Virus record (IMG/VR): IMGVR_UViG_3300000956_000002
Span: 16,253-80,252 of that record
Length of the DNA: 64,000 nt
Source of the DNA: a virus
Strand: one strand, 5' to 3'
The notes below the pieces were generated by a model. The model was not told the DNA's origin. It did no database searches and was given only the letters and a program-made list of their open reading frames with translations. The position numbers were made by a program, and so were the translations under genes. This document shows positions 1-64,000 of the stretch, piece after piece. Each line of letters opens with the position of its first letter. Within the stretch, counting starts at the first letter, position 1.

Positions 1-2
1 TC

Positions 3-584
3 ACGTACGAAGGGATCGACGACGAAACGGGGCGGTTGACGGTCAAGGCCAGCTTGAAGGAATTGAAACGGATGGGCGGCGGGTCGAGCGAAAAGACGGC
101 GATTCCGTATGACAAATTTGTGGCCAACCGGGATTCGCGCGATCGCATCAACGAACGCGAGAACGCGCAACAGCAGGTGGCATTTATCGATCGGGTGCTG
201 GCCAACCCGATGCTGATGCAGGCGGTGGGGCCAGACCAGGGCATTGCGATGATGAATCGCGTGGCGCGCGGATTGGGATTTGATCGCGACTTCAAGCTGG
301 TGAACAAGATGAACGATGCACAGATGTTGCAGCAGCACACCGAGCAAATCATGCAGGGCGTGCAGCAACGGCTTGAGCAAAACAACCAGCAGATGGCCGA
401 GCAGATTAAGGGCATCGTGGATTTGGTCGGGAAGAAAAACGCCGAGCAGGATGCGCAGATCAAGGCGCTGGCTGGATCGCAGATGCGCGCCATTCGTGGA
501 TTGCCACCTGGAGCCGGCGGGATGAACGAAATGCCTGGGATGGAATCGCCGATGCAGTCGCCGATGGACCAGATGGTCGCCTAA
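3..584 (+). CDS. Portal protein, C-terminal part (5' end outside window)
   Basis: The frame is open from the first bases of the window to a stop at 582-584, so only the last ~190 codons are seen. The tail is rich in Gln and Met with a helical run (AQQQVAFIDRVLANP) and ends in a Pro/Gly/Met-rich stretch, as in C-termini of T7-like head-tail connector proteins. Position supports portal: it precedes a scaffold-like gene and the major capsid candidate, the classical portal-scaffold-capsid order. No catalytic motif is expected. An internal TTG at 36 could be mistaken for a start. Portal is an inference from order and composition. Confidence 0.6.
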   Translation, partial: TYEGIDDETGRLTVKASLKELKRMGGGSSEKTAIPYDKFVANRDSRDRINERENAQQQVAFIDRVLANPMLMQAVGPDQGIAMMNRVARGLGFDRDFKLVNKMNDAQMLQQHTEQIMQGVQQRLEQNNQQMAEQIKGIVDLVGKKNAEQDAQIKALAGSQMRAIRGLPPGAGGMNEMPGMESPMQSPMDQMVA

Positions 585-608
585 CGATTTTTAAAACACA
601 AAAACCCC

Positions 609-1403
609 ATGAACTATCACGCACAAAACCTATCGGACGGAAAACACTCAATCTTTTGGTGGGGCCGCGCATGGCTCGAACTCCTTTCTAGAAGATTTAG
701 GACAGAATGGATTTTTGGGAGACGGGCTGGTGGGCCGTCTTTTAAAATCGAGTTCGGAGAAGGTGATTCCGATGCAGATTTAACGCTTCACTTTTCCGTC
801 CCGTGGATTTTCTCACTGTGGCTCACGATCGAGAATGTCTGGAGAACGAAGCCGTTTTGGATTGGATTCTACATCTACGAAAAGGTTGCCTACTGCATTT
901 CGATCGCTGCGTTCACGAACGAAAAACGGCACAATGATCCATGGTATCGAAAAACGATCTATCGCGATTTCCCCTGGGCGCTGACGTGGCACTCCACGGA
1001 AATTCTTTGTGAGTCCGCTGAGACAGGGTGGGCAGTCGTATATCGAGAGGATCGCAAAACACGAAAATGCCGAGACACATTTGAAGTCATGCGCGAGAAG
1101 GAGGCGGCTGAAATCAAAGTCAGCAGCAAGTGGCCTTATCGATACGTTTTGAAAAACGGGACAGTGCAAGATGTTGTCGCCACGATGCACGTCAACCGCA
1201 TGGAGTGGCGTGCCCGTTGGTGGCCCATAATACCCATTAAAAAATCCCGCACGAGCATCAGCGTGGATTTCTCTGATGAAGTCGGAGAAGGAACCGGTTC
1301 ATGGAAAGGCGGGACCATTGGATGTGGATACGACATGTTGCCCGGCGAAAAGGCTATCGAATGTCTCCGCCGAATGGAGCGCGAACGGAAATTTGATCGA
1401 TAA
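609..1403 (+). CDS. Accessory protein of unknown function between portal and scaffold
   Basis: 264 residues, ATG at 609 preceded by AAAACCCC rather than a Shine-Dalgarno. The protein is very Trp-rich, with a possible hydrophobic segment near residues 65-95 and a conserved-looking C-terminus (residues ~230-264: GTGSWKGGTIGCGY, then a Pro-Gly-Glu turn and an Arg/Glu-rich helix). I recall this C-terminal pattern from uncharacterised phage and plasmid proteins but cannot name a family. It interrupts the portal-scaffold pair, as an inserted accessory gene (moron) would. Confidence 0.75.
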   Translation: MNYHAQNLSDGKHSIFWWGRAWLELLSRRFRTEWIFGRRAGGPSFKIEFGEGDSDADLTLHFSVPWIFSLWLTIENVWRTKPFWIGFYIYEKVAYCISIAAFTNEKRHNDPWYRKTIYRDFPWALTWHSTEILCESAETGWAVVYREDRKTRKCRDTFEVMREKEAAEIKVSSKWPYRYVLKNGTVQDVVATMHVNRMEWRARWWPIIPIKKSRTSISVDFSDEVGEGTGSWKGGTIGCGYDMLPGEKAIECLRRMERERKFDR

Positions 1404-1429
1404 TCTCACAACTTCAACAAAACCCCATT

Positions 1430-3052
1430 ATGCCTAAAACCAGCAAACCAGCCGGCGGAACTCCCGCTGAAACGCCAAGTTCAACCGCAACTCCACCTGC
1501 CGCGGAAACTCCGCCAGCGACCGAGACTCCGGCGGCCGAGCCAAAGCCGACGCCGACGCCGGAAGAACTCCAGAAGGCGGCGGATGAAATGGTCAATCTT
1601 CTGAGTCGCCCGGTGAATTCCTTCGTGAACGCGAGGATCAAGGAGGAACAGGCCAAGGCGGAGAAGATTTCAACCGCGGATGCGGATGAGAATCCGGAAA
1701 AGGATTTGAAGCAAGACGATGCTCCGGAAGGAGGTGAGAAACAGGAAGGAGCGGAAACACCGACGGAAGAAAAGCCTGCCGAACCGGCGCCTGAACCTGA
1801 ATCTCCGCCGAGCGGAGAGCGATTTGTGCCTGGCGCGATGACGCCGGAGGAGATCAAGGCCACCGCGCGCGAGGCCGTGCGTGAAGAGATTGAAGCGCGC
1901 GAGCCGGAGCCCGCGGAGCCGCCGGCAGTTCCACGTGGAACGCCTGAAGATGAAGGTTTATCGGAGGCTGCCCAGGATCAATTGGTGGTCCTGAGGGAAA
2001 TGGCCGCACTGAATCCGGCGCATAAGGATTTGCCGGAACGCCAGAAGAAATTTTGGAAGCAGGAGGAGAAGTATCGCGCGCAATGGGAACAGGCAAATCC
2101 CGGCGCGGCGTTCGATCCGAACTCTGGCGATCACGCGTCGTTCTACAAAAACGAACCGTTTGTCCCCATGCGCGATTTCAAGGCCGCAGAACGTTCGATC
2201 ATTGCGCGCGAGGCTGAGGAGCGGGCGGTAAATCGTCTCCGGAAGGAGCAGGAGCCACGTTTGCGCGAGATCGAATTGAAGGAGCGCGAGCGCGAGGCGG
2301 CGCCGGAGATTGCGAATTCGGTGGCGGATACGGCCGAGGAGGTTTTTGCGTCCGTCCCGCAGTTCAAGGACCTGTTCAAACCAAAGGCGTTATCCAAGGC
2401 GGATATGGAAAAAGCCGAGCAGATCAATCCGATCCTGGCCGACGACGCACAGGCCGAGATGGAACGGGCGGTTGTGCTGGTTGGGGAACTTGAAAAACTG
2501 ACGCGACTGCCTGGGCATTACCAAATCGATTACTCGAAGAAGCACAAGGCCAAGAACGGCCAGGTCATCGCGCCGCATGTCGAACTGGAACACGAAGCCG
2601 GCGAGGCTGAGGTGGAATTGCTCAAGAAAAGCGAGCGCAACGGCAAGAAGTTGATCTCCGTAGCCGAGCGCGATGCTCGAGTACAGCAGATCAACCGGAT
2701 GCCGGCGGCGAGGATGAAACAGGCGGCGGAAGAGTTGTTTGCGCGCTACGATTGGCTGCAACCAAGCGACACACGAGCGCACATTATCGCGAAATCCAAG
2801 GCCAGATTGAGTCAAAAGGCCGAGCGCTTCGCAAAAATCACGCCGACAGCGGCTCAAAACTCAGCGCCCGACAACAAACCAGCGCCATCAACGCCGAAAC
2901 CTGCGGCAACTCCAGCAAAACCAAGCGGAAAAGCCGGTTTGCCGAGGGGCACTTCAGGTGTTTCATCGTCCGACGTAGCGGACAATGCGCCGAAAACCAA
3001 GAGCGAAGTCGAAAAAACAGCAGATTTTCTGGTGAATCGCTACCGCCCGTAA
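1430..3052 (+). CDS. Scaffolding-like capsid assembly protein
   Basis: 540 residues. The first ~170 residues are a low-complexity Pro/Ala/Glu/Thr stretch. The middle (~170-480) is highly charged and predicted helical with Glu/Lys/Arg heptad-like runs, and the C-terminus is again Pro/Ala-rich, ending in a basic helix (VEKTADFLVNRYRP). Such helical, low-complexity proteins directly upstream of the capsid gene are typical scaffolds that are lost on maturation. There is no protease motif. Start ATG 1430 follows AAAACCCCATT. Scaffold is assigned by position and composition. Confidence 0.65.
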   Translation: MPKTSKPAGGTPAETPSSTATPPAAETPPATETPAAEPKPTPTPEELQKAADEMVNLLSRPVNSFVNARIKEEQAKAEKISTADADENPEKDLKQDDAPEGGEKQEGAETPTEEKPAEPAPEPESPPSGERFVPGAMTPEEIKATAREAVREEIEAREPEPAEPPAVPRGTPEDEGLSEAAQDQLVVLREMAALNPAHKDLPERQKKFWKQEEKYRAQWEQANPGAAFDPNSGDHASFYKNEPFVPMRDFKAAERSIIAREAEERAVNRLRKEQEPRLREIELKEREREAAPEIANSVADTAEEVFASVPQFKDLFKPKALSKADMEKAEQINPILADDAQAEMERAVVLVGELEKLTRLPGHYQIDYSKKHKAKNGQVIAPHVELEHEAGEAEVELLKKSERNGKKLISVAERDARVQQINRMPAARMKQAAEELFARYDWLQPSDTRAHIIAKSKARLSQKAERFAKITPTAAQNSAPDNKPAPSTPKPAATPAKPSGKAGLPRGTSGVSSSDVADNAPKTKSEVEKTADFLVNRYRP

Positions 3053-3080
3053 CAGGTTTAGGTCGAATAGTTTCCGTATT

Positions 3081-3093
3081 CCGTGAGTTACGG
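3081..3093. promoter_or_regulatory. Operator palindrome upstream of the capsid gene
   Basis: CCGTGAGTTACGG, a member of the 13-bp CCGT-N5-ACGG palindrome family found upstream of most operons here. It lies 26 bases before the capsid start codon at 3120, preceded by a partial copy (TTTCCGTATT). It probably controls late-gene entry into the capsid operon. Confidence 0.55.
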
Positions 3094-3119
3094 ATGAAAC
3101 ATTTGACCTTAAACTTGTT

Positions 3120-4859
3120 ATGGATACACCGGTAATTTCCGATCGCTTCACCGAGCAATGCGCGGTGGTTTACGCGAACAACAACGACACCTGCGGCGGG
3201 GCAACGCGGGAAAACATTGCGTATTTCACGCCCGACCTGATGCAGACGATGTTTGCGCCGGGTGGTTTGTGGGCGGAGATGGATGCGTGGTTCGAGACGG
3301 CCTTCGAAATGAAGGCGTGCGGCACGCGCACCTACTCGATGTATGACTGGATCATGGCCAACACGCGCCAAGGCGGCGCGCAACTCCTGCAAAAGATCAA
3401 GCAGGGCCCAGGCAAATCACTTTTGCAGCCGTTCATCCTCGCGCGCCAAAGCTCGATCATCAATGACGACTACTGGAACGTCTCGAACGGCTGGCAGCAG
3501 AACGCGTATTCCGCAGGATCGACCGGGCCGTTGACCTCCGACGATTTGGCGGAAGGCGAATCGACTGATCGCGTCGTCCGCGTGACATCTTCGAACGGCA
3601 TTGAACTGGTGAGTAACTGGTTCAATCCCGGCATGCAGCAGTTCATCGTGACGAACGAAAGCGACACGGTGGGCATCGGCATGTGGCAGGTTTTGGCCAG
3701 CGCTGCGGCGACCAACGGCAGTTACGTCGATGTGTTGCTCCGCGACATGAACGGCGGCGCCACCCAATCCAACTACGATTCTTCGCCGACCTCCGGTTTG
3801 CTGGTGCGTTCGACGAATAACGTCAATGACTTCGAAAAATGGTGCCACAACGAGCCGAATTACGACGGCCGCAAGCTGGTGCCGATGTGGATCAAGACGT
3901 TCCGCCGTTCACGCTGCGTCGATTCCGAATACCTGAAGTTTTACGCGCGGCTCATGTCCGGCGCGAACAAGGCGTTCAAGGAATTCGGCGACCTTCCGCT
4001 GGCCGAGCGCAATGCCCAGGACGAACTGCATCACAAGAAAGCGTTCGTGAACAACTTCTTCTTCAGCGTGCCGTCGGATGCGAACCAGAACATCAACGAC
4101 TGGCAGGAATTGGAAGAAATCCGGACGCCCAGCGGTTACTCGGTTGACCCCGGCACGGGCGGCAAGTTGATTGCGTTGCGAGCCGAAAACATCGGTGTGC
4201 TCGAACAACTCCGGCGCTGCAATCGCGTGCGCGATTTGCAGAACCAACCGCTGAACTTCTACGAGTTCCTGAACGAGAACTATCGCATCATGCGCAGTCG
4301 CGGGAACAACCCTAAGAAGGGCGGGGCGATGGAAATCGACTGGTACACCGATAGCACGACCGCGGCGAACATTCATCGTGGCGTCATCGCGTATTGGAAG
4401 AAGGAGACGCAGGAAACCCTGGCGCTGAACCACGAGATGACCAAGACGAACACGTTCGGGATGAAATATCGCTCCTACAGCGACTTCGTTTTCCCGACGG
4501 GCTTGACCATCAACATCATCGTGAACGACGCGTTCGACGATTGGGTTAATGCCGGCGGTCCCCGCATTTTGACGGCGTTGGATCTCGGCGCCAACGGGAC
4601 GGTTTACTGGCTGCAAGTGGCGTCCAACCGCAAGCAGTACACGACCGGAGAAGTCGATAACCTGGCGAAGATCGATCGCGAATGGGCGTGTGTGATGGAA
4701 AGCGTCAGCGAAGAGCGGACGTTGCATTCCGACACTGGCGCTGTGGTTGTCGAATGCCCGCAGGATCAACTTTGGATTTGGGGCATCGCAAACGAAACGC
4801 CGGATGTGACCGGTGTGAACACCGAGAACGAAACGCCGTACTACCACGACTTGATCTAA
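3120..4859 (+). CDS. Major capsid protein (probable)
   Basis: 579 residues, ATG at 3120. It follows the scaffold-like gene and is followed by two hairpins, as abundant capsid genes often are. The sequence is a balanced globular protein without signal peptide or low complexity, and large for an HK97-fold capsid, so an insertion domain is possible. It contains an N-terminal segment (LMQTMFAPGGLWAEMD) and a long central domain rich in Asn, Asp and aromatic residues. No direct family motif was recognised, so the call rests on synteny, size and composition. Confidence 0.65.
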   Translation: MDTPVISDRFTEQCAVVYANNNDTCGGATRENIAYFTPDLMQTMFAPGGLWAEMDAWFETAFEMKACGTRTYSMYDWIMANTRQGGAQLLQKIKQGPGKSLLQPFILARQSSIINDDYWNVSNGWQQNAYSAGSTGPLTSDDLAEGESTDRVVRVTSSNGIELVSNWFNPGMQQFIVTNESDTVGIGMWQVLASAAATNGSYVDVLLRDMNGGATQSNYDSSPTSGLLVRSTNNVNDFEKWCHNEPNYDGRKLVPMWIKTFRRSRCVDSEYLKFYARLMSGANKAFKEFGDLPLAERNAQDELHHKKAFVNNFFFSVPSDANQNINDWQELEEIRTPSGYSVDPGTGGKLIALRAENIGVLEQLRRCNRVRDLQNQPLNFYEFLNENYRIMRSRGNNPKKGGAMEIDWYTDSTTAANIHRGVIAYWKKETQETLALNHEMTKTNTFGMKYRSYSDFVFPTGLTINIIVNDAFDDWVNAGGPRILTALDLGANGTVYWLQVASNRKQYTTGEVDNLAKIDREWACVMESVSEERTLHSDTGAVVVECPQDQLWIWGIANETPDVTGVNTENETPYYHDLI

Positions 4860-4875
4860 GTCGGAACGAATCTTT

Positions 4876-4910
4876 ACCGGGACTGCTTCTCACAGGCGGC
4901 AGTCCTCGGT
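4876..4910 (+). terminator. Hairpin after the capsid gene (attenuator-like)
   Basis: ACCGGGACTGC pairs with GCAGTCCTCGGT across a 12-base loop, starting 17 bases past the capsid stop. The T-run after it is weak (GGTTTAAG), so partial readthrough into the next gene is likely. Confidence 0.45.
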
Positions 4911-4921
4911 TTAAGAAAATG

Positions 4922-4957
4922 ATCCGGCTTGGGTTCATTGGGGTTCCTGAGCCGGAT
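4922..4957 (+). terminator. Second hairpin downstream of capsid gene
   Basis: ATCCGGCT pairs with AGCCGGAT over a 20-base loop and is followed by TCTCTTAAAAA. Together with the preceding hairpin it would reduce transcription of genes beyond the capsid gene. Confidence 0.4.
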
Positions 4958-4985
4958 TCTCTTAAAAACCCCAGCGCATAACCCC

Positions 4986-5450
4986 ATGAGATATTTCAAA
5001 AAAATCCTTCCGAAAAACCCGGTGGAAGTGAACGGGAAGATGTTCACGTTTCCGGCGACGGCGGCAGGAGTCGGTTTGCTGGCGGTGAATCCCGCGACAC
5101 GTCCGGATTTGATTCGCGGCTTTGAGATGTTGATCGCCAAGCAGCGTGGCGGGATTTCCGAGATCACGCAGGCTGAATACGAAGGCGAAAAAAAAAAGAC
5201 ACCGAGCCCGAAACCAAAGTCGGGGCAGGACTCGCTCACAGCCAGCCAGTTCAACCAAATCCGCCTCGCCGCCGACCGCGTAAATGCGGCGCGTGCGGAC
5301 ACTGAGCGGGAGCGGGCAAAGCGGCAATTGACGCCGACGATCAACCGAAGCTTCAAGCGGCCGGGGATGAAATTCGCAGGGGCGACGGCCAATCCTGAAC
5401 CGGGCCAGACGCAGCCGGGGCAATGGCGACCGGGGATTTCCGATCGGTAA
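4986..5450 (+). CDS. Small virion-module protein, unknown
   Basis: 154 residues. ATG 4986 was chosen over upstream codons because the sequence MRYFKKILPKNPVEVNGK begins there and the frame upstream covers the terminator hairpins. The N-terminal half has a hydrophobic stretch (FPATAAGVGLLAV, residues ~20-32) and the C-terminal half is basic and helical. Bases 5188-5197 are a run of ten A in the coding frame (Glu-Lys-Lys-Lys), a possible slippage site. It sits between capsid and adaptor genes, so it may be a head-completion factor. Confidence 0.6.
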   Translation: MRYFKKILPKNPVEVNGKMFTFPATAAGVGLLAVNPATRPDLIRGFEMLIAKQRGGISEITQAEYEGEKKKTPSPKPKSGQDSLTASQFNQIRLAADRVNAARADTERERAKRQLTPTINRSFKRPGMKFAGATANPEPGQTQPGQWRPGISDR

Positions 5451-5456
5451 TCGCGA

Positions 5457-7019
5457 ATGCAAACCTACCAACAATTCACGACGAAGCTGCGGGGCAGAAT
5501 CTGGCCTGGGCGTGAGCCTGCGAATTTGGTGGCGCCGCATGACGCGATGTTTCAGACGGCGATGCTCGAACTCCAGAAGTGGGTGCCGTGCCTGAAGGAA
5601 TACAACATTTCAACTTACGAAAGCGCGGACCGTGAATGGGATGGGGCCAAGACGCGCGTGCAGATGCCGAATGGGCAGATTCGTCGGGTTTACACCGTGG
5701 CCGGCGGAACTGATCGCTGGCGGGATCGCGTTTTTTATCGGTCGTCGAATGTCCGGGAGATGGAGTGCTGGGCGCGCAATTTGATGGACGCCGAGACGCC
5801 GCCATTGCCGGATTTGGGTTACGGCGTGCGGGCGGAGAGCGAATCCAGCGATTGGGAACATGGCCGGGCGCGTCAGGGGATTTGGGCGCATTACCGCGGG
5901 AAGCTTTACATGGCGCCGTGGTTGCAGACCTACGAATTGCTGGTCGTTGAATGGGACGGCGAGAAGCAAGAATGGCAGGCCGGCGATGGGGTTGATCCGC
6001 GCATTTGGCGACACGATGCCGAGATGGCGGTGGAACTTTACGTCAAATGGCGGCACGAACAGAGTTACGGCGACATTGGTATTTCTCGGGAAATCAAAGC
6101 GACGTTCGACCGTGTGCTGGCAGATTTGATGCACTGGTGCCGGGAGAATACGCGCCAGCGGCAGGATGAAATTTGCGCGTCGGAAGGTGGGACGATCGAT
6201 CCGCGTCCGGCGGGCACAGATGATTTGTCGGAGGACGATGAGGATCCGACAGAGAATACGACGGATGAGGATGAAGTGCTGTTCAACGCGGTCGGCGATT
6301 TAGGCGACGACACAGAAGCGGCGGCGGCGGTGGCTGAAGCCGTCATTGCCGATAATCCCGAAGTTTTCATTGCGCTCGGGGACCTGACTTACAACGACGA
6401 TTTCGAGGCAGACTTCGGCGTCAAATACAGCGCGCTCATGACCGGTAATAAACTGATTCCAGTGCCGGGAAATCACGACGTTATCGATGGGAGCCTCAAT
6501 ACGTTCTCAGAATACTTTGCGGATTTCGTGGGGAACAATGGCCGGAATTACGAAGCGACGATCGGGCCTTGCCACATCCTTGTTTACAACACGGAGGACA
6601 CGGACGGCATCGATCCTGATTCAGCCCAGGCGGAATGGTTGCGGGCGAAACTGCTGCTTTCGACAGCGCGCTGGAAAATTGTGGTGATGCACAAGGCGCC
6701 GTATTCGTCGGACTCGACGCACGGTTCGAACGCTGATTTGCAATTCCCGTGGGAGGATTGGGGGGCAGTGCCAGATGTCATCATAGCGGCTCACGCGCAC
6801 GATTACGAACGGTTGGAGGTTGGTGGCGTTCCGTATTTCGTCGTCGGGACCGGCGGACATTCGCTTCGAGATTTCGGATCGGCGGTAGATGGCAGTCAGT
6901 TCCGGGACAACACGCACTACGGTCGGCTCATTGGGGAAGTGAATTGCGATCGCATGATTTTGAGTTTCAAGAGCGTGGACAATGAAGTCCTAGACTCACT
7001 GACGATCACGAAGGAATGA
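5457..7019 (+). CDS. Adaptor-like virion protein fused to a calcineurin-type metallophosphoesterase
   Basis: 520 residues. Residues ~1-250 form a Trp-rich domain placed where head-tail adaptors sit (after capsid). An acidic linker (~250-275, Ser/Glu/Asp/Thr) leads to a metallophosphoesterase domain whose motifs are all visible: GDLG (~279), GDLTYN (~308), GNHD (~338), VMHKAP (~411) and AHAHDYER (~445). The GDLTYN and HAHDYER forms recall purple acid phosphatase-type enzymes. Metal-binding residues appear intact, so phosphoesterase activity is expected. The fusion would place the enzyme on the virion. The adaptor role of the N-terminus is inferred from position only. Confidence 0.75.
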   Translation: MQTYQQFTTKLRGRIWPGREPANLVAPHDAMFQTAMLELQKWVPCLKEYNISTYESADREWDGAKTRVQMPNGQIRRVYTVAGGTDRWRDRVFYRSSNVREMECWARNLMDAETPPLPDLGYGVRAESESSDWEHGRARQGIWAHYRGKLYMAPWLQTYELLVVEWDGEKQEWQAGDGVDPRIWRHDAEMAVELYVKWRHEQSYGDIGISREIKATFDRVLADLMHWCRENTRQRQDEICASEGGTIDPRPAGTDDLSEDDEDPTENTTDEDEVLFNAVGDLGDDTEAAAAVAEAVIADNPEVFIALGDLTYNDDFEADFGVKYSALMTGNKLIPVPGNHDVIDGSLNTFSEYFADFVGNNGRNYEATIGPCHILVYNTEDTDGIDPDSAQAEWLRAKLLLSTARWKIVVMHKAPYSSDSTHGSNADLQFPWEDWGAVPDVIIAAHAHDYERLEVGGVPYFVVGTGGHSLRDFGSAVDGSQFRDNTHYGRLIGEVNCDRMILSFKSVDNEVLDSLTITKE

Positions 7020-7048
7020 GATTTTTAACAATTTTAAGGAACCTATTT

Positions 7049-7510
7049 ATGAAAACAGAAGTGAGAGGTCCAGGGCTTGATAAAAACGCAACGAACTCGC
7101 GAATTTATTTGAAGCGGGAGGCGCAAGAAATCGCGAGCGCCACACAAGTGGATGTCCTCGGCGCAGCGCTGGAGGCTGGTGGCGATTATCTCATTGAGGC
7201 GTTGATCACGTTCACAGTGGAAACCAACGGGGCCGCGTTTTCGCTGGATGTGTCGGCGGACGACATCTCGGTGGATATGTGGGCCGTGGACGCAAATGGG
7301 TTGACCAGTCGCCTGGTCGCAAATTCTTTAGCCGAGGAGATCGCGGTCGGAGGCGATTTGGCTGCGGAAGGGTGTTTGCATTTAAACGGGGTCGTTTTAG
7401 GCGCGGCGGGTGGGAATTTCAAAATCAAGTCAGGACAGCACACATCGGCTCCAGAGGCGCCGTTGGCGATCGGGGCTGGAAGTTACCTGCGCGTCACGAA
7501 ACTCAATTAA
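7049..7510 (+). CDS. Virion-associated protein, unknown
   Basis: 153 residues. ATG 7049 is preferred over ATG 7016 because AAGGAA lies 7 bases upstream, although 7016 overlaps the previous stop as ATGA. The sequence is beta-rich and small-residue rich (Ala, Gly, Val), resembling a compact decoration or neck protein. No known motif. Confidence 0.6.
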   Translation: MKTEVRGPGLDKNATNSRIYLKREAQEIASATQVDVLGAALEAGGDYLIEALITFTVETNGAAFSLDVSADDISVDMWAVDANGLTSRLVANSLAEEIAVGGDLAAEGCLHLNGVVLGAAGGNFKIKSGQHTSAPEAPLAIGAGSYLRVTKLN

Positions 7511-7524
7511 GGAAAGGAAACACC

Positions 7525-7770
7525 ATGGCACTACTTGCTCCATACGTTCCGACTGAAATCGTGCATCCGGATGCTGATGGCGCTTTGCCGCCAAGTAGCA
7601 GCGACGGAGCCGCTGGACTTATCGGGAATGGTCCGCCGGATGGGAACACTGCCAGCGATGGAACGACTGCGGAAGATGCGGTCGAAGGGACGACGTGGCT
7701 GGATGATGACACGGACGTTCTTTACGTGAAAAAGGCGGACGGGACCTGGACGACGGGAACGAGCGTTTAA
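7525..7770 (+). CDS. Small tail or decoration protein
   Basis: 81 residues, ATG 7525 with a strong ribosome site (AAGGAAAGGAAA). Acidic and rich in Gly/Thr/Pro, ending with TTWLDDDTDVLYVKKADGTW, a phrase seen in short phage fibre-associated proteins. It lies between virion genes and the secreted-protein cassette. Confidence 0.65.
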   Translation: MALLAPYVPTEIVHPDADGALPPSSSDGAAGLIGNGPPDGNTASDGTTAEDAVEGTTWLDDDTDVLYVKKADGTWTTGTSV

Positions 7771-7774
7771 ATTT

Positions 7775-8764
7775 ATGAGACTGATTCAAAAACTTATTTT
7801 GTGCCTGGCTATTGCTGTTCCTGTGCTCGGGGACGGGCCAAAGATTGCAGGCCGAGAATTTACTGAGTGGTTGAACGACTTTTTGGACACAAGTTCGTTG
7901 CTCCCTAAAAACGAAGGAATCGCAACCAGCTTGACAGTGGTCGGGTCAATTACCAATTTCGCGAAAGCTGAGATTACAACCACTACTCTATCGGGTTCGT
8001 CGATCACGCTCGATTGGACTGCTGGCGGAGAATACCGGCACACAATGGCCGCGGACACAACGTTGTCGTTCGCAAACTCCACCGGAACAAACCGAACAAT
8101 CGTTTTAAACGCCTACCCTGACGGCACACATAGCTACACTTGGCCTTCAGGGGTGATTCCACTGACGCTTACAAATCAACCTTTGTCGCAAGGTTTAACC
8201 AAAATCTATTTCGACAGGATAGATGGGACAAATTATTTGAGCGTCTCCCCGGAGCCACGCAAGGACAGGATGCTATTCACTGGACTTCAATTCAGTGACG
8301 GGATCGGTGCGGTCCCAAACACAAACGATTACACAGCCGTCACATTCATGCACTACAAGTTCAGTGGCACTGCGGCGACGAATGCGAATTACGGCGTTTA
8401 TCCAATTGTTCCGGTCCCAGACAATTTGAACACCAACGTCGCTCTGCGCGCGCGCTTGACGGTTCGGTTGAGCGGAACTGACACTGACCCATCTACTTGG
8501 AACTTAGGCGTTCAAAACGTATCAAATTCAGCGAGCGGGTCATTTGGAGGCGCCGGAAATTGGGTGTCAATCACCATGTCTGGAGATGCTTCTGGAGCCG
8601 CGAACGATCTTGAACGAAGTAGCTGGGTGACCCTTACCGGATGGGCGGGCGCGTTGACTGCTGGGCAATCGATGTTCGTTGTCCTTAACCGGAATGGGGC
8701 AAGCGACACTTCGAATGTTGGCGTCTGGGATGTAAACCTCGAACTGGAGTACGGCATCCAATGA
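7775..8764 (+). CDS. Secreted or virion beta-rich protein with signal peptide
   Basis: 329 residues. The N-terminus (MRLIQKLILCLAIAVPVLGDG) is a typical Sec signal with cleavage near residue 20. The rest is Thr/Ser/Asn/Gly-rich and beta-stranded, like fibre or lectin-type domains, with no catalytic motif recognised. It overlaps the next gene by ATGA (8761-8764), so translation is coupled. First of three consecutive genes with signal peptides, odd for a virion module. Either a fibre part exported before assembly or an extracellular moron protein. Confidence 0.65.
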   Translation: MRLIQKLILCLAIAVPVLGDGPKIAGREFTEWLNDFLDTSSLLPKNEGIATSLTVVGSITNFAKAEITTTTLSGSSITLDWTAGGEYRHTMAADTTLSFANSTGTNRTIVLNAYPDGTHSYTWPSGVIPLTLTNQPLSQGLTKIYFDRIDGTNYLSVSPEPRKDRMLFTGLQFSDGIGAVPNTNDYTAVTFMHYKFSGTAATNANYGVYPIVPVPDNLNTNVALRARLTVRLSGTDTDPSTWNLGVQNVSNSASGSFGGAGNWVSITMSGDASGAANDLERSSWVTLTGWAGALTAGQSMFVVLNRNGASDTSNVGVWDVNLELEYGIQ

Positions 8765-9630
8765 AAAAGCTTTTCCTTATATTTTTGCTGGTTTTGATAC
8801 CGACAGTGATACACGGCTCCACCCGCGTGATTCCGTGGCCCAATCTGCCTATAGGGTCGCCTTTGTTGCTCGATAAGGTCGATTCCGCTAACCTCTACTC
8901 TGCTTACTCAGTTTCGAGAAAACTTCGGAACGGTTATTCTGGGGCAGCATTTCAGGTTCGACGTGCTAGCGACAACACGACGACTAACATTGGTTTCATT
9001 GGAACTGCTGTCGATACGGCAGGGCTTCTCGCATTCTGTTCCGGAACGGACGGGTTTTTGCCCATCGTTTACAATCAAGGACCAGCTTCAAGTCGTGACA
9101 TCGCATCCGCCTCCGGAAACCAACCAAAGATCGTAACCGCTGGCGTTCTTGAAACTGGCAACAACTCGCGGCCTTGCATGGTCTTTGATGGGTCGGATGA
9201 TTTTTTGAACCTCACAGCGACGATCGCTCTTCCAGTCAGCTTTTATATCGTGGTGGCAAACACATCGACTGTGAACATTGACACGATTATTTACGGAGGT
9301 TCAACGACACGCGCCAGCCTGAAACAGCGCACCGGGCCGCTGTTCGGATTGAATTCTGGAACAGATCAAACCTACTCATCGTACGTAAACGGGAATTGGT
9401 ATCTTGTCCGGGCGACATTCCAGTCCGGAAACGAAGCGTTTCGGCTTAACGCAAACTCCGAGGACGCAACCAAGGATGCAGGATCGAACTCCGTAACTTC
9501 GCTGGGATTTGGGGCAGCGACCGCCACTGGCCAGTTTAAGAGCAGCGAATTGATTTACTTTAACCAAGGAACCCACGCCGATGAAGCTACTATTTTGGCA
9601 GATATTAACGCTCACTACGCTCTCTATTAA
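8761..9630 (+). CDS. Exported arabinofuranosidase B/LamG-like protein
   Basis: 289 residues, start overlapping the previous stop. Signal peptide MKKLFLIFLLVLIPTVIHGS. The mature part has SAYSVSRKLRNGYSGAAF, QVRRASDN, then FCSGTDGFLPIVYNQ and a GSDDFLNL segment. This order matches the N-terminal jelly-roll of GH54 alpha-L-arabinofuranosidase B (ArabFuran-catal domain), also seen in phage tail proteins. Whether the catalytic acids are kept cannot be judged by eye. Likely binds or trims polysaccharide outside the cell. Confidence 0.6.
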   Translation: MKKLFLIFLLVLIPTVIHGSTRVIPWPNLPIGSPLLLDKVDSANLYSAYSVSRKLRNGYSGAAFQVRRASDNTTTNIGFIGTAVDTAGLLAFCSGTDGFLPIVYNQGPASSRDIASASGNQPKIVTAGVLETGNNSRPCMVFDGSDDFLNLTATIALPVSFYIVVANTSTVNIDTIIYGGSTTRASLKQRTGPLFGLNSGTDQTYSSYVNGNWYLVRATFQSGNEAFRLNANSEDATKDAGSNSVTSLGFGAATATGQFKSSELIYFNQGTHADEATILADINAHYALY

Positions 9631-11341
9631 AGTTGCGGCCGGGACGTATTACATAGATTGGGACGGCGGTTCGGATGCGAACAACGGAATAAGCACCGGT
9701 ACGGCTTGGAAGCGTTCCCCTGGAATGGTTGGGTTCGCTGGCTCGTATTCGCACGCGGCGGGGGACCACTTTATTTTTAAAGGCGGCGTCACTTGGCCAA
9801 GGACGGTGCTTCCACTGACAATCGCTAACTCTGGAAACTCTTCTACGCCGGATGTTTATCGTTCGACAAACACATGGTATAGCGGAGGAAGTTTCGCCAT
9901 CCCATGTTTTGACGGAGAGCACATTCAGCTTGTTGGGTCGATTTCGTCACCGATTTACGTCACGGGCGATTACATCACAATTTCAGGAATTGAGATCAAG
10001 CGACAACTGGTTCCGAACTCAGCCGGTTTCAACGCCTACGGGCATGGTGGAATTCGGGTTTCAGCGGCAGGGTCTTTTGTGACAGTAAGGGAATGCTGGA
10101 TTCATGATTGGCTCCCTGCTGTTAGCGCAGCTACGCCGAACAATACCGACTCTGATTTCGGTGGCGTCGTTGGGTTAAGCGGCTCATCAAATATTGTCGT
10201 AATCACAAATGTGATCGGGCCGGGTCTGCCTCCAGTCGGTTTGACTGGAAACAGTGGATGCGGAGTCGGCGGAACAGTTCTCGTCGTTTCGAGCAATCGT
10301 ATTTTTGGAGTGACGGAATGTATCAACGGGGGCGCGACAAACATTTCCTTCAACTACCTCAGCTATTGCACGAACTCGTACGATCCGCCCTACCATCCGA
10401 ATGTGATTTACCACGGGCTCGCGAGCAACGGTAAGGCGTGGATATACGGGAACACGATCCACGGAATTGATACTGAATTTCAAACGATGTTATTGCACGT
10501 TGGCTACCTCGGAGCCACCAACACGGCCTACTACATCTCAGGGAATTTGATTTACGATGTGTCGTCTCCAATCGACGTTGACGAATCGGGGATCGTAATA
10601 GCTAACAGCGGAACAAAGGCTTACATTTACAATAATACCATTTCCAGAAGCATCACGGTTGCAGCGTTAAAACGCAACCAGACCTATCACATCAGCCTTT
10701 TGGAGTGTAAAAATAACCTCTGGATTTCCGACACGCCAACCGGGAACCCAATCGGAACAGCGGCCACTACTTCCGCCTATGCGCCAGTGGAATCTTTGGT
10801 TGACGACAACAATGTGTGGCTGACTTCCGCGCAGGCCGTAACGGCAGGCTACACGACCGTAAATCTTTTCCAGGGCACGTCCGCTACGGCTGGGCTCGGC
10901 GACAATTATTATTCATTGGTGTTCCCAAGATACGATGTGCTGGGTCGCGAAAGGCAATCTGTGGGGGATTGGGATATTGGAGCCTACGCTCTGGTCGGGC
11001 CAACGATTTCAACGATCCCAGACCAATCGATTTATAAAGACGAAGCAACCGCGGCAATCCCGTTTACGTTAAGCGACATCGACGATGCGGAGGCGGATTT
11101 AACTCTGAGCGTCGAGTCCAGTAACACAGCTTTGATACAAACGGGTGACATTTCTTTTGGTGGAAGCGGAGCAAGTCGGACGATAACCGTGACACCCGAC
11201 GCAGGAGAAACAGGCTCATCGACGATAACCGTCACGGCTGAAGACCCTAACGGAAACACCGGATCTACTGAGTTTCTAATCGATGTCACCGAGCCGATCG
11301 TTATCCCTGCGCGCGTCGGAACTTTCGTCCGGCGCCGATAA
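9581..11341 (+). CDS. Exported parallel beta-helix protein with C-terminal Ig-like domain
   Basis: 586 residues. ATG 9581 lies 50 bases inside the previous gene. Signal peptide MKLLFWQILTLTTLSIKVAA is followed by TYYIDWDGGSDANNG, the usual start of secreted right-handed beta-helix proteins in Verrucomicrobiota and Planctomycetes. Residues ~80-420 show short beta repeats (ISGIEI, VTVREC, ISFNYL, IYNNTI) as in polysaccharide lyases. Residues ~475-570 form a cadherin/Ig-like domain (IPDQSIYKDE...). It ends in a basic VRRR tail without a recognisable sorting motif. Its 3' end overlaps the opposing VPDSG gene by 41 bases. Confidence 0.65.
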   Translation: MKLLFWQILTLTTLSIKVAAGTYYIDWDGGSDANNGISTGTAWKRSPGMVGFAGSYSHAAGDHFIFKGGVTWPRTVLPLTIANSGNSSTPDVYRSTNTWYSGGSFAIPCFDGEHIQLVGSISSPIYVTGDYITISGIEIKRQLVPNSAGFNAYGHGGIRVSAAGSFVTVRECWIHDWLPAVSAATPNNTDSDFGGVVGLSGSSNIVVITNVIGPGLPPVGLTGNSGCGVGGTVLVVSSNRIFGVTECINGGATNISFNYLSYCTNSYDPPYHPNVIYHGLASNGKAWIYGNTIHGIDTEFQTMLLHVGYLGATNTAYYISGNLIYDVSSPIDVDESGIVIANSGTKAYIYNNTISRSITVAALKRNQTYHISLLECKNNLWISDTPTGNPIGTAATTSAYAPVESLVDDNNVWLTSAQAVTAGYTTVNLFQGTSATAGLGDNYYSLVFPRYDVLGRERQSVGDWDIGAYALVGPTISTIPDQSIYKDEATAAIPFTLSDIDDAEADLTLSVESSNTALIQTGDISFGGSGASRTITVTPDAGETGSSTITVTAEDPNGNTGSTEFLIDVTEPIVIPARVGTFVRRR

Positions 11342-11837
11342 GCACAACGCTAATCGCGAGCAAAGCAGCGCTGCTGTTCGTGTCTGGAACTTCGTTGGGC
11401 GTCGGCGTTGGGTCTGGTATCACTGGAAGGCCCGGAATCGTGGATGGAAGATTAACGTCAAATGTCGCGATGGTAAATGAGCCGAATATTTGAATCGAGT
11501 CGCCGGTCGTGGCTTGGTAGTAATCAAACTTCACGTCATGCGTTCCTGGCGTAAACGCTGATCCCAAGTCTGGAATTAGTCCGTAGATATCATACGGGGC
11601 CACCTCTGTGGCGTTTTGAGCCTCAAAAACAAGAGGTACAACAATCTTGTGGGCATAAACCAATCCATCGATGAATAGGAATGATCTGGTAATATCTGGT
11701 TCGAGATCAATAACCCCGACATGGAGATGGACCCCGGCGTTGTCCTGATCGACGGTGATATCCAAAGTTGCAATCGCCTTTGATGTTTGAGCCGAAAGCG
11801 CAAAAAGCGCGCAGAGTATTGTTAGGATTTTTTTCAT
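11301..11837 (-). CDS. VPDSG-CTERM-like exported protein
   Basis: 178 residues, ATG 11837. Signal peptide MKKILTILCALFALSAQTSKA, a beta-rich body, a Pro/Thr spacer (PVIPDPTPTPNE), then VPDTNSSAALLAISVVLIG followed by RKFRR. That tripartite end (motif, hydrophobic helix, basic cluster) is the layout of VPDSG-CTERM signals handled by exosortases in Verrucomicrobiota. It faces the surrounding operon and has its own promoter-like sequence, so it is probably expressed from the prophage as a cargo gene. The protein would be sorted to the host envelope. Function of the body is unknown. Confidence 0.75.
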   Translation of the reverse strand: MKKILTILCALFALSAQTSKAIATLDITVDQDNAGVHLHVGVIDLEPDITRSFLFIDGLVYAHKIVVPLVFEAQNATEVAPYDIYGLIPDLGSAFTPGTHDVKFDYYQATTGDSIQIFGSFTIATFDVNLPSTIPGLPVIPDPTPTPNEVPDTNSSAALLAISVVLIGAGRKFRRAQG

Positions 11838-11849
11838 AGACTTTGATTT

Positions 11850-11878
11850 GTCATACACCGGGCGGAAACGGAAAGCAA
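11850..11878 (-). promoter_or_regulatory. Promoter of the VPDSG-CTERM gene
   Basis: On the minus strand, TTGCTT (11878-11873) and TATGAC (11855-11850) are separated by exactly 17 bases, with an AT-rich stretch upstream (TATTGTTATATTTTTATA). The spacer holds TCCGTTTCCG, a half-copy of the operator motif. Confidence 0.5.
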
Positions 11879-11957
11879 TATAAAAATATAACAATAGTAA
11901 GGACGGTTAATGGTCGGGTGTTCAGGATAGGCGAGCCGAGTTTTTCTCATTGTTTTT

Positions 11958-11970
11958 CCGTAAAATCCGG
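11958..11970. promoter_or_regulatory. Operator upstream of the tail beta-helix gene
   Basis: CCGTAAAATCCGG, one mismatch from a full palindrome, between TTGTTT and TTACTG boxes, 17 bases before the ATG at 11988. It shares its layout with the other operon-leading copies. Confidence 0.55.
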
Positions 11971-11987
11971 GTTACTGAAGAATTCGT

Positions 11988-14900
11988 ATGGCCCAATTTC
12001 CTTTGCCGCAGCCGATTAAGATCGTGGATTCTGGTCCGCCGCCGAATGCGAATTACGCGGCGTCGAACAAACAGTATAAGGGCCATGGCAGTCCGGAGGG
12101 TGTGGTGGCGGGGATTGTGGGGGATGAGTATCTGGATTTGGACACGGGCGCTAAATGGAGCAAGATGGGGCCTGATGAAGCTCCGCCGCGACAAACAAAA
12201 GACGGTTGGCAACCAGATGGGGTTGATTTGGCGGATATTCGAGATTTTGGGGTGGCTCCAGATTCGGAAGATGACCAAGGGGATTTGATCCAAACGGCTT
12301 TGGACGCCTCGGCGGAAGAGGGTTTCGTTCTGACTGTGCCGGATGGGATTTATCTGCACACGGCATTGACGGTTTCGGGGTTAATTCGAATCCGCGGCAC
12401 TGGCAAAGGGAAGGCGATTTTCAAGGCGCGCGAAGCGTACGACAGCACGAATGGACTTTGGACGGTGCAAGCTGGCGCCGACGTTGTTTTCGAGGACGTA
12501 GGTTTGCATGGGAACGATCAAGTGAATCGCATCCTGCGCATCAACGCTGGCGCTGACGTGGAAGTCTTGCGGTCGAAGATTTCGAATGCCTACGGTTCTG
12601 TTTCGGTATCGGCTACAGTTTGTGGAATTTTCTGCGGTGGCGGTGGAACCTTACGTGTACTGGATTCGGTCGTTCAGGATTTGATTGCCGAACCTGATGG
12701 CGATAACACCGGGAACGTGCCTGGCACTGTTCGCGGTATTTCGATTGCCAAACAAGGGAGCGAGGATCCACCGACAGAAGTTTTGATTTCGCGATGCACG
12801 TTCAAGAATATTTTATCCGGCGACGGCGCTTCGGAGCGCAACGAGGATTCAGATGCCATCGCGTATCAGTCGTTTGGTCAGGACACGAAAGGCAACGTAA
12901 AGGTCATCGGTAATCATTTCCATAATATCGGCAAGCGGTGGATGAAGATTTTGAGTCCTGGTGTGATTTTCGCTGATAACGATGGGACGAATGAATCGAC
13001 TTCAACGCGGCCGATGTATGCCATCGTGAGCGCAAATAGCTCCGATATTACTGTGGCGAGGAATCACGCTGTCGGCGGCGCTGTCGGGTTATTTTGCGAC
13101 GTCGGAAATCCTGGGGCGTGGGCGTGCAATAATGTTCACGTCGTCAATAATTACTGCAAACAGAGCGAGTCTGATCCATACACTTCCGCGGAGGGATGCA
13201 GAACATTCGGTGGAACATCGGAGCTTTGCTCGGGTGTTAAAATCAGCGACAACGATTTCATCGGGTTTCTGATTGGTGTGCATGTGAACGACGGGTCGGT
13301 TGGTGTCGTTGTCACGGACAACTACATTGAGGCCACCGAGGCGTGCGTGCATGTCTCGTGGCGGTACAATTCCGAGAATTTGTTGAACTATCCAGACCCG
13401 GATATGGTTCTGGTGCATGGGAACGTTGGGATGGCGACGACGTACGGGTTGAGGTGGAAGGGCGCAACGCAGGCGGTGTCAGGTGATAATCTTTTTGAGG
13501 CCGGCGATGCGCTCATCGTTGAAGGCGATTATGCGACGACGTTTGTTACAGTTGAGAGGTTTAACCAGCAAATTCGTGGCGGAACGATCAAAGGGATTAC
13601 GGCGCCTTTTTTGGTTGGATCGACCACAGCCACAACATACGGATCAGAGACACCTCAAGTTCAATCGATAGATACGGCCTCAAGCGGTGGGGTTGCCGGG
13701 CTCTCTGCTGAAACGCGCGATGGGACCAGAAATCGGCGAATCAGAATGACTGTCGTTGACGGCGCGAATCCATCAACTGACCAACGAGCAGGACTTGAGA
13801 CTACGCAGTCCTCGGGTGGGACAGTGCCGTTTTTTATTAAGCTTGGTGGAACTGTTCGAAAGTGGATCGACTCGATTGGGCGCCATTTCTTCTCTGATCC
13901 AACAACAGATAGCCTTGCGGTCAGTATCTCTGAGGGAACAAGCAGTCCAGAAGGGGTGAGGGTGGCGAATCCTGGTTCCATTTACATTCAGCGAGATGGA
14001 TCAACTGGACGAGTCTTTTGGAGGAAAGAATCCGGCACGAGCAATACTGGATGGAGCGTTTCGAGAAACAAGGAGGATTTTCTCGATTGGGGAGCAAGTG
14101 GCGCTGGAGTTGATGATGTTTCATCGGCGTTTACGTCAGCGGTGGCCGCACGATCTCACATTGTAATTGAAAGTGGAACGTATTCTTTTGCGGATGATTA
14201 CACGATTGCCGCTGGGGTTGTGTTGATAATGCGACCAGGGGCAAAATTAAAGCCAGCGAGCGGGAAGAAGATCACGATCAACGGCGAAGTGCAGGCCGGG
14301 CGGCATGAGATTTTTGATTACAGCGCCGGCGGCAAAGTGGCTTTTGGGTCATTCGCTCGAATGACTTTTATTCTGCCGGAATGGTGGGGAGCGGTTGGTG
14401 ATGCTTCGACTAATAACGACACAGCATTCGGAAGGATTTACGATGCAGCGTTGGGCGCCTCTGAAAACAAGCAGACGCTTTTATTGGCTTCGTCTTATTA
14501 CAATTTCGTGGCCGGGTTCACGGTCAAATCGAAAACGGCGATTAAAGGACAAGGGCATCGTCAAACTCGTTTGCAGTTTGCGCCGACTTCGAGCGGTAGA
14601 TTAATTACACTTCCGGAGGATGGGGACAACTTCACGATTGAAGGCGTCCAACTCAATTGCAATGCGTTCTCGGCTGGAGTCAGAACAACGGCCATCGGCG
14701 CCGCCGGAGACACTGACGAGATTAACACGCTTCTCGCTCGCGACGTGGTGATCTCAAATTTCAACCAATACGGTTTCAATTTCGGCTCCTGCATCTGGTC
14801 GCGATTTGAGGCTGTCGAATTTGATAGTGTTTCGAATCGTGTCGCTCTCGGGGGCACCGGAGATGGATCGGCTATCTGCATCAATTTCCGAAGCTTTTCA

Positions 14901-16055
14901 AACGCCATAGAGATTGGGAGCATGTGTCGCGCTGGGCAATGTGAACAATTTCTCAAGACGGTGGATGCAGCGTCTCTTTCGGTTGAAAATAATTCCTTCG
15001 AACAATCCGATGCGACAATCGATGCCGTCTTAAACAAGACGAGCTTCATTGACGTGGTTGGGAGCAACGTCCGCATCGAGAAGAATTACTTCGAGGGCAT
15101 CCGGTCGGACAATCCCGGCGCCGTGATTAATATCACGTCAGCGGATTCTCCTGTCGTCTCAGAAAACCGATTGAATGGGCATCGCCCCGGAGGGAGTACG
15201 TCGGTTTCGGAGATTTTCGTAAGAATAAATGCTTCCGTAAATGGCGGCTGGGTTGCGTGCAATACGTTTCTCGGGGTGCCGGACTATTACATCCAAGTCA
15301 ACGGATCGTCGCAGCCTGTATCGGCGCCGCAAAATACCTACCTCAACAACAGTGAGGTTCCCTACACGGCGTTCTCGCAAATCGAAGCAATGATGTCTCC
15401 ATCTGTGACCGACCTAACGATGTCCACGGAGATTCGTTTTTGCCGCCCCCAGGTGACGAGAATCACCAGCGCCAATACCAACGTCGCGACGGTTCAGGTA
15501 TGGGAAAAGTATCGGAGCGGTGGCTCCGGTTCCGCTAATGACGGCGTTCAGGTTGTTTCAAAACTGACGAACGATGCTGGAAACAATTCCCAAACTCAGG
15601 TTGGTACGATGGGCTGGATGTATGAGAATCCGGCTGACTCGACTGAGCAGGCGAAGTTTCGTGTTCAAGTTATGAACACTGGTCAACTCGCGACCGGTTT
15701 TGAGGCGTTGTCCAAAGGGGGATTCTATACGCAAGGCCCGCCAATCTCCGACATCGTGGTTTCCGCTGTCGATGTGGTCGGAACACAAAAGAATTGGAAG
15801 TGCATCCTTACAGCGACCGGGAAAAAATACTCCTGCCCCAATCCATCCGCTGGGACACCGGCGCTGCCGGAAGGTTGGAAATGTTTTGTGAAGTTGAACA
15901 TCGGCGGAGTTGGAACAGGAACAGTTGATTTCGTGAACGCCACGGATCGCATCCGGCCATCTGGAGCTTCCTCCTACAGCTTGTCGGCCGATGGGAAATA
16001 CGTCGAACTCGAGTACATCGGAAACAACGACTGGATCATCATTCGCGAAGGATAA
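11988..16055 (+). CDS. Tail spike/fibre with two tandem pectate-lyase-like beta-helices
   Basis: 1,355 residues. Residues ~75-560 form a first beta-helix opening with LADIRDFGVAPDSEDDQGDLIQTALD, the common start of pectate lyase superfamily spikes. Residues ~700-1150 form a second one (DFLDWGASGAGVDDVSSAF, later WWGAVGDASTNNDTAF). The C-terminus (~1240-1355) is a compact Gly/Ser beta domain likely used for trimerisation or capping. Such proteins bind and often depolymerise surface glycans. Two helices in one chain suggest duplication or fusion of two spikes. No signal peptide, unlike the proteins just upstream. Confidence 0.75.
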   Translation: MAQFPLPQPIKIVDSGPPPNANYAASNKQYKGHGSPEGVVAGIVGDEYLDLDTGAKWSKMGPDEAPPRQTKDGWQPDGVDLADIRDFGVAPDSEDDQGDLIQTALDASAEEGFVLTVPDGIYLHTALTVSGLIRIRGTGKGKAIFKAREAYDSTNGLWTVQAGADVVFEDVGLHGNDQVNRILRINAGADVEVLRSKISNAYGSVSVSATVCGIFCGGGGTLRVLDSVVQDLIAEPDGDNTGNVPGTVRGISIAKQGSEDPPTEVLISRCTFKNILSGDGASERNEDSDAIAYQSFGQDTKGNVKVIGNHFHNIGKRWMKILSPGVIFADNDGTNESTSTRPMYAIVSANSSDITVARNHAVGGAVGLFCDVGNPGAWACNNVHVVNNYCKQSESDPYTSAEGCRTFGGTSELCSGVKISDNDFIGFLIGVHVNDGSVGVVVTDNYIEATEACVHVSWRYNSENLLNYPDPDMVLVHGNVGMATTYGLRWKGATQAVSGDNLFEAGDALIVEGDYATTFVTVERFNQQIRGGTIKGITAPFLVGSTTATTYGSETPQVQSIDTASSGGVAGLSAETRDGTRNRRIRMTVVDGANPSTDQRAGLETTQSSGGTVPFFIKLGGTVRKWIDSIGRHFFSDPTTDSLAVSISEGTSSPEGVRVANPGSIYIQRDGSTGRVFWRKESGTSNTGWSVSRNKEDFLDWGASGAGVDDVSSAFTSAVAARSHIVIESGTYSFADDYTIAAGVVLIMRPGAKLKPASGKKITINGEVQAGRHEIFDYSAGGKVAFGSFARMTFILPEWWGAVGDASTNNDTAFGRIYDAALGASENKQTLLLASSYYNFVAGFTVKSKTAIKGQGHRQTRLQFAPTSSGRLITLPEDGDNFTIEGVQLNCNAFSAGVRTTAIGAAGDTDEINTLLARDVVISNFNQYGFNFGSCIWSRFEAVEFDSVSNRVALGGTGDGSAICINFRSFSNAIEIGSMCRAGQCEQFLKTVDAASLSVENNSFEQSDATIDAVLNKTSFIDVVGSNVRIEKNYFEGIRSDNPGAVINITSADSPVVSENRLNGHRPGGSTSVSEIFVRINASVNGGWVACNTFLGVPDYYIQVNGSSQPVSAPQNTYLNNSEVPYTAFSQIEAMMSPSVTDLTMSTEIRFCRPQVTRITSANTNVATVQVWEKYRSGGSGSANDGVQVVSKLTNDAGNNSQTQVGTMGWMYENPADSTEQAKFRVQVMNTGQLATGFEALSKGGFYTQGPPISDIVVSAVDVVGTQKNWKCILTATGKKYSCPNPSAGTPALPEGWKCFVKLNIGGVGTGTVDFVNATDRIRPSGASSYSLSADGKYVELEYIGNNDWIIIREG

Positions 16056-16064
16056 TATTCGCCC

Positions 16065-16469
16065 ATGCGAAGGTCATATCGAATCCCGGAACCAGCCAAC
16101 CCGCTTGATCCAGAGATCGCGCAAGCGATGGTCACGAGCCGCCTTCAGGTCCCGCCTGATGACGTTTTCGAGGCACAATTTAGCGAGGAGGACCTTGTAA
16201 AGTTCAAAGAAGCAGACCAGAAGCTACTAGGTCTTATGAGCATACAACGTCAGTGGATTGATTGGCTGATATCTGCGGTGCAGAAACAGGATGATTCTAT
16301 TCGTCAGGTTGACGCCGAGGTGGCGCGTCGAAAAATTGACCTGGCAAAATTGAAAAGCGAAACAGAGGAACAAACAATCGTATGGCGCATTTTACGATGG
16401 ATGATCCCACTGCTCGTGGGTGGCGCGCTAACTGCAATTGGCTCGCTTCTGATCAAGGGGGGTCTGTGA
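16065..16469 (+). CDS. Coiled-coil protein with one C-terminal membrane helix
   Basis: 134 residues. Residues ~45-105 are a charged helical stretch (LLGLMSIQRQW..., then RKIDLAKLKSETEEQ), and residues ~110-134 a membrane helix (IPLLVGGALTAIGSLLIKGGL). First of several small membrane-gene candidates after the spike, suggesting a lysis-cassette role such as a holin accessory or spanin-like factor. Its stop overlaps the next start. Confidence 0.6.
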   Translation: MRRSYRIPEPANPLDPEIAQAMVTSRLQVPPDDVFEAQFSEEDLVKFKEADQKLLGLMSIQRQWIDWLISAVQKQDDSIRQVDAEVARRKIDLAKLKSETEEQTIVWRILRWMIPLLVGGALTAIGSLLIKGGL

Positions 16470-16615
16470 AGAAATTGCAAAAGCAATTGCAGGACGTGGT
16501 GGATCAGATCCGCAGCGAAGATCGCGACTCCAGTAAAGACGCGAAATACAACGCCGCGCTGTGCTCTGCAATTGACTCCATTCAAAAGCGGCCGCGGAAA
16601 TCGCATGAAGTTTGA
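16466..16615 (+). CDS. Small helical protein (49 aa)
   Basis: GTG start at 16466 overlaps the preceding stop as GTGA and follows a G-rich site (AAGGGGGG). Highly charged helix starting VKKLQKQLQDVVDQIRSEDR. Alternative in-frame ATG at 16382 would bury the start in the upstream gene and gives an unlikely N-terminus. Function unknown. Confidence 0.5.
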   Translation: MKKLQKQLQDVVDQIRSEDRDSSKDAKYNAALCSAIDSIQKRPRKSHEV

Positions 16616-16997
16616 TTCGCTACTTGCTCGCATCGATCGCCTGCCGCCTTGTTTGTGCCGGCTGCTGGCGCGTCGAAACGTCACCGGCGGGGGTTGGGCG
16701 CCGAAAAGCACGCGGGACATCGCCGCGGATGCCGGGCTGTCGAAATCAGCGGTGGCGGAATTAAGCCGACGCCGAACGTGGCGTGGAACTCCGATTGGAA
16801 TGGCCGATGCGTTCGCGCGCGGGTGTGGCGTGAACCTGGCGGAGGTGGATGCAGTGATCAAGCGACTAAGGTATCATCGGACGCGCCTGCGGCATCTCAG
16901 TAAAGGCAATGGGCATCAGCGGCGGATGATTGCGGATTTGTTGAAGCAAGTGAAAAACCAAAACCCCATGGAAAGTTCGAGCACTCTCAATGGATGA
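16605..16997 (+). CDS. HTH-containing DNA-binding protein
   Basis: 130 residues, ATG 16605 overlapping the previous gene by 11 bases. A helix-turn-helix is visible at residues ~35-60 (STRDIAADAGLSKSAVAELSRR), followed by a basic helical region. Could regulate late or lysis genes. The last residues overlap the next gene by 8 bases. Confidence 0.55.
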   Translation: MKFDSLLARIDRLPPCLCRLLARRNVTGGGWAPKSTRDIAADAGLSKSAVAELSRRRTWRGTPIGMADAFARGCGVNLAEVDAVIKRLRYHRTRLRHLSKGNGHQRRMIADLLKQVKNQNPMESSSTLNG

Positions 16998-17352
16998 AAC
17001 AATTCACCTCTCCAAGAATGAATCGGAGACTCCGACGCCAACGCCGCCGGGAGTTCAGACAACAAAAACTGAGACGAAGATCGAGTCGGTGGAGACTGAG
17101 ATCACGCCGGCCAACGGACGACGACATCGCCATCCTGGTGAACTGATGGGGATGAGCGGGCGGTTTTGGATCGCCTTCATTGGAATGCTCGGTGTCGTTT
17201 ATATCGCTGGTGTGGTAGTTCACAAATCGAAGGACGAGATCGATCCTCAAGTGTCGGCGATGATTCTCGGCGGGTTCCTTACGCTGATCGGCAACGTCGC
17301 TTCCAACTATTTTGGACAAAACACCGGGCCGACGAAGCCTAAGACTTCATAG
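16990..17352 (+). CDS. Holin-like membrane protein
   Basis: 120 residues: a ~45-residue Thr/Pro/Glu-rich cytosolic N-terminus, then two membrane helices (FWIAFIGMLGVVYIAGVVV and a second near MILGGFLTLIGNVASNYF) and a short tail. Two-helix small proteins after tail genes are typical class II holins, which permeabilise the inner membrane at lysis. Assignment is by topology and place. No endolysin is recognisable next to it. Confidence 0.55.
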   Translation: MDETIHLSKNESETPTPTPPGVQTTKTETKIESVETEITPANGRRHRHPGELMGMSGRFWIAFIGMLGVVYIAGVVVHKSKDEIDPQVSAMILGGFLTLIGNVASNYFGQNTGPTKPKTS

Positions 17353-17389
17353 TCCAATCCACGATTGACGGTCCGATGGGTGAACGTTA

Positions 17390-17401
17390 CCGTAATTACG
17401 G
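17390..17401. promoter_or_regulatory. Operator before the lipoprotein gene
   Basis: CCGTAATTACGG, a perfect 12-bp version of the family palindrome, 13 bases before ATG 17415. TTGACG at 17365-17370 with a 17-base spacer to TACCGT makes a promoter-like pair; the operator would cover the -10 region. Confidence 0.5.
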
Positions 17402-17414
17402 AATACGGATAAGT

Positions 17415-17861
17415 ATGAAAAAATTCACCCAAATCATCGCCCTTGTAGCGCTCACCATCGGCATGCTCAGTCCCATCGGACCGGTGGCGTGTTCGAAAAC
17501 AACACTGTCGGCTGACGGCGTTTACCAGGGAGACAAAACCCTTTACTCCGCCGAAAAAACGATTACCACGGCCTACAAATCCTTCGACGCGTTTTTGAAG
17601 TGGGAGGAAACCTATCGGGCGGCGCTGCCGGTGGATGTCAGCCGAGCGGCCGACACTGTTCGTTTGAACGCCAAGAAATGGATCGATAGCGCGAGCGCCA
17701 TGCGTGACGCCTATGCTTCCAGCCCGACAAAGGAAAATCGGGACAAGCTGCAACTCACACTGTCGTTGATCGACACGGCGCTGGCTGAATCGTTGAAATA
17801 CATGCAGGCCAACAAGTCGATTGCGCCGGCGCCGCCGAGCAATTTGCCAGTGAAGAAATAA
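17415..17861 (+). CDS. Predicted lipoprotein
   Basis: 148 residues, ATG 17415. The N-terminus MKKFTQIIALVALTIGMLSP then GPVACSKTT has a lipobox-like Cys near residue 26, followed by a helical charged domain and a Pro/Ala tail. Located among membrane genes after the holin candidate, it could act at the outer membrane during lysis (o-spanin-like) or alter the surface of the lysogen. It has its own operator-linked promoter, which favours separate control. Confidence 0.55.
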   Translation: MKKFTQIIALVALTIGMLSPIGPVACSKTTLSADGVYQGDKTLYSAEKTITTAYKSFDAFLKWEETYRAALPVDVSRAADTVRLNAKKWIDSASAMRDAYASSPTKENRDKLQLTLSLIDTALAESLKYMQANKSIAPAPPSNLPVKK

Positions 17862-17884
17862 TCTCAAATCTCGAAAGGAACGAT

Positions 17885-18085
17885 ATGGATCCGATCACCG
17901 TTATAACCCTCGCCTCAGCAGCGATGGCGCTCGTAAAGCAGGCTATGCCGACAATTCGTGACGCCATCAACGGCGGGCAGTTATCGGCTGAAGATGAAGC
18001 CAAGGTGCGCGCCGAATACGAATCGCTCAGGAAACAACTCGGGGGCGAATTCACCGGCAGTCATTGGGAGTTAAGCGGGCGATAA
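17885..18085 (+). CDS. Small phage protein (66 aa)
   Basis: ATG 17885 with ribosome site GAAAGGAACG. An N-terminal hydrophobic/amphipathic helix (ITVITLASAAMALVKQAMP) is followed by an acidic helix. Looks like short phage proteins found near holins; no function known. Confidence 0.55.
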   Translation: MDPITVITLASAAMALVKQAMPTIRDAINGGQLSAEDEAKVRAEYESLRKQLGGEFTGSHWELSGR

Positions 18086-18087
18086 TT

Positions 18088-18303
18088 ATGATCGCCGCAA
18101 TAACTGGAGCATCGTTACTAACGGTCATCATCTGGTTGGTGGTGGCCGGTTTGATTTACTGGATTCTCGAATGGGGGCTCTCCAAGGTTGGACTTCCTGA
18201 GCCCTTTGCGAAGATCGCCAAAGTGATTCTCGTGCTGCTGGTCGTCCTGGTGGCGGTTAATGCGTTACTGATGCTGGTTGGGCGTCCGATAATCGTTTGG
18301 TAG
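18088..18303 (+). CDS. Small two-helix membrane protein
   Basis: 71 residues from ATG 18088 (a TTG at 18064 would add eight residues). Two membrane spans (LLTVIIWLVVAGLIYWIL and VILVLLVVLVAVNALLMLV) linked by a LPEPFAKIAK loop. This resembles small membrane proteins widespread in bacteria and phages. It could be a second holin-type protein. Its 3' end overlaps the opposing gene. Confidence 0.55.
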   Translation: MIAAITGASLLTVIIWLVVAGLIYWILEWGLSKVGLPEPFAKIAKVILVLLVVLVAVNALLMLVGRPIIVW

Positions 18304-18648
18304 TTCGAACGGAATACTGTTGGCTTCGCAGAGATTTTTGACGGCATCCTTTTCGGTGTGGCCCCACATGCAGCGTTCTGACTCTTCCATGATGCGGCAA
18401 TAGCCGGCGATGATTTCAAATGGGTCATCGCTTTTGCAGTAGGAACGGTGGTCGGAATAACGTTCTTTGCCGTCGCCATCAAACGGCAGTAACATCGCCA
18501 TCCATTTCGGAAACGCGCGCGTCGATTCTCCTGGGCAATTGTGCGTCCAGATGCCGTGCTTTTGCTTGAATACCTTGAGTTGAGATTTATCGCTTGGCCG
18601 CGGCGGATGATCTCGCGGCACTTCGAGGAGTAGGGGTTGGTTGCTCAT
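18265..18648 (-). CDS. Phage protein of unknown function, end of the replication operon
   Basis: 127 residues. Start 18648 overlaps the upstream stop as ATGA. Contains scattered Cys and Trp (CPGESTRAFPKW, ERCMWGHTEKDA), possibly metal-binding. Last gene of the minus-strand DNA-metabolism run, converging on the membrane gene at 18303. Confidence 0.6.
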   Translation of the reverse strand: MSNQPLLLEVPRDHPPRPSDKSQLKVFKQKHGIWTHNCPGESTRAFPKWMAMLLPFDGDGKERYSDHRSYCKSDDPFEIIAGYCRIMEESERCMWGHTEKDAVKNLCEANSIPFELPNDYRTPNQHQ

Positions 18649-19373
18649 TGTGATTTCCTTCGTTGAAATGGTCGCCGATTTTTTGGTTGATCACGCACCG
18701 GTATCCATTTGCAATTTGAAGGCTCGTAGTTGCCATTCACATCAACTCTTTCGATTGAATACCCAGGAGGACGCTCACCCATGTCCTGAAGGAAATTGTC
18801 GAAAGAATTTTTCCACCTATCACAGATAGCGATTCCGCGCCCGCCATAGTCTTTAAAAAATTCGTATTTGGGATTTAAGCACCGCGTTTTCATGTGACTC
18901 CAGCTAACATAGGCTGGAGATTGTTTGCTTCGACCGCGTTTGATTCTTGAGCAGCCGCACGATTTTCCGACCCCATTTTCAAGTTTTCTAAAAGACTTAC
19001 TCACTTCTGCGCCGCAATCACATTTACAAATGCACGAGGGATAGCGTTGATTTATGGGAGATCGAAAAGATAAAATCGTCAAACGACCGTATCTTTTCCC
19101 GATGTAATCAGTGAATACAAACTTCGTCGTTTCGACTGGAATGTTTTTTGTCTTTTTTCGTCTCAGACACCCACAGGATTTAAAATGTCCAAAATTCAGG
19201 CGGTATCCTTTAAGTAACTTTTCTGATCCGCAGTCGCATCGACACATCCATATAGCGTCCCGTTTTTGATCTAAACCATGAAAGGAAACGACCAGTAACC
19301 TTGAGAAGCGCTTGCCTGTTAAATCCACAAAACGCGAGTGGGTTGGCTTTCTGGAATCAACGATTGTGATCAT
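18645..19373 (-). CDS. HNH/AP2-like homing endonuclease relative
   Basis: 242 residues. Two zinc-ribbon-like repeats (WMCRCDCGSE...SCGC near residues 43-69 and CICKCDCGAE...SCGC near 113-140) precede a C-terminal block with YGGRGIAICDRW, MGERPPGYSIERVD and NCKWIP. This block is common in free-standing phage endonucleases. Expected to act on DNA as a selfish or recombination-promoting nuclease. Confidence 0.6.
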   Translation of the reverse strand: MITIVDSRKPTHSRFVDLTGKRFSRLLVVSFHGLDQKRDAIWMCRCDCGSEKLLKGYRLNFGHFKSCGCLRRKKTKNIPVETTKFVFTDYIGKRYGRLTILSFRSPINQRYPSCICKCDCGAEVSKSFRKLENGVGKSCGCSRIKRGRSKQSPAYVSWSHMKTRCLNPKYEFFKDYGGRGIAICDRWKNSFDNFLQDMGERPPGYSIERVDVNGNYEPSNCKWIPVRDQPKNRRPFQRRKSQ

Positions 19374-19474
19374 AAATTAATTCCCCCGCCGAGCCGACCA
19401 GGCTGGGACCGGGACGCATTTACAGTTGAGGTCTTGGAACCATGCGTTCCGCCAAACGTTTGGGAGGGAAAGTG

Positions 19475-19654
19475 TCATTGAAATCGTTTATCCAGCGCCG
19501 ACAAACCGCATGTGCATTCGCCACCTTTGCGCCGCGGACAAAAAAGCGCATGTCTCGCGTGACTTCGAACCCACGCTTCAAACCGCTCCAGGCGTCGAAC
19601 TTCGCGCTGGAGATTCGCTATGATCCGGTCAACGGTTTTGGGTTCGATGGACAT
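19475..19654 (-). CDS. Small Cys-containing helical protein (59 aa)
   Basis: Read directly from the bases: ATG 19654 follows the dnaB stop by two bases (TAACCATG) and the frame stops at 19475. The product starts MSIEPKTVDRIIANLQREVR and has a possible zinc-binding part (CPRRKGGECTCGL). Tight spacing to the helicase gene supports it. Function unknown. Confidence 0.6.
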   Translation of the reverse strand: MSIEPKTVDRIIANLQREVRRLERFEAWVRSHARHALFCPRRKGGECTCGLSALDKRFQ

Positions 19655-19656
19655 GG

Positions 19657-21132
19657 TTAATCTCCGTACGGCGTGCGGGCGTTCGATTCGTATGGAACAT
19701 TCGAAACTTTGCTGGCGCTCTCGTAGCGTGTGAACGATTTCAGGAACGTGAGATTCACGTCGCCGGTTGGACCATTGCGCTGTTTGGCGATCAAGAGGTT
19801 GATCGGCACGGCTTCGATCTCCTGCGGCTCATCGGCGGCATCTTCGTCCTCTTCGCGCTGCGCTTTGTAGAGCAAGCCGACGAGATCCGCATCCTGCTCG
19901 ATGGCGCCGGACTCGCGAAGGTCTGAAAGGCGTGGCTTCCGGTTTTTGTCTTTTTCGAGTTCCCGGTTGAGTTGGGCGAGGACGATCACCGGCACGTCGA
20001 GTTCTTTAGCCAGCGCCTTAATGCCGTTGGATATGATCGAGATTTCCTGCTGGCGATTGTCGAACTTTTTTCCCGTTCCTCCGTTCAAGAGTTGCAGGTA
20101 ATCAATGACGAACAGTTTGATGCCATGCTGCTGATACATTCGCCGGGCCTTCGCGCGCAGTTGCATGATGGACAGGCCGGCGGTTTCATCGAGATAGATT
20201 GGGGCGTTTGCTATTTTTCCGGAGGCCCCGGTGAGTCTTGGAAAGTCGCGTTCAGCCAAAAATCCATCGCGGACGTTCCGAAGGTTGACTCTGGCGCGCG
20301 AACAGATCGTCCGAACGATCAGGGACTTGCTGGACATTTCGAGGCTGAAGATTCCAACAGGCTTTTTTTCTTCGATGGCCACGTGTTCGGCGATGTTCAT
20401 GGCCAGGGCGGTCTTGCCCATCGACGGCCTACCAGCGATGACGATCATCTCTCCGCCCTTCAAGCCGCCGGTCATTTTATCGAAGTCTGGAAATCCAGTT
20501 CCGACTCCCATCAGCGCGCCGGCATTTTGGTGATATTGCTCAATCTCGTTGATAGCCTCGTGCGTTATAGCCTTGATCGATTTATCCACTGAAACGATGC
20601 GGTCCTGGCTGATCTCCAGAATATTCCGCTCTACTTCGTCCAAGAGAGCTTCCACGTCGCCTTGGTGCTCGTAAACCTGCCCCACGGCTTGCGTGCAGGT
20701 CTGGATGACCTTCCGAAGCAGGAACTTCTCGCGCAGGATGTCGGCGTAGTACTCGAGGTTGGCAGCCGACGGGACGCAGTTCATCAGCCCGGCGATGTAA
20801 GGCATGCCGCCTAAGGCTTCCAGTTGGTTGCGATCCTTCAGGTATTGACCGACGCCGATGGGGTCGATCAACTCGCCTTTATCCTGCATCTCTGCCAGCA
20901 CGTCGAAAAGCGCCTGGTGGCGCATGTCGTAAAACATCTCGCTGCCGCGGCGCAGTTTGTCGATCGCCAGCGGCATGCAGGTCTTAGGTTCGAGCAGAAT
21001 GGACCCAAGGACGCCCTGCTCGGCTTCGATGCTGTGCGGTGGCAATCTGTCCGCAACCTGAGGCATTGGTAGCGGGGATGAATCGCGGCGGCGCCGGCGG
21101 GGTTGCTCAAGCATTTGGTCGGGGTCCATCAT
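19657..21132 (-). CDS. dnaB: Replicative DNA helicase, DnaB type
   Basis: 491 residues, about the usual DnaB length. N-terminal helical domain with PPHSIEAEQGVLGSILL (~31-47), linker, then the RecA-like core: Walker A GRPSMGKTA (~234-242), the motif SLEMS (~263-267), Walker B FVIDYLQLL (~341-349) and QLNRELE sensor region. Unwinds DNA 5'-3' ahead of the phage fork in place of the host helicase. Start overlaps the initiator-like gene by 26 bases; a second ATG lies three bases further in. No intein. A host origin for this gene is likely given its similarity to bacterial DnaB. Confidence 0.95.
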   Translation of the reverse strand: MMDPDQMLEQPRRRRRDSSPLPMPQVADRLPPHSIEAEQGVLGSILLEPKTCMPLAIDKLRRGSEMFYDMRHQALFDVLAEMQDKGELIDPIGVGQYLKDRNQLEALGGMPYIAGLMNCVPSAANLEYYADILREKFLLRKVIQTCTQAVGQVYEHQGDVEALLDEVERNILEISQDRIVSVDKSIKAITHEAINEIEQYHQNAGALMGVGTGFPDFDKMTGGLKGGEMIVIAGRPSMGKTALAMNIAEHVAIEEKKPVGIFSLEMSSKSLIVRTICSRARVNLRNVRDGFLAERDFPRLTGASGKIANAPIYLDETAGLSIMQLRAKARRMYQQHGIKLFVIDYLQLLNGGTGKKFDNRQQEISIISNGIKALAKELDVPVIVLAQLNRELEKDKNRKPRLSDLRESGAIEQDADLVGLLYKAQREEDEDAADEPQEIEAVPINLLIAKQRNGPTGDVNLTFLKSFTRYESASKVSNVPYESNARTPYGD

Positions 21133-22030
21133 TGGATTTCCATTTGTCAGAGAGTTGAGTGTTGAGGTTTTTGATGTCTCTTTTTAAAGCTGCCCACTCT
21201 TCGCGCTTTTCCCGGTTGTGCCAGTCCCGGCCGGTTGGAGACTCGGATGAATGGCGATTTTCGAGTTCTTTAACCCTTTTCTCCTTCGCCTCGATGATCT
21301 TTGAGATGTCGAAGGTTGACATGGGTTTCGATCCATTCGACTCAGGCCACGCCTTGCCGGGATTGCGGTCCTCCCACTGGCATTTCTTCGACCAGGCCCC
21401 ACTGGCGTAGTTGTGCCATTTACCGACAGGTTGGCCTTGCCGATCGCGATAATTCCGCCCGACGGTCTCGTTCCAAAGGCTGTCCAAAAACTCAACGGTT
21501 GCCACCCTTGCCGGCTTTCCGACCGTGCAGTAAACAATTGCAGTAAGCGGGTTTTTAGCTTGCTCCAACGTCGGAAACCCAGGCGGAGGCTCAACATCGA
21601 AATCCCTACCCCCTGCACCCCCACCCTTCAAAGAAACTCCATCTCCATTACCAGAAGGTGGAGAGAGCGTTACAGGGTGCGTTACAGCATTGTTTAAACG
21701 CGCTTTTTGAACACGTAAACGAGTCTGGTTACGCTTCTTCCACTCGTTACGCATCCGGCGATTTATTAGCGTTACAACACCATCACGCTCCGTTACATCC
21801 GCTGCTCCGGTCTGGTCGAGTTCAGTGATGGCAAGGCTCAGTTCTTCCAATGTGCAACGTCCGGTCCGAGCCAAAACGGGTCGGGAGCCGGAGATTAAAC
21901 CACATCGGTCGTCAAGGTGCATCGCGAACACAAACTCCAGCCAGATCGATCGAGTAGCGTGACAACAGCGCGAGAGCTTCTCATCGCCAAGATGATCTTT
22001 CGGGAAGAATTGGAGGTAGGGAAATTTCAA
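21107..22030 (-). CDS. Replication initiator-like protein
   Basis: 307 residues if the TTG at 22030 is used. That start overlaps the upstream stop (TTGA) and gives LKFPYLQFFPKDHLGDEKL, a typical opening of phage replisome-organiser winged-helix proteins. An ATG at 22060 or 22147 would extend into the HNH gene. A linker rich in Gly/Pro (~130-165) separates the N-terminal domain from a C-terminal region with WNETVGRNYRDRQGQP and a charged helix. Lying just before dnaB, it probably recruits the helicase to the origin. Confidence 0.6.
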   Translation of the reverse strand: MKFPYLQFFPKDHLGDEKLSRCCHATRSIWLEFVFAMHLDDRCGLISGSRPVLARTGRCTLEELSLAITELDQTGAADVTERDGVVTLINRRMRNEWKKRNQTRLRVQKARLNNAVTHPVTLSPPSGNGDGVSLKGGGAGGRDFDVEPPPGFPTLEQAKNPLTAIVYCTVGKPARVATVEFLDSLWNETVGRNYRDRQGQPVGKWHNYASGAWSKKCQWEDRNPGKAWPESNGSKPMSTFDISKIIEAKEKRVKELENRHSSESPTGRDWHNREKREEWAALKRDIKNLNTQLSDKWKSNDGPRPNA

Positions 22031-22608
22031 GCGTACTTGCGGTGCATCTTCCCGTGGCATTGACTGCAAAGCCAAATTACATAAAGTGGTTTTGTGTAAT
22101 CCGGGTGGTGCATTTGAAGAGGATTGGAAGAGGAGCATTTTTCGCAATTTGAAAGGATTGGAATAATCCCTGACTTCGCCGCTTTGCGGGCTAGGCTGCG
22201 AGCTTTGAATTTGTGCTTATTGTGTAAATAGTAATTTCTGGAGTATTCCTTCCTCTGTAAATGACCGACTTTTGATTTTAAATGATCTGGAACACGGTTA
22301 TCCATCCCCCTACATGAAAGCCCGCAATATTTTCTTCTGAGTAAAGCAGATGGGGACTCGATTGAACCATCTGAATTAGTTTTTCGAACAAGCAAAGAAC
22401 CACAAAAAAGACAATGTTTTACGGGAGTAGGTTTTAATCGACAACTAACTCGACCATCACGCGGTTCTGGCGCGTTCATTTTCCTCCAAAGTTTAGAATC
22501 TTTCTTACTGCATTCCTTGCACTTATTAAGGTGACCGTCTCTCATTAGAGGGTGAGGGTAAAATTCGTCGAGCGATTTTTCGGCACCACATTTGAAGCAT
22601 ATTTTCAT
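22027..22608 (-). CDS. HNH endonuclease
   Basis: 193 residues. N-terminal zinc finger (CFKCGAEKSLDEF...CKECSKK, ~4-34), a second Cys set (CLFCGS...CGLSCRG), and a C-terminal HNH core with CEKCSSSNPLQMHHPDY and WLCSQCHGKMH. Such free-standing phage HNH nucleases nick or cut DNA and are often mobile. It is the first gene of the leftward replication run and has an operator cluster ~185 bases upstream. Confidence 0.8.
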   Translation of the reverse strand: MKICFKCGAEKSLDEFYPHPLMRDGHLNKCKECSKKDSKLWRKMNAPEPRDGRVSCRLKPTPVKHCLFCGSLLVRKTNSDGSIESPSALLRRKYCGLSCRGMDNRVPDHLKSKVGHLQRKEYSRNYYLHNKHKFKARSLARKAAKSGIIPILSNCEKCSSSNPLQMHHPDYTKPLYVIWLCSQCHGKMHRKYA

Positions 22609-22792
22609 TTCAATGAAACAAATCGCCCTTCAAAGCGCCGAACCTCACGCGGGCTGACAACCGGCCTGACGGCCTGAAATTTACCCAATTCGGCGCCTTG
22701 AAAGGCGGCTTTGCTATCCGGTGTCATTTATCATGGCAGCGTGAGATGCCGACCCCACGGTGAGAGTTTATTGTTTTTTACGCAAGGTTTTT

Positions 22793-22812
22793 CCGTCAAA
22801 TTCGGTTTACGG
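22793..22812. promoter_or_regulatory. Overlapping operator copies upstream of the replication operon
   Basis: CCGTCAAATTCGG (22793-22805) overlaps CGGTTTACGG (22803-22812). The 214 bases between the HNH start and the methylase stop hold no convincing gene. A hairpin at ~22697-22712 (CGCCTT/AAGGCG) may end the methylase operon. Confidence 0.45.
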
Positions 22813-22822
22813 AAACTTCTGG

Positions 22823-23533
22823 TCATGGGTTTTGGGGTTGGGTGCCTGAAAGAATTCTGAATGCAGTTGCAGCCACGATTGGAACTTGTCCATTTCCTGA
22901 TGCCGTAAGGCGGTCCAGTCGATTGGCCACCCCATCAACCATTCGCTCAACTGTGGGTTCTGCTTTCGACCCACATACGTTCCACGGCGTAAGGCTTTCT
23001 TCCTGGCGTTGGAACCGCCGCAATTGTCCCGGTCGCTCGCCCGCGGGGTAGGCCAAGACGAACAATCGTCGTCGCACATGTGGAGCACCAACGGAACATG
23101 CTGAAAACACTCCCCATCGCGCATCCATCCCCATTCCGGCAATGTCAGCAAGGACTCGGTTGAGTCCTCGAATAGCAAGGTCTGACGAGTTTTCAATGAA
23201 CGCGAATCGTGGTCGAACTTCGCGAATGATCCGCGCGAACTCTCCCCACAATCCTGAACGTTCACCTTCGATTCCGACACGGCATCCAGCCGGGCTGATA
23301 TCCTGGCATGGAAATCCGCCGCAAACGATATCAACGCCGCGCCATGGCTTTCCGTCAAAGGTTCGAACGTCGTCCCAAATCGGGAACCATGGCAGGATTC
23401 CGTCTCGCTGGCGTTGGAGGAGGATTTGGCGGCAGTAAGGTTCAATTTCGACCGCACAAACAGTTCGATGCCCGAGAAGCATTCCGCCGAGGATTCCACC
23501 GCCGCATCCTGCAAATAGGTGTAACTCATTCAC
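22823..23533 (-). CDS. DNA (cytosine-5) methyltransferase
   Basis: 236 residues from GTG 23533, which overlaps the previous stop; a longer read to 23605 is out-of-frame sequence of that gene. Motif I FAGCGGG (~7-13), catalytic loop GGFPCQ (~72-77), motif VI variant ENSSD in place of ENV, motif VIII PHVRRR and a final GNGQVP block (motif X-like). Short target-recognition region, as in phage solitary C5 methylases. Probably protects phage DNA from host restriction. No cognate nuclease is adjacent. Confidence 0.9.
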   Translation of the reverse strand: MNELHLFAGCGGGILGGMLLGHRTVCAVEIEPYCRQILLQRQRDGILPWFPIWDDVRTFDGKPWRGVDIVCGGFPCQDISPAGCRVGIEGERSGLWGEFARIIREVRPRFAFIENSSDLAIRGLNRVLADIAGMGMDARWGVFSACSVGAPHVRRRLFVLAYPAGERPGQLRRFQRQEESLTPWNVCGSKAEPTVERMVDGVANRLDRLTASGNGQVPIVAATAFRILSGTQPQNP

Positions 23534-23999
23534 CCCGCTCCTCCCTGACGCACTGTTCGTAGGCGGCGCCGAAGATTTGGGCGGATTCAACGCCGTTGGT
23601 TTCATTGTCGAGATTGGTGATCGTTATCACGGCGCCTTCCTGGCCTTCTGGCACGTCGATGATTTCAAAACTCCCCCTTTTGATGTGCTTCGAGGAATCG
23701 TTTGCGGGCAGCAATGAGGCAATCCAAGATTGTGGTGTATCCGTTATCCCCATCGCTACGGCCGTCCGATACGCGGAGTGCAACTGCGACTCCAAAGATC
23801 GAATTGCCGCGTTTAGCCACGCCTTTGTGTCGTCGTTTTGGAGGATGTATCGCTGGCCGTTTTTCCTCATGCCGATCTTCTTGTCGTTTTTCTTCGACGG
23901 GACTCGGCCCAGGTTGCGGATGTGAAGAACCAGCGGCTCCGAGGTTTCGCTGGATAAACGACTCACTGGCGTTTGGGAATTTGGCGAGGATGGATTCAC
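23526..23999 (-). CDS. RusA-like Holliday junction resolvase, possibly frameshifted
   Basis: 157 residues with GTG at 23999. The core reads VPSKKNDKKIGMRKNGQRYI, then WLNAAIRSL, and ends with GQEGAVITI, a pattern of RusA-family proteins, though the usual aspartate cluster is not clear. Another frame opens at ATG 24006, overlaps the upstream stop as ATGA and gives MTRESILAKFPNASESFIQR, a typical opening for such proteins, before losing sense near 23935. The original gene may therefore run 24006 to 23526 with a +1 shift. Activity uncertain. Confidence 0.5.
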   Translation of the reverse strand: MNPSSPNSQTPVSRLSSETSEPLVLHIRNLGRVPSKKNDKKIGMRKNGQRYILQNDDTKAWLNAAIRSLESQLHSAYRTAVAMGITDTPQSWIASLLPANDSSKHIKRGSFEIIDVPEGQEGAVITITNLDNETNGVESAQIFGAAYEQCVREERGE

Positions 24000-24002
24000 G
24001 AG

Positions 24003-24107
24003 TCATCGGTGTAAAAATTTCAATAGGACGAACCAAGCGAAAGCCACGACCGGTAGTGCAAGGATCACCAGGCAGAGAATCGCGAGAATGTTTTTGATGG
24101 TGTTCAT
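24003..24107 (-). CDS. 34-residue single-span membrane protein
   Basis: Read from the bases: ATG 24107 is three bases past the ssb stop and the TGA at 24003-24005 overlaps ATG 24006 (ATGA). The product opens MNTIKNILAILCLVILALPV and is one membrane helix with a basic end (LLKFLHR). Operon packing supports expression; role unknown. Confidence 0.55.
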   Translation of the reverse strand: MNTIKNILAILCLVILALPVVAFAWFVLLKFLHR

Positions 24108-24110
24108 GGC

Positions 24111-24575
24111 TTAAAATGGAACGTCATCTTCGGCGTCAGGTGGTGTGTCATCCGACGGCGGTGGTGGAGTTGGTCGCGCGGGAGTTGATCTACCTGTCGG
24201 CACGCCGGCAGTCGGTGGTCGCGGCGAACTTGGCCGTTCCGAAGAGGCGGATTGTCGATCGAGAAACTGAATCGAGTCGCCAACGCATTTCAGTTTCGTG
24301 TAGGTCTTTCCGTTGGACTCCCACGAATCGAGTTTCAGTCGAGCATCCACGTCAACGAGCGAACCGGCTCGGCAGTATTGCGAAATGGCTTCCGCGGTTT
24401 TTCCGAAGAAATCGACTTCGACAATGGCGATCTCTTCTTTGTCCTGGCCTTTGTAATTGTAGGAGCGCTGAGTCTCGATCGAGATCGTCGTCAGCGTCGT
24501 CTGGCCGACAGGTTTACTAACTGGCGCTTGCGTGAGGACACCAAGCAGGGAGACGCGATTTCGGGAGGGTTTCAT
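24111..24575 (-). CDS. ssb: Single-stranded DNA-binding protein
   Basis: 154 residues. OB fold at ~1-108 starting RNRVSLLGVLTQAPV, with ETQRSYNYKGQDKEE, VDFFGKTAE and YTKLKCVGDSIQFLD. A Pro/Thr/Ser-rich tail ends in the acidic tip DAEDDVPF, which in SSB recruits repair and replication partners. Coats single strands during phage replication and recombination. Sits between the PD-(D/E)XK nuclease and recombination genes. Confidence 0.93.
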   Translation of the reverse strand: MKPSRNRVSLLGVLTQAPVSKPVGQTTLTTISIETQRSYNYKGQDKEEIAIVEVDFFGKTAEAISQYCRAGSLVDVDARLKLDSWESNGKTYTKLKCVGDSIQFLDRQSASSERPSSPRPPTAGVPTGRSTPARPTPPPPSDDTPPDAEDDVPF

Positions 24576-25682
24576 TTATTCTTTTCGTTTCAACTGTGGT
24601 TCCGGTTTCTCGCCGACCTCGACGCACCCGTCTAAAATCTGATCCATCATTTCGTCCAGCGCCTTGCCGTAAAGCCCCGTCGCTTTCCAGATCAGCCCTT
24701 TGAGCCCACGCGCTTCCTCGCCGTGCTTCTTCGTTTCCTTCTTCGCCTCGCCCTTCGTGATGCCGCATTCCTGCTGGAAATCTTTGAGCGTCACGCCCAG
24801 AGCTTTCACGCGTTCAAATACCTCCGGCAATTCGACGATGGTTTCACGTGGTGTGCCGTCCTTCAGAAAATAACCAGGCACGTCCTCGTTGGCTTTTAGA
24901 CGCCTTTTGGCTTCAGCGCGCAAATCGTTCACGATCGCTTCGATGCGTGGAATGAGCCCAAGATGGACTGAAAGTTCAGCGCCGGTTAGTGCTGGAATTG
25001 TTGACGTATCTGTTCTCGATACAGCCAAATTTAGATTCAAGCGTTCAGGACAACGGAGGCGCGCGCGGCAATACTTGCATTGGCGTTCACCGGGAACCCG
25101 CGGCGCATCCGGTATCTCGGCCGCAGCGATGATCTCCTGAATCTTCAGCAGCGCAGCGCCAGCGGTTTCCAGCGTGTAGGTCGCCGTCTCTTTGATGGCC
25201 CCGAAGCGCGGGATAATCGCGACCGTTACCTCAGCAACCCCGTATTTGTGAATCACGAGGATTGCCAACGTCGCCAACTGCGGATTCTCTGGCGCTGTCG
25301 TGACCGGCAGAAACCCGGATTTGAAATCGATGCACAGCGCTTTTCCGTCCTTCAAATAAACGCGGTCAGGCTGGCCGGAGAAGTCGTCGTTAAACCAGAT
25401 TCGCTCTTCGGCGATGAAGTTGTTCGTATCAAACCCATGCCGCTCCACGAGTTGATGCGCCTTGCGGCTCATGTGCTCGTAGGTGGATTGTTCTTCGCTA
25501 GACAGTTCGAGTAGCGCCTCAGTGTCACCCGCCAAGGCCGCGTGGATTCGTATCCCAGATTCCTTCACGTCCTCGGCGGCGTCGAGTTCTGGAAGTCCCT
25601 CCTGAGCATTGCGCGATCCAGGGCAGAGATATGCCTGCTCCACGGCACTCGCGCTCATTTTTCCTTGACGTGGGTCGCTCAT
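24576..25682 (-). CDS. PD-(D/E)XK nuclease, DUF2800/RecB-like
   Basis: 368 residues from ATG 25682. Opening SASAVEQAYLCPGSRNAQ, then SGQPDRVYLKDGKALCIDFKSG (motifs II-III: D...DFK), NPQLATLAI, and a Cys motif GERQCKYCRARLRCPE near the middle, which in related proteins binds an Fe-S cluster or zinc. The C-terminus is a charged helical region. In phages this family accompanies an SMC-like ATPase and an annealing protein and processes DNA ends for recombination. Confidence 0.8.
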   Translation of the reverse strand: MSDPRQGKMSASAVEQAYLCPGSRNAQEGLPELDAAEDVKESGIRIHAALAGDTEALLELSSEEQSTYEHMSRKAHQLVERHGFDTNNFIAEERIWFNDDFSGQPDRVYLKDGKALCIDFKSGFLPVTTAPENPQLATLAILVIHKYGVAEVTVAIIPRFGAIKETATYTLETAGAALLKIQEIIAAAEIPDAPRVPGERQCKYCRARLRCPERLNLNLAVSRTDTSTIPALTGAELSVHLGLIPRIEAIVNDLRAEAKRRLKANEDVPGYFLKDGTPRETIVELPEVFERVKALGVTLKDFQQECGITKGEAKKETKKHGEEARGLKGLIWKATGLYGKALDEMMDQILDGCVEVGEKPEPQLKRKE

Positions 25683-25683
25683 G

Positions 25684-26985
25684 TTATTTCGCCACCATCC
25701 CATCTTCAATGACTACGGAAACCTCTCCGCCGGTTGAAACGCGCTCCATCCATACCTGCGCGTCGTTCTTGGCTGCGATGTCGGCAACCATGGCCAAGCT
25801 TTCCTCGTCGAGAAGCGAGCCGTCCCGAATAAGGAGCACGCGCAATTTCGGATTCAATGCGAGCCCAATGGCGATCGATACTTTTGTCTGGTCAGCGGAA
25901 CTTGCCTGAGAAAATGGAATGCCATTGAAAACAACGTTTCCGCTCGCGTCGAAACTGAGTCCGGGAATCGGATACTTCGCGTCGGATATCGCCTTCGTTT
26001 TTTCAGCTTCAATGGCTTCGAGGCGTGCGGTCAGATCGTCCGCCTTCTTTTGTTTTTCAGCGTGCTTCTGAGCGGTTGTGGCTCTCTCTTTATTCTTGCG
26101 GACCTTCTGGTTTGTTTCGGCAGCCGTGTTGGCTTTGGTTACGAACGGCGCGAGGTCGATATCCACCAAAGCAGCAACCTCTGCTTCCGTTACAGCGATT
26201 AATTTCTTTTGCTCGTCAATATCCTCGACTGCGACGGCCCGCTGGGTTTCCAGTTCTTTGATGGCCTGGACGAGTTCTTCGATTTGTGCGCGTTTGTCCG
26301 AAATTTGTGAGTCAAATGTTGCGAGTCCGCGTTCACTATTCGCAGCGTCGATTTTTGATTGTTCAAGGCGGGCTCGCCGTCGGGCGTTCAGCGCATTCTT
26401 CTCCGATGCTGCTTGCTGCTCCTTAAGGATATCAGCCGTAGAAACTTCCTCGTCAGGAACGCCGTCGAATTTCGGGTTCGCATCGAGGGCGATCTTGAGA
26501 GCTTTCGCTTCCCGATTTACTGCTGTTCGTTCGTCGTAAAGCGACTTGTATTCGGTATCCTGTTTCGAAAAGTCGAGGCCGACCAATCTGCGAAGCGTTT
26601 CCGCCTGGGTGTCAGCGCGGCGGGCGAATTCCAAAGGGTCGAAGCTGAGTGTTCCGACAAGCTTATCAAGAATAGACTGCGGGCTCGGAAACTTAGCTCC
26701 TTCCTTATTTGTGACGACGAGGTTGGTTCCGCCAGCAGCGGTGAACGTTCTCTTCACGATCAACTCGCCAAGGTCGATCACAACCTCCGCGTTCGGCTGA
26801 CCGTCGCGCACGGGCTTCTGTGGAAGAGTTGAACCTCCGCCAAGCCCATACATTATCGAGTCGAGGACCGACGACTTCCCTTGGCCATTCCTTCCGCCAA
26901 TGACGACGACGTTTCCATCCGGTGTGATTTCAACCGCAGAAAGACGTTTAACGTTCTGCGAGTGAAGCCTAATTATTTTGCTCAT
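25684..26985 (-). CDS. SMC/SbcC-like ATPase
   Basis: 433 residues. Walker A GRNGQGKSS at ~31-39 after an N-terminal strand (IIRLHSQNVKRLSAVEI), a coiled coil from ~150 to ~330 rich in Ala/Glu/Lys, and a C-terminal lobe with signature-like FSQASSADQTKVSIAIGLA and Walker B-type LRVLLIRDGSLLDEE. Short coiled coils of this kind occur in phage recombination cassettes. It probably works with the neighbouring nuclease, as SbcC works with SbcD. Confidence 0.85.
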   Translation of the reverse strand: MSKIIRLHSQNVKRLSAVEITPDGNVVVIGGRNGQGKSSVLDSIMYGLGGGSTLPQKPVRDGQPNAEVVIDLGELIVKRTFTAAGGTNLVVTNKEGAKFPSPQSILDKLVGTLSFDPLEFARRADTQAETLRRLVGLDFSKQDTEYKSLYDERTAVNREAKALKIALDANPKFDGVPDEEVSTADILKEQQAASEKNALNARRRARLEQSKIDAANSERGLATFDSQISDKRAQIEELVQAIKELETQRAVAVEDIDEQKKLIAVTEAEVAALVDIDLAPFVTKANTAAETNQKVRKNKERATTAQKHAEKQKKADDLTARLEAIEAEKTKAISDAKYPIPGLSFDASGNVVFNGIPFSQASSADQTKVSIAIGLALNPKLRVLLIRDGSLLDEESLAMVADIAAKNDAQVWMERVSTGGEVSVVIEDGMVAK

Positions 26986-27009
26986 GATCTATGGGGTTGA
27001 TTTTTGATT

Positions 27010-28128
27010 TTACGGTTGAACCGCTTTCAGAATTTCCTCCTTGGCACCGAGAATCACCTTGGCCTGCTGCATCGTCAGGTCGGTAACATCGGCGGCGCTT
27101 TCAGCCCACGTACCAAATTCGCGCGCAACGGCGGCTTGAATCTGCCCCCATCCGAGATTGTTTTGAACCAACCACTCCGAGAGGCGGGTTTTATCGTTCG
27201 CCAGCGCATTGGCCGGTGGGGTCGCGGGCTCGGCCTTCTTTTCCGTTTTGGCTGCGGGTTCTTTCGGTGGTTCCGCCGCAGGTTTCGTTTCAGCCGGCGG
27301 TGGAGTTTCGGTCTTGGACTTGTCGGCGCCGAAGATTCCGGCCTTCGCTTCCTTTTGAGGCAACGGGAAGGCGGATTCGATAGTAGTTTGCCCATCCTTA
27401 ATCGCAGACCGAAGTCCGGTGAGAGTTTCCAAATCTTCGAGGTCGATTTCCTCAATGCCCTTCCGATCAAGCGCGAACAAGATCCGATCCAACGTCACGC
27501 CCATTTTAGTGAAAACTTCGATGGCTTTGTCGCGGCGCTCGTTCAAGGTTTTGGCGTCACCGATAGCGACACGCTTCGCTGCCTCGTAAACCGGCTTCAC
27601 AAGGACACCAGGCACTACTTTAAATATGGCATCGCGCAGGGCGATGGCAGAGCAGGCATTGGTCGCGAGATTGATGTCATCGGAATCGGGGCGTTCTTTG
27701 AACTTCTTTTTTGTGACAGTCCGGCGCTTCTCAATGCTGATCGCGGAATTCTTCTCAAGATCGTGGCATACCGCCTGGATGATTACGTGTGGGTCATCCG
27801 TGATGTTGGTTCCGACGATACGGCTGGCCGCGCGTAAATTGCCGTAGCACGACAAGGCTATTTCAGCGAGTCGGATAGAAGGACCTTTGATGAATTTCTT
27901 GGAGCCATCGTCGTTTTTCCCGCGAGGTAAACTGTAAAAGCACGCCTCCGCTGTTTCCACATCAAGGGTTGCCATTGTAAGCATCTCCTTTTTGACCTGG
28001 GCGATACTGCGAGGGTATTTGCGCGCAGTCGCAATCTGCACATCTATCTGTGCGCGCTCCATAGCCTCCACTGCTGATGGGGAAGCGGGCATAAGTTCGG
28101 CGTCAATTGTCTCGGGTTGATCATTCAT
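27010..28128 (-). CDS. Conserved phage recombination-cassette protein (possible single-strand annealing protein)
   Basis: 372 residues. N-terminal two thirds contain VQIATARKYPRSIAQVKKE, GPSIRLAEIALSCYGNLRAA, VCHDLEKN and LATNACSAIALRDAIFKVVPG, a set I recall from phage proteins next to nucleases. A Pro/Ala/Lys/Glu-rich linker (~265-310) precedes a C-terminal helical domain. The neighbourhood (SMC-like ATPase, PD-(D/E)XK nuclease, SSB, RusA-like) suggests annealing or pairing of DNA strands. Family name not certain. Confidence 0.65.
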   Translation of the reverse strand: MNDQPETIDAELMPASPSAVEAMERAQIDVQIATARKYPRSIAQVKKEMLTMATLDVETAEACFYSLPRGKNDDGSKKFIKGPSIRLAEIALSCYGNLRAASRIVGTNITDDPHVIIQAVCHDLEKNSAISIEKRRTVTKKKFKERPDSDDINLATNACSAIALRDAIFKVVPGVLVKPVYEAAKRVAIGDAKTLNERRDKAIEVFTKMGVTLDRILFALDRKGIEEIDLEDLETLTGLRSAIKDGQTTIESAFPLPQKEAKAGIFGADKSKTETPPPAETKPAAEPPKEPAAKTEKKAEPATPPANALANDKTRLSEWLVQNNLGWGQIQAAVAREFGTWAESAADVTDLTMQQAKVILGAKEEILKAVQP

Positions 28129-28237
28129 ATAGTTTCGATTTTGAAATTGATGCTGGTTCTACTCGTGTTTCAACCTCTCGGCTGTCCAAGCCCGACAGAA
28201 CGTTGCGGTAATCGCTAACTTGGAAAATTGTCATCAT
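28121..28237 (-). CDS. Possible 38-residue protein
   Basis: ATG 28237 overlaps the preceding stop and the frame ends inside the next gene's start region (TGA 28121-28123), so it fills the otherwise empty 105-base gap. Product MMTIFQVSDYRNVLSGLDSR followed by a polar end. Spacing supports it; no similarity known. Confidence 0.4.
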   Translation of the reverse strand: MMTIFQVSDYRNVLSGLDSREVETRVEPASISKSKLYE

Positions 28238-28551
28238 TTCTTTGGATGCGCGCGGAAGTAACGTTCGTGGCCGGCTTCAATCAGTGTTCTTGGGTGAAAA
28301 CGAAATTCATTTCCGAATTCGATGGCCGGAATTTTGTTCTTTCTCGCGAGGGTATTCAGCGTCTTAACACTGCACTGAAGCCATTCGGCAGCCTGTTTCG
28401 ATGTCAGCGTGGCATCCAATTGCGCTTCCACTAGGCCGGCGCCTTTGAAAAGCGAGGCGAGTCGGGTCAGTAACTTCAACGCTTCGGCGGTCGAAATGGG
28501 ATCGGCCGTCAAAGTCGTTTTCAGTTCTTCCGCGTGCATCGCCTCGCTCAT
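28234..28551 (-). CDS. Excisionase-type helix-turn-helix protein
   Basis: 105 residues. The C-terminal half is a MerR/Xis-like winged HTH: LTSKQAAEWLQCSVKTLNTL, then RKNKIPAIEF and FHPRTL. The N-terminal half is helical. Such proteins bend DNA for excision or act as small regulators. It lies far from the integrase, inside the recombination operon, so a regulatory role is as likely as excision. Confidence 0.65.
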   Translation of the reverse strand: MSEAMHAEELKTTLTADPISTAEALKLLTRLASLFKGAGLVEAQLDATLTSKQAAEWLQCSVKTLNTLARKNKIPAIEFGNEFRFHPRTLIEAGHERYFRAHPKK

Positions 28552-28571
28552 AGGTCCCCACCTGTTTCGCT

Positions 28572-29360
28572 TTATCCTGCGACCAAAAACGGAGTGAGTT
28601 TAACTTCGTTGGCGATCGTGGCCCAAATGGAGCGACGAACATCTTCGAGCAGCGCCGTGCGGCGAATGATCTCGAAATTGAACGTCAACTTTCCTTCGAC
28701 CAGATCGTAACGGAGCCGAATATCCACCAGGCGCGCAGGTTCGCCTTCGAGGATCGGAACTTGAATCTGGAACACTGACGGGATTTCAAGGTCGCCACGT
28801 TGACCGGCCTTGCCGACGGTCGTTTTCTCGTAGGCCAGTGAAACGTCGCCATTCTCCAGTCGAATGCCGCTCTTGAAGTTTGAGCTTTGTTCGGCGTGAA
28901 GCGTCCGCGCGATGTCCAGCATTTCGCCGCCGGATGGGGCCACGAAATCAGCCGTATTGTCCTCGACGAACTCCGCGAACTGCCGCTGATTCATGTTCTG
29001 CTTGTTTCGATCATCCCAGGTTTTCCAGCGGTCGGAATAGGTGACGATGAACTCGGCGCTGTGTTCAGCCCAACGCGGTTCGTCCGGCGTTGGGGCGTCA
29101 ATCAACGCCAATGCGCTGCCGCCGCGGCGAACATGGATCTCCGTGCCAGCGCGCTTGAAGTGGTTCACGTATTCGATGAACGACGCCAAGGCGAGCAGCT
29201 TCATGGCGCGCTTGGTGCGCAGCGGATTCGGCAGGAACTTTTCCAGGTCCTCCACGCGGTTGTCGTGCTTAACGATGACGTACGGGTGGCGTTGAATTTC
29301 ATCACTCGACTTCGCGCGCAGAACCAAATCTTCGAACTTCTCAACAAATGTTTCGTCCAT
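28572..29360 (-). CDS. DUF2303 phage protein
   Basis: 262 residues. Matches the DUF2303 (YfdQ-like) pattern: FAEFVEDNTADFVAPSGGEML, a TLHAEQSSNFKSG segment, NGDVSLAYE, EIPSVF and a C-terminal RLRYDLVEGKLTF. Common in recombination and replication clusters of temperate phages; function unknown. Second gene of the leftward operon. Confidence 0.8.
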   Translation of the reverse strand: MDETFVEKFEDLVLRAKSSDEIQRHPYVIVKHDNRVEDLEKFLPNPLRTKRAMKLLALASFIEYVNHFKRAGTEIHVRRGGSALALIDAPTPDEPRWAEHSAEFIVTYSDRWKTWDDRNKQNMNQRQFAEFVEDNTADFVAPSGGEMLDIARTLHAEQSSNFKSGIRLENGDVSLAYEKTTVGKAGQRGDLEIPSVFQIQVPILEGEPARLVDIRLRYDLVEGKLTFNFEIIRRTALLEDVRRSIWATIANEVKLTPFLVAG

Positions 29361-29367
29361 AGTTCCT

Positions 29368-29745
29368 TTATTGGTTCACCGCGCGTTGCATCGGTTGTTC
29401 GTTCTGCGCTTCAGCGCCATCAACGACGGCGAACATTTCCGTCTGCTTTGGATCATCGCGCTGGAGCCCGCCATCCTCGGTGTCGAACATTGTCGTCGCC
29501 TTCGGATCGAGTTTGGGAACCTTCGGCTCACAAACAGCCGTGATTTCGATGGCGTCAGCGCTAGGCCGAAGCGTCATCTCAATTTTGAGTTTCCCTTTCT
29601 TGCCGGTTTTCCGAACTTGCTTCACAAGGTCGGCCAATGTCTGGCTCGCTTCCGCGACCAGCGCGCCACGCCGAAGTTCGCAAAGGGTTTTCGCGAACGA
29701 ATTCGACGGAGCAATTTCCGCAGGTGGAGTTTTACTGTTTTTCAT
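29368..29745 (-). CDS. First gene of the leftward early operon, unknown
   Basis: 125 residues. Helical N-terminus, then a short beta-rich part (KGKLKIEMTLRPSADAIEITA) and an acidic Gln-rich tail. Proteins of this shape often precede DUF2303 genes in phages. Preceded by two operator copies at 29791-29825 that probably switch the whole DNA-metabolism operon. Confidence 0.65.
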   Translation of the reverse strand: MKNSKTPPAEIAPSNSFAKTLCELRRGALVAEASQTLADLVKQVRKTGKKGKLKIEMTLRPSADAIEITAVCEPKVPKLDPKATTMFDTEDGGLQRDDPKQTEMFAVVDGAEAQNEQPMQRAVNQ

Positions 29746-29790
29746 GTTTTCGAAAGTGACTACGGCTTACGGACCAAAAAGAAATGACTT

Positions 29791-29825
29791 GCGTAATATA
29801 CGAAACGATGTATCGTAAATTACTT
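29791..29825. promoter_or_regulatory. Double operator of the leftward early operon
   Basis: GCGTAATATACGA (29791-29803) and TCGTAAATTACTT (29813-29825), centres 22 bp apart, about two helical turns, so bound dimers could touch on the same DNA face. They lie 46-80 bases before the start at 29745. Confidence 0.5.
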
Positions 29826-30023
29826 GGATGACGGTTTGCTCATCTCTTTGAGCATGTCCTTCTCATCCTTTGCGACTTGCGTGAGCACAGCACGATCACA
29901 ATACGGCCCGATAGATTCGCCTTTGTGTGCGGCGACAACGGACGCGCGTCGGTGCGTTTCCAGCGCAAGGTTGACTGTGATGTTTGGGTTCTTTCGTTCC
30001 TCAGCAGGGGTGAGCTTTCGCAT
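29820..30023 (-). CDS. Ribbon-helix-helix-like small regulator
   Basis: 67 residues. NITVNLALETHRRASVVAAH gives one strand and the first helix of an RHH/CopG fold, followed by GESIGPYCDRAVL as the second helix. Divergent to the XRE gene across an operator, a Cro/CI-like arrangement, so it may compete for the same sites. Its 3' end reaches into the double operator. Confidence 0.6.
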   Translation of the reverse strand: MRKLTPAEERKNPNITVNLALETHRRASVVAAHKGESIGPYCDRAVLTQVAKDEKDMLKEMSKPSSK

Positions 30024-30040
30024 ATCGTTAAACGGACTTT

Positions 30041-30053
30041 CCGTAATTTACGG
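30041..30053. promoter_or_regulatory. Central operator in the divergent switch region
   Basis: CCGTAATTTACGG, identical to the copy at 60135 and the reverse complement of the copy at 46000. It lies 17 bases from the RHH start and 40 from the XRE start. A half site (CGTTAAACGG, 30026-30035) is beside it. Confidence 0.65.
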
Positions 30054-30093
30054 ATTTACGTCAACACCTTTTTGAAGAAAATTTTTTAAGCCT

Positions 30094-30483
30094 ATGCCTG
30101 AAATCAATATAATCCTCAAACATGCCAGAAAATCGCGGGAATTAACGCTCGCACAGGTGTCGAAAGACACCGGAATACCACTCACGACACTGAACAGTTG
30201 GGAGCGCGGGGCGAATTTTCCGCGCGGGAAAAATCGGGAAATCATCGCGGAATACTATAAGATGCCGAAGGAATCGCTCGATTATTCGCTGGTGAACTCA
30301 TCTGGTGGCCGAGAGTTCGATATTGGGCAAATCTCGCAGGCCATGGCTCAATCTGAATACGAGACAAGGCCAGTGATGCTTCATAAGTCTTACTGGAAAA
30401 TGGCGGAAGATGTTCGAAAGAGCGCTGGCGACGTGGATTTCAATGAGATGTTCGCGCGGCTTCTGAAGGCTGAGAGCAAGTAA
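30094..30483 (+). CDS. XRE-family repressor candidate
   Basis: 129 residues. HTH at ~8-55: LKHARKSRELTLAQVSKDTG, then IPLTTLNSWERG, the typical XRE helix-turn-helix with its WERG end. The C-terminal ~60 residues are helical and could dimerise; there is no LexA-type Ser-Lys protease domain, so induction would not follow self-cleavage. Its position beside the central operator makes it the best candidate binder of the whole palindrome set. Confidence 0.75.
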   Translation: MPEINIILKHARKSRELTLAQVSKDTGIPLTTLNSWERGANFPRGKNREIIAEYYKMPKESLDYSLVNSSGGREFDIGQISQAMAQSEYETRPVMLHKSYWKMAEDVRKSAGDVDFNEMFARLLKAESK

Positions 30484-30552
30484 GTAGGCATTCGGCCACG
30501 CGTTGGATTTTCCAGCAGAAGAAAGTTTCGATTTTCTCTTGCTTCGGAGTTT

Positions 30553-30572
30553 CCGTAGTATACGATTTACGG
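30553..30572 (+). promoter_or_regulatory. Operator-promoter before the HNH gene
   Basis: CCGTAGTATACGA (30553-30565) overlapped by CGATTTACGG. TTGCTT at 30539-30544 and TACGAT at 30561-30566 form a promoter-like pair with a 16-base spacer that the operator covers. The start at 30583 is 10 bases on. Confidence 0.5.
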
Positions 30573-30582
30573 AAATTTACGC

Positions 30583-31056
30583 ATGGAGCCAATCAAGCCA
30601 ATAGCACCGCCAGAAAGTAAAGACGGAAAGTTTCTGTGGAGATTTTGGTCGAAAGTCGAAAGGAAAGGTGAATGTTGGACCTGGATAAAGCCGGCGATTA
30701 ACGGCTACGGATATTTTTGGTTTAAAGGGAAATGGATGCTGGCTCACAGGGTTTCGTATTTTCTAAAAACAGGAATTTTCTTAGACGGGCTCGTTCTTGA
30801 TCACTTGTGCAGAAACAGAGCTTGCGTAAATCCAGACCATCTTGAGCCGGTAACTCAGAGGGAAAATGTACTTCGCGGAATTGGGCCGGTCGCTAAGAAC
30901 AACGCTAAAACACACTGCAAGCGAGGACATCTACTCGAAGGGGAAAATCTCATCAGATGCTCTGCGTTGAAGGGGTGGAGGATTTGCAAGAAGTGCGTGG
31001 CGGAGAAGCAGTCAAAAAGATACTTCGAAAAAAAGAAACAAAAGAAACATGCCTGA
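30583..31056 (+). CDS. HNH endonuclease (HNH_3 type)
   Basis: 157 residues. Shows the family order FWSKVERKGECWTW, NGYGYFWFKGKWMLAHRVSY, LVLDHLCRNRACVNPDHLE, then NAKTHCKRGH and a Cys-containing basic tail. His, Asn and His of the core are present. Free-standing phage homing-type nuclease. Ends eight bases inside the next gene. Confidence 0.9.
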   Translation: MEPIKPIAPPESKDGKFLWRFWSKVERKGECWTWIKPAINGYGYFWFKGKWMLAHRVSYFLKTGIFLDGLVLDHLCRNRACVNPDHLEPVTQRENVLRGIGPVAKNNAKTHCKRGHLLEGENLIRCSALKGWRICKKCVAEKQSKRYFEKKKQKKHA

Positions 31057-32443
31057 AATACTTCAAGACGATCTCGAAACCGATTATCAAAAGTCGCTGG
31101 CCGTCATAGCGGCGGATAAGAAGGCGAGCGTCAAACATCTTCAGCAGCGGCTCAAGTTAAGTTACGGGCGAGCGGCGCAAATCATGGCCAAGCTGGAGCG
31201 GGATGGAATCCTGGCGCCACCGCAAAAAGGCCAGGCCCGTGAGATTTTGTTCGATAAAATCGATGCTTTACTGCTTTCGTCCGCGTCCCCATCCGAGGCT
31301 CCACGTGTTCTAGCCGACGATGGAAAAGTCAGCAATTCGACTCCACCTCAGGTTGATTCCCCTGAGGCACTGACAGGCGCGGACGCTTCTTTAGTGGGCG
31401 GGTGGCGGAATGGAGACGCAGCCCTAGAAAAGCGGGAGGGCACCCCTTCCGCAATCGCCGGAAACGAAACGGGTCGCTCCCAATGCGATACGGCGGTTGA
31501 AAAGGGGTCGCAATCAATTGCAGGTTCGAGTCCTGCCCTGTCCACCAATCCTATCAAGTTGTGCGTCATCGCATACCTGCCGAAGCCCAGCGAAAAATTC
31601 CATACGCTGGCGTTCCTCGAAAACCTGAAGCGCAATCCGCCGGCCCATGACCTCATCACGTTCAGCGATTGCCCGGATTTTGGTGAGTATGGGAAGCCGA
31701 CGGTGCGACTGGATTTGGAAGGCAAAAAATCGATCGAGGAATACTTCCCTGACTTGAAGGAGAAGGTTCACGGATTCGCCAACATTGCTTTCTATCTGGC
31801 CTTTTGCATCGCATGGAAAAACGGCTTCTCCCATTTCTTGTATGCCGAGATGGATTGCAGGTTTAGGAACAGAGGCCCGGATGGTTCGGTCAAGTGGGAC
31901 GAATTTCTCGTCGCTGAATTCCTCGACGCCCAGGACGAAAGGCCGGTCGAACTCGTCGTTGGCGGAACGATGATGGTGGATAATCCGTATCGATCTGACG
32001 CGGAGACAGCGCAACGAACGAAGGAGTTGCTGGCTAAGTGGAATCCGAATCTTACCAGCCGTGCTCCGAAGGAACGCAATAAGCCGATTGCCTGTCGAGC
32101 GCAACGAGGCGTCAAAGACAACACTTCGATGGTTGGCTGCAATGGCGCGGGAGCCGTTTACTCGGTTGCTGGACTTCGGGCGCTCTTTCCGGAAATCAAA
32201 AACTTTTCTGGCGCGACAGGGACCATAGCGACGTTCGCGAAAAACGGTTTGCCGTTCGATTGGGAAATCGCAAAACGACTTTGGTCAAGATACAAGTCCG
32301 CGGCCTTCGATTATGTCGCTCACCTGCCTTCAGAGTTCAGTTCGTTTGGTGACTCTGTTTCAACTGAGGACGAGCGGATGGACATGCTTAGAACGGCAAA
32401 GTGCGTTCTAGTTCATCCCGTTAAATCCCGCATTATTGAATAA
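31049..32443 (+). CDS. FtsK-gamma-like DNA-binding domain joined to an uncharacterised domain
   Basis: 464 residues as one open frame. Residues ~10-65 match the FtsK gamma winged helix (YQKSLAVIAADKKASVKHLQ then YGRAAQIMAKLERDGI), which in hosts reads KOPS sequences and activates XerD. Residues ~70-170 are a low-complexity linker whose DNA coincides with a tRNA-like element. From ~172 (LCVIAYLPKPSEKFHT) a compact domain with HFLYAEMDCRF and ELVVGGTMMV follows, resembling phage glycan-cluster proteins. It may be a real fusion or two genes with no stop between; a TTG near 31559 could start the second. Confidence 0.6.
   Translation: MPEILQDDLETDYQKSLAVIAADKKASVKHLQQRLKLSYGRAAQIMAKLERDGILAPPQKGQAREILFDKIDALLLSSASPSEAPRVLADDGKVSNSTPPQVDSPEALTGADASLVGGWRNGDAALEKREGTPSAIAGNETGRSQCDTAVEKGSQSIAGSSPALSTNPIKLCVIAYLPKPSEKFHTLAFLENLKRNPPAHDLITFSDCPDFGEYGKPTVRLDLEGKKSIEEYFPDLKEKVHGFANIAFYLAFCIAWKNGFSHFLYAEMDCRFRNRGPDGSVKWDEFLVAEFLDAQDERPVELVVGGTMMVDNPYRSDAETAQRTKELLAKWNPNLTSRAPKERNKPIACRAQRGVKDNTSMVGCNGAGAVYSVAGLRALFPEIKNFSGATGTIATFAKNGLPFDWEIAKRLWSRYKSAAFDYVAHLPSEFSSFGDSVSTEDERMDMLRTAKCVLVHPVKSRIIE
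31396..31547 (+). tRNA. tRNA-Leu-like element with oversized middle arm (non-canonical)
   Basis: The 3' part is a perfect T arm (GCAGG TTCGAGT CCTGC, 31520-31536), acceptor CCTGTCC, discriminator A and encoded CCA. Bases 31396-31402 (GGGCGGG) pair fully with that acceptor using two G-U pairs. Next TGGCGGAATGGAGACGC matches a Leu-type D arm. The anticodon stem GCCCT/AGGGC closes an 11-base loop rather than 7, and a ~67-base hairpin (ACCCCTT 31442 with AAGGGGT 31508) stands where the variable arm should be. Total 152 bases. It lies in frame inside a coding region. A decoding tRNA is doubtful. Confidence 0.5.
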
Positions 32444-33234
32444 TGAGCAAAGGATACGTCAGCTACAGACCGGAAGGACGACTTGGCAACGCGCTCTACC
32501 AGGCAAGCGCTGCAATGGCGTATGCGTGGGACCACGGCATGGAGTTTTCGATGCCTACGACCAGCCGTGATCCTAAATGGTGTCCTACTTATCTGCCGCA
32601 TTTGGCAAAGCCAGATTACGATCCGTCGCTGCCGGTGATCATGGTGGAGGAGCGCGGGTATCGGTTCCAAAAACTGCCGTGGGATGACCGCTGGAAAGAT
32701 GGGCACAACATTGTGCTGAACGGATTTTTTCAAAGCCCGAAATACTGGCAGCATCATCGCGATCGGATTTTGGAGTCGTTTGGCTTCCAGTGGCGCAAAA
32801 TGGAAATGTTTTGGTGTGCGGTGCATGTCCGTCGCGGCGATGCGCTTCGTTATCCAGAAAAACATTTGCTCCAAACGAAGGAATGGATCGAAGCGCAGAT
32901 GCGAAAGTTTCCGCATTACAGCTTTCGATTTTTCTCAGACGACTACCCATGGTGCCGCGAGCAATTCGGGCATCGCATCGACTGCTACTTCGATGATTTT
33001 CCGAGGTGCATGGAAGTCGCCGACGACCGTCCCGAAGTTCAAGACCTCGTTGACGCAGCGTGTTGTTCGCATTTGATCGGCAGTTCCTCGACGTTCGCGG
33101 CCTGGATTTATTTCTTAAATCGCAATCCCAACAAGCGCGCAATTTTCCCGAAGGAGTGGCTGAAAACCGGGTGGGAAGGAACGACACAGGAAACGTGGCG
33201 GGACGTGCTTCCAATGGAGGTCGAACGCGCATGA
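32443..33234 (+). CDS. GT11-like glycosyltransferase (alpha-1,2-fucosyltransferase family)
   Basis: 263 residues, ATG overlapping the previous stop by one base. Motifs of the GT11 fold: RLGNALYQASAAMAYA (the GxLGNxxFQ box), VHVRRGDALRYPEKH (HxRRGD, nucleotide-sugar site), FFSDDYPWC, and CSHLIGSSSTFAAWIYFLN (the SNSTFSWW-type box). Such enzymes transfer fucose from GDP-fucose to glycans. First of the rightward glycan cluster, so it may decorate host surface sugar or virion glycoprotein. Confidence 0.82.
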   Translation: MSKGYVSYRPEGRLGNALYQASAAMAYAWDHGMEFSMPTTSRDPKWCPTYLPHLAKPDYDPSLPVIMVEERGYRFQKLPWDDRWKDGHNIVLNGFFQSPKYWQHHRDRILESFGFQWRKMEMFWCAVHVRRGDALRYPEKHLLQTKEWIEAQMRKFPHYSFRFFSDDYPWCREQFGHRIDCYFDDFPRCMEVADDRPEVQDLVDAACCSHLIGSSSTFAAWIYFLNRNPNKRAIFPKEWLKTGWEGTTQETWRDVLPMEVERA

Positions 33235-33350
33235 AATCCAAACCGCAAAAACGCTGCCACGGCTCGCGCCAAAAACATTCGTTCATCGATGGCATTTGCG
33301 AATGGTGTGGCACGACGCGCAAAGAGGCGCGGAAGAGTAGTCGTAAATGA
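33231..33350 (+). CDS. 39-residue zinc-ribbon-like protein
   Basis: ATGA overlaps on both sides (33231-33234 and 33347-33350) place it firmly in the operon. Product has CHGSRQKHSFIDGICEWCGT, a possible Cys/His metal site, between basic ends. Function unknown. Confidence 0.65.
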   Translation: MKSKPQKRCHGSRQKHSFIDGICEWCGTTRKEARKSSRK

Positions 33351-34018
33351 AAATTGATCCTGAACAGTTAGTTGAAGCAGGCCAAATGCTCATTGGTTTG
33401 GGCAGGCATATTCAGAGGACGTTTCCCGTCCCGAATGCGGTCGGATCTCAGTATGGCGAATTTGAAGTCCTGCGGAAATTGCTGCCCCACGACAACGGAA
33501 TTTACGTCGATGTGGGCGCTAGCTGGCCTAAAGATTGTTCGAACACCTGGCAGTTTTATGAAATCGGCTGGCGAGGATTATTGGTTGAACCTTTGCCGGA
33601 TTGTTGGCCGGCGATTCTGCATCAACGTCCGGAGGATTACCTCTGCACGACCGCGGCCTCGGACAAAGATGGGTTTGCAACTTTGCATCGTTGCCGGTCG
33701 GTAAGTTCACTCGATTCAACTTGGCGCAACGATAACGACGGGTCGATGCCGGTGATGACGGAACGGCTGGAGACGATTCTGAAGCGCTATAAGGAGGTCG
33801 ATTGGACCAAGACCGATTTGCTGTCGATCGATGTCGAAGGCCACGAATGGGAGGTTCTGAACGGGATTGATTGGGGCACCTTCACGCCAAAGGTGATTAT
33901 CGTGGAATATGCCGATCAAAACGGAAAAGACATTTCCGCAGAGTGGCATCCCATTTTGATGAACCGCTACACCGTTCACGCGGAGAATCGGCTGAATAGG
34001 ATTTACGTGAGAAAATGA
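33347..34018 (+). CDS. FkbM-family methyltransferase
   Basis: 223 residues. SAM site IYVDVGASWPKDCSNTW (~52-68), LLVEPLPDCWPAIL, then LLSIDVEGHEWEVLNGIDW (~163-181), the FkbM hallmark. FkbM enzymes O-methylate sugars or polyketides; in this cluster sugar methylation is likely. Both ends overlap neighbours by ATGA. Confidence 0.88.
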   Translation: MKIDPEQLVEAGQMLIGLGRHIQRTFPVPNAVGSQYGEFEVLRKLLPHDNGIYVDVGASWPKDCSNTWQFYEIGWRGLLVEPLPDCWPAILHQRPEDYLCTTAASDKDGFATLHRCRSVSSLDSTWRNDNDGSMPVMTERLETILKRYKEVDWTKTDLLSIDVEGHEWEVLNGIDWGTFTPKVIIVEYADQNGKDISAEWHPILMNRYTVHAENRLNRIYVRK

Positions 34019-34803
34019 GCGACCTCATCGTAGCTTTTTGTCCGACGTTCAGCCGCGCGCACTTACTCGCGCGCGCGATCGCTGCATGGGAGGCGCAAAC
34101 TTATTCCGACCGCCTGTTGATTTGTGTGGATGACTCCGGCCAGTTGGACTCGCAAAAGAGCGATCAAGGAAAATGGGAAATCGTGTCGTTGCCGCGGCGC
34201 TGTCGAAGTCTGTCGGAGAAAAACAATCTCTGCATTTCGCTCGCGCCGGCAGGAGCCAAAAAGTTCATGAAGTTTGACGACGACGACCTGGCTTATCCGT
34301 GGGCGTGTGAAGCGGCCGCTGAAGCGCTCGATCGCGGGATGATTTGCCAGCCAAGGTTCGCGATCGATTACGTCGAGAACGAATGGGTGATCACGCCGAC
34401 TCATTCCCATTCACCAAAGAAGTGCAGCCTCGAAGCGTCGTTCGCGTACCACGGAACTTGGTCATTTACCGAAGAGTTCTACTTGAAGATGCGCGGATAC
34501 GCTCCGATGCTCTATGCTGGCGACGATGGCGAACTCGATAAGCGCCGGCGCGAGATGAAGATTCGCTCTGTCGGTTTGGATAAGCGATACCCGCCTTACT
34601 ACAAATATTTCGCCATGTATCACCGGGCGCATCCTGAAGCGTTGCTTGGTTCACCTGGGCCAATAAGTCAGCGCGGGCCTTCGATGGAAGCCTACATCAA
34701 CACTCCACGCGCGCCTTACATCGGTCGTTTGCCAGAATATAAAGGGCCGCCCATTTGGCTCGATCCGCTGCCGACTAAAACTTTGGAACGGAGGAGATGG
34801 TGA
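34015..34803 (+). CDS. GT2 family glycosyltransferase
   Basis: 262 residues. N-terminal FCPTFSRAHLLARAIAAWEAQ, LLICVDDSG and KFMKFDDDDLAYPW (the DxD metal site near ~90) define a GT-A fold. Later RGYAPMLYAGDDGELDKR resembles the catalytic ED region. Transfers a sugar from a nucleotide donor onto a glycan in the same cluster as the GT11-like enzyme. Confidence 0.82.
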   Translation: MSDLIVAFCPTFSRAHLLARAIAAWEAQTYSDRLLICVDDSGQLDSQKSDQGKWEIVSLPRRCRSLSEKNNLCISLAPAGAKKFMKFDDDDLAYPWACEAAAEALDRGMICQPRFAIDYVENEWVITPTHSHSPKKCSLEASFAYHGTWSFTEEFYLKMRGYAPMLYAGDDGELDKRRREMKIRSVGLDKRYPPYYKYFAMYHRAHPEALLGSPGPISQRGPSMEAYINTPRAPYIGRLPEYKGPPIWLDPLPTKTLERRRW

Positions 34804-34807
34804 ATTT

Positions 34808-35377
34808 ATGAAACAAATCTCAAATCGCAACCAACTGGCCGAACTCTTGATCGAACTTGGGCTCACCGGAGAAGCGGCATTTATCGGCTGTGCGGAGTGC
34901 TATTACGAAAGTTATTTCGCCGAACGCTGGCCGGGTCACGCAAATTGGATCGATCCCTGGCGTGTGCTGAATACTCCCGGATTTTCAGGACATGGCGAGG
35001 ACACAGATAAAGGACAAGAGGAACGCTATCACCGTATTCTCGCCAAGGCGCAGAAGTTCAACGGGCGCGTTAAAGTCATTCGGGCGACCAGTGAAGAAGC
35101 GGCGCCGAGGTTTGGGAATGGCACGCTCGATTTCGTCTATATCGACGCCGATCACTCGCTGGATGCGGCTCGGCAGGATATTGCGTTGTGGGCGCCGAAG
35201 GTGAAACGCGGTGGTATCCTGGCGGGTCATGATTACCTCGAAGGGATGCACAACGGCCAACTCTACGGCGTGAAGCAAGCCGTCGCGGAGTTCGCCGCGA
35301 AAAGCAATCTCTCGGTCAACGTGACTCAGGAATCCGATTGGCCAAGCTGGTGGCTGCGGAGGGAGCCAGCACGATGA
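34808..35377 (+). CDS. Class I SAM methyltransferase
   Basis: 189 residues. AAFIGCAECYYESYFAERW near the N-terminus, LDFVYIDADHSLDAARQDIA (motif IV-type, ~115-134), then KRGGILAGHDYLEG. This is the Methyltransf_24-like pattern common in glycan loci. Substrate unknown. Confidence 0.8.
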   Translation: MKQISNRNQLAELLIELGLTGEAAFIGCAECYYESYFAERWPGHANWIDPWRVLNTPGFSGHGEDTDKGQEERYHRILAKAQKFNGRVKVIRATSEEAAPRFGNGTLDFVYIDADHSLDAARQDIALWAPKVKRGGILAGHDYLEGMHNGQLYGVKQAVAEFAAKSNLSVNVTQESDWPSWWLRREPAR

Positions 35378-36063
35378 ACGCACTTATCACGCTCGCGACC
35401 TCGGAGGTATCAGCCATCGCAAAACCATTCATCGAGAACCAACGCGCGTACGCCGACCGATGGGGATATGAATTCATTTGCTACCCGCAGAGGTATATCG
35501 ATTGGGAACATCTCCACCCGTCGTTTTCCAAGGTGCCGCTTATCGACAGGGCGCTGAAGGCGGATTTTGAATATATCGTGTTCGCCGACGCTGATGTGGC
35601 GTTCACGAATTTCCAAAAGGATATTTCGGATATTTTGCGCACGAGGTTGGCAGAACGTCCCGAGCTTTGGTTGGCTGGAAAAGAGCAGCGTAACTGGATT
35701 ACCTGGAAATATATTTGCAATGGTCTGCTGGTTATTCGCAACACGCCAGACGCGCGCGCGTTCATGGATAAGTGGATCGATTATTGCCTCAACGGAACGC
35801 CGAACATTGAACCCGGCAAGCGCGTGATGATGCGCGATCATCCCTGGGAGCAATTCCCATTTGATCAGTTGATTCGCGAGACGCAGTACCACGGGGCATA
35901 CGCTGCGCTGTCGGCGGAGATCGGCGGGTTCTGTCCTGAAATCTGGACAGACGGCGATGAGTGGAAGCCGGGGCATTTGACGATGCACTTCGCTGGGCCT
36001 GCAACCTTCGAACGTCGCGCCCAGGTTTTCAAAGAGAAATATCAACCACTGATCGTTTATTGA
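35374..36063 (+). CDS. GT34-like glycosyltransferase
   Basis: 229 residues from ATG 35374, overlapping the previous stop as ATGA. KPFIENQRAYADRWGYEF, then FSKVPLIDRALKADFEYIVF and FADADVAF (DxD near ~72) match the galactosyl/xylosyltransferase GT34 layout, with a C-terminal HPWEQFPFDQ and HFAGPA. Sugar transferase working on the same glycan as its neighbours. Confidence 0.75.
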   Translation: MNALITLATSEVSAIAKPFIENQRAYADRWGYEFICYPQRYIDWEHLHPSFSKVPLIDRALKADFEYIVFADADVAFTNFQKDISDILRTRLAERPELWLAGKEQRNWITWKYICNGLLVIRNTPDARAFMDKWIDYCLNGTPNIEPGKRVMMRDHPWEQFPFDQLIRETQYHGAYAALSAEIGGFCPEIWTDGDEWKPGHLTMHFAGPATFERRAQVFKEKYQPLIVY

Positions 36064-36064
36064 T

Positions 36065-36718
36065 ATGCTAACTTCCTTCGACGATCTCTTCACGCGATAT
36101 TCCGTCCGCCCGAACGGAATCCTTCACCTTGGCGCTTCGGACGATGGGCGCGAATTGCCGCATTATGCGAAGGCGTGTCCCGGCGGCCCCATTCTACTCG
36201 TCGAGGCCCTGCCTAAAGTCTGCGCGCGACTGGAGAAGAAGCTGACGCATCCTAACATGCGAGCAATTTGCGCGTGCGTCAGTGATAAGGATGGCGAGGA
36301 GCGTGATTTTCACGTGGCCAACAACGCGGGCCAGAGCAGTTCTTTACTGTCGTTTGGAACCCACACTGTTGAGCATCCCAGCGTCCAATTCATCGGCGAC
36401 ACAAAGCTTGTTACGACTCGCGTCGATACGTTGCTAGCGAAAGAACTCGCGGTGATGGCGCAACGTCCGTGGTTCGGAAACATCGATCTTCAGGGGGCCG
36501 AGTTGATGGCGCTTCGGGGGTTCGGACCATTTCTCGAAGCATTCTCATGGCTCTATATCGAAGTGAACAAACGCCCACTCTACCAGGGAGCGCCGATGAT
36601 TGGCGAACTGGATGCGTTTTTAGCACCGCACGGATTTAATCGCCGAGAGACTTGGTGGTTTCAGCATTCGAACGGGCAGGAAGCCGGATGGGGGGATGCT
36701 ATCTGGACACGGAGGTGA
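36065..36718 (+). CDS. FkbM-like methyltransferase, second copy
   Basis: 217 residues. NGILHLGASDDGRELPHY (SAM site), LLVEALPKVCARLEKKL, SSSLLSFGTHTVEHP and FGNIDLQGAELMALRGFGPF, an FkbM variant (D-Q-G-A-E in place of D-V-E-G-H). Related only distantly to the copy at 33347, so not a recent duplication. Ends the main glycan run. Confidence 0.8.
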   Translation: MLTSFDDLFTRYSVRPNGILHLGASDDGRELPHYAKACPGGPILLVEALPKVCARLEKKLTHPNMRAICACVSDKDGEERDFHVANNAGQSSSLLSFGTHTVEHPSVQFIGDTKLVTTRVDTLLAKELAVMAQRPWFGNIDLQGAELMALRGFGPFLEAFSWLYIEVNKRPLYQGAPMIGELDAFLAPHGFNRRETWWFQHSNGQEAGWGDAIWTRR

Positions 36719-36719
36719 G

Positions 36720-37058
36720 ATGAGAAAACGTCAGGACATCAGGAAAGTGAAGTGGATAATCGTTCCATGGAATAATTCTGTGCGCGAGCTTCTTTACTAC
36801 TGGCAAGTCGATCCTGATGGTCGAGGCTATTGGTATCATCTTTGGTGGGATCGCCGAACATTTTATTGGCTGGCCAAAAAGCACAAGGCTCATGCGGAAG
36901 TGGTGTGTGATTTGTGGTTCTCATTCTCCGGCGCAATCGTTCGAAAACCACGCCTGCACCGTGCGATTCTCTCGAAATACTGGCGGCGCTGCATTCTGGC
37001 GAAGATTCCGAGGGTTGGTTTGTTCCACAAATGTCCCCATTGCAAAGGAGAGTTTTGA
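36720..37058 (+). CDS. Unknown protein with C-terminal CxxC
   Basis: 112 residues, ATG 36720. Very rich in Trp, Arg and Lys, with a final HKCPHCKGEF that could bind zinc. The start lies two bases past the FkbM stop, so it belongs to this operon. Function unknown. Confidence 0.6.
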   Translation: MRKRQDIRKVKWIIVPWNNSVRELLYYWQVDPDGRGYWYHLWWDRRTFYWLAKKHKAHAEVVCDLWFSFSGAIVRKPRLHRAILSKYWRRCILAKIPRVGLFHKCPHCKGEF

Positions 37059-37061
37059 TTT

Positions 37062-37472
37062 ATGGCCAATCGCAAACGCACACGCAAACTTAAGAACACC
37101 GAAATCAAAAACAATCTGCGTGCTTTTTCCGACGCGCATAAGAAGCACAAGCGGGAACGCGAAGAGGCGGAGATGAAGGAGCAGCTTGGCCGCGCGCGAT
37201 TGCTGTACGACGAATTCAAGCGGGCAATGACGGAATCTGGTCCGGCGAAAACGTGGGATGAGATTTTAGTGGCGCTGGAGGCGTTGAAGGACGCGATCAA
37301 AAAGGTGTGCAAGAACAAGTTCGTCCGGAACGCAATGATGCGCGAGGTCAACCTTGCGGAGCATAGATTTCTCACGGTGTATGGACCGAAGTCCAAAACC
37401 GAATTGAAAACGCGAATGAAAATGCCGCATCGCGATGACGTGGATGGCGGTGGTGATCCGAGGAACAATTGA
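37062..37472 (+). CDS. Basic helical protein, unknown
   Basis: 136 residues. Long Lys/Arg/Glu-rich helix at ~10-50 (KKHKREREEAEMKEQLG), then a helical hydrophobic part and a basic Gly/Asp tail. Could bind nucleic acid. Ends by sharing the A of the next ATG. Confidence 0.6.
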   Translation: MANRKRTRKLKNTEIKNNLRAFSDAHKKHKREREEAEMKEQLGRARLLYDEFKRAMTESGPAKTWDEILVALEALKDAIKKVCKNKFVRNAMMREVNLAEHRFLTVYGPKSKTELKTRMKMPHRDDVDGGGDPRNN

Positions 37473-37990
37473 TGGACGAATTGGTTCTAACTCCAGATCC
37501 GCCGCCAGTTCATCGACAGGCATTTGCTGGATTGACCGAAGGAAAAGATGAATGGCTTACCCCCCCCCATATCATCAAATCGCTGGGCGAGTTTGACCTC
37601 GATCCATGTTCGCCGATCGAACGCCCATGGCCGACGGCGAAACAGCATTATCATCGGCTCGACAACGGACTAATGAAAGAATGGGCCGGTCGGGTTTGGA
37701 TGAATCCTCCGTACGGTCCGGAGACTTCAAAATGGATGTCGCGACTCGCGGCTCATGGAAATGGGATTGCGTTTATCTTCGCTCGAACTGAGACCGAGAC
37801 TTTCTTTAAACACGTGTGGCCAGTCGCAAATGCCATCCTGTTCCTAAAAGGGCGTGTCCGTTTCCATCACGTTAGTGGTCGTGCCGCCGATGCCGCTGGT
37901 GCGCCGTCGTGCCTCATCGCTTACGGGAATGAGAACGTCGAGGCGTTGGGAAAATCCGGAATTCCCGGAAAACTTCTCAGGATTCAATAA
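37472..37990 (+). CDS. Phage DNA N6-adenine methyltransferase (Dam-like)
   Basis: 172 residues from ATG 37472. DEWLTPPHIIKSLGEFDLDPC (~24-44), then WAGRVWMNPPYG (NPPY catalytic motif, ~72-83) and FIFARTETETFF match the phage Dam family (PF05869). Modifies adenines, likely against restriction. A run of nine C (37560-37568) encodes the Thr-Pro-Pro of the first motif and could slip to switch the gene off. Its end overlaps the opposing giant gene by seven bases. Confidence 0.88.
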   Translation: MDELVLTPDPPPVHRQAFAGLTEGKDEWLTPPHIIKSLGEFDLDPCSPIERPWPTAKQHYHRLDNGLMKEWAGRVWMNPPYGPETSKWMSRLAAHGNGIAFIFARTETETFFKHVWPVANAILFLKGRVRFHHVSGRAADAAGAPSCLIAYGNENVEALGKSGIPGKLLRIQ

Positions 37991-40900
37991 CGCGCCATCC
38001 CCCGCCCGACGCGCGAAAGACTCGGCGCTCTGAGACTGACGCGATTGGTATTCTGATCGCGCTGCCGAACTCCAATCATGGCGCCAGCTTGCGCCCAATT
38101 CTGCTGGGCCTGCTGGATTTCAGTAGCGAGATTGGCTCCGGGTTGAGCGGCGGCGCGGCGCATCATTTCAGCGCGCTCGATGGGGGTCATTCGGCGGGTC
38201 AGTGCGCGCGTTTCCGGATTGCGCGAGCGCCAGTAATTTTGCACGGCTCTCACCGGATCCTTATTGCCCATGCGCAAGTTGGCCTGGACGGCTTCGCGTG
38301 CGGCGCGTTGGAATCCGGCGCGATCGCCCCGGAAAGCTGCGTTATCCATCTTCTGCTTCCACGGGGTAGATTCGTCAATGCCGCGGGCGACAGCGCCTTT
38401 ATAGGCTGGACGAATGAGATCAGGCGTCGCGAATCGTTTGATGTCGGCGACGGCGTTGGCGCCGGCGCGTCGGCCTTCCTGAGAGTCGAGGCGATTGATG
38501 ACGATCTTGGAATCCGGGATGAATTTGGCAGCCATGTCAGGCAGACCGAACATGGGATCACCGCTGGCGACCATTCCGTGAATCCAAGATGCGATGGACT
38601 TGCCCGCTTCCCAAACGGCGAGGGTGGGTTCAAAGCTGGCGCGCGCCGGGGTGTTGGCCGGGATGAGGAGGTTGCCGAGGATTCCCAACAGCGGCACGCT
38701 TTCGAGCCCCAGGCGGGCAACACCGGCGGCGCCGCGGCCAAGCGACTGTTCCTCCCATGGCAGGCGGTTTTGCGATTCCTGATTGTAGAGCGCCCGGCGG
38801 AGCATGCGGGCCACGAGTTCGTCCTGAAGTTGGCCGCCGGCGCCGGTCATGGCCAGAGCCAACCCAGCGAGGGCCATGGAGCGCGCCCACAGTTTCATCT
38901 TGCCGGTTTCGGTGTTGGTCGGGACCGCCATGGATTCCTCCCAATCAGCGAAGGAGCGAAGTGACCAGCCGTAGAGCGGCCGGACCATGTTGGACAGGAA
39001 CGAGCCGTCCTTGAACTTCAACGGCGAGTTCGAGAACGATGCGCGGTTCATCTTGTTGATGAGGGTTTCGGTCAAAGCCTGGCGATTCTCGGTCGTCAGG
39101 AATTGGGCCGACTGCGGGTTGGACTGGAGTTCAGCCATGAAGGCGGCGGCGCGCTCGTCGAAGCTCATGCCCGCCATTTGATACGTGCGGCGGACTTGAG
39201 ACAAAGTTTGTTCACTCAAGCCGAGTTCCTTCGGGCTCAGGCGATTGACTGGATCGGCTGGGTCCTGAAGGTTGAACGTCCGAGGTAATCCGCCACGCAT
39301 CCAGTTGGTATAGAGTTTCTTCAGAGAATCCTGCATGCCCTGGACTGGACCCCACTGCGAATTGACGGCATTCCACATGGCGCCGTTGATGGCCGCGTCA
39401 CCCATGGTCGGGAACCCGGCGTTGGCCAGGGCGAGAAGAGTGGCCTCGAACAGCCCGGCGGCGTATCCCCCAACCTTGGCGGCGCCTTCGAACTCATTGG
39501 CTGGGATGCCGCCGCGGTAGAGGATGGAGCCGAGGATTTGATTGTCGAACTGCGCAACTTTATCCGGAAGTTGATACATGCCAGCGGCTTCGAGTTCGCG
39601 AACCGATTGCAGCCGGCGGGGGACGTTGACGGACAGTTCGCGGATGACATCGCGCAAGGCGGACAGGTAAGCCTCGCGGGCGTTACCTTTGAGGAGTTGT
39701 GGGACACCGCGGGCCATGCCGCGCAGTAGGTAGCCGAACGACTTCGGGACCCCGACGAAGGCGAAACTGGCGAGGATTTTAGCCGCTTCCGCCTTGGTGA
39801 ACAGCATCGAGCGCAGGGTGGTGTTGAACTCGTCCATGCCGGCGGCGCGCAACTGGCGTCCGAGGAAGATCGACGACACGTTTTTCATCGTCGTCACGAT
39901 GTTTCCGATGAGCGAACCGACGAGCGCGCCAGCCCCGCGGTTGAACAGGGTGTTGAAATCCGAGTTCGACACCGACGGATTCTGTAAATCGTTCAGAACA
40001 CCTTGGATGCGTGCGCGACGGTCCTTTAAGTTCTGCCAGTTATCGAAGGTTTGGCCGCGGCGCCGTTCCACTTCTTTGAGGGCAATGGCCGACTGTTTGG
40101 CGTTGGGTTTGCCAAGGCGTTCGAGTTCCTTAGCCTTAGCGCTGAGATCGGATTCCTGGCGTTCGAGGTCTTTATCGATGGCCTGAAGGGTGGCGACGAC
40201 GCGATCGACGGCCACGCTCTGCATGCCGGCGGCGTGGTTGGACACGTCATCGGTGGTGGTGAAGCCGGTGCGATAGAACGTCCATGGCGCGAGGGCATCG
40301 CCGCGGGCCTGGGTGAAGCTGTTCTTGGCGTCACCGGATTTGCCACCCTGCTCGGCGGCCGCGACCTTTTCCTGCACGGCGTTGGACCAGTTGGATACGA
40401 TGCGACCGAACTCCTCGAGTACGATTTCTTTGGCTTGGTCTGGCGGGATGGTACTCGAGCTTGCGAGTTCGTTGGCCAAGGCATCGATCGTCGGGATGAC
40501 GTTCGGGTTGGCCTTCATCATGTTGGCTGCGACCTCGAAAGCGCCGCCCTTGCCGTCAAAAATGGTGCGCTTCGCGAATTCCGGGTTGCGATCAATCAAA
40601 AGGCTGGCGCCGACCTGTGGCCAGAGTTGGTTCAAGGCAGCTTCAATGGCGGCCGGGTCGCCGGCTTTGACCGCATCGGAGACGGCTTTGGCTTGGGCAG
40701 CCAGCGAATAATCAAACATCCGCGGCACCAGATACGGGCTCGTCCGGAGGGCTGACCGGTAGTTCGAGGTCTTTTTGAGCCCGCGGGCGTCCTTGGTGAT
40801 CTGTTCGTCGAACTTGGCGGCGAGATTGAGGGCGTCGAACCCGGCCTTGGATTGGGCCTCCAGATGCGCCATATCCTCGCGGGTGACGACTTCACCGGAA

Positions 40901-43900
40901 GAGAGGGTGTCGCCGACGTTGTAGCCGCCCTGTTGACGTTGCCATGAGGCGGCGAGTTCCTGGCCAACCCGTTGCTGATAGATGCGGTTGGCTTCAACGA
41001 TGGAGCGGCCGCGGAGATTGTTCCACGTCAGTCCATGGCTTTTCATGGCCGCCCGCTGAGTCATCGGCAGCGTGTGGACGGCGCGTTCGAACCAATCCCG
41101 CGACCATTTGTGCATCTGATCGGCGCGATTCAAGACCGACCGAGCCTGGCCGACGAGGCGCGAACCGGACTTCGAGATGGCGGATCCGATAATGGAATAC
41201 GCCTGTCCCCACAACGGCGACTGGTTTTCGGGCATGATGTGCTGGAGCCCGCCGTAGTAGTTTTTGAGCAGTTCGAGGTTGTGCGCGTGATAACGGCGGG
41301 TGGGATCGTCTGCGTTCTGCGGGTTGGCCAGCCAGTTTTCGAGGAAGCCGATGGCCTTGCGTTGTTCATCCCAGCGTTGGCGGAGATGGACGACGTTGCC
41401 GTCGAGGACTTCGTGGCCGATGCCGATGGTGGCGCCGGACATGGGCAGCGGCGGGGCGCCGTTCACGCCGGGGACGACCGGGAGGGTGATGGTAGAACCC
41501 GCGTCGTCGGCGCTGCGGAGGGCTTTGCCGGGCTCAGGACTGCCGCCCCATGAGGTTTGATCGTTGAGGATTTCCTTCCGGAGCGCCTGGAATTGAGGAT
41601 CGGCTTTGATCCTGGCGGCGATTCCGCCGGCATCGACGGCTGCCAACAGGGGTTCGAGTTCGGACAACATCTCTTCTTCGAGTTCTTTGAAGGCGAACTC
41701 GGCGGACATGGCGTTGCGGACCTTACGTTCGCGATCGCGCATCGCCCGGCGGACAGTGGCCACCGGGTCTTTCGAGAAGTCGTCGGCCAACTTTTTGGCC
41801 ATGCCGTTGAGTTGCGCGCGCAAGCCGGTTTGCTTGGCGAGATTGGCAGCTTGGATTCTGGCCGCGAGCTTCGGTGACTTGGCGAGGATGTAACTGGCCC
41901 ACTTGAGGAGATTCTGATTGTTGAGCGGTTGGCCGGTGGAACGTTTGATGTCCTTGTAAATTTCGAGGATGGATCGTCCGCCGCCTTGGCCGGTGAATAG
42001 CGCGTTCTGCCCCTCGGGTGTTGACGACAGGGCCGTCACCATGTCGTTGAGCGTTTGTTCCATGGCGACGGTGGATTCGCTGGCCTCGCGGATGCCGCGG
42101 AGTTCGCCCTGCAACACCGCCATGTCGCGATCGGTCTTGGCTTCCTGCTTTAGCGCCGCGGTCGCTTCTTTGATGGCAGAGTCGAACACCGCTTTGGAAT
42201 TCGTGAGGATGGCCTGCGCGGCTTGATTCTGCGCCGCCTTGGCTTGCACGCGGGCGATGAAATCCTGGAAATGGCGCGAGGTCAGTTTCTTGAACGCCTT
42301 CGAACTGTCGTCGAGAACCTGCTGGAGAATTTCTTCGAACCGCAGGATGGATTGGCCACCTTCGCCGGCAAGGCGCGCGCGACGATATGGGTCGTTGGCC
42401 AGCCGGGCTTTCATCTGTTGGTAGGTTTCGCGACCTTGAGGATTCAGTTGCTCGCCGATGTCGCGAATGCCTTTCCAGTTGCGGTAATCGAAAGCGTTTT
42501 GGACCTTCGGATCGGCGGTGTTGACGCCGAATTGATCGAGGATGTTCGTCACGTCGGCAGCCTGGGCGAGTTGCGATTCGCCTTCGATCTGCTGCTCCAT
42601 GGCGGACGACGCGAGGTTGGCGGCGTTGATCGCCTCGTTGGCATCGGTGACGAATGTGCCGCGTTCAATCGCGCGCTCAAACGCCGGTTGCGCATCATAC
42701 TTCTGGCGTCCTTCGAGGATGTCGCGGTAAACGCGTTCGCTGGCCGTCGGGTCTTTGAGTAAACCTTTGAGCCCTTTCCATAATTGCGCGAACCATTGTT
42801 TGATGCGGTTGATGATGCCGGGTGAGCGTTGTTCGAGAGTTTCCTGAGCCAGTCGATCGCCGAAAATCTTGGCAGCGTACTCGTCGAGGTTGATGAACGG
42901 GTAGAGGTCCATCGACCAGCCGGGCTCTCTGACGCGGAATTGGAATTCAACGCTGCTGAGTTTTCCGTCGCGGATTTCTTGAGGCGCGTTCGCCGGCATT
43001 TTGGCCAGGCGTTCAGCTTCGAGCGCGGCGCGGTCAGCTTCTGGCAATGATTGAATGAGGATGTGAAAGATTTCGTGCGCCGCAGCATCGGGCTTTGCTC
43101 CTTCAGCCAATCGCACGAGGCTTCCCAGCATACCGCCTTTGAGCATCACTTGCCCTTGGAACCCACCGCCAATGTAACGACGGAGTTCGAGAGTAAGCGG
43201 ACCGGAGTTCAATCCGCTGGCCTGAAAGATTTCGTGCGCTCGGAGAAGGACTTTCTTCGTCTGCGGACTCAAGGCGGAGGCATTGACGAGAGTCGGGATG
43301 TTGGCATCGGTTGCTCTGCCGATTGCCACCGATGGGCCTTGCGGCGGTGGAGTATTGACAGGTTCTGTGACGAGAGTACCTTGGCTTCCTTCCGCCTTCA
43401 GGGGAGCCGTTTGGGGCGTCGATCCTCGGGGTGACGGAGCAGCAGCACCAAACTGTTGGCTGTTGCCGTTTGCTCTCCGCATTGTTCCCTTGTCGATATT
43501 CAACACCTGTTCGGAAGTGAGCGTCTGCGTTCCAAACTTCGGGCCGTCATCGATCGTCACCGACTGCAACATTGTCTCATCATCGGGACGCGTCTTGACG
43601 TTCGTGACTGTGAAGCGCTCGCCTTGAATCTTGAACTTATCGCCGACGGAGAGTTCATCGCTGACAATCGGCTTGGTGTTCTTGCGCTCCTTCGCGGCGA
43701 CGGTTTGGAATTTGGCATCCTGAGTGGCCTGCTTTACTTCGGAATAGAAAGCCTCGCGGTCGGACTTCCGTTTCTTCGGCGCCTCGATGATTTGATTGAG
43801 CAGCGTTTCAGGATCGATCGGGCGACCAGTGTTTTGCTCAACGCCTTGCGCGGCCACGTCTGGAGCCGATGCGGTTGGACTATCGACGAACAATTTGGGC

Positions 43901-45960
43901 ATCGCCTTTTGGGCAGCACGCCAGAGGTCCGCGTGTTCGGATTTTTCGCCGGGTTTGATACGGCGCAGCTTTCCGACGTAGCCTTCAATGTCGTCCACGA
44001 TGTCGGGAGCGCGTTCGTATTTTGGAGCGGACGGCTTCGGTTGAACTTGTAAGTCCGGCTTACCAGTTGGTGCAACCATTTCGGTGGGTTCAACGAATTG
44101 GTTTTGAACTGCCGACGCCGATGGTTGAACCGTTGCAGTTTCTGAAACAGTTGGCGAGACGCGGACATTAACCGTCCCATCCTCATTCGGTGACGCGTTA
44201 ATTACACCCGCTTCAGCCAATTCCTGCCACGACGGCGCCTCTGGACCAAGAACCGATTTTATGTGGGCGTCGGGAATTCCAAAGTCAGCCATCGAAATAT
44301 CCATGCTTCGACCTTGCATGTTGGCTTCGAGGTTTCGCCGAATCTCAGGTGATGAGAATTGATTGGGGTCGCGCGGGAAACGAATATCGAACGACTCATC
44401 TTCCGTGGCGGATGGCTGATTGATCGGCGTGCTGGCGATTGGAACGGGCTGTTGAATGACTGGAATACTTGCGCGTGCGGCTTCCTGTAATTTGGAGAGC
44501 GCTGCACGGTTTTCTTCGGCGTAGGTCCGGCGCGCCTGTGTTCTGGTCTTTTGATTGTCGCCCACATTCGGAAGGCGAAAACCAAATCGGTCGAGTTCTC
44601 CCAAGGCAGCATCGATGATGTCGAAATCTGGAAGCGTCAGATTGCCGCGTTGAATTGTCGCGATGGCGTTACCAACTTGGCTGGCCATTTCTGGCGCCAA
44701 CCCTGCGGCGTTCAACTCAGCCGCTAATGTTTGTGCCGCCTGCTGACGAATCTGCTCGACGCGAGAGACGGCAATAGGTTGTTGAATTGTCTCACCGGGC
44801 TGTTCGCCTTCCACTGTTTGGAATTCGAGTTCGTCGGTCGGCAGCATGCTGGTTAAACCAAGTCCTCGAAGATTCATCCCGGATGTGTCTTGGTAGGGAT
44901 AGAACGGATTCTCCGGCGCAACGCGCTCTTGGATCGGCAACGGCGGAGGTTCGCTGACGACTTCGAATTCACCGTCCATCGTCGGAGATGCCGGCGGAGG
45001 CGTTTGTAGATCGGCGCCGGTCTGAAATTGATTTTCGCCGCGATCAACAGCCGCACGAGCCCCGGCAGTCAGAGCGCCGATTCCCGCCGCCATGCCGCCG
45101 CCCCACCCAGCGGCTTCCCACGTCTCGGCGATGATTTCGTTCAGCGGTTTGTCGGGATCGTAAGAAGCTTTGGCGACTGCGATTTGACCAAGTTGATCGA
45201 GCGCTTCTTCCCCAGCTTCTTTGAAGATTTCGCCGGAGACATTGCGCACGATGCTGTAGATCGAACCCGGAGGCATGTTGCGCGTCACGCCTTCGCCGAG
45301 ATGGCCAGGCATGAACCGCGTCAGCAATCCAGTGATGGCGCCGCTGGCCAAGGCTGGCAGTCGCGCTTTGGCCGTAGCCATATCTGGCGAGAACCCTTGC
45401 GCTTCGTACGCCTGTTCTGCGGCATCCTGAGTTGAGCCTGCACTTTGAAGGCCGCCGACGATTGCGGCGCCAACCGGTCCAGCGTATCGACCGGCCACGA
45501 TGCTCGGCGCTTGCTGGGCTGCCATGCCGCCAAAGTATTCCGCGAACTCGCGTCCGATGTCTGGATTCTGGCCGCCCAACGTTTGAGAAACGTCAGCCAA
45601 CTCTGCGGAACCTGCGCGTGCATTGGATTGGAGCGCACGTCCGACTGGAGTCAGGCTGATTAAATTGAATAACCCGCCAAGACCTGATTCCAAACTTCGC
45701 AAGCCTTGAGCGCCGCCCAATGCGAGGCGTTCGAGGATGGTCGATTCGTCGGGCTGCATCTCGGCTTCACGTTGCGCTTGCTGGCGGAGACGTAGCGCGG
45801 CGCCAGATTCGCGGTAGGTGTTGATTGGTCCGCTGTATTGTGGAGTTGGTTCTGGATAAGGTTCGTAATCGTAAACAACTTCCCACTCACGGGGATCGTA
45901 TCCCGAAGGGAGATCAGGACCACTCACGACTTCCCATTCGTTCGGATCGTAGGCTGGCAT
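37984..45960 (-). CDS. Giant ejection/polyvalent virion protein with metallopeptidase motif
   Basis: 2,658 residues from ATG 45960; the open frame upstream is not protein-like. The N-terminus has a duplicated YDPNEWEVV/YDPREWEVV motif, then Gly/Ala-rich amphipathic helices (~80-290). HEIFH at ~962-966 is a zinc metallopeptidase signature following a beta-rich lead-in. Later come long helical regions, and near ~2010-2030 hydrophobic helices (ALVGSLIGNIVTTMKN). This is the make-up of large ejected proteins of podoviruses and of polyvalent proteins delivered with phage DNA. Presumably enters the cell or forms the trans-envelope channel with the two proteins encoded upstream. Confidence 0.7.
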   Translation of the reverse strand: MPAYDPNEWEVVSGPDLPSGYDPREWEVVYDYEPYPEPTPQYSGPINTYRESGAALRLRQQAQREAEMQPDESTILERLALGGAQGLRSLESGLGGLFNLISLTPVGRALQSNARAGSAELADVSQTLGGQNPDIGREFAEYFGGMAAQQAPSIVAGRYAGPVGAAIVGGLQSAGSTQDAAEQAYEAQGFSPDMATAKARLPALASGAITGLLTRFMPGHLGEGVTRNMPPGSIYSIVRNVSGEIFKEAGEEALDQLGQIAVAKASYDPDKPLNEIIAETWEAAGWGGGMAAGIGALTAGARAAVDRGENQFQTGADLQTPPPASPTMDGEFEVVSEPPPLPIQERVAPENPFYPYQDTSGMNLRGLGLTSMLPTDELEFQTVEGEQPGETIQQPIAVSRVEQIRQQAAQTLAAELNAAGLAPEMASQVGNAIATIQRGNLTLPDFDIIDAALGELDRFGFRLPNVGDNQKTRTQARRTYAEENRAALSKLQEAARASIPVIQQPVPIASTPINQPSATEDESFDIRFPRDPNQFSSPEIRRNLEANMQGRSMDISMADFGIPDAHIKSVLGPEAPSWQELAEAGVINASPNEDGTVNVRVSPTVSETATVQPSASAVQNQFVEPTEMVAPTGKPDLQVQPKPSAPKYERAPDIVDDIEGYVGKLRRIKPGEKSEHADLWRAAQKAMPKLFVDSPTASAPDVAAQGVEQNTGRPIDPETLLNQIIEAPKKRKSDREAFYSEVKQATQDAKFQTVAAKERKNTKPIVSDELSVGDKFKIQGERFTVTNVKTRPDDETMLQSVTIDDGPKFGTQTLTSEQVLNIDKGTMRRANGNSQQFGAAAPSPRGSTPQTAPLKAEGSQGTLVTEPVNTPPPQGPSVAIGRATDANIPTLVNASALSPQTKKVLLRAHEIFQASGLNSGPLTLELRRYIGGGFQGQVMLKGGMLGSLVRLAEGAKPDAAAHEIFHILIQSLPEADRAALEAERLAKMPANAPQEIRDGKLSSVEFQFRVREPGWSMDLYPFINLDEYAAKIFGDRLAQETLEQRSPGIINRIKQWFAQLWKGLKGLLKDPTASERVYRDILEGRQKYDAQPAFERAIERGTFVTDANEAINAANLASSAMEQQIEGESQLAQAADVTNILDQFGVNTADPKVQNAFDYRNWKGIRDIGEQLNPQGRETYQQMKARLANDPYRRARLAGEGGQSILRFEEILQQVLDDSSKAFKKLTSRHFQDFIARVQAKAAQNQAAQAILTNSKAVFDSAIKEATAALKQEAKTDRDMAVLQGELRGIREASESTVAMEQTLNDMVTALSSTPEGQNALFTGQGGGRSILEIYKDIKRSTGQPLNNQNLLKWASYILAKSPKLAARIQAANLAKQTGLRAQLNGMAKKLADDFSKDPVATVRRAMRDRERKVRNAMSAEFAFKELEEEMLSELEPLLAAVDAGGIAARIKADPQFQALRKEILNDQTSWGGSPEPGKALRSADDAGSTITLPVVPGVNGAPPLPMSGATIGIGHEVLDGNVVHLRQRWDEQRKAIGFLENWLANPQNADDPTRRYHAHNLELLKNYYGGLQHIMPENQSPLWGQAYSIIGSAISKSGSRLVGQARSVLNRADQMHKWSRDWFERAVHTLPMTQRAAMKSHGLTWNNLRGRSIVEANRIYQQRVGQELAASWQRQQGGYNVGDTLSSGEVVTREDMAHLEAQSKAGFDALNLAAKFDEQITKDARGLKKTSNYRSALRTSPYLVPRMFDYSLAAQAKAVSDAVKAGDPAAIEAALNQLWPQVGASLLIDRNPEFAKRTIFDGKGGAFEVAANMMKANPNVIPTIDALANELASSSTIPPDQAKEIVLEEFGRIVSNWSNAVQEKVAAAEQGGKSGDAKNSFTQARGDALAPWTFYRTGFTTTDDVSNHAAGMQSVAVDRVVATLQAIDKDLERQESDLSAKAKELERLGKPNAKQSAIALKEVERRRGQTFDNWQNLKDRRARIQGVLNDLQNPSVSNSDFNTLFNRGAGALVGSLIGNIVTTMKNVSSIFLGRQLRAAGMDEFNTTLRSMLFTKAEAAKILASFAFVGVPKSFGYLLRGMARGVPQLLKGNAREAYLSALRDVIRELSVNVPRRLQSVRELEAAGMYQLPDKVAQFDNQILGSILYRGGIPANEFEGAAKVGGYAAGLFEATLLALANAGFPTMGDAAINGAMWNAVNSQWGPVQGMQDSLKKLYTNWMRGGLPRTFNLQDPADPVNRLSPKELGLSEQTLSQVRRTYQMAGMSFDERAAAFMAELQSNPQSAQFLTTENRQALTETLINKMNRASFSNSPLKFKDGSFLSNMVRPLYGWSLRSFADWEESMAVPTNTETGKMKLWARSMALAGLALAMTGAGGQLQDELVARMLRRALYNQESQNRLPWEEQSLGRGAAGVARLGLESVPLLGILGNLLIPANTPARASFEPTLAVWEAGKSIASWIHGMVASGDPMFGLPDMAAKFIPDSKIVINRLDSQEGRRAGANAVADIKRFATPDLIRPAYKGAVARGIDESTPWKQKMDNAAFRGDRAGFQRAAREAVQANLRMGNKDPVRAVQNYWRSRNPETRALTRRMTPIERAEMMRRAAAQPGANLATEIQQAQQNWAQAGAMIGVRQRDQNTNRVSLRAPSLSRVGRGMARY

Positions 45961-45989
45961 ACTGAGGGTCCTATACTCTGAATTGGCAC

Positions 45990-46018
45990 TTGACGCCATC
46001 CGTAAATTACGGAATAGG
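45990..46018 (+). promoter_or_regulatory. Promoter with operator in the spacer (small RNA candidate)
   Basis: TTGACG (45990-45995), a 17-base spacer ending in the perfect palindrome CCGTAAATTACGG (46000-46012), then AATAGG (46013-46018). The same palindrome is 40 bases upstream of the giant gene's ATG on the other strand, so one operator may control both directions. Confidence 0.55.
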
Positions 46019-46024
46019 TTACGC

Positions 46025-46151
46025 GTCCGAACAATCGGTGTGGAAGCCGAGGGTAAGCGACCGGAACGGTTCAGATGAAATTTTGGGTAACTCCAAACCC
46101 GCTCGAAAAACGTCTTACCACGTCTTCCACCGAGCGGGTTCTCTTTTTTTT
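46025..46151 (+). ncRNA. Candidate small RNA with intrinsic terminator
   Basis: Downstream of the operator-promoter lies the box CAATCGGTGTGGAAGCCGAG (46032-46051), a small CCG-GAA-CGG hairpin, and a terminator AACCCGCTCG (46096-46105) with CGAGCGGGTT (46131-46140) followed by eight T (46144-46151). No credible reading frame fills it. The box recurs with one change at 49001. Transcript length about 125 bases; target unknown. Confidence 0.55.
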
Positions 46152-46506
46152 CCGCGTTTGGACCGTGAGCCGTGCCGCGATATAGGTTGCACGAACTCCG
46201 GCGGCCCAACTTCGGTTGGTGCTGGTGAAGGCGTCGGCGAGGACGAGAACTCCCCGGCGTGGACGACAAGGAAAACTTCAGTCCTGTGCGGCTGGCGGGA
46301 TGAGTACAGCTAAGAGTGCAGAGTAACGCCTGCATCTCCTGCCGGATTATCGGCGTACGACGCCACAGGATTGAATTTTTCTTTGCCTTCCGACGTTGGC
46401 TTTTAAGCCTGCACTCCATTTAGGAGGGGTAGGGGTGGTTGTCTTATCGGGTTCGTTTTCTTTTGGCTTTCCCTCTCCCGCCTCTTCTGTCAGTAGCTTT
46501 AGGTGT
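46152..46506. other. Intergenic stretch without recognised gene
   Basis: About 355 bases beyond the terminator. Frames on both strands are open for some length but give Arg/Ser/Pro-rich products without normal protein composition. A short GGCGT-ACG-ACGCC hairpin lies near 46350. I see nothing else. Confidence 0.4.
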
Positions 46507-46617
46507 ATGCCAAAAAACGACCCACCCAAAAGCGACAACACCATTTGGTTTTTTATTGGAGCCGCCTTTGCAATCGGATTCGTCCTCTACGTGATGCTCG
46601 GAGGCGGGGCAGAGTGA
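46507..46617 (+). CDS. 36-residue membrane protein
   Basis: ATG 46507. Product starts MPKNDPPKSDNTIWFFIGAA and has one membrane helix ending in GGGAE. The polar N-terminus and single span look like a real miniprotein, but it is isolated between opposing virion genes, without a clear ribosome site. Confidence 0.4.
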   Translation: MPKNDPPKSDNTIWFFIGAAFAIGFVLYVMLGGGAE

Positions 46618-46621
46618 CCGA

Positions 46622-48019
46622 TTACCAAGTCGGATCACCGTAGTAGCGCTTCATCAGTGGAACTTGGCCGATGGCATTGCCGGTCAATTCGATCAATGCG
46701 CGAGGATCGAGATAGGTGAACGGCTTAAACACAGGCTCGAAATCCTGCATGAACCGGTTGGTGTCGAAATTCGGCTGGAGCCTCGAACCGGGGACGACTG
46801 ACGCCTGAAGTGGAGGTGCGGCAGGCCCGAGGTATTCCAGTGGCGCTTCAGCCGGAGTGGGCGGCAAAGGAATTGGAGCCCGATTGTAATCCGTGCGTGT
46901 GTCAGCGAATGACGCATCCCGTGCGCTGATCATCGGCACCGGTATCTCTTGCCCTTGCGGCCCGACCTTAACCATCTGGCCAGTTTGGCGACTGCGAAGG
47001 ACTCTCCATCCGTTTCCCCCTTGTTGCGGGCCACGCGGAGCGCCACTCATCTGCGGAGGAGGCGGCGCAAAATCGCTGCCGTTACCCATGTCGATACCAC
47101 CGTCGTCGTAGGATTCGTCGTAACCGCCGGTATCGTATCCAAAATTATCAACCGGAGCCGCAGGCGGCGTGGAACTTAATCCGATCATCCGTCCTATCTT
47201 AGTGAAGAATCCTGGGTCATCTTGCGGAGAGAGCGCCGACGGATTGTCCTGCGCGTAACGATTAGCGAAACCACGGATCATAGTCATCGTCGCGGGATCA
47301 AATCTACGCGAGAACATCTGCGTCACCTGTTGAGGAGTCAAAGCCCCAGCGGCCGCAGCAGCAGCCACATCTTGATAGTATTTGCGGTCGGACTCCGATT
47401 TGAAGTTTGCCATCGAATCCTGATGGAAGCGTTCGCGTTGATCGTATCCACTTTTATTGAATCGCTCGCGTTGCTGACGATTGGCTTCCGCATTGAGCGC
47501 CTGAATCTGGCGCCATTTTTCCTGAGCAGTCAGCGTCTTGTCGGCGTGGATGCGTTGCTGTTGCTGATTGATCCAATCACGCTCGTTTCTTACCTGCGTC
47601 TCTCCAAACCGGGCTTCATCCAATTCGAACTTTAGAGGATTCAGATAATTCGCAAGCCGTTGGCTTCGCAAATCCTCCAATCCGGACTGATACTTGAGAC
47701 GTTGCCATTCGGTCGGCAACATTCGAGCCCCACGTTCTTTGGCGTCCATGTCAGTCTGGACGATCCGCTGCAAACGGAATTCCTCGGGCGACTGTGGAAC
47801 GCGATAGATGCTGGCGGGATCAGCATTGCGCAACAACGCCAGTTCGTCCTCGGCGCGTTGAGCCTGGGCGCGCATCAGCAAATCGTGGGCGGCTTTGGAG
47901 CGCTGCATGTTTAATCCGAGGACACGTTGATCGGCGGTTGGCGTGCGCGTTCTCCAATCGTTGCGGTTGAGGAATTCACTACCGCCGAGGCTCGGCATTG
48001 GTTGGAAATATGAGGCCAT
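46622..48019 (-). CDS. Internal virion / ejection protein (465 aa)
   Basis: Long Gln/Arg/Glu-rich helical first half (EDELALLRNADPAS, RERFNKSGYDQRERF), an Asp/Gly/Tyr/Pro-rich middle (~290-330) and a Pro-rich end. No enzyme motif. It lies between the 301-residue and the giant protein genes, the order small-medium-large of T7 core proteins gp14-gp15-gp16, so an ejection role is inferred. Confidence 0.6.
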   Translation of the reverse strand: MASYFQPMPSLGGSEFLNRNDWRTRTPTADQRVLGLNMQRSKAAHDLLMRAQAQRAEDELALLRNADPASIYRVPQSPEEFRLQRIVQTDMDAKERGARMLPTEWQRLKYQSGLEDLRSQRLANYLNPLKFELDEARFGETQVRNERDWINQQQQRIHADKTLTAQEKWRQIQALNAEANRQQRERFNKSGYDQRERFHQDSMANFKSESDRKYYQDVAAAAAAGALTPQQVTQMFSRRFDPATMTMIRGFANRYAQDNPSALSPQDDPGFFTKIGRMIGLSSTPPAAPVDNFGYDTGGYDESYDDGGIDMGNGSDFAPPPPQMSGAPRGPQQGGNGWRVLRSRQTGQMVKVGPQGQEIPVPMISARDASFADTRTDYNRAPIPLPPTPAEAPLEYLGPAAPPLQASVVPGSRLQPNFDTNRFMQDFEPVFKPFTYLDPRALIELTGNAIGQVPLMKRYYGDPTW

Positions 48020-48022
48020 GGG

Positions 48023-48928
48023 TTAGTAGGTTTGATCCATGTAGGGCGCGAGGTAATCGAGGAAGTCGATTCGCCGCCGCCAAGCTGCTTCCGGCGTTTC
48101 GTAGAGGTTGTTGCCGTAATCGAGATCGGCCAAGCGACCGAGATTGTTGAGAGCGCCGGTCTCGAATTGCTGATTGGCTTGAATCGGAAGCAGAGAGCGT
48201 TGCGCCAAAGTGTTCAGGATATTCGCGCGCTGGCCGACAGCAGCATTGCGCTGGCCGGTGAGCCACGTGAGATCGTTTCGACCTTGTTGCGCCGCGCGTC
48301 CGGCATTCCCGGCGCCAATGGCGTAAAGCTGTTGGGCGAGGACACGATCGAGATAGGACGAATTACCGCCGCCCGCGCGCGCCGCGTTGTAACTGCGTCG
48401 AGCCTGACCGGCCGCACGTTGGGCTGCGATGTTCGCCGCCGCTTGTTCCTGGCGATTCAATTCCACCAAGCGCGCTTCGATGGAGTCGCCCCCCGTGCCG
48501 TAGATTCGATCAACGCTGGCGACTTCCTGATCGGCTGCGGCCTGCGCCTTTGGTTGGCCACTGAGAACCTGGGCTGCGTAATCCTTGAGACTTTGATTCG
48601 CCGCTGTGGTGTTCGCGGTGTTCGTTTTGAAAGCGGTGGTCAACGCAGATCCGACAGCCGGGGATTTGGGAGTGCTAACCATTGAAGGCTGAACAGAAGC
48701 ACTGCCATTGGCTCGCGCTGACACACCGCCGTTGAAGAGGCTTCCGAGATTGAATCGAGGTGGAGCGGTTGGAGAGAATGTCGGCATCGGCACGGAAGGA
48801 GCGCCGCCAACGCTCAAGCCTGGAATGTAGCGCGAGTTCAATGCGCCAGACGGAGTGAATTGACGCAGGAAATCTACTGCTGGCGATTGGGATTGGTCCA
48901 AATCTGATAAGGCCACGTTCCATCCCAT
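48023..48928 (-). CDS. Small ejection/internal virion protein (301 aa)
   Basis: ATG 48928. Low-complexity Ala/Gln/Asn/Ser helical protein (AANIAAQRAAGQARRSYNAA, NTANTTAANQSLKDYAAQ), much like short internal core proteins of podoviruses. First gene of the leftward ejection operon, directly behind an operator at 48946. The longer frame to 49162 crosses the operator and is unlikely. Confidence 0.6.
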   Translation of the reverse strand: MGWNVALSDLDQSQSPAVDFLRQFTPSGALNSRYIPGLSVGGAPSVPMPTFSPTAPPRFNLGSLFNGGVSARANGSASVQPSMVSTPKSPAVGSALTTAFKTNTANTTAANQSLKDYAAQVLSGQPKAQAAADQEVASVDRIYGTGGDSIEARLVELNRQEQAAANIAAQRAAGQARRSYNAARAGGGNSSYLDRVLAQQLYAIGAGNAGRAAQQGRNDLTWLTGQRNAAVGQRANILNTLAQRSLLPIQANQQFETGALNNLGRLADLDYGNNLYETPEAAWRRRIDFLDYLAPYMDQTY

Positions 48929-48945
48929 ACTCCTACGTGGCTTTT

Positions 48946-48958
48946 CCGTCAATTCCGG
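48946..48958. promoter_or_regulatory. Operator of the ejection-protein operon
   Basis: CCGTCAATTCCGG, 17 bases upstream of ATG 48928 on the minus strand. TTGACG of that strand overlaps it and could pair with TATGGG at 17 bases. Confidence 0.5.
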
Positions 48959-48963
48959 ATTTG

Positions 48964-48992
48964 CTTGACAGGTGTTCCGTATATCGTAAAGT
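48964..48992 (+). promoter_or_regulatory. Rightward promoter with operator in the spacer
   Basis: TTGACA (48964-48969), a 17-base spacer region containing CCGTATATCG (48977-48986), then TAAAGT (48987-48992). The best consensus-like promoter in the window. Expected start near 48999, just at the shared box. Confidence 0.6.
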
Positions 48993-48998
48993 CGAGCC

Positions 48999-49105
48999 AT
49001 CAATCGGTCTGGAAGCCGAGAGAGATTCTGAAATTTTTGTTCGCCCGGTGCCGCTCGACGGTGGGCATGCGATCCTCTCGCAGCTTTCCAGCCGGGCGAA
49101 CATTT
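48999..49105 (+). ncRNA. Structured 5' leader, paralogue of the 46.0 kb small RNA
   Basis: Begins with CAATCGGTCTGGAAGCCGAG (49001-49020), 19 of 20 bases equal to the box at 46032, then TGAAATTTTT and a 10-bp perfect stem GTTCGCCCGG (49039-49048) with CCGGGCGAAC (49092-49101) that encloses a smaller TGCGA/TCGCA hairpin. The stem ends four bases before ATG 49106 and there is no T-run, so it may control translation or partly stop transcription. Confidence 0.5.
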
Positions 49106-49921
49106 ATGAACCCGGAAATCACGCAAGACCTGCTCGACAAACTGATCGAGATGAGACTGCAAAGTGGATTCGACTGGACCAATGTTATCTCCGCAGTCGA
49201 GGGCGGGATTAATTCATTCAAAGAAAAGCAGAGAATGGCAGAAAGAGAATTGGAGCGTCAAAAGTATTTGGTCTCCCTCTTTACGAGAGAAAGAGTCGAG
49301 ACCGACAGCGTGATCAAGCTTGCGACACGTGAGTTTTCGCAACGTTGGATTTACGAGATTCCGATTTTCTATTCCTGGAAGGAGGAGATTTTTTTCATTT
49401 GCTACAATTTAAAGGAGCAATTTTCTCATAAAGAATGCCACTTCGAAGGGATCAGTGGATTGGAGTGTCCTATTCCGGATCGCGATAAAATATACATCGA
49501 CGACATTACTTACTGCGGACAGTGCGACTGTTTTAGTGATAGCAAAGGCGATCCGGTGTTTGACGCGCTTCGAGACTTACCGAGGGACTATGTTGGAGAA
49601 TATACATTTTTCCTCAAAGGAAAGCAGGTTTTTGAAAAGGCAAAAGCAAACGCGTTTCAGTCATTTCGCCCAGAGCATTGCGGGTGCGACTACAACATTG
49701 TTGAACGAAAGTACGAGGGCTTTCTGGAATCCCAATACGAACAAGAGCAGCGCGAAGCCCGCTTTAAGGCGGAGGAGGAATTCGAAAAGATGCGGGCAGA
49801 GCTTGGCGTTCGCGCGGCGAAACGCGCCATGCATGATCGACTTAGGAAATCAGCACCAACGCGTGGCGCAAAGCGGTTCTTTAAAACACGTGCCGCCGTA
49901 TCAGAACTTTCAAAATTATGA
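49106..49921 (+). CDS. Unknown protein behind a structured leader
   Basis: 271 residues. Helical N- and C-termini around a Cys/Trp/Tyr-rich middle: HKECHFEGISGLECP, YCGQCDCFSDS and HCGCDYNI suggest a metal-bound core. No family recognised. First gene of a short rightward operon opposite the ejection genes; start overlaps nothing and follows the leader hairpin. AT-richer codons than neighbours suggest later acquisition. Confidence 0.65.
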   Translation: MNPEITQDLLDKLIEMRLQSGFDWTNVISAVEGGINSFKEKQRMAERELERQKYLVSLFTRERVETDSVIKLATREFSQRWIYEIPIFYSWKEEIFFICYNLKEQFSHKECHFEGISGLECPIPDRDKIYIDDITYCGQCDCFSDSKGDPVFDALRDLPRDYVGEYTFFLKGKQVFEKAKANAFQSFRPEHCGCDYNIVERKYEGFLESQYEQEQREARFKAEEEFEKMRAELGVRAAKRAMHDRLRKSAPTRGAKRFFKTRAAVSELSKL

Positions 49922-50499
49922 CAAACACCACAGTGGAAACAACGGAAGCCGAGATTCGGCTATTCATAGAGTTAGTAAATCGCGGCGTCGATGCGCTCGT
50001 GGAGGCCGGGAAGCTGGTCGCCAAGATGATCGAGAAAGATGAAGGCGTGATCGACCGCATCTGCAAACAGTGTCCATCGATGACACCTGAGATAGTCATC
50101 CGATTCGAACAAGTTGGACTCCGGAAGCTGCACCCGAACCTACTGGTATTCGACGGACACGGCCCGGAGGCTCTGGCGCGGCTGCCGTATGAACTTCAGG
50201 ATAAATATTCAAAGGAGCCAGTGCCGCTTTTGATTCAAACTGCAAACGGTCATTGGGATATCCTCAAGACGGATGTTCGGAACCTCACGCGAACACAGGC
50301 AATGCAGGTGTTCTATCGCGATGGGGTTCGAAGTGAAGCTGCCCAGCGATCCTGGATTGAAAGCCGGGCGCTGAAGCAAATCGCGCCATCCACGAAAAGC
50401 AACCTGCCTTATAAAACGAGCGGCAAGAGCCTTATTGTACTGGAGCCTTGTACGCTGACCGCTAAAGAGATCGCTGGGATTCTGGCGCAGATGTCTTGA
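49918..50499 (+). CDS. Phage protein of unknown function
   Basis: 193 residues, ATGA overlap with the previous gene. Helical N-terminus with AEIRLFIELVNRGVDALVEA, a central RFEQVGLRKLHPNLLVFDGHG and a C-terminal ASTKSNLPYKTSGKSLIVLEP-like strand region. The arrangement recalls phage proteins of early regions; no function known. Confidence 0.6.
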   Translation: MTNTTVETTEAEIRLFIELVNRGVDALVEAGKLVAKMIEKDEGVIDRICKQCPSMTPEIVIRFEQVGLRKLHPNLLVFDGHGPEALARLPYELQDKYSKEPVPLLIQTANGHWDILKTDVRNLTRTQAMQVFYRDGVRSEAAQRSWIESRALKQIAPSTKSNLPYKTSGKSLIVLEPCTLTAKEIAGILAQMS

Positions 50500-50521
50500 C
50501 CCAAGCGCTACCATCGCAAAA

Positions 50522-50743
50522 ATGAAAACCCCAGACGACAATCCGGCGGATAAAAAGTTTGAAGTGCTCTGGAATGCGCTTTCTCCATCGAACAAAGCCG
50601 TAGTTTGTTCTATTATGGAGCAAATGAATCAAGCGAGACAGCCAGCGGAAAAGCATCCTCCAATTTCGAAAGAGGAGCGGGATAAAAAACGAAAGATCAT
50701 CGCTGAATATTTCGGCCTTGATCCATCTGATTTGGCTATATGA
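50522..50743 (+). CDS. Small acidic/basic helical protein (73 aa)
   Basis: Charged throughout, with KEERDKKRKIIAEYFGLDPSD at the C-terminus. Ends in an ATGA overlap with the next gene. Function unknown. Confidence 0.55.
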   Translation: MKTPDDNPADKKFEVLWNALSPSNKAVVCSIMEQMNQARQPAEKHPPISKEERDKKRKIIAEYFGLDPSDLAI

Positions 50744-51072
50744 CCCGTCGAAACTTCGTCCTGAAACTGCTGTGCCTGCCGGTTGCGGCGAAGGTGGCTC
50801 CTGCGCTTGTTCCGAAGGCGAGACCGTCCTACGATTGGCAGAAGCACGCTTACAAGTGCATGCTGGAATTTCAAATGACGATGCTGAAGGCGGAGCGAAG
50901 TAAGTGGATTCTCGAAATGGACACTTGTTCAGTGATGGGCGACATGCCTGGATTTCGCAGGGCCGCACGCAATTTGACCAAGATTGAATCGCATCTGAAA
51001 AAATGCGTGGTTCAGCAATTCAAAGCCGACGAGATGCACCAAAGGTTGGTCGCCAAATTGAACGCTTTATGA
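50740..51072 (+). CDS. Exported protein with twin-arginine-like signal
   Basis: 110 residues. MTRRNFVLKLLCLPVAAKVA carries RRNF plus a hydrophobic stretch and an AxA-like region, the form of a Tat signal peptide, although the classical SRRxFLK consensus is only partly met. The mature part is helical with paired Cys (YKCMLEF, DTCSVM, KKCVVQ). Overlaps both neighbours by ATGA. Tat export from a phage gene is unusual. Confidence 0.55.
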   Translation: MTRRNFVLKLLCLPVAAKVAPALVPKARPSYDWQKHAYKCMLEFQMTMLKAERSKWILEMDTCSVMGDMPGFRRAARNLTKIESHLKKCVVQQFKADEMHQRLVAKLNAL

Positions 51073-51239
51073 CCGAAAACGAAATGTGGCGCGATACGAT
51101 TGAAAAACAGAAAGAATCGATTCGTTTAATGGAAGCAAGCAATCGCAGGCTTCAGCAGGCTAATATGATTAGCGCCATCGCACTCTCCATATCAATGGCG
51201 GCCATTGCAATTAACATTTACGTGAGGTTTTTCCTATGA
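51069..51239 (+). CDS. 56-residue coiled-coil membrane protein
   Basis: ATG 51069 overlaps the prior stop. Polar helix ENEMWRDTIEKQKESIRLME followed by one membrane span (MISAIALSISMAAIAINIYV). Inverse-topology spanin or holin-like accessory is possible; not proven. Confidence 0.55.
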   Translation: MTENEMWRDTIEKQKESIRLMEASNRRLQQANMISAIALSISMAAIAINIYVRFFL

Positions 51240-51445
51240 CCGATGCAGAACGAAACGAATTGGTGGAGAAGTTATCGGACCTTTGTGCTAAGAATTTTCC
51301 TGATGAAGGCAAACCGATAGATTTCAAGGAGGTGTCATCCGATTGGGTCCAGTCCATCGAATCCCTCGGCTATGAGATCGTGAAGAAAATAAAACCCGGC
51401 GATACGGTGACGCTATCGACTGGCGACGATTTGATTGTTCGTTAA
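51236..51445 (+). CDS. Small acidic protein (69 aa)
   Basis: Last gene of the rightward mini-operon, joined by ATGA. Helical, ends in a beta-like KPGDTVTLSTGDDLIVR. Converges on the leftward operon with a four-base overlap. Confidence 0.55.
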   Translation: MTDAERNELVEKLSDLCAKNFPDEGKPIDFKEVSSDWVQSIESLGYEIVKKIKPGDTVTLSTGDDLIVR

Positions 51446-51630
51446 CTCGCCCGGCTCGAAGTCTTTTTGAAGAACTCGTCGCACTCGCGCTGGTATTGAT
51501 CCAGCGCTTCCTTGTCCTCTGGATGGCGATCGTAAAGACACTTCGGCAGTTTCGGCCACGGCGGAATGGGTCGCTGGCCTGTGCCGCCGGATGGAATTCT
51601 CGCGAGCTTTTCTGCTTTTGTGAGCGCCAT
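51442..51630 (-). CDS. 62-residue Pro/Lys-rich protein
   Basis: Starts MALTKAEKLARIPSGGTGQR, with PPWPKLPKCLYDRHPEDKE in the middle. Last gene of the leftward tail operon; its ATG is one base into the previous stop (TAATG). Function unknown. Confidence 0.55.
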   Translation of the reverse strand: MALTKAEKLARIPSGGTGQRPIPPWPKLPKCLYDRHPEDKEALDQYQRECDEFFKKTSSRAS

Positions 51631-51788
51631 TATTTATAAGCCTTGTCGGACGTTGAGATCCGTTTCACACCGATCATCTTGAAGATGTCGGCGCCGATGA
51701 TCCAGATGAGGTTGTAGAGCGCCGTCTTGGTGCCGTGCTCTTTTTGTTCTTTCTCGAACCATTTTACTGTTTGATTTGTCAGTTTCAT
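51630..51788 (-). CDS. 52-residue protein, unknown
   Basis: Read from the bases: ATG 51788 overlaps the upstream stop as ATGA and the TAA at 51630-51632 shares a base with the next ATG. Starts MKLTNQTVKWFEKEQKEHG and contains YNLIWIIGADIFKMIGV, possibly membrane-associated. Packing makes it likely real. Confidence 0.6.
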   Translation of the reverse strand: MKLTNQTVKWFEKEQKEHGTKTALYNLIWIIGADIFKMIGVKRISTSDKAYK

Positions 51789-51955
51789 AAATCTCTAATT
51801 CGGCGTGATCGTTCGCGCCCTTCGTCGGTATGCTTCCACGCCACTTCAAGTTCACGGCGAAGATCCTCAACCATTTTGCGCTCCTGCTGTAACTGGCGAT
51901 CAAGATGCGGACGGTCAGATGATTCTTCGTCGAATGTTAGTGGCTCGGGTTTCAT
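51785..51955 (-). CDS. 56-residue charged helical protein
   Basis: Read from the bases: ATG 51955 overlaps the preceding stop as ATGA, and its own stop overlaps ATG 51788. A long Glu/Arg helix (QLQQERKMVEDLRRELEVAW) dominates. Function unknown. Confidence 0.6.
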   Translation of the reverse strand: MKPEPLTFDEESSDRPHLDRQLQQERKMVEDLRRELEVAWKHTDEGRERSRRIRDL

Positions 51956-52389
51956 CGTCTCTGCCTCATCTCGGCGTAGCTCAGGTTGGTTCCACCTGGT
52001 AGCGGCATTCCAGCCATACCTGGAGGCGCTGGCGGTAACGTCGGAAAACGTTCGGCCTTCAAAACGACTGGCGTGGGAATTGGCCGGCGAATCACAAACT
52101 TGACCTGCGCCACTTCACTCGTTGACCCTGCGCACAGCGTTCGAATCCTGAAGATATTCGTGCCGGTCGGAATCATCGAAAGGTCGTTGAGATAGAGCGC
52201 GGCGTTCGTCGTGCTGAAAAATCCACTCTGACGTTCTTTGTCTGAATTCTTGGTTCGGACTTCGATCAACGCGGTGTCGTGTTCGTGGCACTTGTGAATC
52301 TCGATGCCTTCGCGGTCGGTCACGATTCCGATGTCCTCGATTTCGGCGGCGATCAAAGCCAACGGGAATAGAATGAGAAAGCGCTTCAT
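51952..52389 (-). CDS. Exported small beta-rich protein
   Basis: 145 residues. Short signal-like N-terminus MKRFLILFPLALIAAE, then an Ig/Fn3-like strand pattern (NSDKERQSGFFSTTNAALYL) and a Pro-rich tail. Could be a surface or virion accessory factor. Joined to both neighbours by ATGA overlaps. Confidence 0.55.
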   Translation of the reverse strand: MKRFLILFPLALIAAEIEDIGIVTDREGIEIHKCHEHDTALIEVRTKNSDKERQSGFFSTTNAALYLNDLSMIPTGTNIFRIRTLCAGSTSEVAQVKFVIRRPIPTPVVLKAERFPTLPPAPPGMAGMPLPGGTNLSYAEMRQRR

Positions 52390-52568
52390 GTTTCAGGTGG
52401 ATCGTTCGGGCAATCCTGATGGAGTTTAATGACCGCTCCTTTACAGACTTCCAGCGCACCGACGAGTTCGTAAACAGTCAATTCGCTCTCCTGAGAGTAG
52501 CGATAGATCACGGCCATCAATTCGTTTTTGAACTTCGTTGCAGTGCTGTCGTTGGGATTGAGATTCAT
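52386..52568 (-). CDS. 60-residue protein, unknown
   Basis: Helical, with NELMAVIYRYSQESELTVYE and a later DCPNDPP end. ATGA overlap with the next gene. Common-looking short phage protein without known role. Confidence 0.5.
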   Translation of the reverse strand: MNLNPNDSTATKFKNELMAVIYRYSQESELTVYELVGALEVCKGAVIKLHQDCPNDPPET

Positions 52569-52627
52569 GGATTCGCTTTGCGCCTCATCCGGTTCCTTTT
52601 GGGTCCCAGCCTTGCGCGCGTTGCTGA

Positions 52628-52900
52628 TTATGTTTGCGTCGGTTTTTGGATTGGCGTCAGTTCTTCGTCAGTGAACTTCCAGTAGTTACCGTGCGCTTGT
52701 GGCAACTGCGCCTTGTGCGAGCAAGACGTGTGGCGTTTGATTTGGCGACCGTAGCAATCGGTCTCCTTTTCATCGTCACTAACAATGACCACGTTGATGC
52801 AGGTTGGCCCCCACACCGCCGTAACCAATGCGTTCGACGGAACGCCAACCGGATTCACGTAGTGAACCAACTCTCCGACTTTCACTGTTTTCTGATCCAT
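52628..52900 (-). CDS. 90-residue beta-barrel-like protein
   Basis: Starts KVGELVHYVNPVGVPSNALV, a small SH3-like strand pattern, ending with a Trp- and Pro-containing tail. Similar short proteins are frequent in phages. 50 bases past the nozzle gene; same operon. Confidence 0.55.
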   Translation of the reverse strand: MDQKTVKVGELVHYVNPVGVPSNALVTAVWGPTCINVVIVSDDEKETDCYGRQIKRHTSCSHKAQLPQAHGNYWKFTDEELTPIQKPTQT

Positions 52901-52949
52901 GTTTCTCTTTCTTTCCCGGTCGGTTCATCCGACTGGAAAGCCGTTAAAA

Positions 52950-54920
52950 TCAATAGCGTCTCGTTACCGCCGTCATATCCATCACAAACTTCGAGAAGCA
53001 TGCCGCGGCGCCAACATTTTCCGGCGTGCTTTCGTCATTCCCGATGGTCAATTCGTAAAACAGGTTCCGACCTTGCGCGAAGATCGGCCATTCGAACGGT
53101 TCATCAGGCCGCGTGTTGGCCGCCGCATGCGCCGCTTGGCTGGCGCTCGGGCATTCGAGTGGAATCTTCCCTTGGTCAAACCACACGATGCCGCAATCCT
53201 GATTTGGATCGACCGGCTGTTCGGCGACTCCGATGCGCAACTGCATGTAGCCCGGCGTGACACTCTCGACCGGCGTGGCATCGACCTGAAATCGTTCGAG
53301 ACGTTTCTCGTCATCAACATCGCGGAAGGCCATGGGGCCACTGCGTAGGACCGTGAGGTAGCCTTCCGTCGCGTATGTTCCGCAGACGCCGAACGTCAGT
53401 GCCTTCTCGCGGTAATAGACATCAGCCGATTGTTTGAGCGCGTAGTCCTCAGCCGACGCCATGACGAACAGCCGATTGGAATTGCACTGATCACGCTGGC
53501 TTTCTTCAACACAAAGATCGGCCAGGCTGATTCCTGCCAGTCGAGAACAGAGAGAATTTTCACTTGGCTCCTCGGCATTGAAGTCCTCCATCACGATGTC
53601 ATCTTCGAGTTCGATGGTTTCCGTCGTGTAGAAGGCGTCAGGTTGAGTTTCGCAATCGACATCCAAATCCGGTTCCTCGCAGTAACCGCCTTCGTGCGCG
53701 AACTGGTCAGGAAAGAATTCGTCCAGTTGTTCGGGCGTGCATACGCAAACCTGCTGGAGCCAATCGCGCAGCACTGTGACGTTCGTTCGCGGCTGGAATT
53801 GAGCAAAGGCCGTGAACCCGTGATCGACGATGGACGCGAAGGAAAACTTGGTTGAGAACCGGATCGACCGTTCGTAGGCGCCGGCGGCATTCTTGTTCGG
53901 CCACGAGATCCAGCCGAACTCTTCCCCGGAATCAAACCCAGCGACCGGTCCAGCGCAATTCTCGGGGTCCAACTCGTCGAACATCGTGATGCTCGCCTTG
54001 TCGATCCAATCGACAATCTTCGGCTCGGGCGTAAACAGTGAGTATTCGAGAACCGCCGTTTGCGAGCAGAAGAAATGGCTCTCGCCGATCGATACCAGCG
54101 TTCGAGGGTAGGCCATGACTCGATTCTGTGTCGGCGCAGCGTATCGTTTACTGATCGAGAACGGGTCCTCTTCGTCGCCGGTGTAGCGGATTTGCCAAAT
54201 GCTGCGCGTGGTGTAAACGATTAGCACGTCGGCCAATTCTTCAGCGGCCAGAATAGATTCGCCGGCGCCCAGGTTCTTTCGATTAGCCAGCGATTCTTCG
54301 CTCGGGTTCACCGATAACGCGTTCTCGAAATCACTCCACATGATGCCGTCGCTAACACTGAATCCGTTCTCAACGAAGTTCATGTAGAACACGAAGCCGC
54401 GGAAATGTTTGACGACTCCAACCTTTGAAATCCCCAGCGTCACAAGGTCTGGAACGGATTGCAACTCGGGTTCGCTGTCGAAAATCCAATATTGCACTTC
54501 GTCGTGGTCGTTAGTGAAAACCACCGTGTCGCGCGTTTGTGCCGCTTGTTTGAATCCACCGTAGCCACTGTCTCCAACGCTCGACAGCACACGCCAATTG
54601 CCAGTGCCGACGTTCAGTTGATACAGGGCGTCCTCGGTGCCGGCGAACAGCATCGACGTGCGCAGTGTGGATTCGCCTTCGAATAAAAACGTGATCGGCT
54701 TGCGGGCGGCGTTTTCGGTCAGCGAAAGGAGATGGTCGTGAAGATCGTGGTTGTTTGTCGTTTCGAGGAGACGCGTCCAGCCGCCCATTCTGCAAGGCTT
54801 GCCCTTGTTTTTGATCGTCCAGTTCAGCCTGTAACGTGCCCCGCCTTGCGGCACGTCCTCTGGCTCAGAACGCAAGTCAAGCGCTTGATCGATCGGCTTG
54901 ATGACGTATGACTTTGCCAT
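52950..54920 (-). CDS. Tail nozzle/tubular protein B-like
   Basis: 656 residues from ATG 54920. Long beta-stranded sequence with repeated propeller-like phrases (AGTEDALYQLNVGTGNWRVL, VVFTNDHDEVQYWIFDSEPE, IWQIRYTGDEEDPFSISKRY). T7 gp12-type nozzles show such a beta-propeller and similar phrases. A Cys/Asp/Glu-rich segment (~430-490) appears to be an insertion. It would close the podovirus tail and meet spikes. Confidence 0.65.
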   Translation of the reverse strand: MAKSYVIKPIDQALDLRSEPEDVPQGGARYRLNWTIKNKGKPCRMGGWTRLLETTNNHDLHDHLLSLTENAARKPITFLFEGESTLRTSMLFAGTEDALYQLNVGTGNWRVLSSVGDSGYGGFKQAAQTRDTVVFTNDHDEVQYWIFDSEPELQSVPDLVTLGISKVGVVKHFRGFVFYMNFVENGFSVSDGIMWSDFENALSVNPSEESLANRKNLGAGESILAAEELADVLIVYTTRSIWQIRYTGDEEDPFSISKRYAAPTQNRVMAYPRTLVSIGESHFFCSQTAVLEYSLFTPEPKIVDWIDKASITMFDELDPENCAGPVAGFDSGEEFGWISWPNKNAAGAYERSIRFSTKFSFASIVDHGFTAFAQFQPRTNVTVLRDWLQQVCVCTPEQLDEFFPDQFAHEGGYCEEPDLDVDCETQPDAFYTTETIELEDDIVMEDFNAEEPSENSLCSRLAGISLADLCVEESQRDQCNSNRLFVMASAEDYALKQSADVYYREKALTFGVCGTYATEGYLTVLRSGPMAFRDVDDEKRLERFQVDATPVESVTPGYMQLRIGVAEQPVDPNQDCGIVWFDQGKIPLECPSASQAAHAAANTRPDEPFEWPIFAQGRNLFYELTIGNDESTPENVGAAACFSKFVMDMTAVTRRY

Positions 54921-54921
54921 G

Positions 54922-56454
54922 TTACGTTCCAAACGTGAGATACGCGGCGCCCGCCAAACCCTTGCCGCCAATCGCGATCGTCGGGTTATAGGAAATCGCC
55001 TTCGCGCCAGAGCCAACAAATCCATCGCCGTTGTAACTGCCTTCCGGGTCAGCCTGGGGAAGTCGTCGGCCGCCAAACGCGTATCCAGATTGACCGCCGT
55101 TCGCGCCAGATGCCGCCTGCCCATCAGTGCCGTCGTAAACAACTGGCGATCCGAAATAACCGACGGCGTTTCCACCGCTGCCACCAGCGCCGCCGCCGCT
55201 CGGGCTGTATGATCCGCCGCCGCCAGAATCTGCCGTGGCCTGTAGAACGGCGTTCACATAGAGATTGATTGGCTCGCAATCGCTGCCAGGGGATTCTTGC
55301 GCAGCATTTCCGGAGTCGGCTTGAGAAAGCGTATCGATTGTGATCGCGTCGCCTTCAGCAACGGTGAGCGCGATTCTAACGGTTCCACCGCCACCGCCGC
55401 CACCGCCACCATAGACAGAACCGCCACCAGCCCCGCCGCCGCCGCCGCCACGAATCACCGCCCACATCTTTGTTATGCCGGCAGGCACGACGTAAGAGTC
55501 GGCAGAGAAGTCGAGAATTTCGGTGGTTTGGTTGTAAATCGATGGCGGCAATACCCGGCCCAACGACGAATTACTCTCGTCACTTTCTGCCGGCGGAGAA
55601 TCACCTTTCGCTACGACCCAATAATAATAATCCTGAGCATTGCTTGGCGGCGTGTCGTAAAGCGTGATCCTTTCGCCGTTGTCCCAACACTCTGGATTGC
55701 CGGTGTCGTGACTAAGGCTGATTTCTTCTGGCACAACGTTTGAATAAATCTTGGTCGCGCTGGCGAACACGTTTGTCGTGCCGCGGTAGATGTCAAATTT
55801 CGTGGCCCCTGACGGCGGAGTCCAATCCAAGGCGATCGCCGAAGTGATTCCACCGAAGCCGTATGTCGTTCGCAAATCCGAGATAGCGCCCAGTTCGCCG
55901 ATTGGGACAGTTGAATTTCCAGAATCGAATTGGCTAAACGCGCTGAAATTCACATTGTCGTCGCTATAAGCGCGAATCCAATAATTGTAAAAAACGCCAC
56001 CAGTCACATCGTAGTCGTCGTACGAAGTCGTCGGCGCTGTGACCGTTGCAATAAGCTCCGCGAGATTCGGGTTCGTGTTGGTGTTGAGAGAGCGGTAGAT
56101 TCGGTATGAGCCGAGCGTGACTTCTCCTGATGCAACCGACGCTGGCCACTGAATGTTCACGTGATCACTGTAAGCGCCGTCGGTCGCAACCGGTTTGCCA
56201 GGTGTTGAAAGATTCGGATTTGTTGTTCCGCCTCCATTACCGCCACCGCCGCCGACGCAGCCAATCGCAGCCAACGCTTCGCAAATATCATCTGCCAATT
56301 CATCCGACGGAAGCCCCGCCTCATTATATTTGTAAGAATGCTCCTGCGATTTGAGGCTGACTGACTGGAACAAATTGGACATGCGCTCGCACATCCCGCC
56401 AGTCAATGAGTTGATCATGGCTTTCCAAATGCTGGGCGGAACTGGAGATGGCAT
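54922..56454 (-). CDS. Glycine-rich tail adhesin with Fn3-like domains
   Basis: 510 residues. N-terminal ~75 residues helical (attachment), a Gly linker, two fibronectin-III-like domains (~85-200 and ~205-300), then ~310-510 extremely Gly-rich: blocks such as GGGGGGAGGGSVYGGGGGGG and SGGGGSYSPSGGGAGGSGG between short strands. This resembles polyglycine-helix receptor-binding tips known from T4-like gp38. Likely host-range determinant. Ends one base before the nozzle gene's ATG. Confidence 0.7.
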   Translation of the reverse strand: MPSPVPPSIWKAMINSLTGGMCERMSNLFQSVSLKSQEHSYKYNEAGLPSDELADDICEALAAIGCVGGGGGNGGGTTNPNLSTPGKPVATDGAYSDHVNIQWPASVASGEVTLGSYRIYRSLNTNTNPNLAELIATVTAPTTSYDDYDVTGGVFYNYWIRAYSDDNVNFSAFSQFDSGNSTVPIGELGAISDLRTTYGFGGITSAIALDWTPPSGATKFDIYRGTTNVFASATKIYSNVVPEEISLSHDTGNPECWDNGERITLYDTPPSNAQDYYYWVVAKGDSPPAESDESNSSLGRVLPPSIYNQTTEILDFSADSYVVPAGITKMWAVIRGGGGGGAGGGSVYGGGGGGGGGTVRIALTVAEGDAITIDTLSQADSGNAAQESPGSDCEPINLYVNAVLQATADSGGGGSYSPSGGGAGGSGGNAVGYFGSPVVYDGTDGQAASGANGGQSGYAFGGRRLPQADPEGSYNGDGFVGSGAKAISYNPTIAIGGKGLAGAAYLTFGT

Positions 56455-56463
56455 CGTTTGTCC

Positions 56464-56670
56464 TTATTCTGTTGGAATGTCCGGGCAGTTGAGCTTGGCG
56501 CACAAATCGATGGCGAACTGATCGCCGAGTGTCCCGTCCTCGTTCGTTTCGTAGCGCAAAATGAGGTAGTCGTAATAGAGTGATTTCAAATACTTTCGGA
56601 AGGCCACGCAAAACGTGTCGCTTGGGCTGATTACCAGCGCTGCATATTGCGACGGCGTGATCGGACACAT
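56464..56670 (-). CDS. 68-residue tail-operon leader protein
   Basis: Helical with Tyr/Leu (FRKYLKSLYYDYLILRYE) and a C-terminal CAKLNCPDIPTE. First gene of the leftward tail operon, behind operator-like copies. Role unknown. Confidence 0.55.
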   Translation of the reverse strand: MCPITPSQYAALVISPSDTFCVAFRKYLKSLYYDYLILRYETNEDGTLGDQFAIDLCAKLNCPDIPTE

Positions 56671-56681
56671 AACTGCCTTAT

Positions 56682-56722
56682 CCGTCAGATTTCCGTAAAA
56701 GACAAGTCGAAACGGATTACGG
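56682..56722. promoter_or_regulatory. Degenerate operator cluster before the tail operon
   Basis: CCGTCAGATTTCC (56682-56694), TTTCCGTAAAA and GGATTACGG (56714-56722). On the minus strand TTGTCT with a 17-base spacer to GATAAG makes a promoter-like pair. The copies are weaker than elsewhere. Confidence 0.4.
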
Positions 56723-56724
56723 AA

Positions 56725-57399
56725 TCAACCGAGAACCCTCACCGTCCGCGTCGGGCTGGACTTCCGATTTTCGTAAACACGCTTATTGCGCAGGAACTCG
56801 GCATCGAACTCGGCATCAGGCCGATTACGCTTCGGATGGTGCCAGAGATGGATCGCCGCGGCGCTGCTGTTCACAATTTTGTAGCCGTGCGGTTCGAGCA
56901 CATTGAAAACGAAGTCGTAATCTTCCCATCCATAACCGACGAATCCCTCGCAGGATTGACACCAGTCCTGCATGAATACCTTTCGGCTGAACACCCAAAA
57001 CGATCCCCATGATACGCGCTCAGGATCGTTCAGCGCTTCGTCGGTGATAACCTCGCCCTGCTTCTGGAAAAAAATTCGCAGGCGTTCGAAATCCTCTATA
57101 GGTGCGCCCGGCTTGAATCCCAGGAACACCGTGTCCGAATCGAGCATCACCAGGTAATCACAGTCAGACTTTCGGGCGGCTGCAATGCAATGGTTGCGCG
57201 CACGCGAATACGCGTAACCGCCGGCGCCAGTCAATGCCGGGTCCACGATAGTCGGAATCCCAAGCCCCATAATTTCGCGGTCGGTGACGATCAGGCGTTC
57301 ATGGATTGGATCAATGGGAAATCGCTTCTGCATTTCGAGCGATGCGTTGAGGCAAGGCCGGCAGGATTCGGATGTAATAAATGCGAGGAGAGCTTTCAT
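56725..57399 (-). CDS. GT-A glycosyltransferase (GalNAc-transferase-like)
   Basis: 224 residues from ATG 57399 (ATGA overlap). MKALLAFITSESCRPCLNAS, ARNHCIAAARKSDCDYLVML, DSDTVF (DxD), then WGSFWVFSRKVF and GYGWEDYDFVFNVLEPHGYK, the ED-containing box of glyco_transf_7C-type enzymes. Paired with the GT4-like gene upstream. May modify virion adhesins encoded nearby or host glycans. Confidence 0.78.
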   Translation of the reverse strand: MKALLAFITSESCRPCLNASLEMQKRFPIDPIHERLIVTDREIMGLGIPTIVDPALTGAGGYAYSRARNHCIAAARKSDCDYLVMLDSDTVFLGFKPGAPIEDFERLRIFFQKQGEVITDEALNDPERVSWGSFWVFSRKVFMQDWCQSCEGFVGYGWEDYDFVFNVLEPHGYKIVNSSAAAIHLWHHPKRNRPDAEFDAEFLRNKRVYENRKSSPTRTVRVLG

Positions 57400-58445
57400 G
57401 TTTTCCAAACTCCAAGTTGTTCGAGCAGGGCGTGAAATTTATCCACAGTGGCGTCCCAGGTGAGATGCTTAACTGACGCCGGGCCAGCGTTTGATTTCAC
57501 GACAGCCAACGTGCGATCATTGTGAATGGCGCGCATTATCTCGACGGCATGCTCTTCATCTGGCTCGCACCACGTCCCGGCGTATGGCGTGTTTCCAGCG
57601 CCGATGTCGTCCGCTGGAACCTCTTTGAAATTCACCTGGAACGAATTCTTCTCCGTTATGTAATCGGCTTGTCCGGAATATTTGCAGCCGATCATCGGGC
57701 GACCGCAGGCAATTGCGTTCAGGCCCCAAAGTCCGAAGCCTTCACCGCGGGCGAGCGTGACGTAAGCCGTCAATCCTCGCAGCCATTCACCTAATTGATA
57801 TGGCTCCATGATGTCGCGAAAAACCTTCACGCGATCATCTGTCACTGGATCAATCTTGTCGTTCGGATGGATTTTGACATGCAGGCGAACGTCAGGTTCA
57901 GACGGAAACGTTCTCAGGAATAAATTGATCGCAGATTGAATGCCTTTCCGTTTTGCACAGTGTGCCGGCCGTCCCGCGACGCCGAAGATCGTGGGTCCAC
58001 CGGTCGATAACGGCGACTGGTAGTAAACGGTTGGATCATAGCCAAGTGAAATTACACTCACCGGCGCATTGACTCCGGATTCCTTGAAGGATTCAGCGCA
58101 CCAAGAGCATGGCACAACGACATGCTCACAACGACTCAACAGCGACACGATTTGAGGCTGGAGTCGTGACGACTCCCACATTGTGAACCAGAGAGTTTTT
58201 TTGCGCGGCGTTGGAGCTTCTGGCGGTGGACAGAATAAAACCTCCCACTCCTCAGGCTGAGGAACGATGACGACCTGCCCCTTCATTTTGACCGGGGCCT
58301 GCACGACTGGTCCAATCTGTCGGAGCGAGATAAAAACCCCGCGCTCTTGAAGTCCTTCGAAGATTTTCTGAAATGCCAAGCCGTATCCGTCTTGGACGTA
58401 CAAACGCGCTCGCATTGTTAGGCGCCGAATGGGGTTTTGTGTCAT
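57396..58445 (-). CDS. GT4-like glycosyltransferase
   Basis: 349 residues from ATG 58445, seven bases after the VWA gene's stop; an internal ATG at 58415 is an alternative. GT-B fold features: LWFTMWESSRLQPQIVSLL, VVVPCSWCAESFKESGV, GVAGRPAHCAKRKGI, VRLHVKIHPND and ARGEGFGLWGLNAIACGRPM (the E(x7)E-type donor site). Transfers sugar from a nucleotide donor. Confidence 0.85.
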   Translation of the reverse strand: MTQNPIRRLTMRARLYVQDGYGLAFQKIFEGLQERGVFISLRQIGPVVQAPVKMKGQVVIVPQPEEWEVLFCPPPEAPTPRKKTLWFTMWESSRLQPQIVSLLSRCEHVVVPCSWCAESFKESGVNAPVSVISLGYDPTVYYQSPLSTGGPTIFGVAGRPAHCAKRKGIQSAINLFLRTFPSEPDVRLHVKIHPNDKIDPVTDDRVKVFRDIMEPYQLGEWLRGLTAYVTLARGEGFGLWGLNAIACGRPMIGCKYSGQADYITEKNSFQVNFKEVPADDIGAGNTPYAGTWCEPDEEHAVEIMRAIHNDRTLAVVKSNAGPASVKHLTWDATVDKFHALLEQLGVWKT

Positions 58446-58452
58446 GGGGATT

Positions 58453-60120
58453 TTACTCTTCTAAGAAAGGTGGCGGCGATGGATCAGCAGACTGCGGCCC
58501 AATCGGAACATCCAAGCATCCATACGCGTACCCGCCAGTGCTCGGGTCGATCGTGGTCAAATTTTCAGAATCGAAGTCTTCTTCAAAAATCACTTCGTCG
58601 TCGGTTTCGTTTCGGCAAACGATGTCGTCAATCAGCGTCCCGATGTTGAACTGCGTCCGAATCGCAATCTGCTCGATGATGATCGGACCTTCGAAGTCGC
58701 CATCCTGAGTCCATTCGAACGAGGTTTCTTCAAAGTCCTGACTGCCGAATATCGGGTCCGGCTCGAACACGTTATCGCCGCAGGTGATGCGTATTTGATA
58801 GCTGGGCGTTGTCGGAGGGTTGATCGGATTTAAATTCGTGCTGCCGGCTTGCAGGAGCGTGATGCTGTAATCCTTTCCGTTTTCCCACTGGAAATCTTCT
58901 TTGGTCGTGAGTCGTCCAAAGCCGAGATCGAGGCCAGTTTGTCCATGACCGCTTGGGCCGGTACCCTGAAGATCGACGTAGCCGCCATGTTCTGGACGAA
59001 CGTCGAAAAGCCCAAATCCGACGTAATCCGGGAATGACGCTGGCCGTCCGCTGTCGTCCAACGGATTCCGCGGATCATCGGGAAAGATTTCCTCAATCTC
59101 CTCGCCTTCGGAATCGCGAATGACTCTCGACGCGTTGAATTGATTCCAACCCGTGTAATTCAGTTGAGCCATTGGCGCCGTGCCTGGCTCCGGTGAACAG
59201 CCGCCAGAGCATAGGAAAGATTTCAATCCGCTCAACCAGCCGAGGATGTCGCCTTGAACGTCCTCATAGGCGCTGAGAAGAAAACCGCTCGACGCGATGG
59301 CGAACAAATCGCTGAACCAATTTGATTCCGGCGACGTGCGATTCCATGCGCGTGTGGCGACAACGCAGATGAATCCACCACTTTCCCGAAACGCCTGGGC
59401 GATTGGCTTCGGATCATCGCCAATCCATTGACCGTCGGTGAACAGAACAATGACGCGAACGCCGTCCTGGCCTTCGAATCCTTCGATCGCCTCACTTAGC
59501 GCATCGGCGAGATTCGTTCCACCCGTGCTGATAGAGATCGTGCTAATGGCCGATTGGAGTTCTTCGGCATCCTGAGACCATGTTTGGACCTGTTCGTAAT
59601 CATCGTTGAAAACGGAGACCGCAGCTTGGTCCTTCGAAAAATTAACAGTATCGCAAAAGTCGCGAGCGATGGATTTACTGAATTGCAGTTTGGTTCCGTA
59701 GGCGCCGGAAAACGATTGGCCCATCGACTTCGAGTTATCGATCAGGATTCGGAAAAACTGGTTGGTTTCCTCGCAGTTGGCGACGACATCCAATTGCGCT
59801 TGAGCGGTGAGATTCTGCCAAGCGACGGCGATATTGGTTTGGCCGGCAGAAGCGCCAGTGGCCAGACCGTCGTCGTTTACCTGGGCGACACCGCTGTTCG
59901 AACTTTCCCACGATAAGCCTTGTTCGAGCACGGTTTCAACACCATTGGCGCGCAGGACAACGGTGTATTGGAGGGTGCCGCCGACTTGAATAAGCCCTTG
60001 TTCTGGAGTCAGGATGAGAAGCGTGTAATTCCGGCATTCGTCTGGGTGCGCCGCGCGATACGCTGGGTCTGCGCAATTGGAATCAATTGGGGGCGTGTCA
60101 TCAGAACAACCGGCGCTCAT
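58453..60120 (-). CDS. Von Willebrand factor A protein with Ig-like (BIG2) domain
   Basis: 555 residues. A Cys-rich N-terminus, then a BIG2-type domain (~40-110, VGGTLQYTVVLRANG...SGVAQVNDDGLATG), then a VWA domain from ~120 with FRILIDNSKSMGQS (MIDAS DxSxS), SISTGGTNLADAL and VIVLFTDGQW. The C-terminal ~240 residues are beta-rich. VWA domains bind ligands through a metal ion; here it may be an adhesive tail or head fibre. First gene of the operon that also encodes two glycosyltransferases, which could modify it. Confidence 0.8.
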   Translation of the reverse strand: MSAGCSDDTPPIDSNCADPAYRAAHPDECRNYTLLILTPEQGLIQVGGTLQYTVVLRANGVETVLEQGLSWESSNSGVAQVNDDGLATGASAGQTNIAVAWQNLTAQAQLDVVANCEETNQFFRILIDNSKSMGQSFSGAYGTKLQFSKSIARDFCDTVNFSKDQAAVSVFNDDYEQVQTWSQDAEELQSAISTISISTGGTNLADALSEAIEGFEGQDGVRVIVLFTDGQWIGDDPKPIAQAFRESGGFICVVATRAWNRTSPESNWFSDLFAIASSGFLLSAYEDVQGDILGWLSGLKSFLCSGGCSPEPGTAPMAQLNYTGWNQFNASRVIRDSEGEEIEEIFPDDPRNPLDDSGRPASFPDYVGFGLFDVRPEHGGYVDLQGTGPSGHGQTGLDLGFGRLTTKEDFQWENGKDYSITLLQAGSTNLNPINPPTTPSYQIRITCGDNVFEPDPIFGSQDFEETSFEWTQDGDFEGPIIIEQIAIRTQFNIGTLIDDIVCRNETDDEVIFEEDFDSENLTTIDPSTGGYAYGCLDVPIGPQSADPSPPPFLEE

Positions 60121-60134
60121 GGCAGGTTGGTAGT

Positions 60135-60147
60135 CCGTAATTTACGG
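60135..60147. promoter_or_regulatory. Operator of the VWA-glycosyltransferase operon
   Basis: CCGTAATTTACGG, identical to the central copy at 30041, 14 bases before ATG 60120. On the minus strand TTGCTT directly precedes TTCCGTAAATTACGG, the same layout as at 11952. Confidence 0.6.
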
Positions 60148-60182
60148 AAAAGCAATTCGAAAGTGAACCTCGCCTTTAATTT

Positions 60183-60575
60183 TTACTCGCCGCAGAAATA
60201 ATATGGCATTTCAATCAACCCTCCGGCGAACCAGCAATTGGACACTTTCACATCTTTTACCTTTGAGGGTATTAGGATTCCGCCGCTGTCTCCGACCGCA
60301 AACGCACATCCAGTGACTTCGCAGTGGCTATTTACAATTACGCTACTGGTCCGATTAAAAGTGCAGTCCTCCAGTTTACTACCTTCCTCCATGATGACGA
60401 GGCATGGCATTCGGAAGCGATGATTTCGAAGGGTTGTTCCTCCTTTAATGCGAATGGTGTACTTCGGTTGGAGGATTTCAATGATCTGCTCTGCTCGATT
60501 TTCAGCAGCAACATCGTCCCACCATGCCGCACGGATTGGAACTGCAATTAAAACAAACAATAGGATTGTTTTCAT
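60183..60575 (-). CDS. Exported short beta-helix protein
   Basis: 130 residues. Signal peptide MKTILLFVLIAVPIRAAWW, then strand repeats (CLVIMEEGSKLEDCTF, SVIVNSHCEVTGCAF, DVKVSNCWFAGG) that look like rungs of a small parallel beta-helix. Last gene of the integrase operon. Function unknown, extracellular or periplasmic. Confidence 0.6.
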   Translation of the reverse strand: MKTILLFVLIAVPIRAAWWDDVAAENRAEQIIEILQPKYTIRIKGGTTLRNHRFRMPCLVIMEEGSKLEDCTFNRTSSVIVNSHCEVTGCAFAVGDSGGILIPSKVKDVKVSNCWFAGGLIEMPYYFCGE

Positions 60576-60964
60576 TTGTTCGGCGTAACATCAATCGGAG
60601 CCGTGGGTGCCGCGGTCGCAAAAGCCTTTCGCGCGCGCTTCGTTCCATCGCCGGAATTGCTGGCTGGAATAGTGCCCAAAACTTTGAACAGCGACGCCTC
60701 GGATTTGATGATATTCGCGTAGGCATTGGCCACCGCTGGCAATCGTTCTGGATCGGTGCCGTCATCTTTCACGATCGCCTCGTGCAATTTGCGCTTCACC
60801 GCCGGCAAACTTTCCATCGTGAACGCCACTGACCCGCTGGCGATGCGCGACAGGCCAATCTTCTCCGCCTCGACGCCCACTTGTTCGAGGACCTTCAGGC
60901 TTTCACGGCTGACGGCGATCAGGCCCAGGCTTGCTTCGGATTCTGTGGATGCTGGTTTGCTCAT
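60572..60964 (-). CDS. 130-residue helical protein, unknown
   Basis: ATG 60964 overlaps the stop of the preceding 35-residue gene, and its own stop overlaps the next start. Ala/Glu/Ser-rich helices (LKVLEQVGVEAEKIGLSRIA), polar C-terminus. Unknown. Confidence 0.6.
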   Translation of the reverse strand: MSKPASTESEASLGLIAVSRESLKVLEQVGVEAEKIGLSRIASGSVAFTMESLPAVKRKLHEAIVKDDGTDPERLPAVANAYANIIKSEASLFKVLGTIPASNSGDGTKRARKAFATAAPTAPIDVTPNK

Positions 60965-61068
60965 TCCAAAACAATACTTAGGGTCCAAACTAAGGTCGTT
61001 AAGAATGCCCCGACAATAAATCCAAGTCGGAACCCAATCCATAAAATATCATCGCTTGTTTGTTGCAT
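60961..61068 (-). CDS. 35-residue single-span membrane protein
   Basis: Read from the bases: a strong ribosome site (GAGGAATT) precedes ATG 61068 and the stop overlaps ATG 60964. Starts MQQTSDDILWIGFRLGFIVG and continues as one membrane helix. Signals for expression are better than for most genes here. Confidence 0.65.
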   Translation of the reverse strand: MQQTSDDILWIGFRLGFIVGAFLTTLVWTLSIVLE

Positions 61069-61309
61069 AATTCCTCTTCGGTCGCTTCGGTCTAATCCGG
61101 TCGCTGTTCAAATTGAGCGGCCACCCGCTTTGTGTGCCCGACGTAACTGAGTAAAGCCAACAGTTCTCATCCATGTTCGCTTTGACCGGCATATAGCAGC
61201 CGCAGCCACTTCTCTCCATCTTAGTCTTTCCTGGCGCCATCCACATCGTCCCGTTGCCGCACGTCTTGCGCTTCGGGTCGTATATTCGACAGCGCATGCA
61301 GGCCCGCAT
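61049..61309 (-). CDS. Cys-rich small protein (86 aa)
   Basis: From ATG 61309: ACMRCRIYDPKRKTCGNG, CGCYMPVKANMDENCW, then a basic tail. Seven Cys suggest a zinc or redox site. It overlaps the 3' end of the upstream gene by 89 bases in another frame. Confidence 0.5.
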   Translation of the reverse strand: MRACMRCRIYDPKRKTCGNGTMWMAPGKTKMERSGCGCYMPVKANMDENCWLYSVTSGTQSGWPLNLNSDRIRPKRPKRNYATNKR

Positions 61310-62258
61310 CCTCTTGGACCAACGCGGATCCCTCGTATCCCTTGAGTGCTGCGCCAGTGACAAAAGGAGTTTGATACCACGACGTGCCAAATCGAGTGGG
61401 TTGGAAGCCCTTTGGAGGGTAGCGACAACTACTGCCATCAGGAAAGATTGCATACGGGTAATTCGTTTCCTTGCAATAGGCGACAAGATTTTCATGGAGA
61501 CGGTCGATGATGGTTTCTTTGATGACCTGGCAGATTTGTCCGAGGTAATTATTTTTCCAACGATGGTTTGTTTTTCGCGCGCGCTCGATCTTCTCGGCCG
61601 CAGCGTGGAAGGATTTGTTCGGCGTGAACTCCACTGACCATCGCATGGTGTCCGAATCCTTATCGTAGGCCGTGATCATCTCCGGATTTTGCGTGATGGT
61701 CCGACGGAGAAAATCGTAATGCTCTTTGCTGTAATGGTCTTGCCACTCTGCATTTTTGAAAATACGCCCGATCATGGCGTTCTTCCAATTCGCGCGCACC
61801 GGGAAAGCATCGAGCCGCCCGAACGAGAACTTGAGCGAGCGTCCTTGCAGCAGCCATTGCAGGATGAACTTCTCGAACGATGCCCAGACTGGAATGGCCG
61901 CCGCGGGATTGCGCAAGATCGTTGGCACGTACTCCTGCTTGCAATAGGCGTGAACGAAATCAGCATCGGCTGACATGCCGGGTTCTGGCGTTGACCAGCG
62001 CACTAAACGTTCCGGGTCTGTGCCATCCGCAGCTTTTGTCGCGATGGCTTCCAAGCTGAGTTTTGGAATCCACCATCGCCCTTCGCCTGTATGCGTGCAT
62101 GCGCCGAGAAGTTTCTTAGCGACGGCTCCGCGCTGAATCTTCAGCATCGGAATCTCGGCAAACGTCACCTCCGCATTGGCCACGTTCAACCACGTCACGC
62201 GGATTGGCATGCGCCAGCCCGCGGCGAGGTCGATTAGTTCGTAGAGGTCGCCACTCAT
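61221..62258 (-). CDS. 345-residue protein, unknown
   Basis: Contains VRVTWLNVANAEVTFAEIPM, LQWLLQGRSLKFSFGRLDAF and a Lys/Trp-rich helical C-terminal half. Overall shape of a virion or structural accessory protein, no catalytic motif recognised. ATGA overlap with the gene upstream. Confidence 0.55.
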   Translation of the reverse strand: MSGDLYELIDLAAGWRMPIRVTWLNVANAEVTFAEIPMLKIQRGAVAKKLLGACTHTGEGRWWIPKLSLEAIATKAADGTDPERLVRWSTPEPGMSADADFVHAYCKQEYVPTILRNPAAAIPVWASFEKFILQWLLQGRSLKFSFGRLDAFPVRANWKNAMIGRIFKNAEWQDHYSKEHYDFLRRTITQNPEMITAYDKDSDTMRWSVEFTPNKSFHAAAEKIERARKTNHRWKNNYLGQICQVIKETIIDRLHENLVAYCKETNYPYAIFPDGSSCRYPPKGFQPTRFGTSWYQTPFVTGAALKGYEGSALVQEDAGLHALSNIRPEAQDVRQRDDVDGARKD

Positions 62259-62452
62259 TTGTCGTCCACTATCTCTGTTCCGATGTTTTGGCCACGCTTA
62301 TTCAAGATTGTTCTAAGCCCGAACTCCACCCATATTCTCCCGTAAACTTTGCGGTTCTGCGCTGGGTAAGTGTCGTATTCAGTCGTTCCAAAATTAATAG
62401 CACTGATTACACAACTCCTCCCGTTTTCATCTGTGACTTTAAAGCCGATCAT
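62255..62452 (-). CDS. 65-residue beta-rich protein, unknown
   Basis: Strand-rich sequence (GFKVTDENGRSCVISAINFG), coupled by ATGA to the integrase stop and to the next gene. Unknown. Confidence 0.55.
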   Translation of the reverse strand: MIGFKVTDENGRSCVISAINFGTTEYDTYPAQNRKVYGRIWVEFGLRTILNKRGQNIGTEIVDDK

Positions 62453-63759
62453 GGTATCAAAACACCCGCCTTCTTCCCTTGTCCGCCCTTGGGTAATTCG
62501 ATTGGTGTGTTGCGGACTTTATCCGGCGTGAGCATTTCAAATTGTTCGCCCGTCTTGCGCCGCATGATGCCGCGATAGTGATCGTGCAGAATCTTCGGCG
62601 AGTTCCCGAGCATGCCAGCGACTTTCGTTTCGTTGTCGTCATATTTCCACATCAGGAACGACGCGCAGGTTTTACGAAGGATGTCTTGCTCCCATTTGAT
62701 GCCCGCGCGTTTGCAAAGCTTCTTGCGATGGCGCCGAATGCACTGGCGGACGGTGCGCATGGTTTTCTCGACTGCTTCGCCACGGCCCAGGCGGTCGCCT
62801 TTGGCTTCGCATTCGAAGATGTATTCGTATGGATATTTCGCAGTGGTATCGGCAGCCCCTTCAACTATTGGCTTCAACCACGCCATCAGTAACGGCTCGA
62901 TCTCAAAGCACCGACGCTGCCGCGTTTTACTCACGCCGTCCTCGATCACGATTTCACCGTCGTCCAAGTGAATGTCGCGCCACCGCAGCTTCTCCAACTC
63001 CTCCGGACGAATGCCGCCGAACAGCCCCAGCACAACGTAGGGCAGGAATTGTCGATCCGTCACACGACAAACCCAAAGCAGTTTCTCCGCTTGGTCCGGC
63101 GCGAGAATCACCGGCGTCTTGGCATCGACATACGGCATCTCGACGTGGTTCATCGGATTGGCCCCGGCTTCCAAATACGTGTTGTTCTTGCACGCCAGCG
63201 TGAACATAGCCTGCAATCGCGCGATCACCCCAAGCAGCGTTGAGCCCTGGGCTTGACCTTTGCCGCCCGGCCCTTTCTGGTTGGCGAGGAAATCCGTGAT
63301 CATGGCCGGCGTGACCTGATGGAGTGGCATCGAATCACGGCCGCGCGCAAATCGATCGAGAACAGATTTAAGGCTCGCGAGGTATCTCGGCCGCCGATTG
63401 CTCGTGGTCTTGGTCTGCATCGTGATCGTGATCATCTCGCGCAACGTGATCGTCCGATGTTTGGCTGCCCCACTGTTCGCCTTGTAGAACTCGGTGGCGC
63501 CACGGATCGTCGTGCCCAGATTGCGAAGCTCGGCTGCGCACACCATGATATCCACCTGCTCATAAGGTTTCAGCCGTGACCAAATGACACCGTGCTCTCT
63601 GTATTGGAATTTCGTCGATTCTTCAACAGACTCGGCCTCAGCCCTTGTCTTAAACCAAAGGCGCTCCCGCTTGCGCACGCCTCCCTTCGGCGGATGGTTG
63701 ATCACCAGTTCGAATCCAGGCTTCCCGCGGCGCTTTGTTTCGATGATATGGGATTTCAT
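62449..63759 (-). CDS. int: Tyrosine recombinase integrase
   Basis: 436 residues from ATG 63759 (a longer read to 63804 is less likely). N-terminal arm/core-binding parts (~1-190) precede the catalytic domain: FGGIRPEELEKLRWRDI (Arg box I), SKTRQRRCFEIE, DILRKTCASFLMW (box II, with Asp where HxxR normally has His), and GNSPKILHDHYRGI (His and nucleophile Tyr). Drives integration at the adjacent tRNA-Ala. It heads an operon in which every downstream gene down to 60183 is joined by overlaps, so cargo and integrase are transcribed together. Confidence 0.92.
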   Translation of the reverse strand: MKSHIIETKRRGKPGFELVINHPPKGGVRKRERLWFKTRAEAESVEESTKFQYREHGVIWSRLKPYEQVDIMVCAAELRNLGTTIRGATEFYKANSGAAKHRTITLREMITITMQTKTTSNRRPRYLASLKSVLDRFARGRDSMPLHQVTPAMITDFLANQKGPGGKGQAQGSTLLGVIARLQAMFTLACKNNTYLEAGANPMNHVEMPYVDAKTPVILAPDQAEKLLWVCRVTDRQFLPYVVLGLFGGIRPEELEKLRWRDIHLDDGEIVIEDGVSKTRQRRCFEIEPLLMAWLKPIVEGAADTTAKYPYEYIFECEAKGDRLGRGEAVEKTMRTVRQCIRRHRKKLCKRAGIKWEQDILRKTCASFLMWKYDDNETKVAGMLGNSPKILHDHYRGIMRRKTGEQFEMLTPDKVRNTPIELPKGGQGKKAGVLIP

Positions 63760-63820
63760 GGGGTATTTGTCCGTTGTGCTACCGTTTGCTACCACTTTTT
63801 TCAAGCAAAAAATTACTGAA

Positions 63821-63950
63821 TACGGAAATAAACGGAAACATTTGAAGTCGATAGCACAGCTTTGGGATGTGCGGCTCAGAGCGGAAACATTTGGCCCCGG
63901 CTACTTTTGAGTGGATTCGCCAATGAAATCGGGGTTTCCGTAATTTCTGA
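63821..63950. promoter_or_regulatory. Attachment flank with operator-like repeats
   Basis: Between integrase start and the tRNA end lie AATACGGAAATAAACGGAAAC (near 63818-63838) and CCGTAATTTCTGA (63938-63950), incomplete copies of the operator half-site. They may control int or serve as integrase arm sites. The crossover itself is expected in the tRNA 3' end just to the right. Confidence 0.4.
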
Positions 63951-63954
63951 AGGA

Positions 63955-64000
63955 TGGTGGAGCCGAGGGGATTCGAACCCCTGACCCCCACAATGCCATT
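63955..64000 (-). tRNA. tRNA-Ala(GGC), 3' part; putative attachment site
   Basis: The minus strand reads the right half of a tRNA: anticodon loop ATGGCAT with anticodon GGC, stem TGTGG, T arm AGGGG TTCGAAT CCCCT, acceptor CGGCTCC, A and encoded CCA at 63955-63957. The CAATGGCATTG context is typical of bacterial tRNA-Ala(GGC). The 5' half is beyond the window. The integrase reads away from it, so this is the host gene end used for integration and kept intact. Confidence 0.85.

Follow-up and report, generated by a model that had tools for sequence, protein, structure and literature searches.

A phage-wide set of putative operators built from a seven-base unit

The seven-base word TCCGTAA recurs, as dyads and short arrays, in front of genes of different kinds in a little-known bacterial virus, and we consider it very likely that these sites are dispersed operators through which a phage-coded transcription regulator controls a regulon. 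The DNA analysed here (the window, 64,000 nucleotides) covers the greater part of a contig of 80,252 bp (record IMGVR_UViG_3300000956_000002) that bears a terminal repeat of 46 bp. On gene content, namely its tyrosine integrase gene, the contig is classed as a temperate phage. Verrucomicrobia are probably its hosts; to our knowledge few phages of the Verrucomicrobiota, the likely hosts, have been studied. A first-pass annotation of the window had described the motif as a 13-bp palindrome controlling nearly all operons. The motif is real, and is best described otherwise.

The dyad and its heptad unit

Four exact copies of the dyad CCGTAAWTTACGG are present in the contig, each in intergenic DNA relative to the called genes; three of them fall within the window (30041, 46000 and 60135) and the fourth at contig position 12534, outside it. 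Not one of 100 order-3 Markov simulations yielded an exact copy, and the 11 sequences in the contig within two mismatches of the 13-mer compare with a simulated mean of 1.5 and a maximum of 5. With three mismatches allowed the count is 22, against 12.5 ± 3.2 in shuffles, a dilution of the signal because of which several of the near-copies first listed cannot be judged individually by the 13-mer. The list itself survives in part: the three copies in the window are exact and those at 3081, 11958, 22793, 29791, 29813, 30553, 48946 and 63938 carry two or three mismatches, but those at 17390, 48977 and 56682 exceed three mismatches and have TCCGTAA-like heptads instead. The identity of the copies at 30041 and 60135, and the reverse complement at 46000, had been noted; this is uninformative, since both follow from any dyad whose centre is W. 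A loose position-weight matrix, with its threshold at 8.5 bits, spread to 78 sites, of which 50 lay within called genes, and k-mer counts took its place.

In a k-mer test that assumed no dyad, TCCGTAA proved to be the heptamer with the strongest intergenic enrichment, 23 of its 27 copies being intergenic and 4 coding where intergenic DNA is 14.5% of the sequence. Under stricter gene filling 21 copies lie outside genes and 6 inside, the outside share then being 9.8% of the sequence, and TCCGTAA ranks first of 630 heptads of the same composition (runner-up 11). The frequency of the motif in coding DNA had been proposed as a check, and there the heptad is scarce. Exact copies also gather near gene starts: 14 of the 27 touch the 75-bp zones 5' of called starts, which make up 8% of the contig. 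A chance or base-composition artefact, towards which the moderate excess at three mismatches could be read, is already refuted for the whole set by the simulations and by the first rank of TCCGTAA among all heptamers tested, and we give it virtually no credence.

The spacing of neighbouring heptads defines the larger sites. Around 70 intergenic near-exact heptads, head-to-head partners are found at +8 in 10 of 63 cases (p 10^-7.5) and at +15 in 7 of 66 (p 10^-4.2), and tandem partners at +7 in 8 of 135 (p 10^-3.0, which fails correction for 102 tests). Around 147 coding anchors used as a control, none of the three registers goes beyond 10^-1.1, while +24 reaches 10^-2.1. When exact heptads serve as anchors +8 alone stands out, every dyad being counted twice. 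We conclude that TCCGTAA is the unit of the sites and also stands singly, that exact dyads are two heptads set head-to-head with one base between them, and that heptads also form short arrays in the +15 arrangement; for tandem arrays at +7 the evidence is suggestive. Contiguous units at +7 or +8 steps number at most three among the clusters listed, where arrays of four or more are absent. An unpredicted tandem spacing of +26 (8 of 140, 10^-2.9) is about as strong as tandem +7, and we read two peaks in the exact-anchor analysis, +9 'direct' and -1 'inverted', as self-overlaps of the dyad.

Sites and the genes that follow them

Three putative operators lie first on the plus strand. That 5' of gene 3120 (3073..3094) has a tandem pair at +7 followed by a head-to-head partner at +8; that 5' of gene 11988, which encodes 1355 residues with a pectate-lyase-like domain, has two heptads facing each other at +15 with a weak inverted one between (11957..11978); and that 5' of gene 17415 (17389..17409) has one forward heptad and two inverted ones. 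The second of these forms recurs at 22792..22813, strand undefined, at the 3' end of the minus-strand gene 22807-23529. On the minus strand, the phrog_204 gene (29368-29745) has tandem heptads (29760..29773) and a degenerate dyad (29790..29804) 5' of it. The exact dyad TCCGTAATTTACGGA (30040..30054, strand undefined) is common to a divergent pair of RHH-like and XRE genes, and directly 5' of the HNH gene 30583-31056 a putative operator of the weak-centred type stands with another heptad (30552..30583, plus strand).

The remaining sites are all assigned to the minus strand. A 2658-aa ORF with its called start at 45960 has an exact dyad (45999..46013) 46 bp away, which is upstream of this giant ORF with that start and inside it with the start at 46419. 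The ORF and the dyad stem had suggested a giant virion RNA polymerase that would use hairpin promoters, a reading rejected because no family match supports it. Gene 48023-48928 is preceded by the dyad TCCGTCAATTCCGGA (48945..48959) and tandem heptads (48976..48989), gene 56464-56670 by a heptad cluster (56681..56723), and gene 58453-60120, which encodes a VWA protein, by an exact dyad 21 bp away (60134..60148). The tyrosine recombinase (integrase) gene (62449..63804, minus strand; phrog_1, E 8.8e-24; PF00589, E 2.8e-9) has a called start at 63759, its ORF at its longest beginning at 63804. Tandem heptads 5' of it (63813..63826) had been overlooked, and a heptad with a degenerate partner lies farther 5' (63937..63951).

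Measured from centre to start codon, the distances are 33 bp (3081), 24 (11958), 20 (17389), 52 (29791), 46 (46000), 24 (48946), 29 (56693), 21 (60135) and, for 30041, 24 to gene 29820-30023; for 30553, arithmetic gives 24 to the HNH gene at 30583. The proposed spacing of 13-45 bases before the start thus describes most sites. It does not describe those at 29791 and 46000, nor 29813, which overlaps the 3' end of gene 29820-30023, nor 22793, past the 3' end of a minus-strand gene with no called start nearby, nor 63938, with 185 bp between it and the called start of the integrase, to which the tandem pair at 63813 is closer.

Control of nearly all operons is too strong a statement. At least two heptads matching at six or more of seven positions occur within 70 bp upstream of 13 of the 42 putative operon heads, in 11 regions; at least one occurs at 17 (against 12% of random coding windows), and 25 have none. 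Those that bear sites include the 29820 operon, TerL and its divergent neighbour, the pectate-lyase-domain gene, the integrase, the VWA protein and the giant ORF, and position and enrichment together support a phage-wide set that precedes genes of different kinds. Several sites had been placed in the spacer between TTGNNN and a -10-like box; promoters were not located by sigma70-like scores, which give the 15 regions with sites no clear advantage over the 27 others (one-sided p 0.08).

Candidate regulators and rival readings

The dyad at 30040 is located between two divergent regulator-like genes. The leftward one (29820..30023, minus strand) heads a leftward gene run and encodes a 67-aa RHH-like protein whose ParD match (E 0.012) is below the cut-off. 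It matches RHH-like proteins encoded in 2 of 384 genomes at 37%, and PHROGs and NCBIfam give no RHH support; its single-sequence structure model, helical with a low pTM of 0.29, does not support RHH, and a fold search with that model gave no significant match. The rightward gene (30094..30483, plus strand) encodes a 129-aa XRE protein with a Pfam HTH_3 match above the cut-off (E 4.6e-6) and matches to phage repressor families in PHROGs; its structure model is of very low confidence. A 105-aa HTH_17 protein in the leftward run (28234..28551, minus strand; PF12728, E 7.5e-7, above the cut-off) is a less likely candidate. The earlier proposal of one regulator, either the XRE or the RHH product, keeps a clear HTH_3 protein on one side and a protein known by weak matches on the other, and a third HTH protein now stands beside them.

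We tentatively name the RHH-like product of 29820-30023 as the regulator, a choice that may well be wrong and in which our confidence fell slightly because the third HTH protein was found. The tandem and triple heptads lean slightly towards this product over the XRE protein. A single phage-coded regulator of the switch region would act through putative operators directly 5' of 11 distinct putative operon-head regions, those of the switch genes included. Each dimer of the RHH-like product would cover one heptad, and by analogy with omega/ParB of pSM19035 dimers may cooperate on adjacent heptads. Binding near the start codon would block initiation of transcription, so that early, packaging and accessory operons would be kept off in the lysogen by one protein, which would also limit its own synthesis; the divergent XRE product could be its partner or its opponent. 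We infer silencing instead of activation. A further elaboration, in which an RHH master regulator reads the 7-bp word at a dozen promoters in dyad, tandem and triple form, and the number and arrangement of words set graded affinities by which early, packaging, integrase and accessory operons derepress in a set order, strikes us as improbable. The plain dyad is the commonest form of site, and an XRE dimer would suit it equally.

Among the other readings, the XRE product as a CI-like master repressor is a realistic possibility with less than an even chance. Its dimer would occupy the 15-bp dyad, single and tandem heptads being weak or decayed sites, and the RHH-like protein would be a Cro- or Arc-like early gene product on the same or other sites. 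The HTH_3 and phage repressor matches, the divergent switch layout of classical type and the prominence of the dyad as the strongest form (four exact copies and the +8 pairs) all argue for this. A fixed dimer, however, leaves the +15 head-to-head pairs and the tandem pairs unexplained; three of the +15 pairs (11957, 22792 and 30552) retain a 4/7 heptad at the +8 register, and the poor confidence of the structure model also weighs against it. That the sites instead attract an activator, or serve a phage or host factor as a promoter element, so that the operons are switched on together, is unlikely. The majority of sites lie 20-55 bp 5' of start codons, in expected promoter DNA, and sigma70-like scores are not clearly raised there, but switch genes, TerL, integrase and accessory genes all carry the same sites, and neither a sigma factor nor an RNA polymerase family is listed for 34 proteins scanned singly, in Pfam for 58 further proteins scanned as a set, or among the 25 PHROGs families listed out of 39.

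We think it very unlikely that another DNA-binding protein of the phage, such as the HTH_17 protein (28234-28551) or an FtsK-gamma protein (31049-32443), reads the sites: both families bind DNA and both matches are above the cut-off, but no dyad adjoins either gene, HTH_17 proteins are frequently excisionases and FtsK gamma recognises a different sequence. Equally slight is the likelihood of L5-type stoperators, bound sites that stop elongation within operons, the mode of action originally suggested. Some sites do fall in short same-strand gaps (3120, 17415, 29368 and 56464), yet they show symmetry or mixed directions and gather just 5' of operon heads, unlike the asymmetric L5 sites. Translational control by a hairpin in the 5' leader is barely credible: the exact dyad can form a 6-bp stem with a 3-base loop (z -2.3 at 60135 and -1.6 at 46000 against shuffles), but three other folded leaders do not stand out from shuffles (z -0.8, -0.5 and 0.0), tandem heptads give no hairpin, and one dyad is shared by two divergent genes.

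Other genomes and known operator sets

The second proposed check concerned the motif outside the phage. Among 384 genomes of the inferred host lineage the exact dyad is at chance level, with a single copy in 11 and two copies in none, and no dyad within one mismatch was found in the five regions of the host class that carry DUF2303. The outcomes of this check and of the one on coding DNA both favour the first-pass proposal. By these sequence comparisons the site set is private to the phage. One DUF2303-bearing region (G203) has 12 TCCGTAA in 60 kb against 7 copies of a control heptad. A private genome-wide operator set names the operons of its regulon, directs attention to the switch region and reduces the choice among candidate regulators to a simple binding test.

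The phage stands as an orphan. Pattern-based scans of the viral collection gave no close relative of the XRE, TerL or RHH-like proteins; TerL had no match among annotated phages, the DUF2303 protein matched annotated phages at less than 60% identity throughout, and a DUF2303 query of viral contigs gave one match, at 25% identity. A DnaB query of viral contigs gave 66 loci; at E 1e-4 none of them matched either the XRE protein or the RHH-like one, and none has an exact dyad or three near-dyads (at most two mismatches). The 17-mer was found in 17 viral records, once (at most one mismatch) in 16 and twice in one. In 11 loci (15 minus L012, L015, L017 and L020), 8 of 11 sites lie inside ORFs with a length of 100 aa or more, as expected of chance matches; those outside are in L008 and L019, which share the adjoining ORF with its start codon 26 bp off, and in L014. 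No regulator was recognised by eye around the sites of L010 and L018.

The 15-mer led to 36 viral stretches, each with a single dyad, and a tandem array of six near-dyads (at most three mismatches) in L229 appears unrelated. Three stretches found with the tandem 17-mer hold 4-5 heptads per 13-15 kb against 1.6-1.8 expected, and no dyad; the called proteins produced a lone 25-residue match there by tblastn. The neighbourhoods of two RHH-like homologues and one XRE homologue (L211-L213) contain no near dyad, L212 having two dyads at up to four mismatches. Scans with phage proteins or site sequences found no relative with a diverged site, so co-variation of site and regulator could not be used.

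Dispersed operator sets are already known from P1 C1, SPbeta MrpR and L5, and this phage adds a member. The phiC31 repressor likewise has symmetric sites, conserved inverted repeats, at many places in one phage genome. In SPbeta, as described in PMC10516654, the master repressor MrpR binds a 15-bp motif at ten scattered prophage promoter regions; MrpR/SPBRE and the present set share one motif repeated across one phage genome, but MrpR has a tyrosine-recombinase fold, whereas the candidates here are RHH-like or XRE and the heptads are variably arranged. P1 C1 is described as one repressor with 22 genome-dispersed operators (PMC8546580), of a 17-bp asymmetric sequence where the present sites are symmetric or arrays. 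The L5 immunity repressor of cluster A acts, in the account of PMC6550527, on genome-wide asymmetric sites that follow the direction of transcription. Those sites are mostly away from promoters, in contrast to sites mostly directly 5' of operon heads, and their asymmetry and orientation differ from the symmetric dyads and mixed directions seen here.

The heptad itself has a parallel in omega/ParB of pSM19035, for which PMC9499535 describes one dimer per 7-bp unit and strong binding to two units in tandem or head-to-head. The omega sites, which lie over promoters in tandem and head-to-head order, have the same unit length and share the head-to-head arrangement, the tandem one being suggestive here; they comprise 7-10 consecutive units, against two or three here with one base between head-to-head units, and omega works with ParA, of which no family is listed for the proteins scanned. 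A lysogeny regulator of the RHH class, F55 of SSV1, is reported to keep lysogeny by binding tandem repeats, both those of early promoters and those of its own promoter (PMC5569661). Were the RHH reading true, such control, known from an archaeal virus, would extend to a phage-wide heptad code in bacteria; SSV1 F55 differs in its archaeal setting, its sequence and its four promoters, and the RHH protein here is putative.

The dyad and its heptad unit

The palindrome CCGTAAWTTACGG, in which two TCCGTAA heptads stand head-to-head with one base between them, occurs in three exact copies in the window and four in the whole contig. The exact dyad is absent from each of 100 order-3 Markov simulations, compared with the four copies in the contig, and at up to two mismatches 11 sites are found against a simulation mean of 1.5 and maximum of 5 (order-3 Markov, n = 100). 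Allowing three mismatches gives 22 sites in the window versus 12.5 ± 3.2 in shuffles. Of all the spaced palindromes that have arms of 6 bp, the dyad family also recurs most often, with four copies; the best such family in 30 simulations reached three.

The same unit emerges when k-mers are counted without presupposing the dyad, on a contig with an intergenic share of 14.5%. TACGGA is the hexamer with the highest intergenic enrichment (37 intergenic, 15 coding), and TCCGTAA the corresponding heptamer (23 intergenic, 4 coding; p about 10^-15). Genes were taken from a simple gene caller, which gave 88 and overlooked some, 8761-9630 and 30583-31056 among them. When extra ORFs are filled into the gaps, the heptad counts become 21 versus 6 coding at 9.8% noncoding, and with further filling 20 versus 7 at 8.8%; TCCGTAA still ranks first, as it does within a set of 630 heptads that share its composition. 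Zones of 75 bp upstream of called starts, amounting to 8% of the contig, are touched by 14 of the 27 exact copies.

Pairing was analysed around 70 intergenic near-exact heptads, with 147 coding anchors as control and 102 tests in all. Head-to-head partners are enriched at +8 (10/63) and at +15 (7/66), both significant over the 102 tests. Tandem partners at +7 (8/135) lose significance over these tests, and a tandem spacing that had not been predicted, +26, is about as strong (8/140). The strongest signal in the coding control is tandem +24 at 10^-2.1, with head-to-head +8 at 10^-1.1. Three of the +15 pairs, at 11957, 22792 and 30552, carry a 4-of-7 heptad in the +8 register, and those at -11203 and 3073 consist of a tandem pair with a head-to-head partner; the pairs at -12510 and 9424, the latter located within ORF 8761-9630, follow neither pattern. 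If the anchors are restricted to the 23 exact intergenic heptads, +8 is the sole non-trivial strong peak, each dyad being counted twice. From these statistics we conclude that dyads are certain and that heptad arrays beyond them are likely.

Location of the sites relative to genes

At least one heptad (6/7 or better) lies within 70 bp upstream of 17 of the 42 putative operon heads, and none in the remaining 25; in random coding windows the corresponding frequency is 12%. Thirteen heads have at least two such heptads: TerL and its divergent neighbour, 3120, 11988, 17415, 29368, 29820, 30094, the 2658-aa ORF, 48023, 56464, 58453 and the integrase. As two pairs of these heads have common sites they represent 11 distinct regions, and an HNH gene at 30583, outside the called set, provides a twelfth. 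How the dyad lies relative to the giant ORF depends on the start codon: it precedes a start at 45960 by 46 bp but would fall within the ORF if translation began at 46419. This ORF (37984-46419 (-), 2658 to 2811 aa) has elevated G+C; PHROGs gave no match for it, and its sole Pfam match is at chance level. Sigma70-like scores are not clearly higher in 15 site-bearing regions than in 27 others (one-sided p 0.08), and the distances between sites and best sigma70-like boxes vary.

Candidate regulators and known operator sets

An exact dyad at 30040, the switch dyad, lies between genes for two candidate regulators, 29820-30023 (-) and 30094-30483 (+). The latter encodes an HTH_3 (XRE) protein by family match. 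The former resembles a ribbon-helix-helix (RHH) protein by eye; it has a ParD match under the cut-off (E 0.012) and no family match in PHROGs or NCBIfam. In a set of 384 genomes, two proteins match it at 37% (E 0.007-0.008), and both of these match RHH families weakly. A single-sequence structure model is helical (pTM 0.29). A scan of 58 additional proteins as a set added one DNA-binding family, HTH_17, which is matched by the product of 28234-28551 in the leftward run.

The plain dyad would fit an XRE dimer equally well. Omega/ParB sites, however, are described as 7-bp units in both tandem and head-to-head order (PMC9499535), an order that the heptads of the phage may share, and for this reason we lean slightly towards the predicted RHH-like protein as regulator. 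In a lysogen, the regulator would sit on promoter-overlapping sites and stop initiation, and the switch dyad may do double duty in autoregulation and control of the early operon.

Established examples of dispersed operator sets are the 22 asymmetric operators of P1 C1 (PMC8546580), the 15-bp motif of SPbeta MrpR in ten promoter regions (PMC10516654) and the oriented stoperators of the L5 repressors (PMC6550527), so that the present set joins them as a further case of a known kind. RHH control of lysogeny through tandem repeats is described for SSV1 F55 (PMC5569661); a search of an open-access library for RHH prophage repressors whose operators span the genome brought up one paper, which by its title treats a different subject, and the present set could be a novel form if the RHH reading is true.

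Specificity, host and genome content

The exact dyad is present in 3 of 20 host-lineage genomes (about 106 Mb in total), one copy each, and a reversed control pattern in 2; among 384 genomes of the host class the figures are 11, again one each and none with two, and 18. Seven genomes, including all three with the dyad, are common to both sets. Scanning the viral collection for the 15-bp dyad gave 36 stretches with one copy each, a count that may omit records near the window's own; 17 of the records with such stretches were searched over their full length. Since single dyads occur at control-like rates in host-lineage genomes and once per viral stretch, the putative operator set belongs to the phage and not to the host lineage. 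Another viral contig, L229, has at 303-653 a tandem array of closely similar dyads with a 48 bp step, a likeness that is probably coincidental.

The window covers bases 16253-80252 of an 80,252-bp virus record. As the first and last 46 bases of this record are identical (G000:C1:1-46 and 80207-80252), it probably represents a complete genome, circular and about 80.2 kb long. By family matches it codes for a tyrosine integrase; TerL has a weak match to PF04466 just below the cut-off (E 8.2e-5), and DnaB helicase, SSB, DUF2303 and phrog_204 proteins are also coded. DnaB relatives in species genomes are 57-69% identical among the 80 of 416 matches listed, of which 70 are named Verrucomicrobia, Limisphaerales or Pedosphaera, 4 Akkermansia, 4 just 'bacterium', 1 Proteobacteria and 1 Klebsiella. 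From this one gene, with its mostly verrucomicrobial relatives, we infer a Verrucomicrobiota host. The phage DnaB (19657-21132 (-)), up to 69% identical to verrucomicrobial DnaB-like proteins among the matches listed, suggests acquisition from a host.

By eye, the integrase (62449-63804 (-)) retains both arginines and the tyrosine, but the usual histidines seem to be replaced. To the right of the switch lies 31049-32443 (+), whose 464-aa product has an FtsK gamma domain at its N terminus. Other products include a calcineurin-like phosphoesterase (5457-7019 (+)), a von Willebrand A domain protein (58453-60120 (-)) and, on the left arm, a phosphoadenosine phosphosulfate reductase-like protein (phrog_424; L005 5307-6347 (+)). 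The 58 proteins scanned as a set also include the anti-restriction or anti-defence families ArdA, CBASS inhibitor Acb3, Dam methylase and a Lar-like protein.

Follow-up and report, generated by a model that had tools for sequence, protein, structure and literature searches.

P0001, a small exported protein encoded on the minus strand of a viral genome (11301..11837), is best read on balance as an envelope protein from a phage accessory ('moron') gene, which would use the exosortase of a Verrucomicrobiota host. The window analyzed here is a 64,000-nucleotide stretch that covers bases 16253-80252 of an 80,252-base IMG/VR virus record (IMGVR_UViG_3300000956_000002). The case for a sorting signal draws on a local model of host tails, the register of the conserved residues, the signal peptide, the affinity of the phage DnaB, the co-occurrence of XrtC and VPDSG proteins in candidate hosts, and a second viral contig. 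The unusual feature is the carrier, a phage bearing a candidate exosortase substrate; a search of a library of open-access papers turned up no account of a phage carrying an exosortase substrate.

The ORF at 11301-11837 is a real gene. It is a single frame of 178 aa in the ORF list, and a codon-usage model made from the other genes of the window scored this frame at +27 bits and all five other frames as negative. Residues 1-21 (MKKILTILCALFALSAQTSKA; 11775..11837, minus strand) were read by eye as a Sec-type signal peptide, in agreement with the first-pass annotation of this sequence. A lipobox is absent from the N-terminus, where the residue before Cys9 is L, not G/A/S. Because a classic unimolecular spanin combines a lipobox with a C-terminal helix, this candidate identity was ruled out. 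Residues 22-149 (11391..11774, minus strand) form an orphan core for which homologue searches returned no match. An AlphaFold model of the protein (pLDDT 39.8) was unusable, and strands in the core are suggested solely by this very low-confidence model. Residues 150-178 (11304..11390, minus strand) make up a C-terminal tail, defined from the sequence and the local model, in which VPDTNSS is followed by the hydrophobic AALLAISVVLIGAG and the basic RKFRRAQG. The protein thus ends in VPDTNSSAALLAISVVLIGAGRKFRRAQG, with the layout VPD-TNSS-AALLAISVVLIGAG-RKFRRAQG, and the VPDTNSSAALL motif, hydrophobic stretch and Arg/Lys cluster that had been described at the extreme C-terminus are all present. 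Pfam and PHROGs searches gave no match of P0001 to a known exclusion family.

VPDSG tails are a C-terminal tag for cell-surface sorting in Verrucomicrobiota, and XrtC is their cognate exosortase. The placement of the P0001 tail at the extreme C-terminus (150-178 of 178), with a signal peptide (by eye) at the N-terminus, is what VPDSG-CTERM requires. The TIGR03778 search proposed in the first-pass annotation was sub-threshold, with 13.7 bits in a six-frame search and 15.7 bits for the isolated tail against a curated cut-off of 22, and P0001 was unreported at E<=0.1 with PF18205 (gathering cut-off 25 bits). P0001 is not a strict VPDSG-CTERM member by curated cut-off. Control genomes also gave TIGR03778 matches at the same loose threshold, making this score alone unpersuasive, so we built a local model from 21 VPDSG tails of Verrucomicrobiota genomes, with P0001 left out. 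This model scored P0001 at 17.9 bits and its isolated tail at 21.9 bits; no other ORF among 21,342 exceeded 9.1 bits, and no shuffled tail among 20,000 exceeded 11.2 bits. The resemblance of the P0001 tail to host VPDSG tails is beyond chance.

Position by position, V1, P2 and D3 of the tail occur in 21/21 host tails, L10 and L11 in 20/21 and R22 in 19/21. The first Arg falls at position 22, in the same spacing and register as in host VPDSG tails, and identities to one host tail reach 12/23. Three residues depart from the consensus: Asn5 (in 0/21 hosts, with Gly5 in 20/21), Ala12 (in 1/21, with Gly12 in 19/21) and Lys23 (in 0/21, with Arg23 in 20/21), and through these departures recognition by XrtC may be lost. 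The earlier claim of a VPDSG-CTERM-like sorting signal is upheld by the local model, the register and the signal peptide, with scores that fall short of the curated TIGR03778 and PF18205 cut-offs.

Profile matches in the record identified TerL (L002:12560-14209, minus strand), an integrase (62449..63804, minus strand; phrog_1, E 5.5e-24), DnaB, an exonuclease, HNH endonucleases and an anti-restriction protein. Based on the integrase, the phage is potentially temperate. TerL is common to this phage and two viral contigs, G010 and G019 (27%), both of which also match a putative capsid gene at 3120-4859 (27% and 23%), and further structural genes are common to all three. These shared genes place P0001 within a phage structural module rather than in attached host DNA. 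A VPDSG match is absent from both relatives.

Several other genes of the record deserve mention. The phage probably has an anti-defence gene adjoining its structural genes, since the product of 609-1403 (plus strand) matches the CBASS inhibitor Acb3 (PF25187, 1.6e-34); the anti-restriction protein lies at L002:1379-2011 (minus strand; phrog_2059, 1e-32). A structural-module protein (5457-7019, plus strand) has a fused calcineurin-like phosphoesterase domain (PF00149), and L002:5181-6347 (plus strand) encodes a phosphoadenosine phosphosulfate reductase (PF01507). On the minus strand, 58453-60120 encodes a phage protein with Big_2 and von Willebrand A domains that is also found in G010 and G019, and 37984-46419 encodes a 2811-aa protein without a match in PHROGs and Pfam searches.

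As the first-pass annotation had noted, P0001 opposes the operon, lying on the minus strand with plus-strand genes on either side (ORF list and Pfam). The convergent neighbor (9581..11341) encodes a 586-aa protein with a Big_9 domain and a Sec-like N-terminus, and its 3' end overlaps that of P0001 by 41 bp, tail to tail. The divergent neighbor (11988..16055) encodes a 1355-aa, pectate-lyase-like (PF12708) protein of tail-spike type. Without P0001, a plus-strand gap of ~650 bases would separate the two. The promoter that had been attributed to P0001 was not substantiated: a single weak sigma-70-like match was seen, where shuffled sequences gave an expectation of 1.3, the second hexamer of this match falls within the ORF, and neither a terminator nor a promoter was found at P0001 beyond chance expectation. 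Each product of the three consecutive plus-strand tail-fibre-type genes at 7775-8764, 8761-9630 and 9581-11341 starts with a Sec-like signal peptide, a surprise for virion proteins, as these assemble in the cytoplasm.

The phage DnaB helicase (19657..21132, minus strand) nests among Verrucomicrobiota chromosomal DnaB proteins, and we conclude from this affinity that the host is probably a member of the Verrucomicrobiota. Among the best 80 GTDB genome matches to this DnaB, 74 are titled Verrucomicrobia, Pedosphaera, Limisphaerales or Akkermansia; the other six comprise four titled 'bacterium', one 'Proteobacteria' and one 'Klebsiella', and the latter two bins branch inside Verrucomicrobiota in the DnaB tree. 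The genes surrounding three of these DnaB genes (L077, L085 and L106) look chromosomal. In the tree the phage DnaB falls closest, with weak support, to L074 and L076; the genomes of both (G031 and G033) encode VPDSG proteins and give a strong XrtC match. Across 50 candidate Verrucomicrobiota host genomes, VPDSG tails over the cut-off were present in 13 and an XrtC match (TIGR04151) of at least 134 bits in 12, three of them over the cut-off of 300; 11 genomes had both. The phage record itself has no exosortase, so the enzyme must come from the host. The TerL profile had no match in the 50 genomes, so none of them yielded a prophage of this kind.

Homologues of P0001 were not found among viral contigs, genome contigs or phages, nor in 30 DnaB-bearing viral records, and the five weak phage matches were to RIIA proteins (E 6-10). 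Against the 50 Verrucomicrobiota genomes the matches were mostly tail-only, the best being to a protein of G031 (E 2.5e-4) that is itself a VPDSG protein, and these host genomes yielded no homologue of the core. BLAST of short consensus tails against INPHARED phages gave no match under a low-complexity filter that may hide matches. Because Gly5 and an Arg pair were obligatory in the pattern scans of 2.9 million IMG/VR viral contigs, these scans would pass over a tail that departs from the pattern as the P0001 tail does.

A looser VPDSG pattern retrieved 39 stretches from IMG/VR, and only two had the right architecture, both in IMGVR_UViG_3300009678_000075. One protein of this contig, P0002 (244 aa), scores over both cut-offs (TIGR03778 25.8 bits, PF18205 26.1 bits), and its core is unrelated to that of P0001. 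A further VPDSG tail, scoring 38 bits, lies 2.9 kb away as an orphan without a gene body (L213 1972-2039, equivalent to G081:38848-38916; minus strand; open frame of 36 aa), apparently a decayed gene. The contig encodes DnaB and a polymerase-type exonuclease and has little in common with the P0001 phage except DnaB. It has no recognized terminase or capsid, leaving IMG/VR and the replication genes as the basis for calling it a phage. A Sec-like signal peptide is also present at the start of the 668-aa P0004 of contig G081.

We propose that P0001 would be a Sec export substrate retained in the inner membrane through its C-terminal helix, and that a host XrtC-type exosortase would recognize the VPD tail and send the core on to the outer envelope or the cell surface. 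The substrate would come from the phage and the enzyme from the host. The benefit would most plausibly be a changed envelope of the infected or lysogenic cell; alteration of the host envelope by phages is known. That the tail is recognized and cleaved, that the protein reaches the surface, when it is expressed and how the phage benefits are all inferred. The lysogenic expression, surface display and phage exclusion raised in the first-pass annotation are guesses. More tentatively, and with doubt outweighing confidence, Verrucomicrobiota phages may carry their own exosortase substrates and install proteins via host XrtC, which would amount to lysogenic conversion through the exosortase pathway.

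P0001 may instead be exported and then just stay fixed in the inner membrane through the C-terminal helix, serving a periplasmic role such as DNA entry or lysis with no exosortase involved. We consider this unlikely, but the most credible of the alternatives. A signal peptide and a C-terminal helix suffice for such a topology, membrane segments or a signal-like N-terminus occur in the small products of several neighboring genes (16065-17861), and the tail is off the XrtC consensus at position 5. However, mere anchoring does not need a VPD, an LL pair and an Arg in the exact host register, and the missing lipobox argues against lysis by a classic unimolecular spanin.

The substitution at this near-invariant position would also fit a host VPDSG-CTERM gene that was recently acquired and is decaying, functionless for the phage, and the bodiless tail in G081 points to decay of such genes in viral contigs. 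This is improbable for P0001, whose 178-codon frame is intact, with codon usage like that of other window genes, and for whose core a host homologue was not found. Least probable, and in our view very much so, is that P0001 goes with the flanking tail-fibre-type genes as a tail accessory protein, either secreted or associated with the virion. Its location inside the structural module and the signal-like N-termini also seen in 7775-8764, 8761-9630 and 9581-11341 would suit such a protein, but P0001 lies on the strand opposite to the operon and has a C-terminal helix with a basic end, a feature missing from its neighbors.

To our knowledge, function is known in few exosortase substrates. If P0001 is indeed a phage-supplied substrate for a borrowed enzyme, it would offer a handle both on the function of exosortase sorting and on host remodelling by phages of a poorly studied phylum. 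Prophage superinfection-exclusion envelope proteins (e.g. P22 SieA, PMC10883804) resemble P0001 only in a possible role in the infected-cell envelope, an analogy alone, with no homology to P0001. PEP-CTERM proteins of the EpsH exosortase system are reported, like P0001, to combine a signal peptide and an orphan core with a tripartite C-terminus across diverse exported proteins (Haft 2006, PMC1569441), but their motif is PEP and that of P0001 is VPD. P0002 (IMGVR_UViG_3300009678_000075) and P0001 are alike in their viral contig, signal peptide, VPDSG-type tail and lack of an accompanying exosortase; they differ in that P0002 has a canonical tail over the cut-offs and an unrelated core. With the VPDSG-CTERM proteins of Verrucomicrobiota (TIGR03778/PF18205, with XrtC, TIGR04151), P0001 differs in being phage-encoded, in having Asn for the near-invariant Gly5, in its sub-cut-off score and in having no exosortase on its replicon, but it is like them in its signal peptide, core size, VPD, LL, helix, R22 and basic end, and in the A-rich leader before its ATG.
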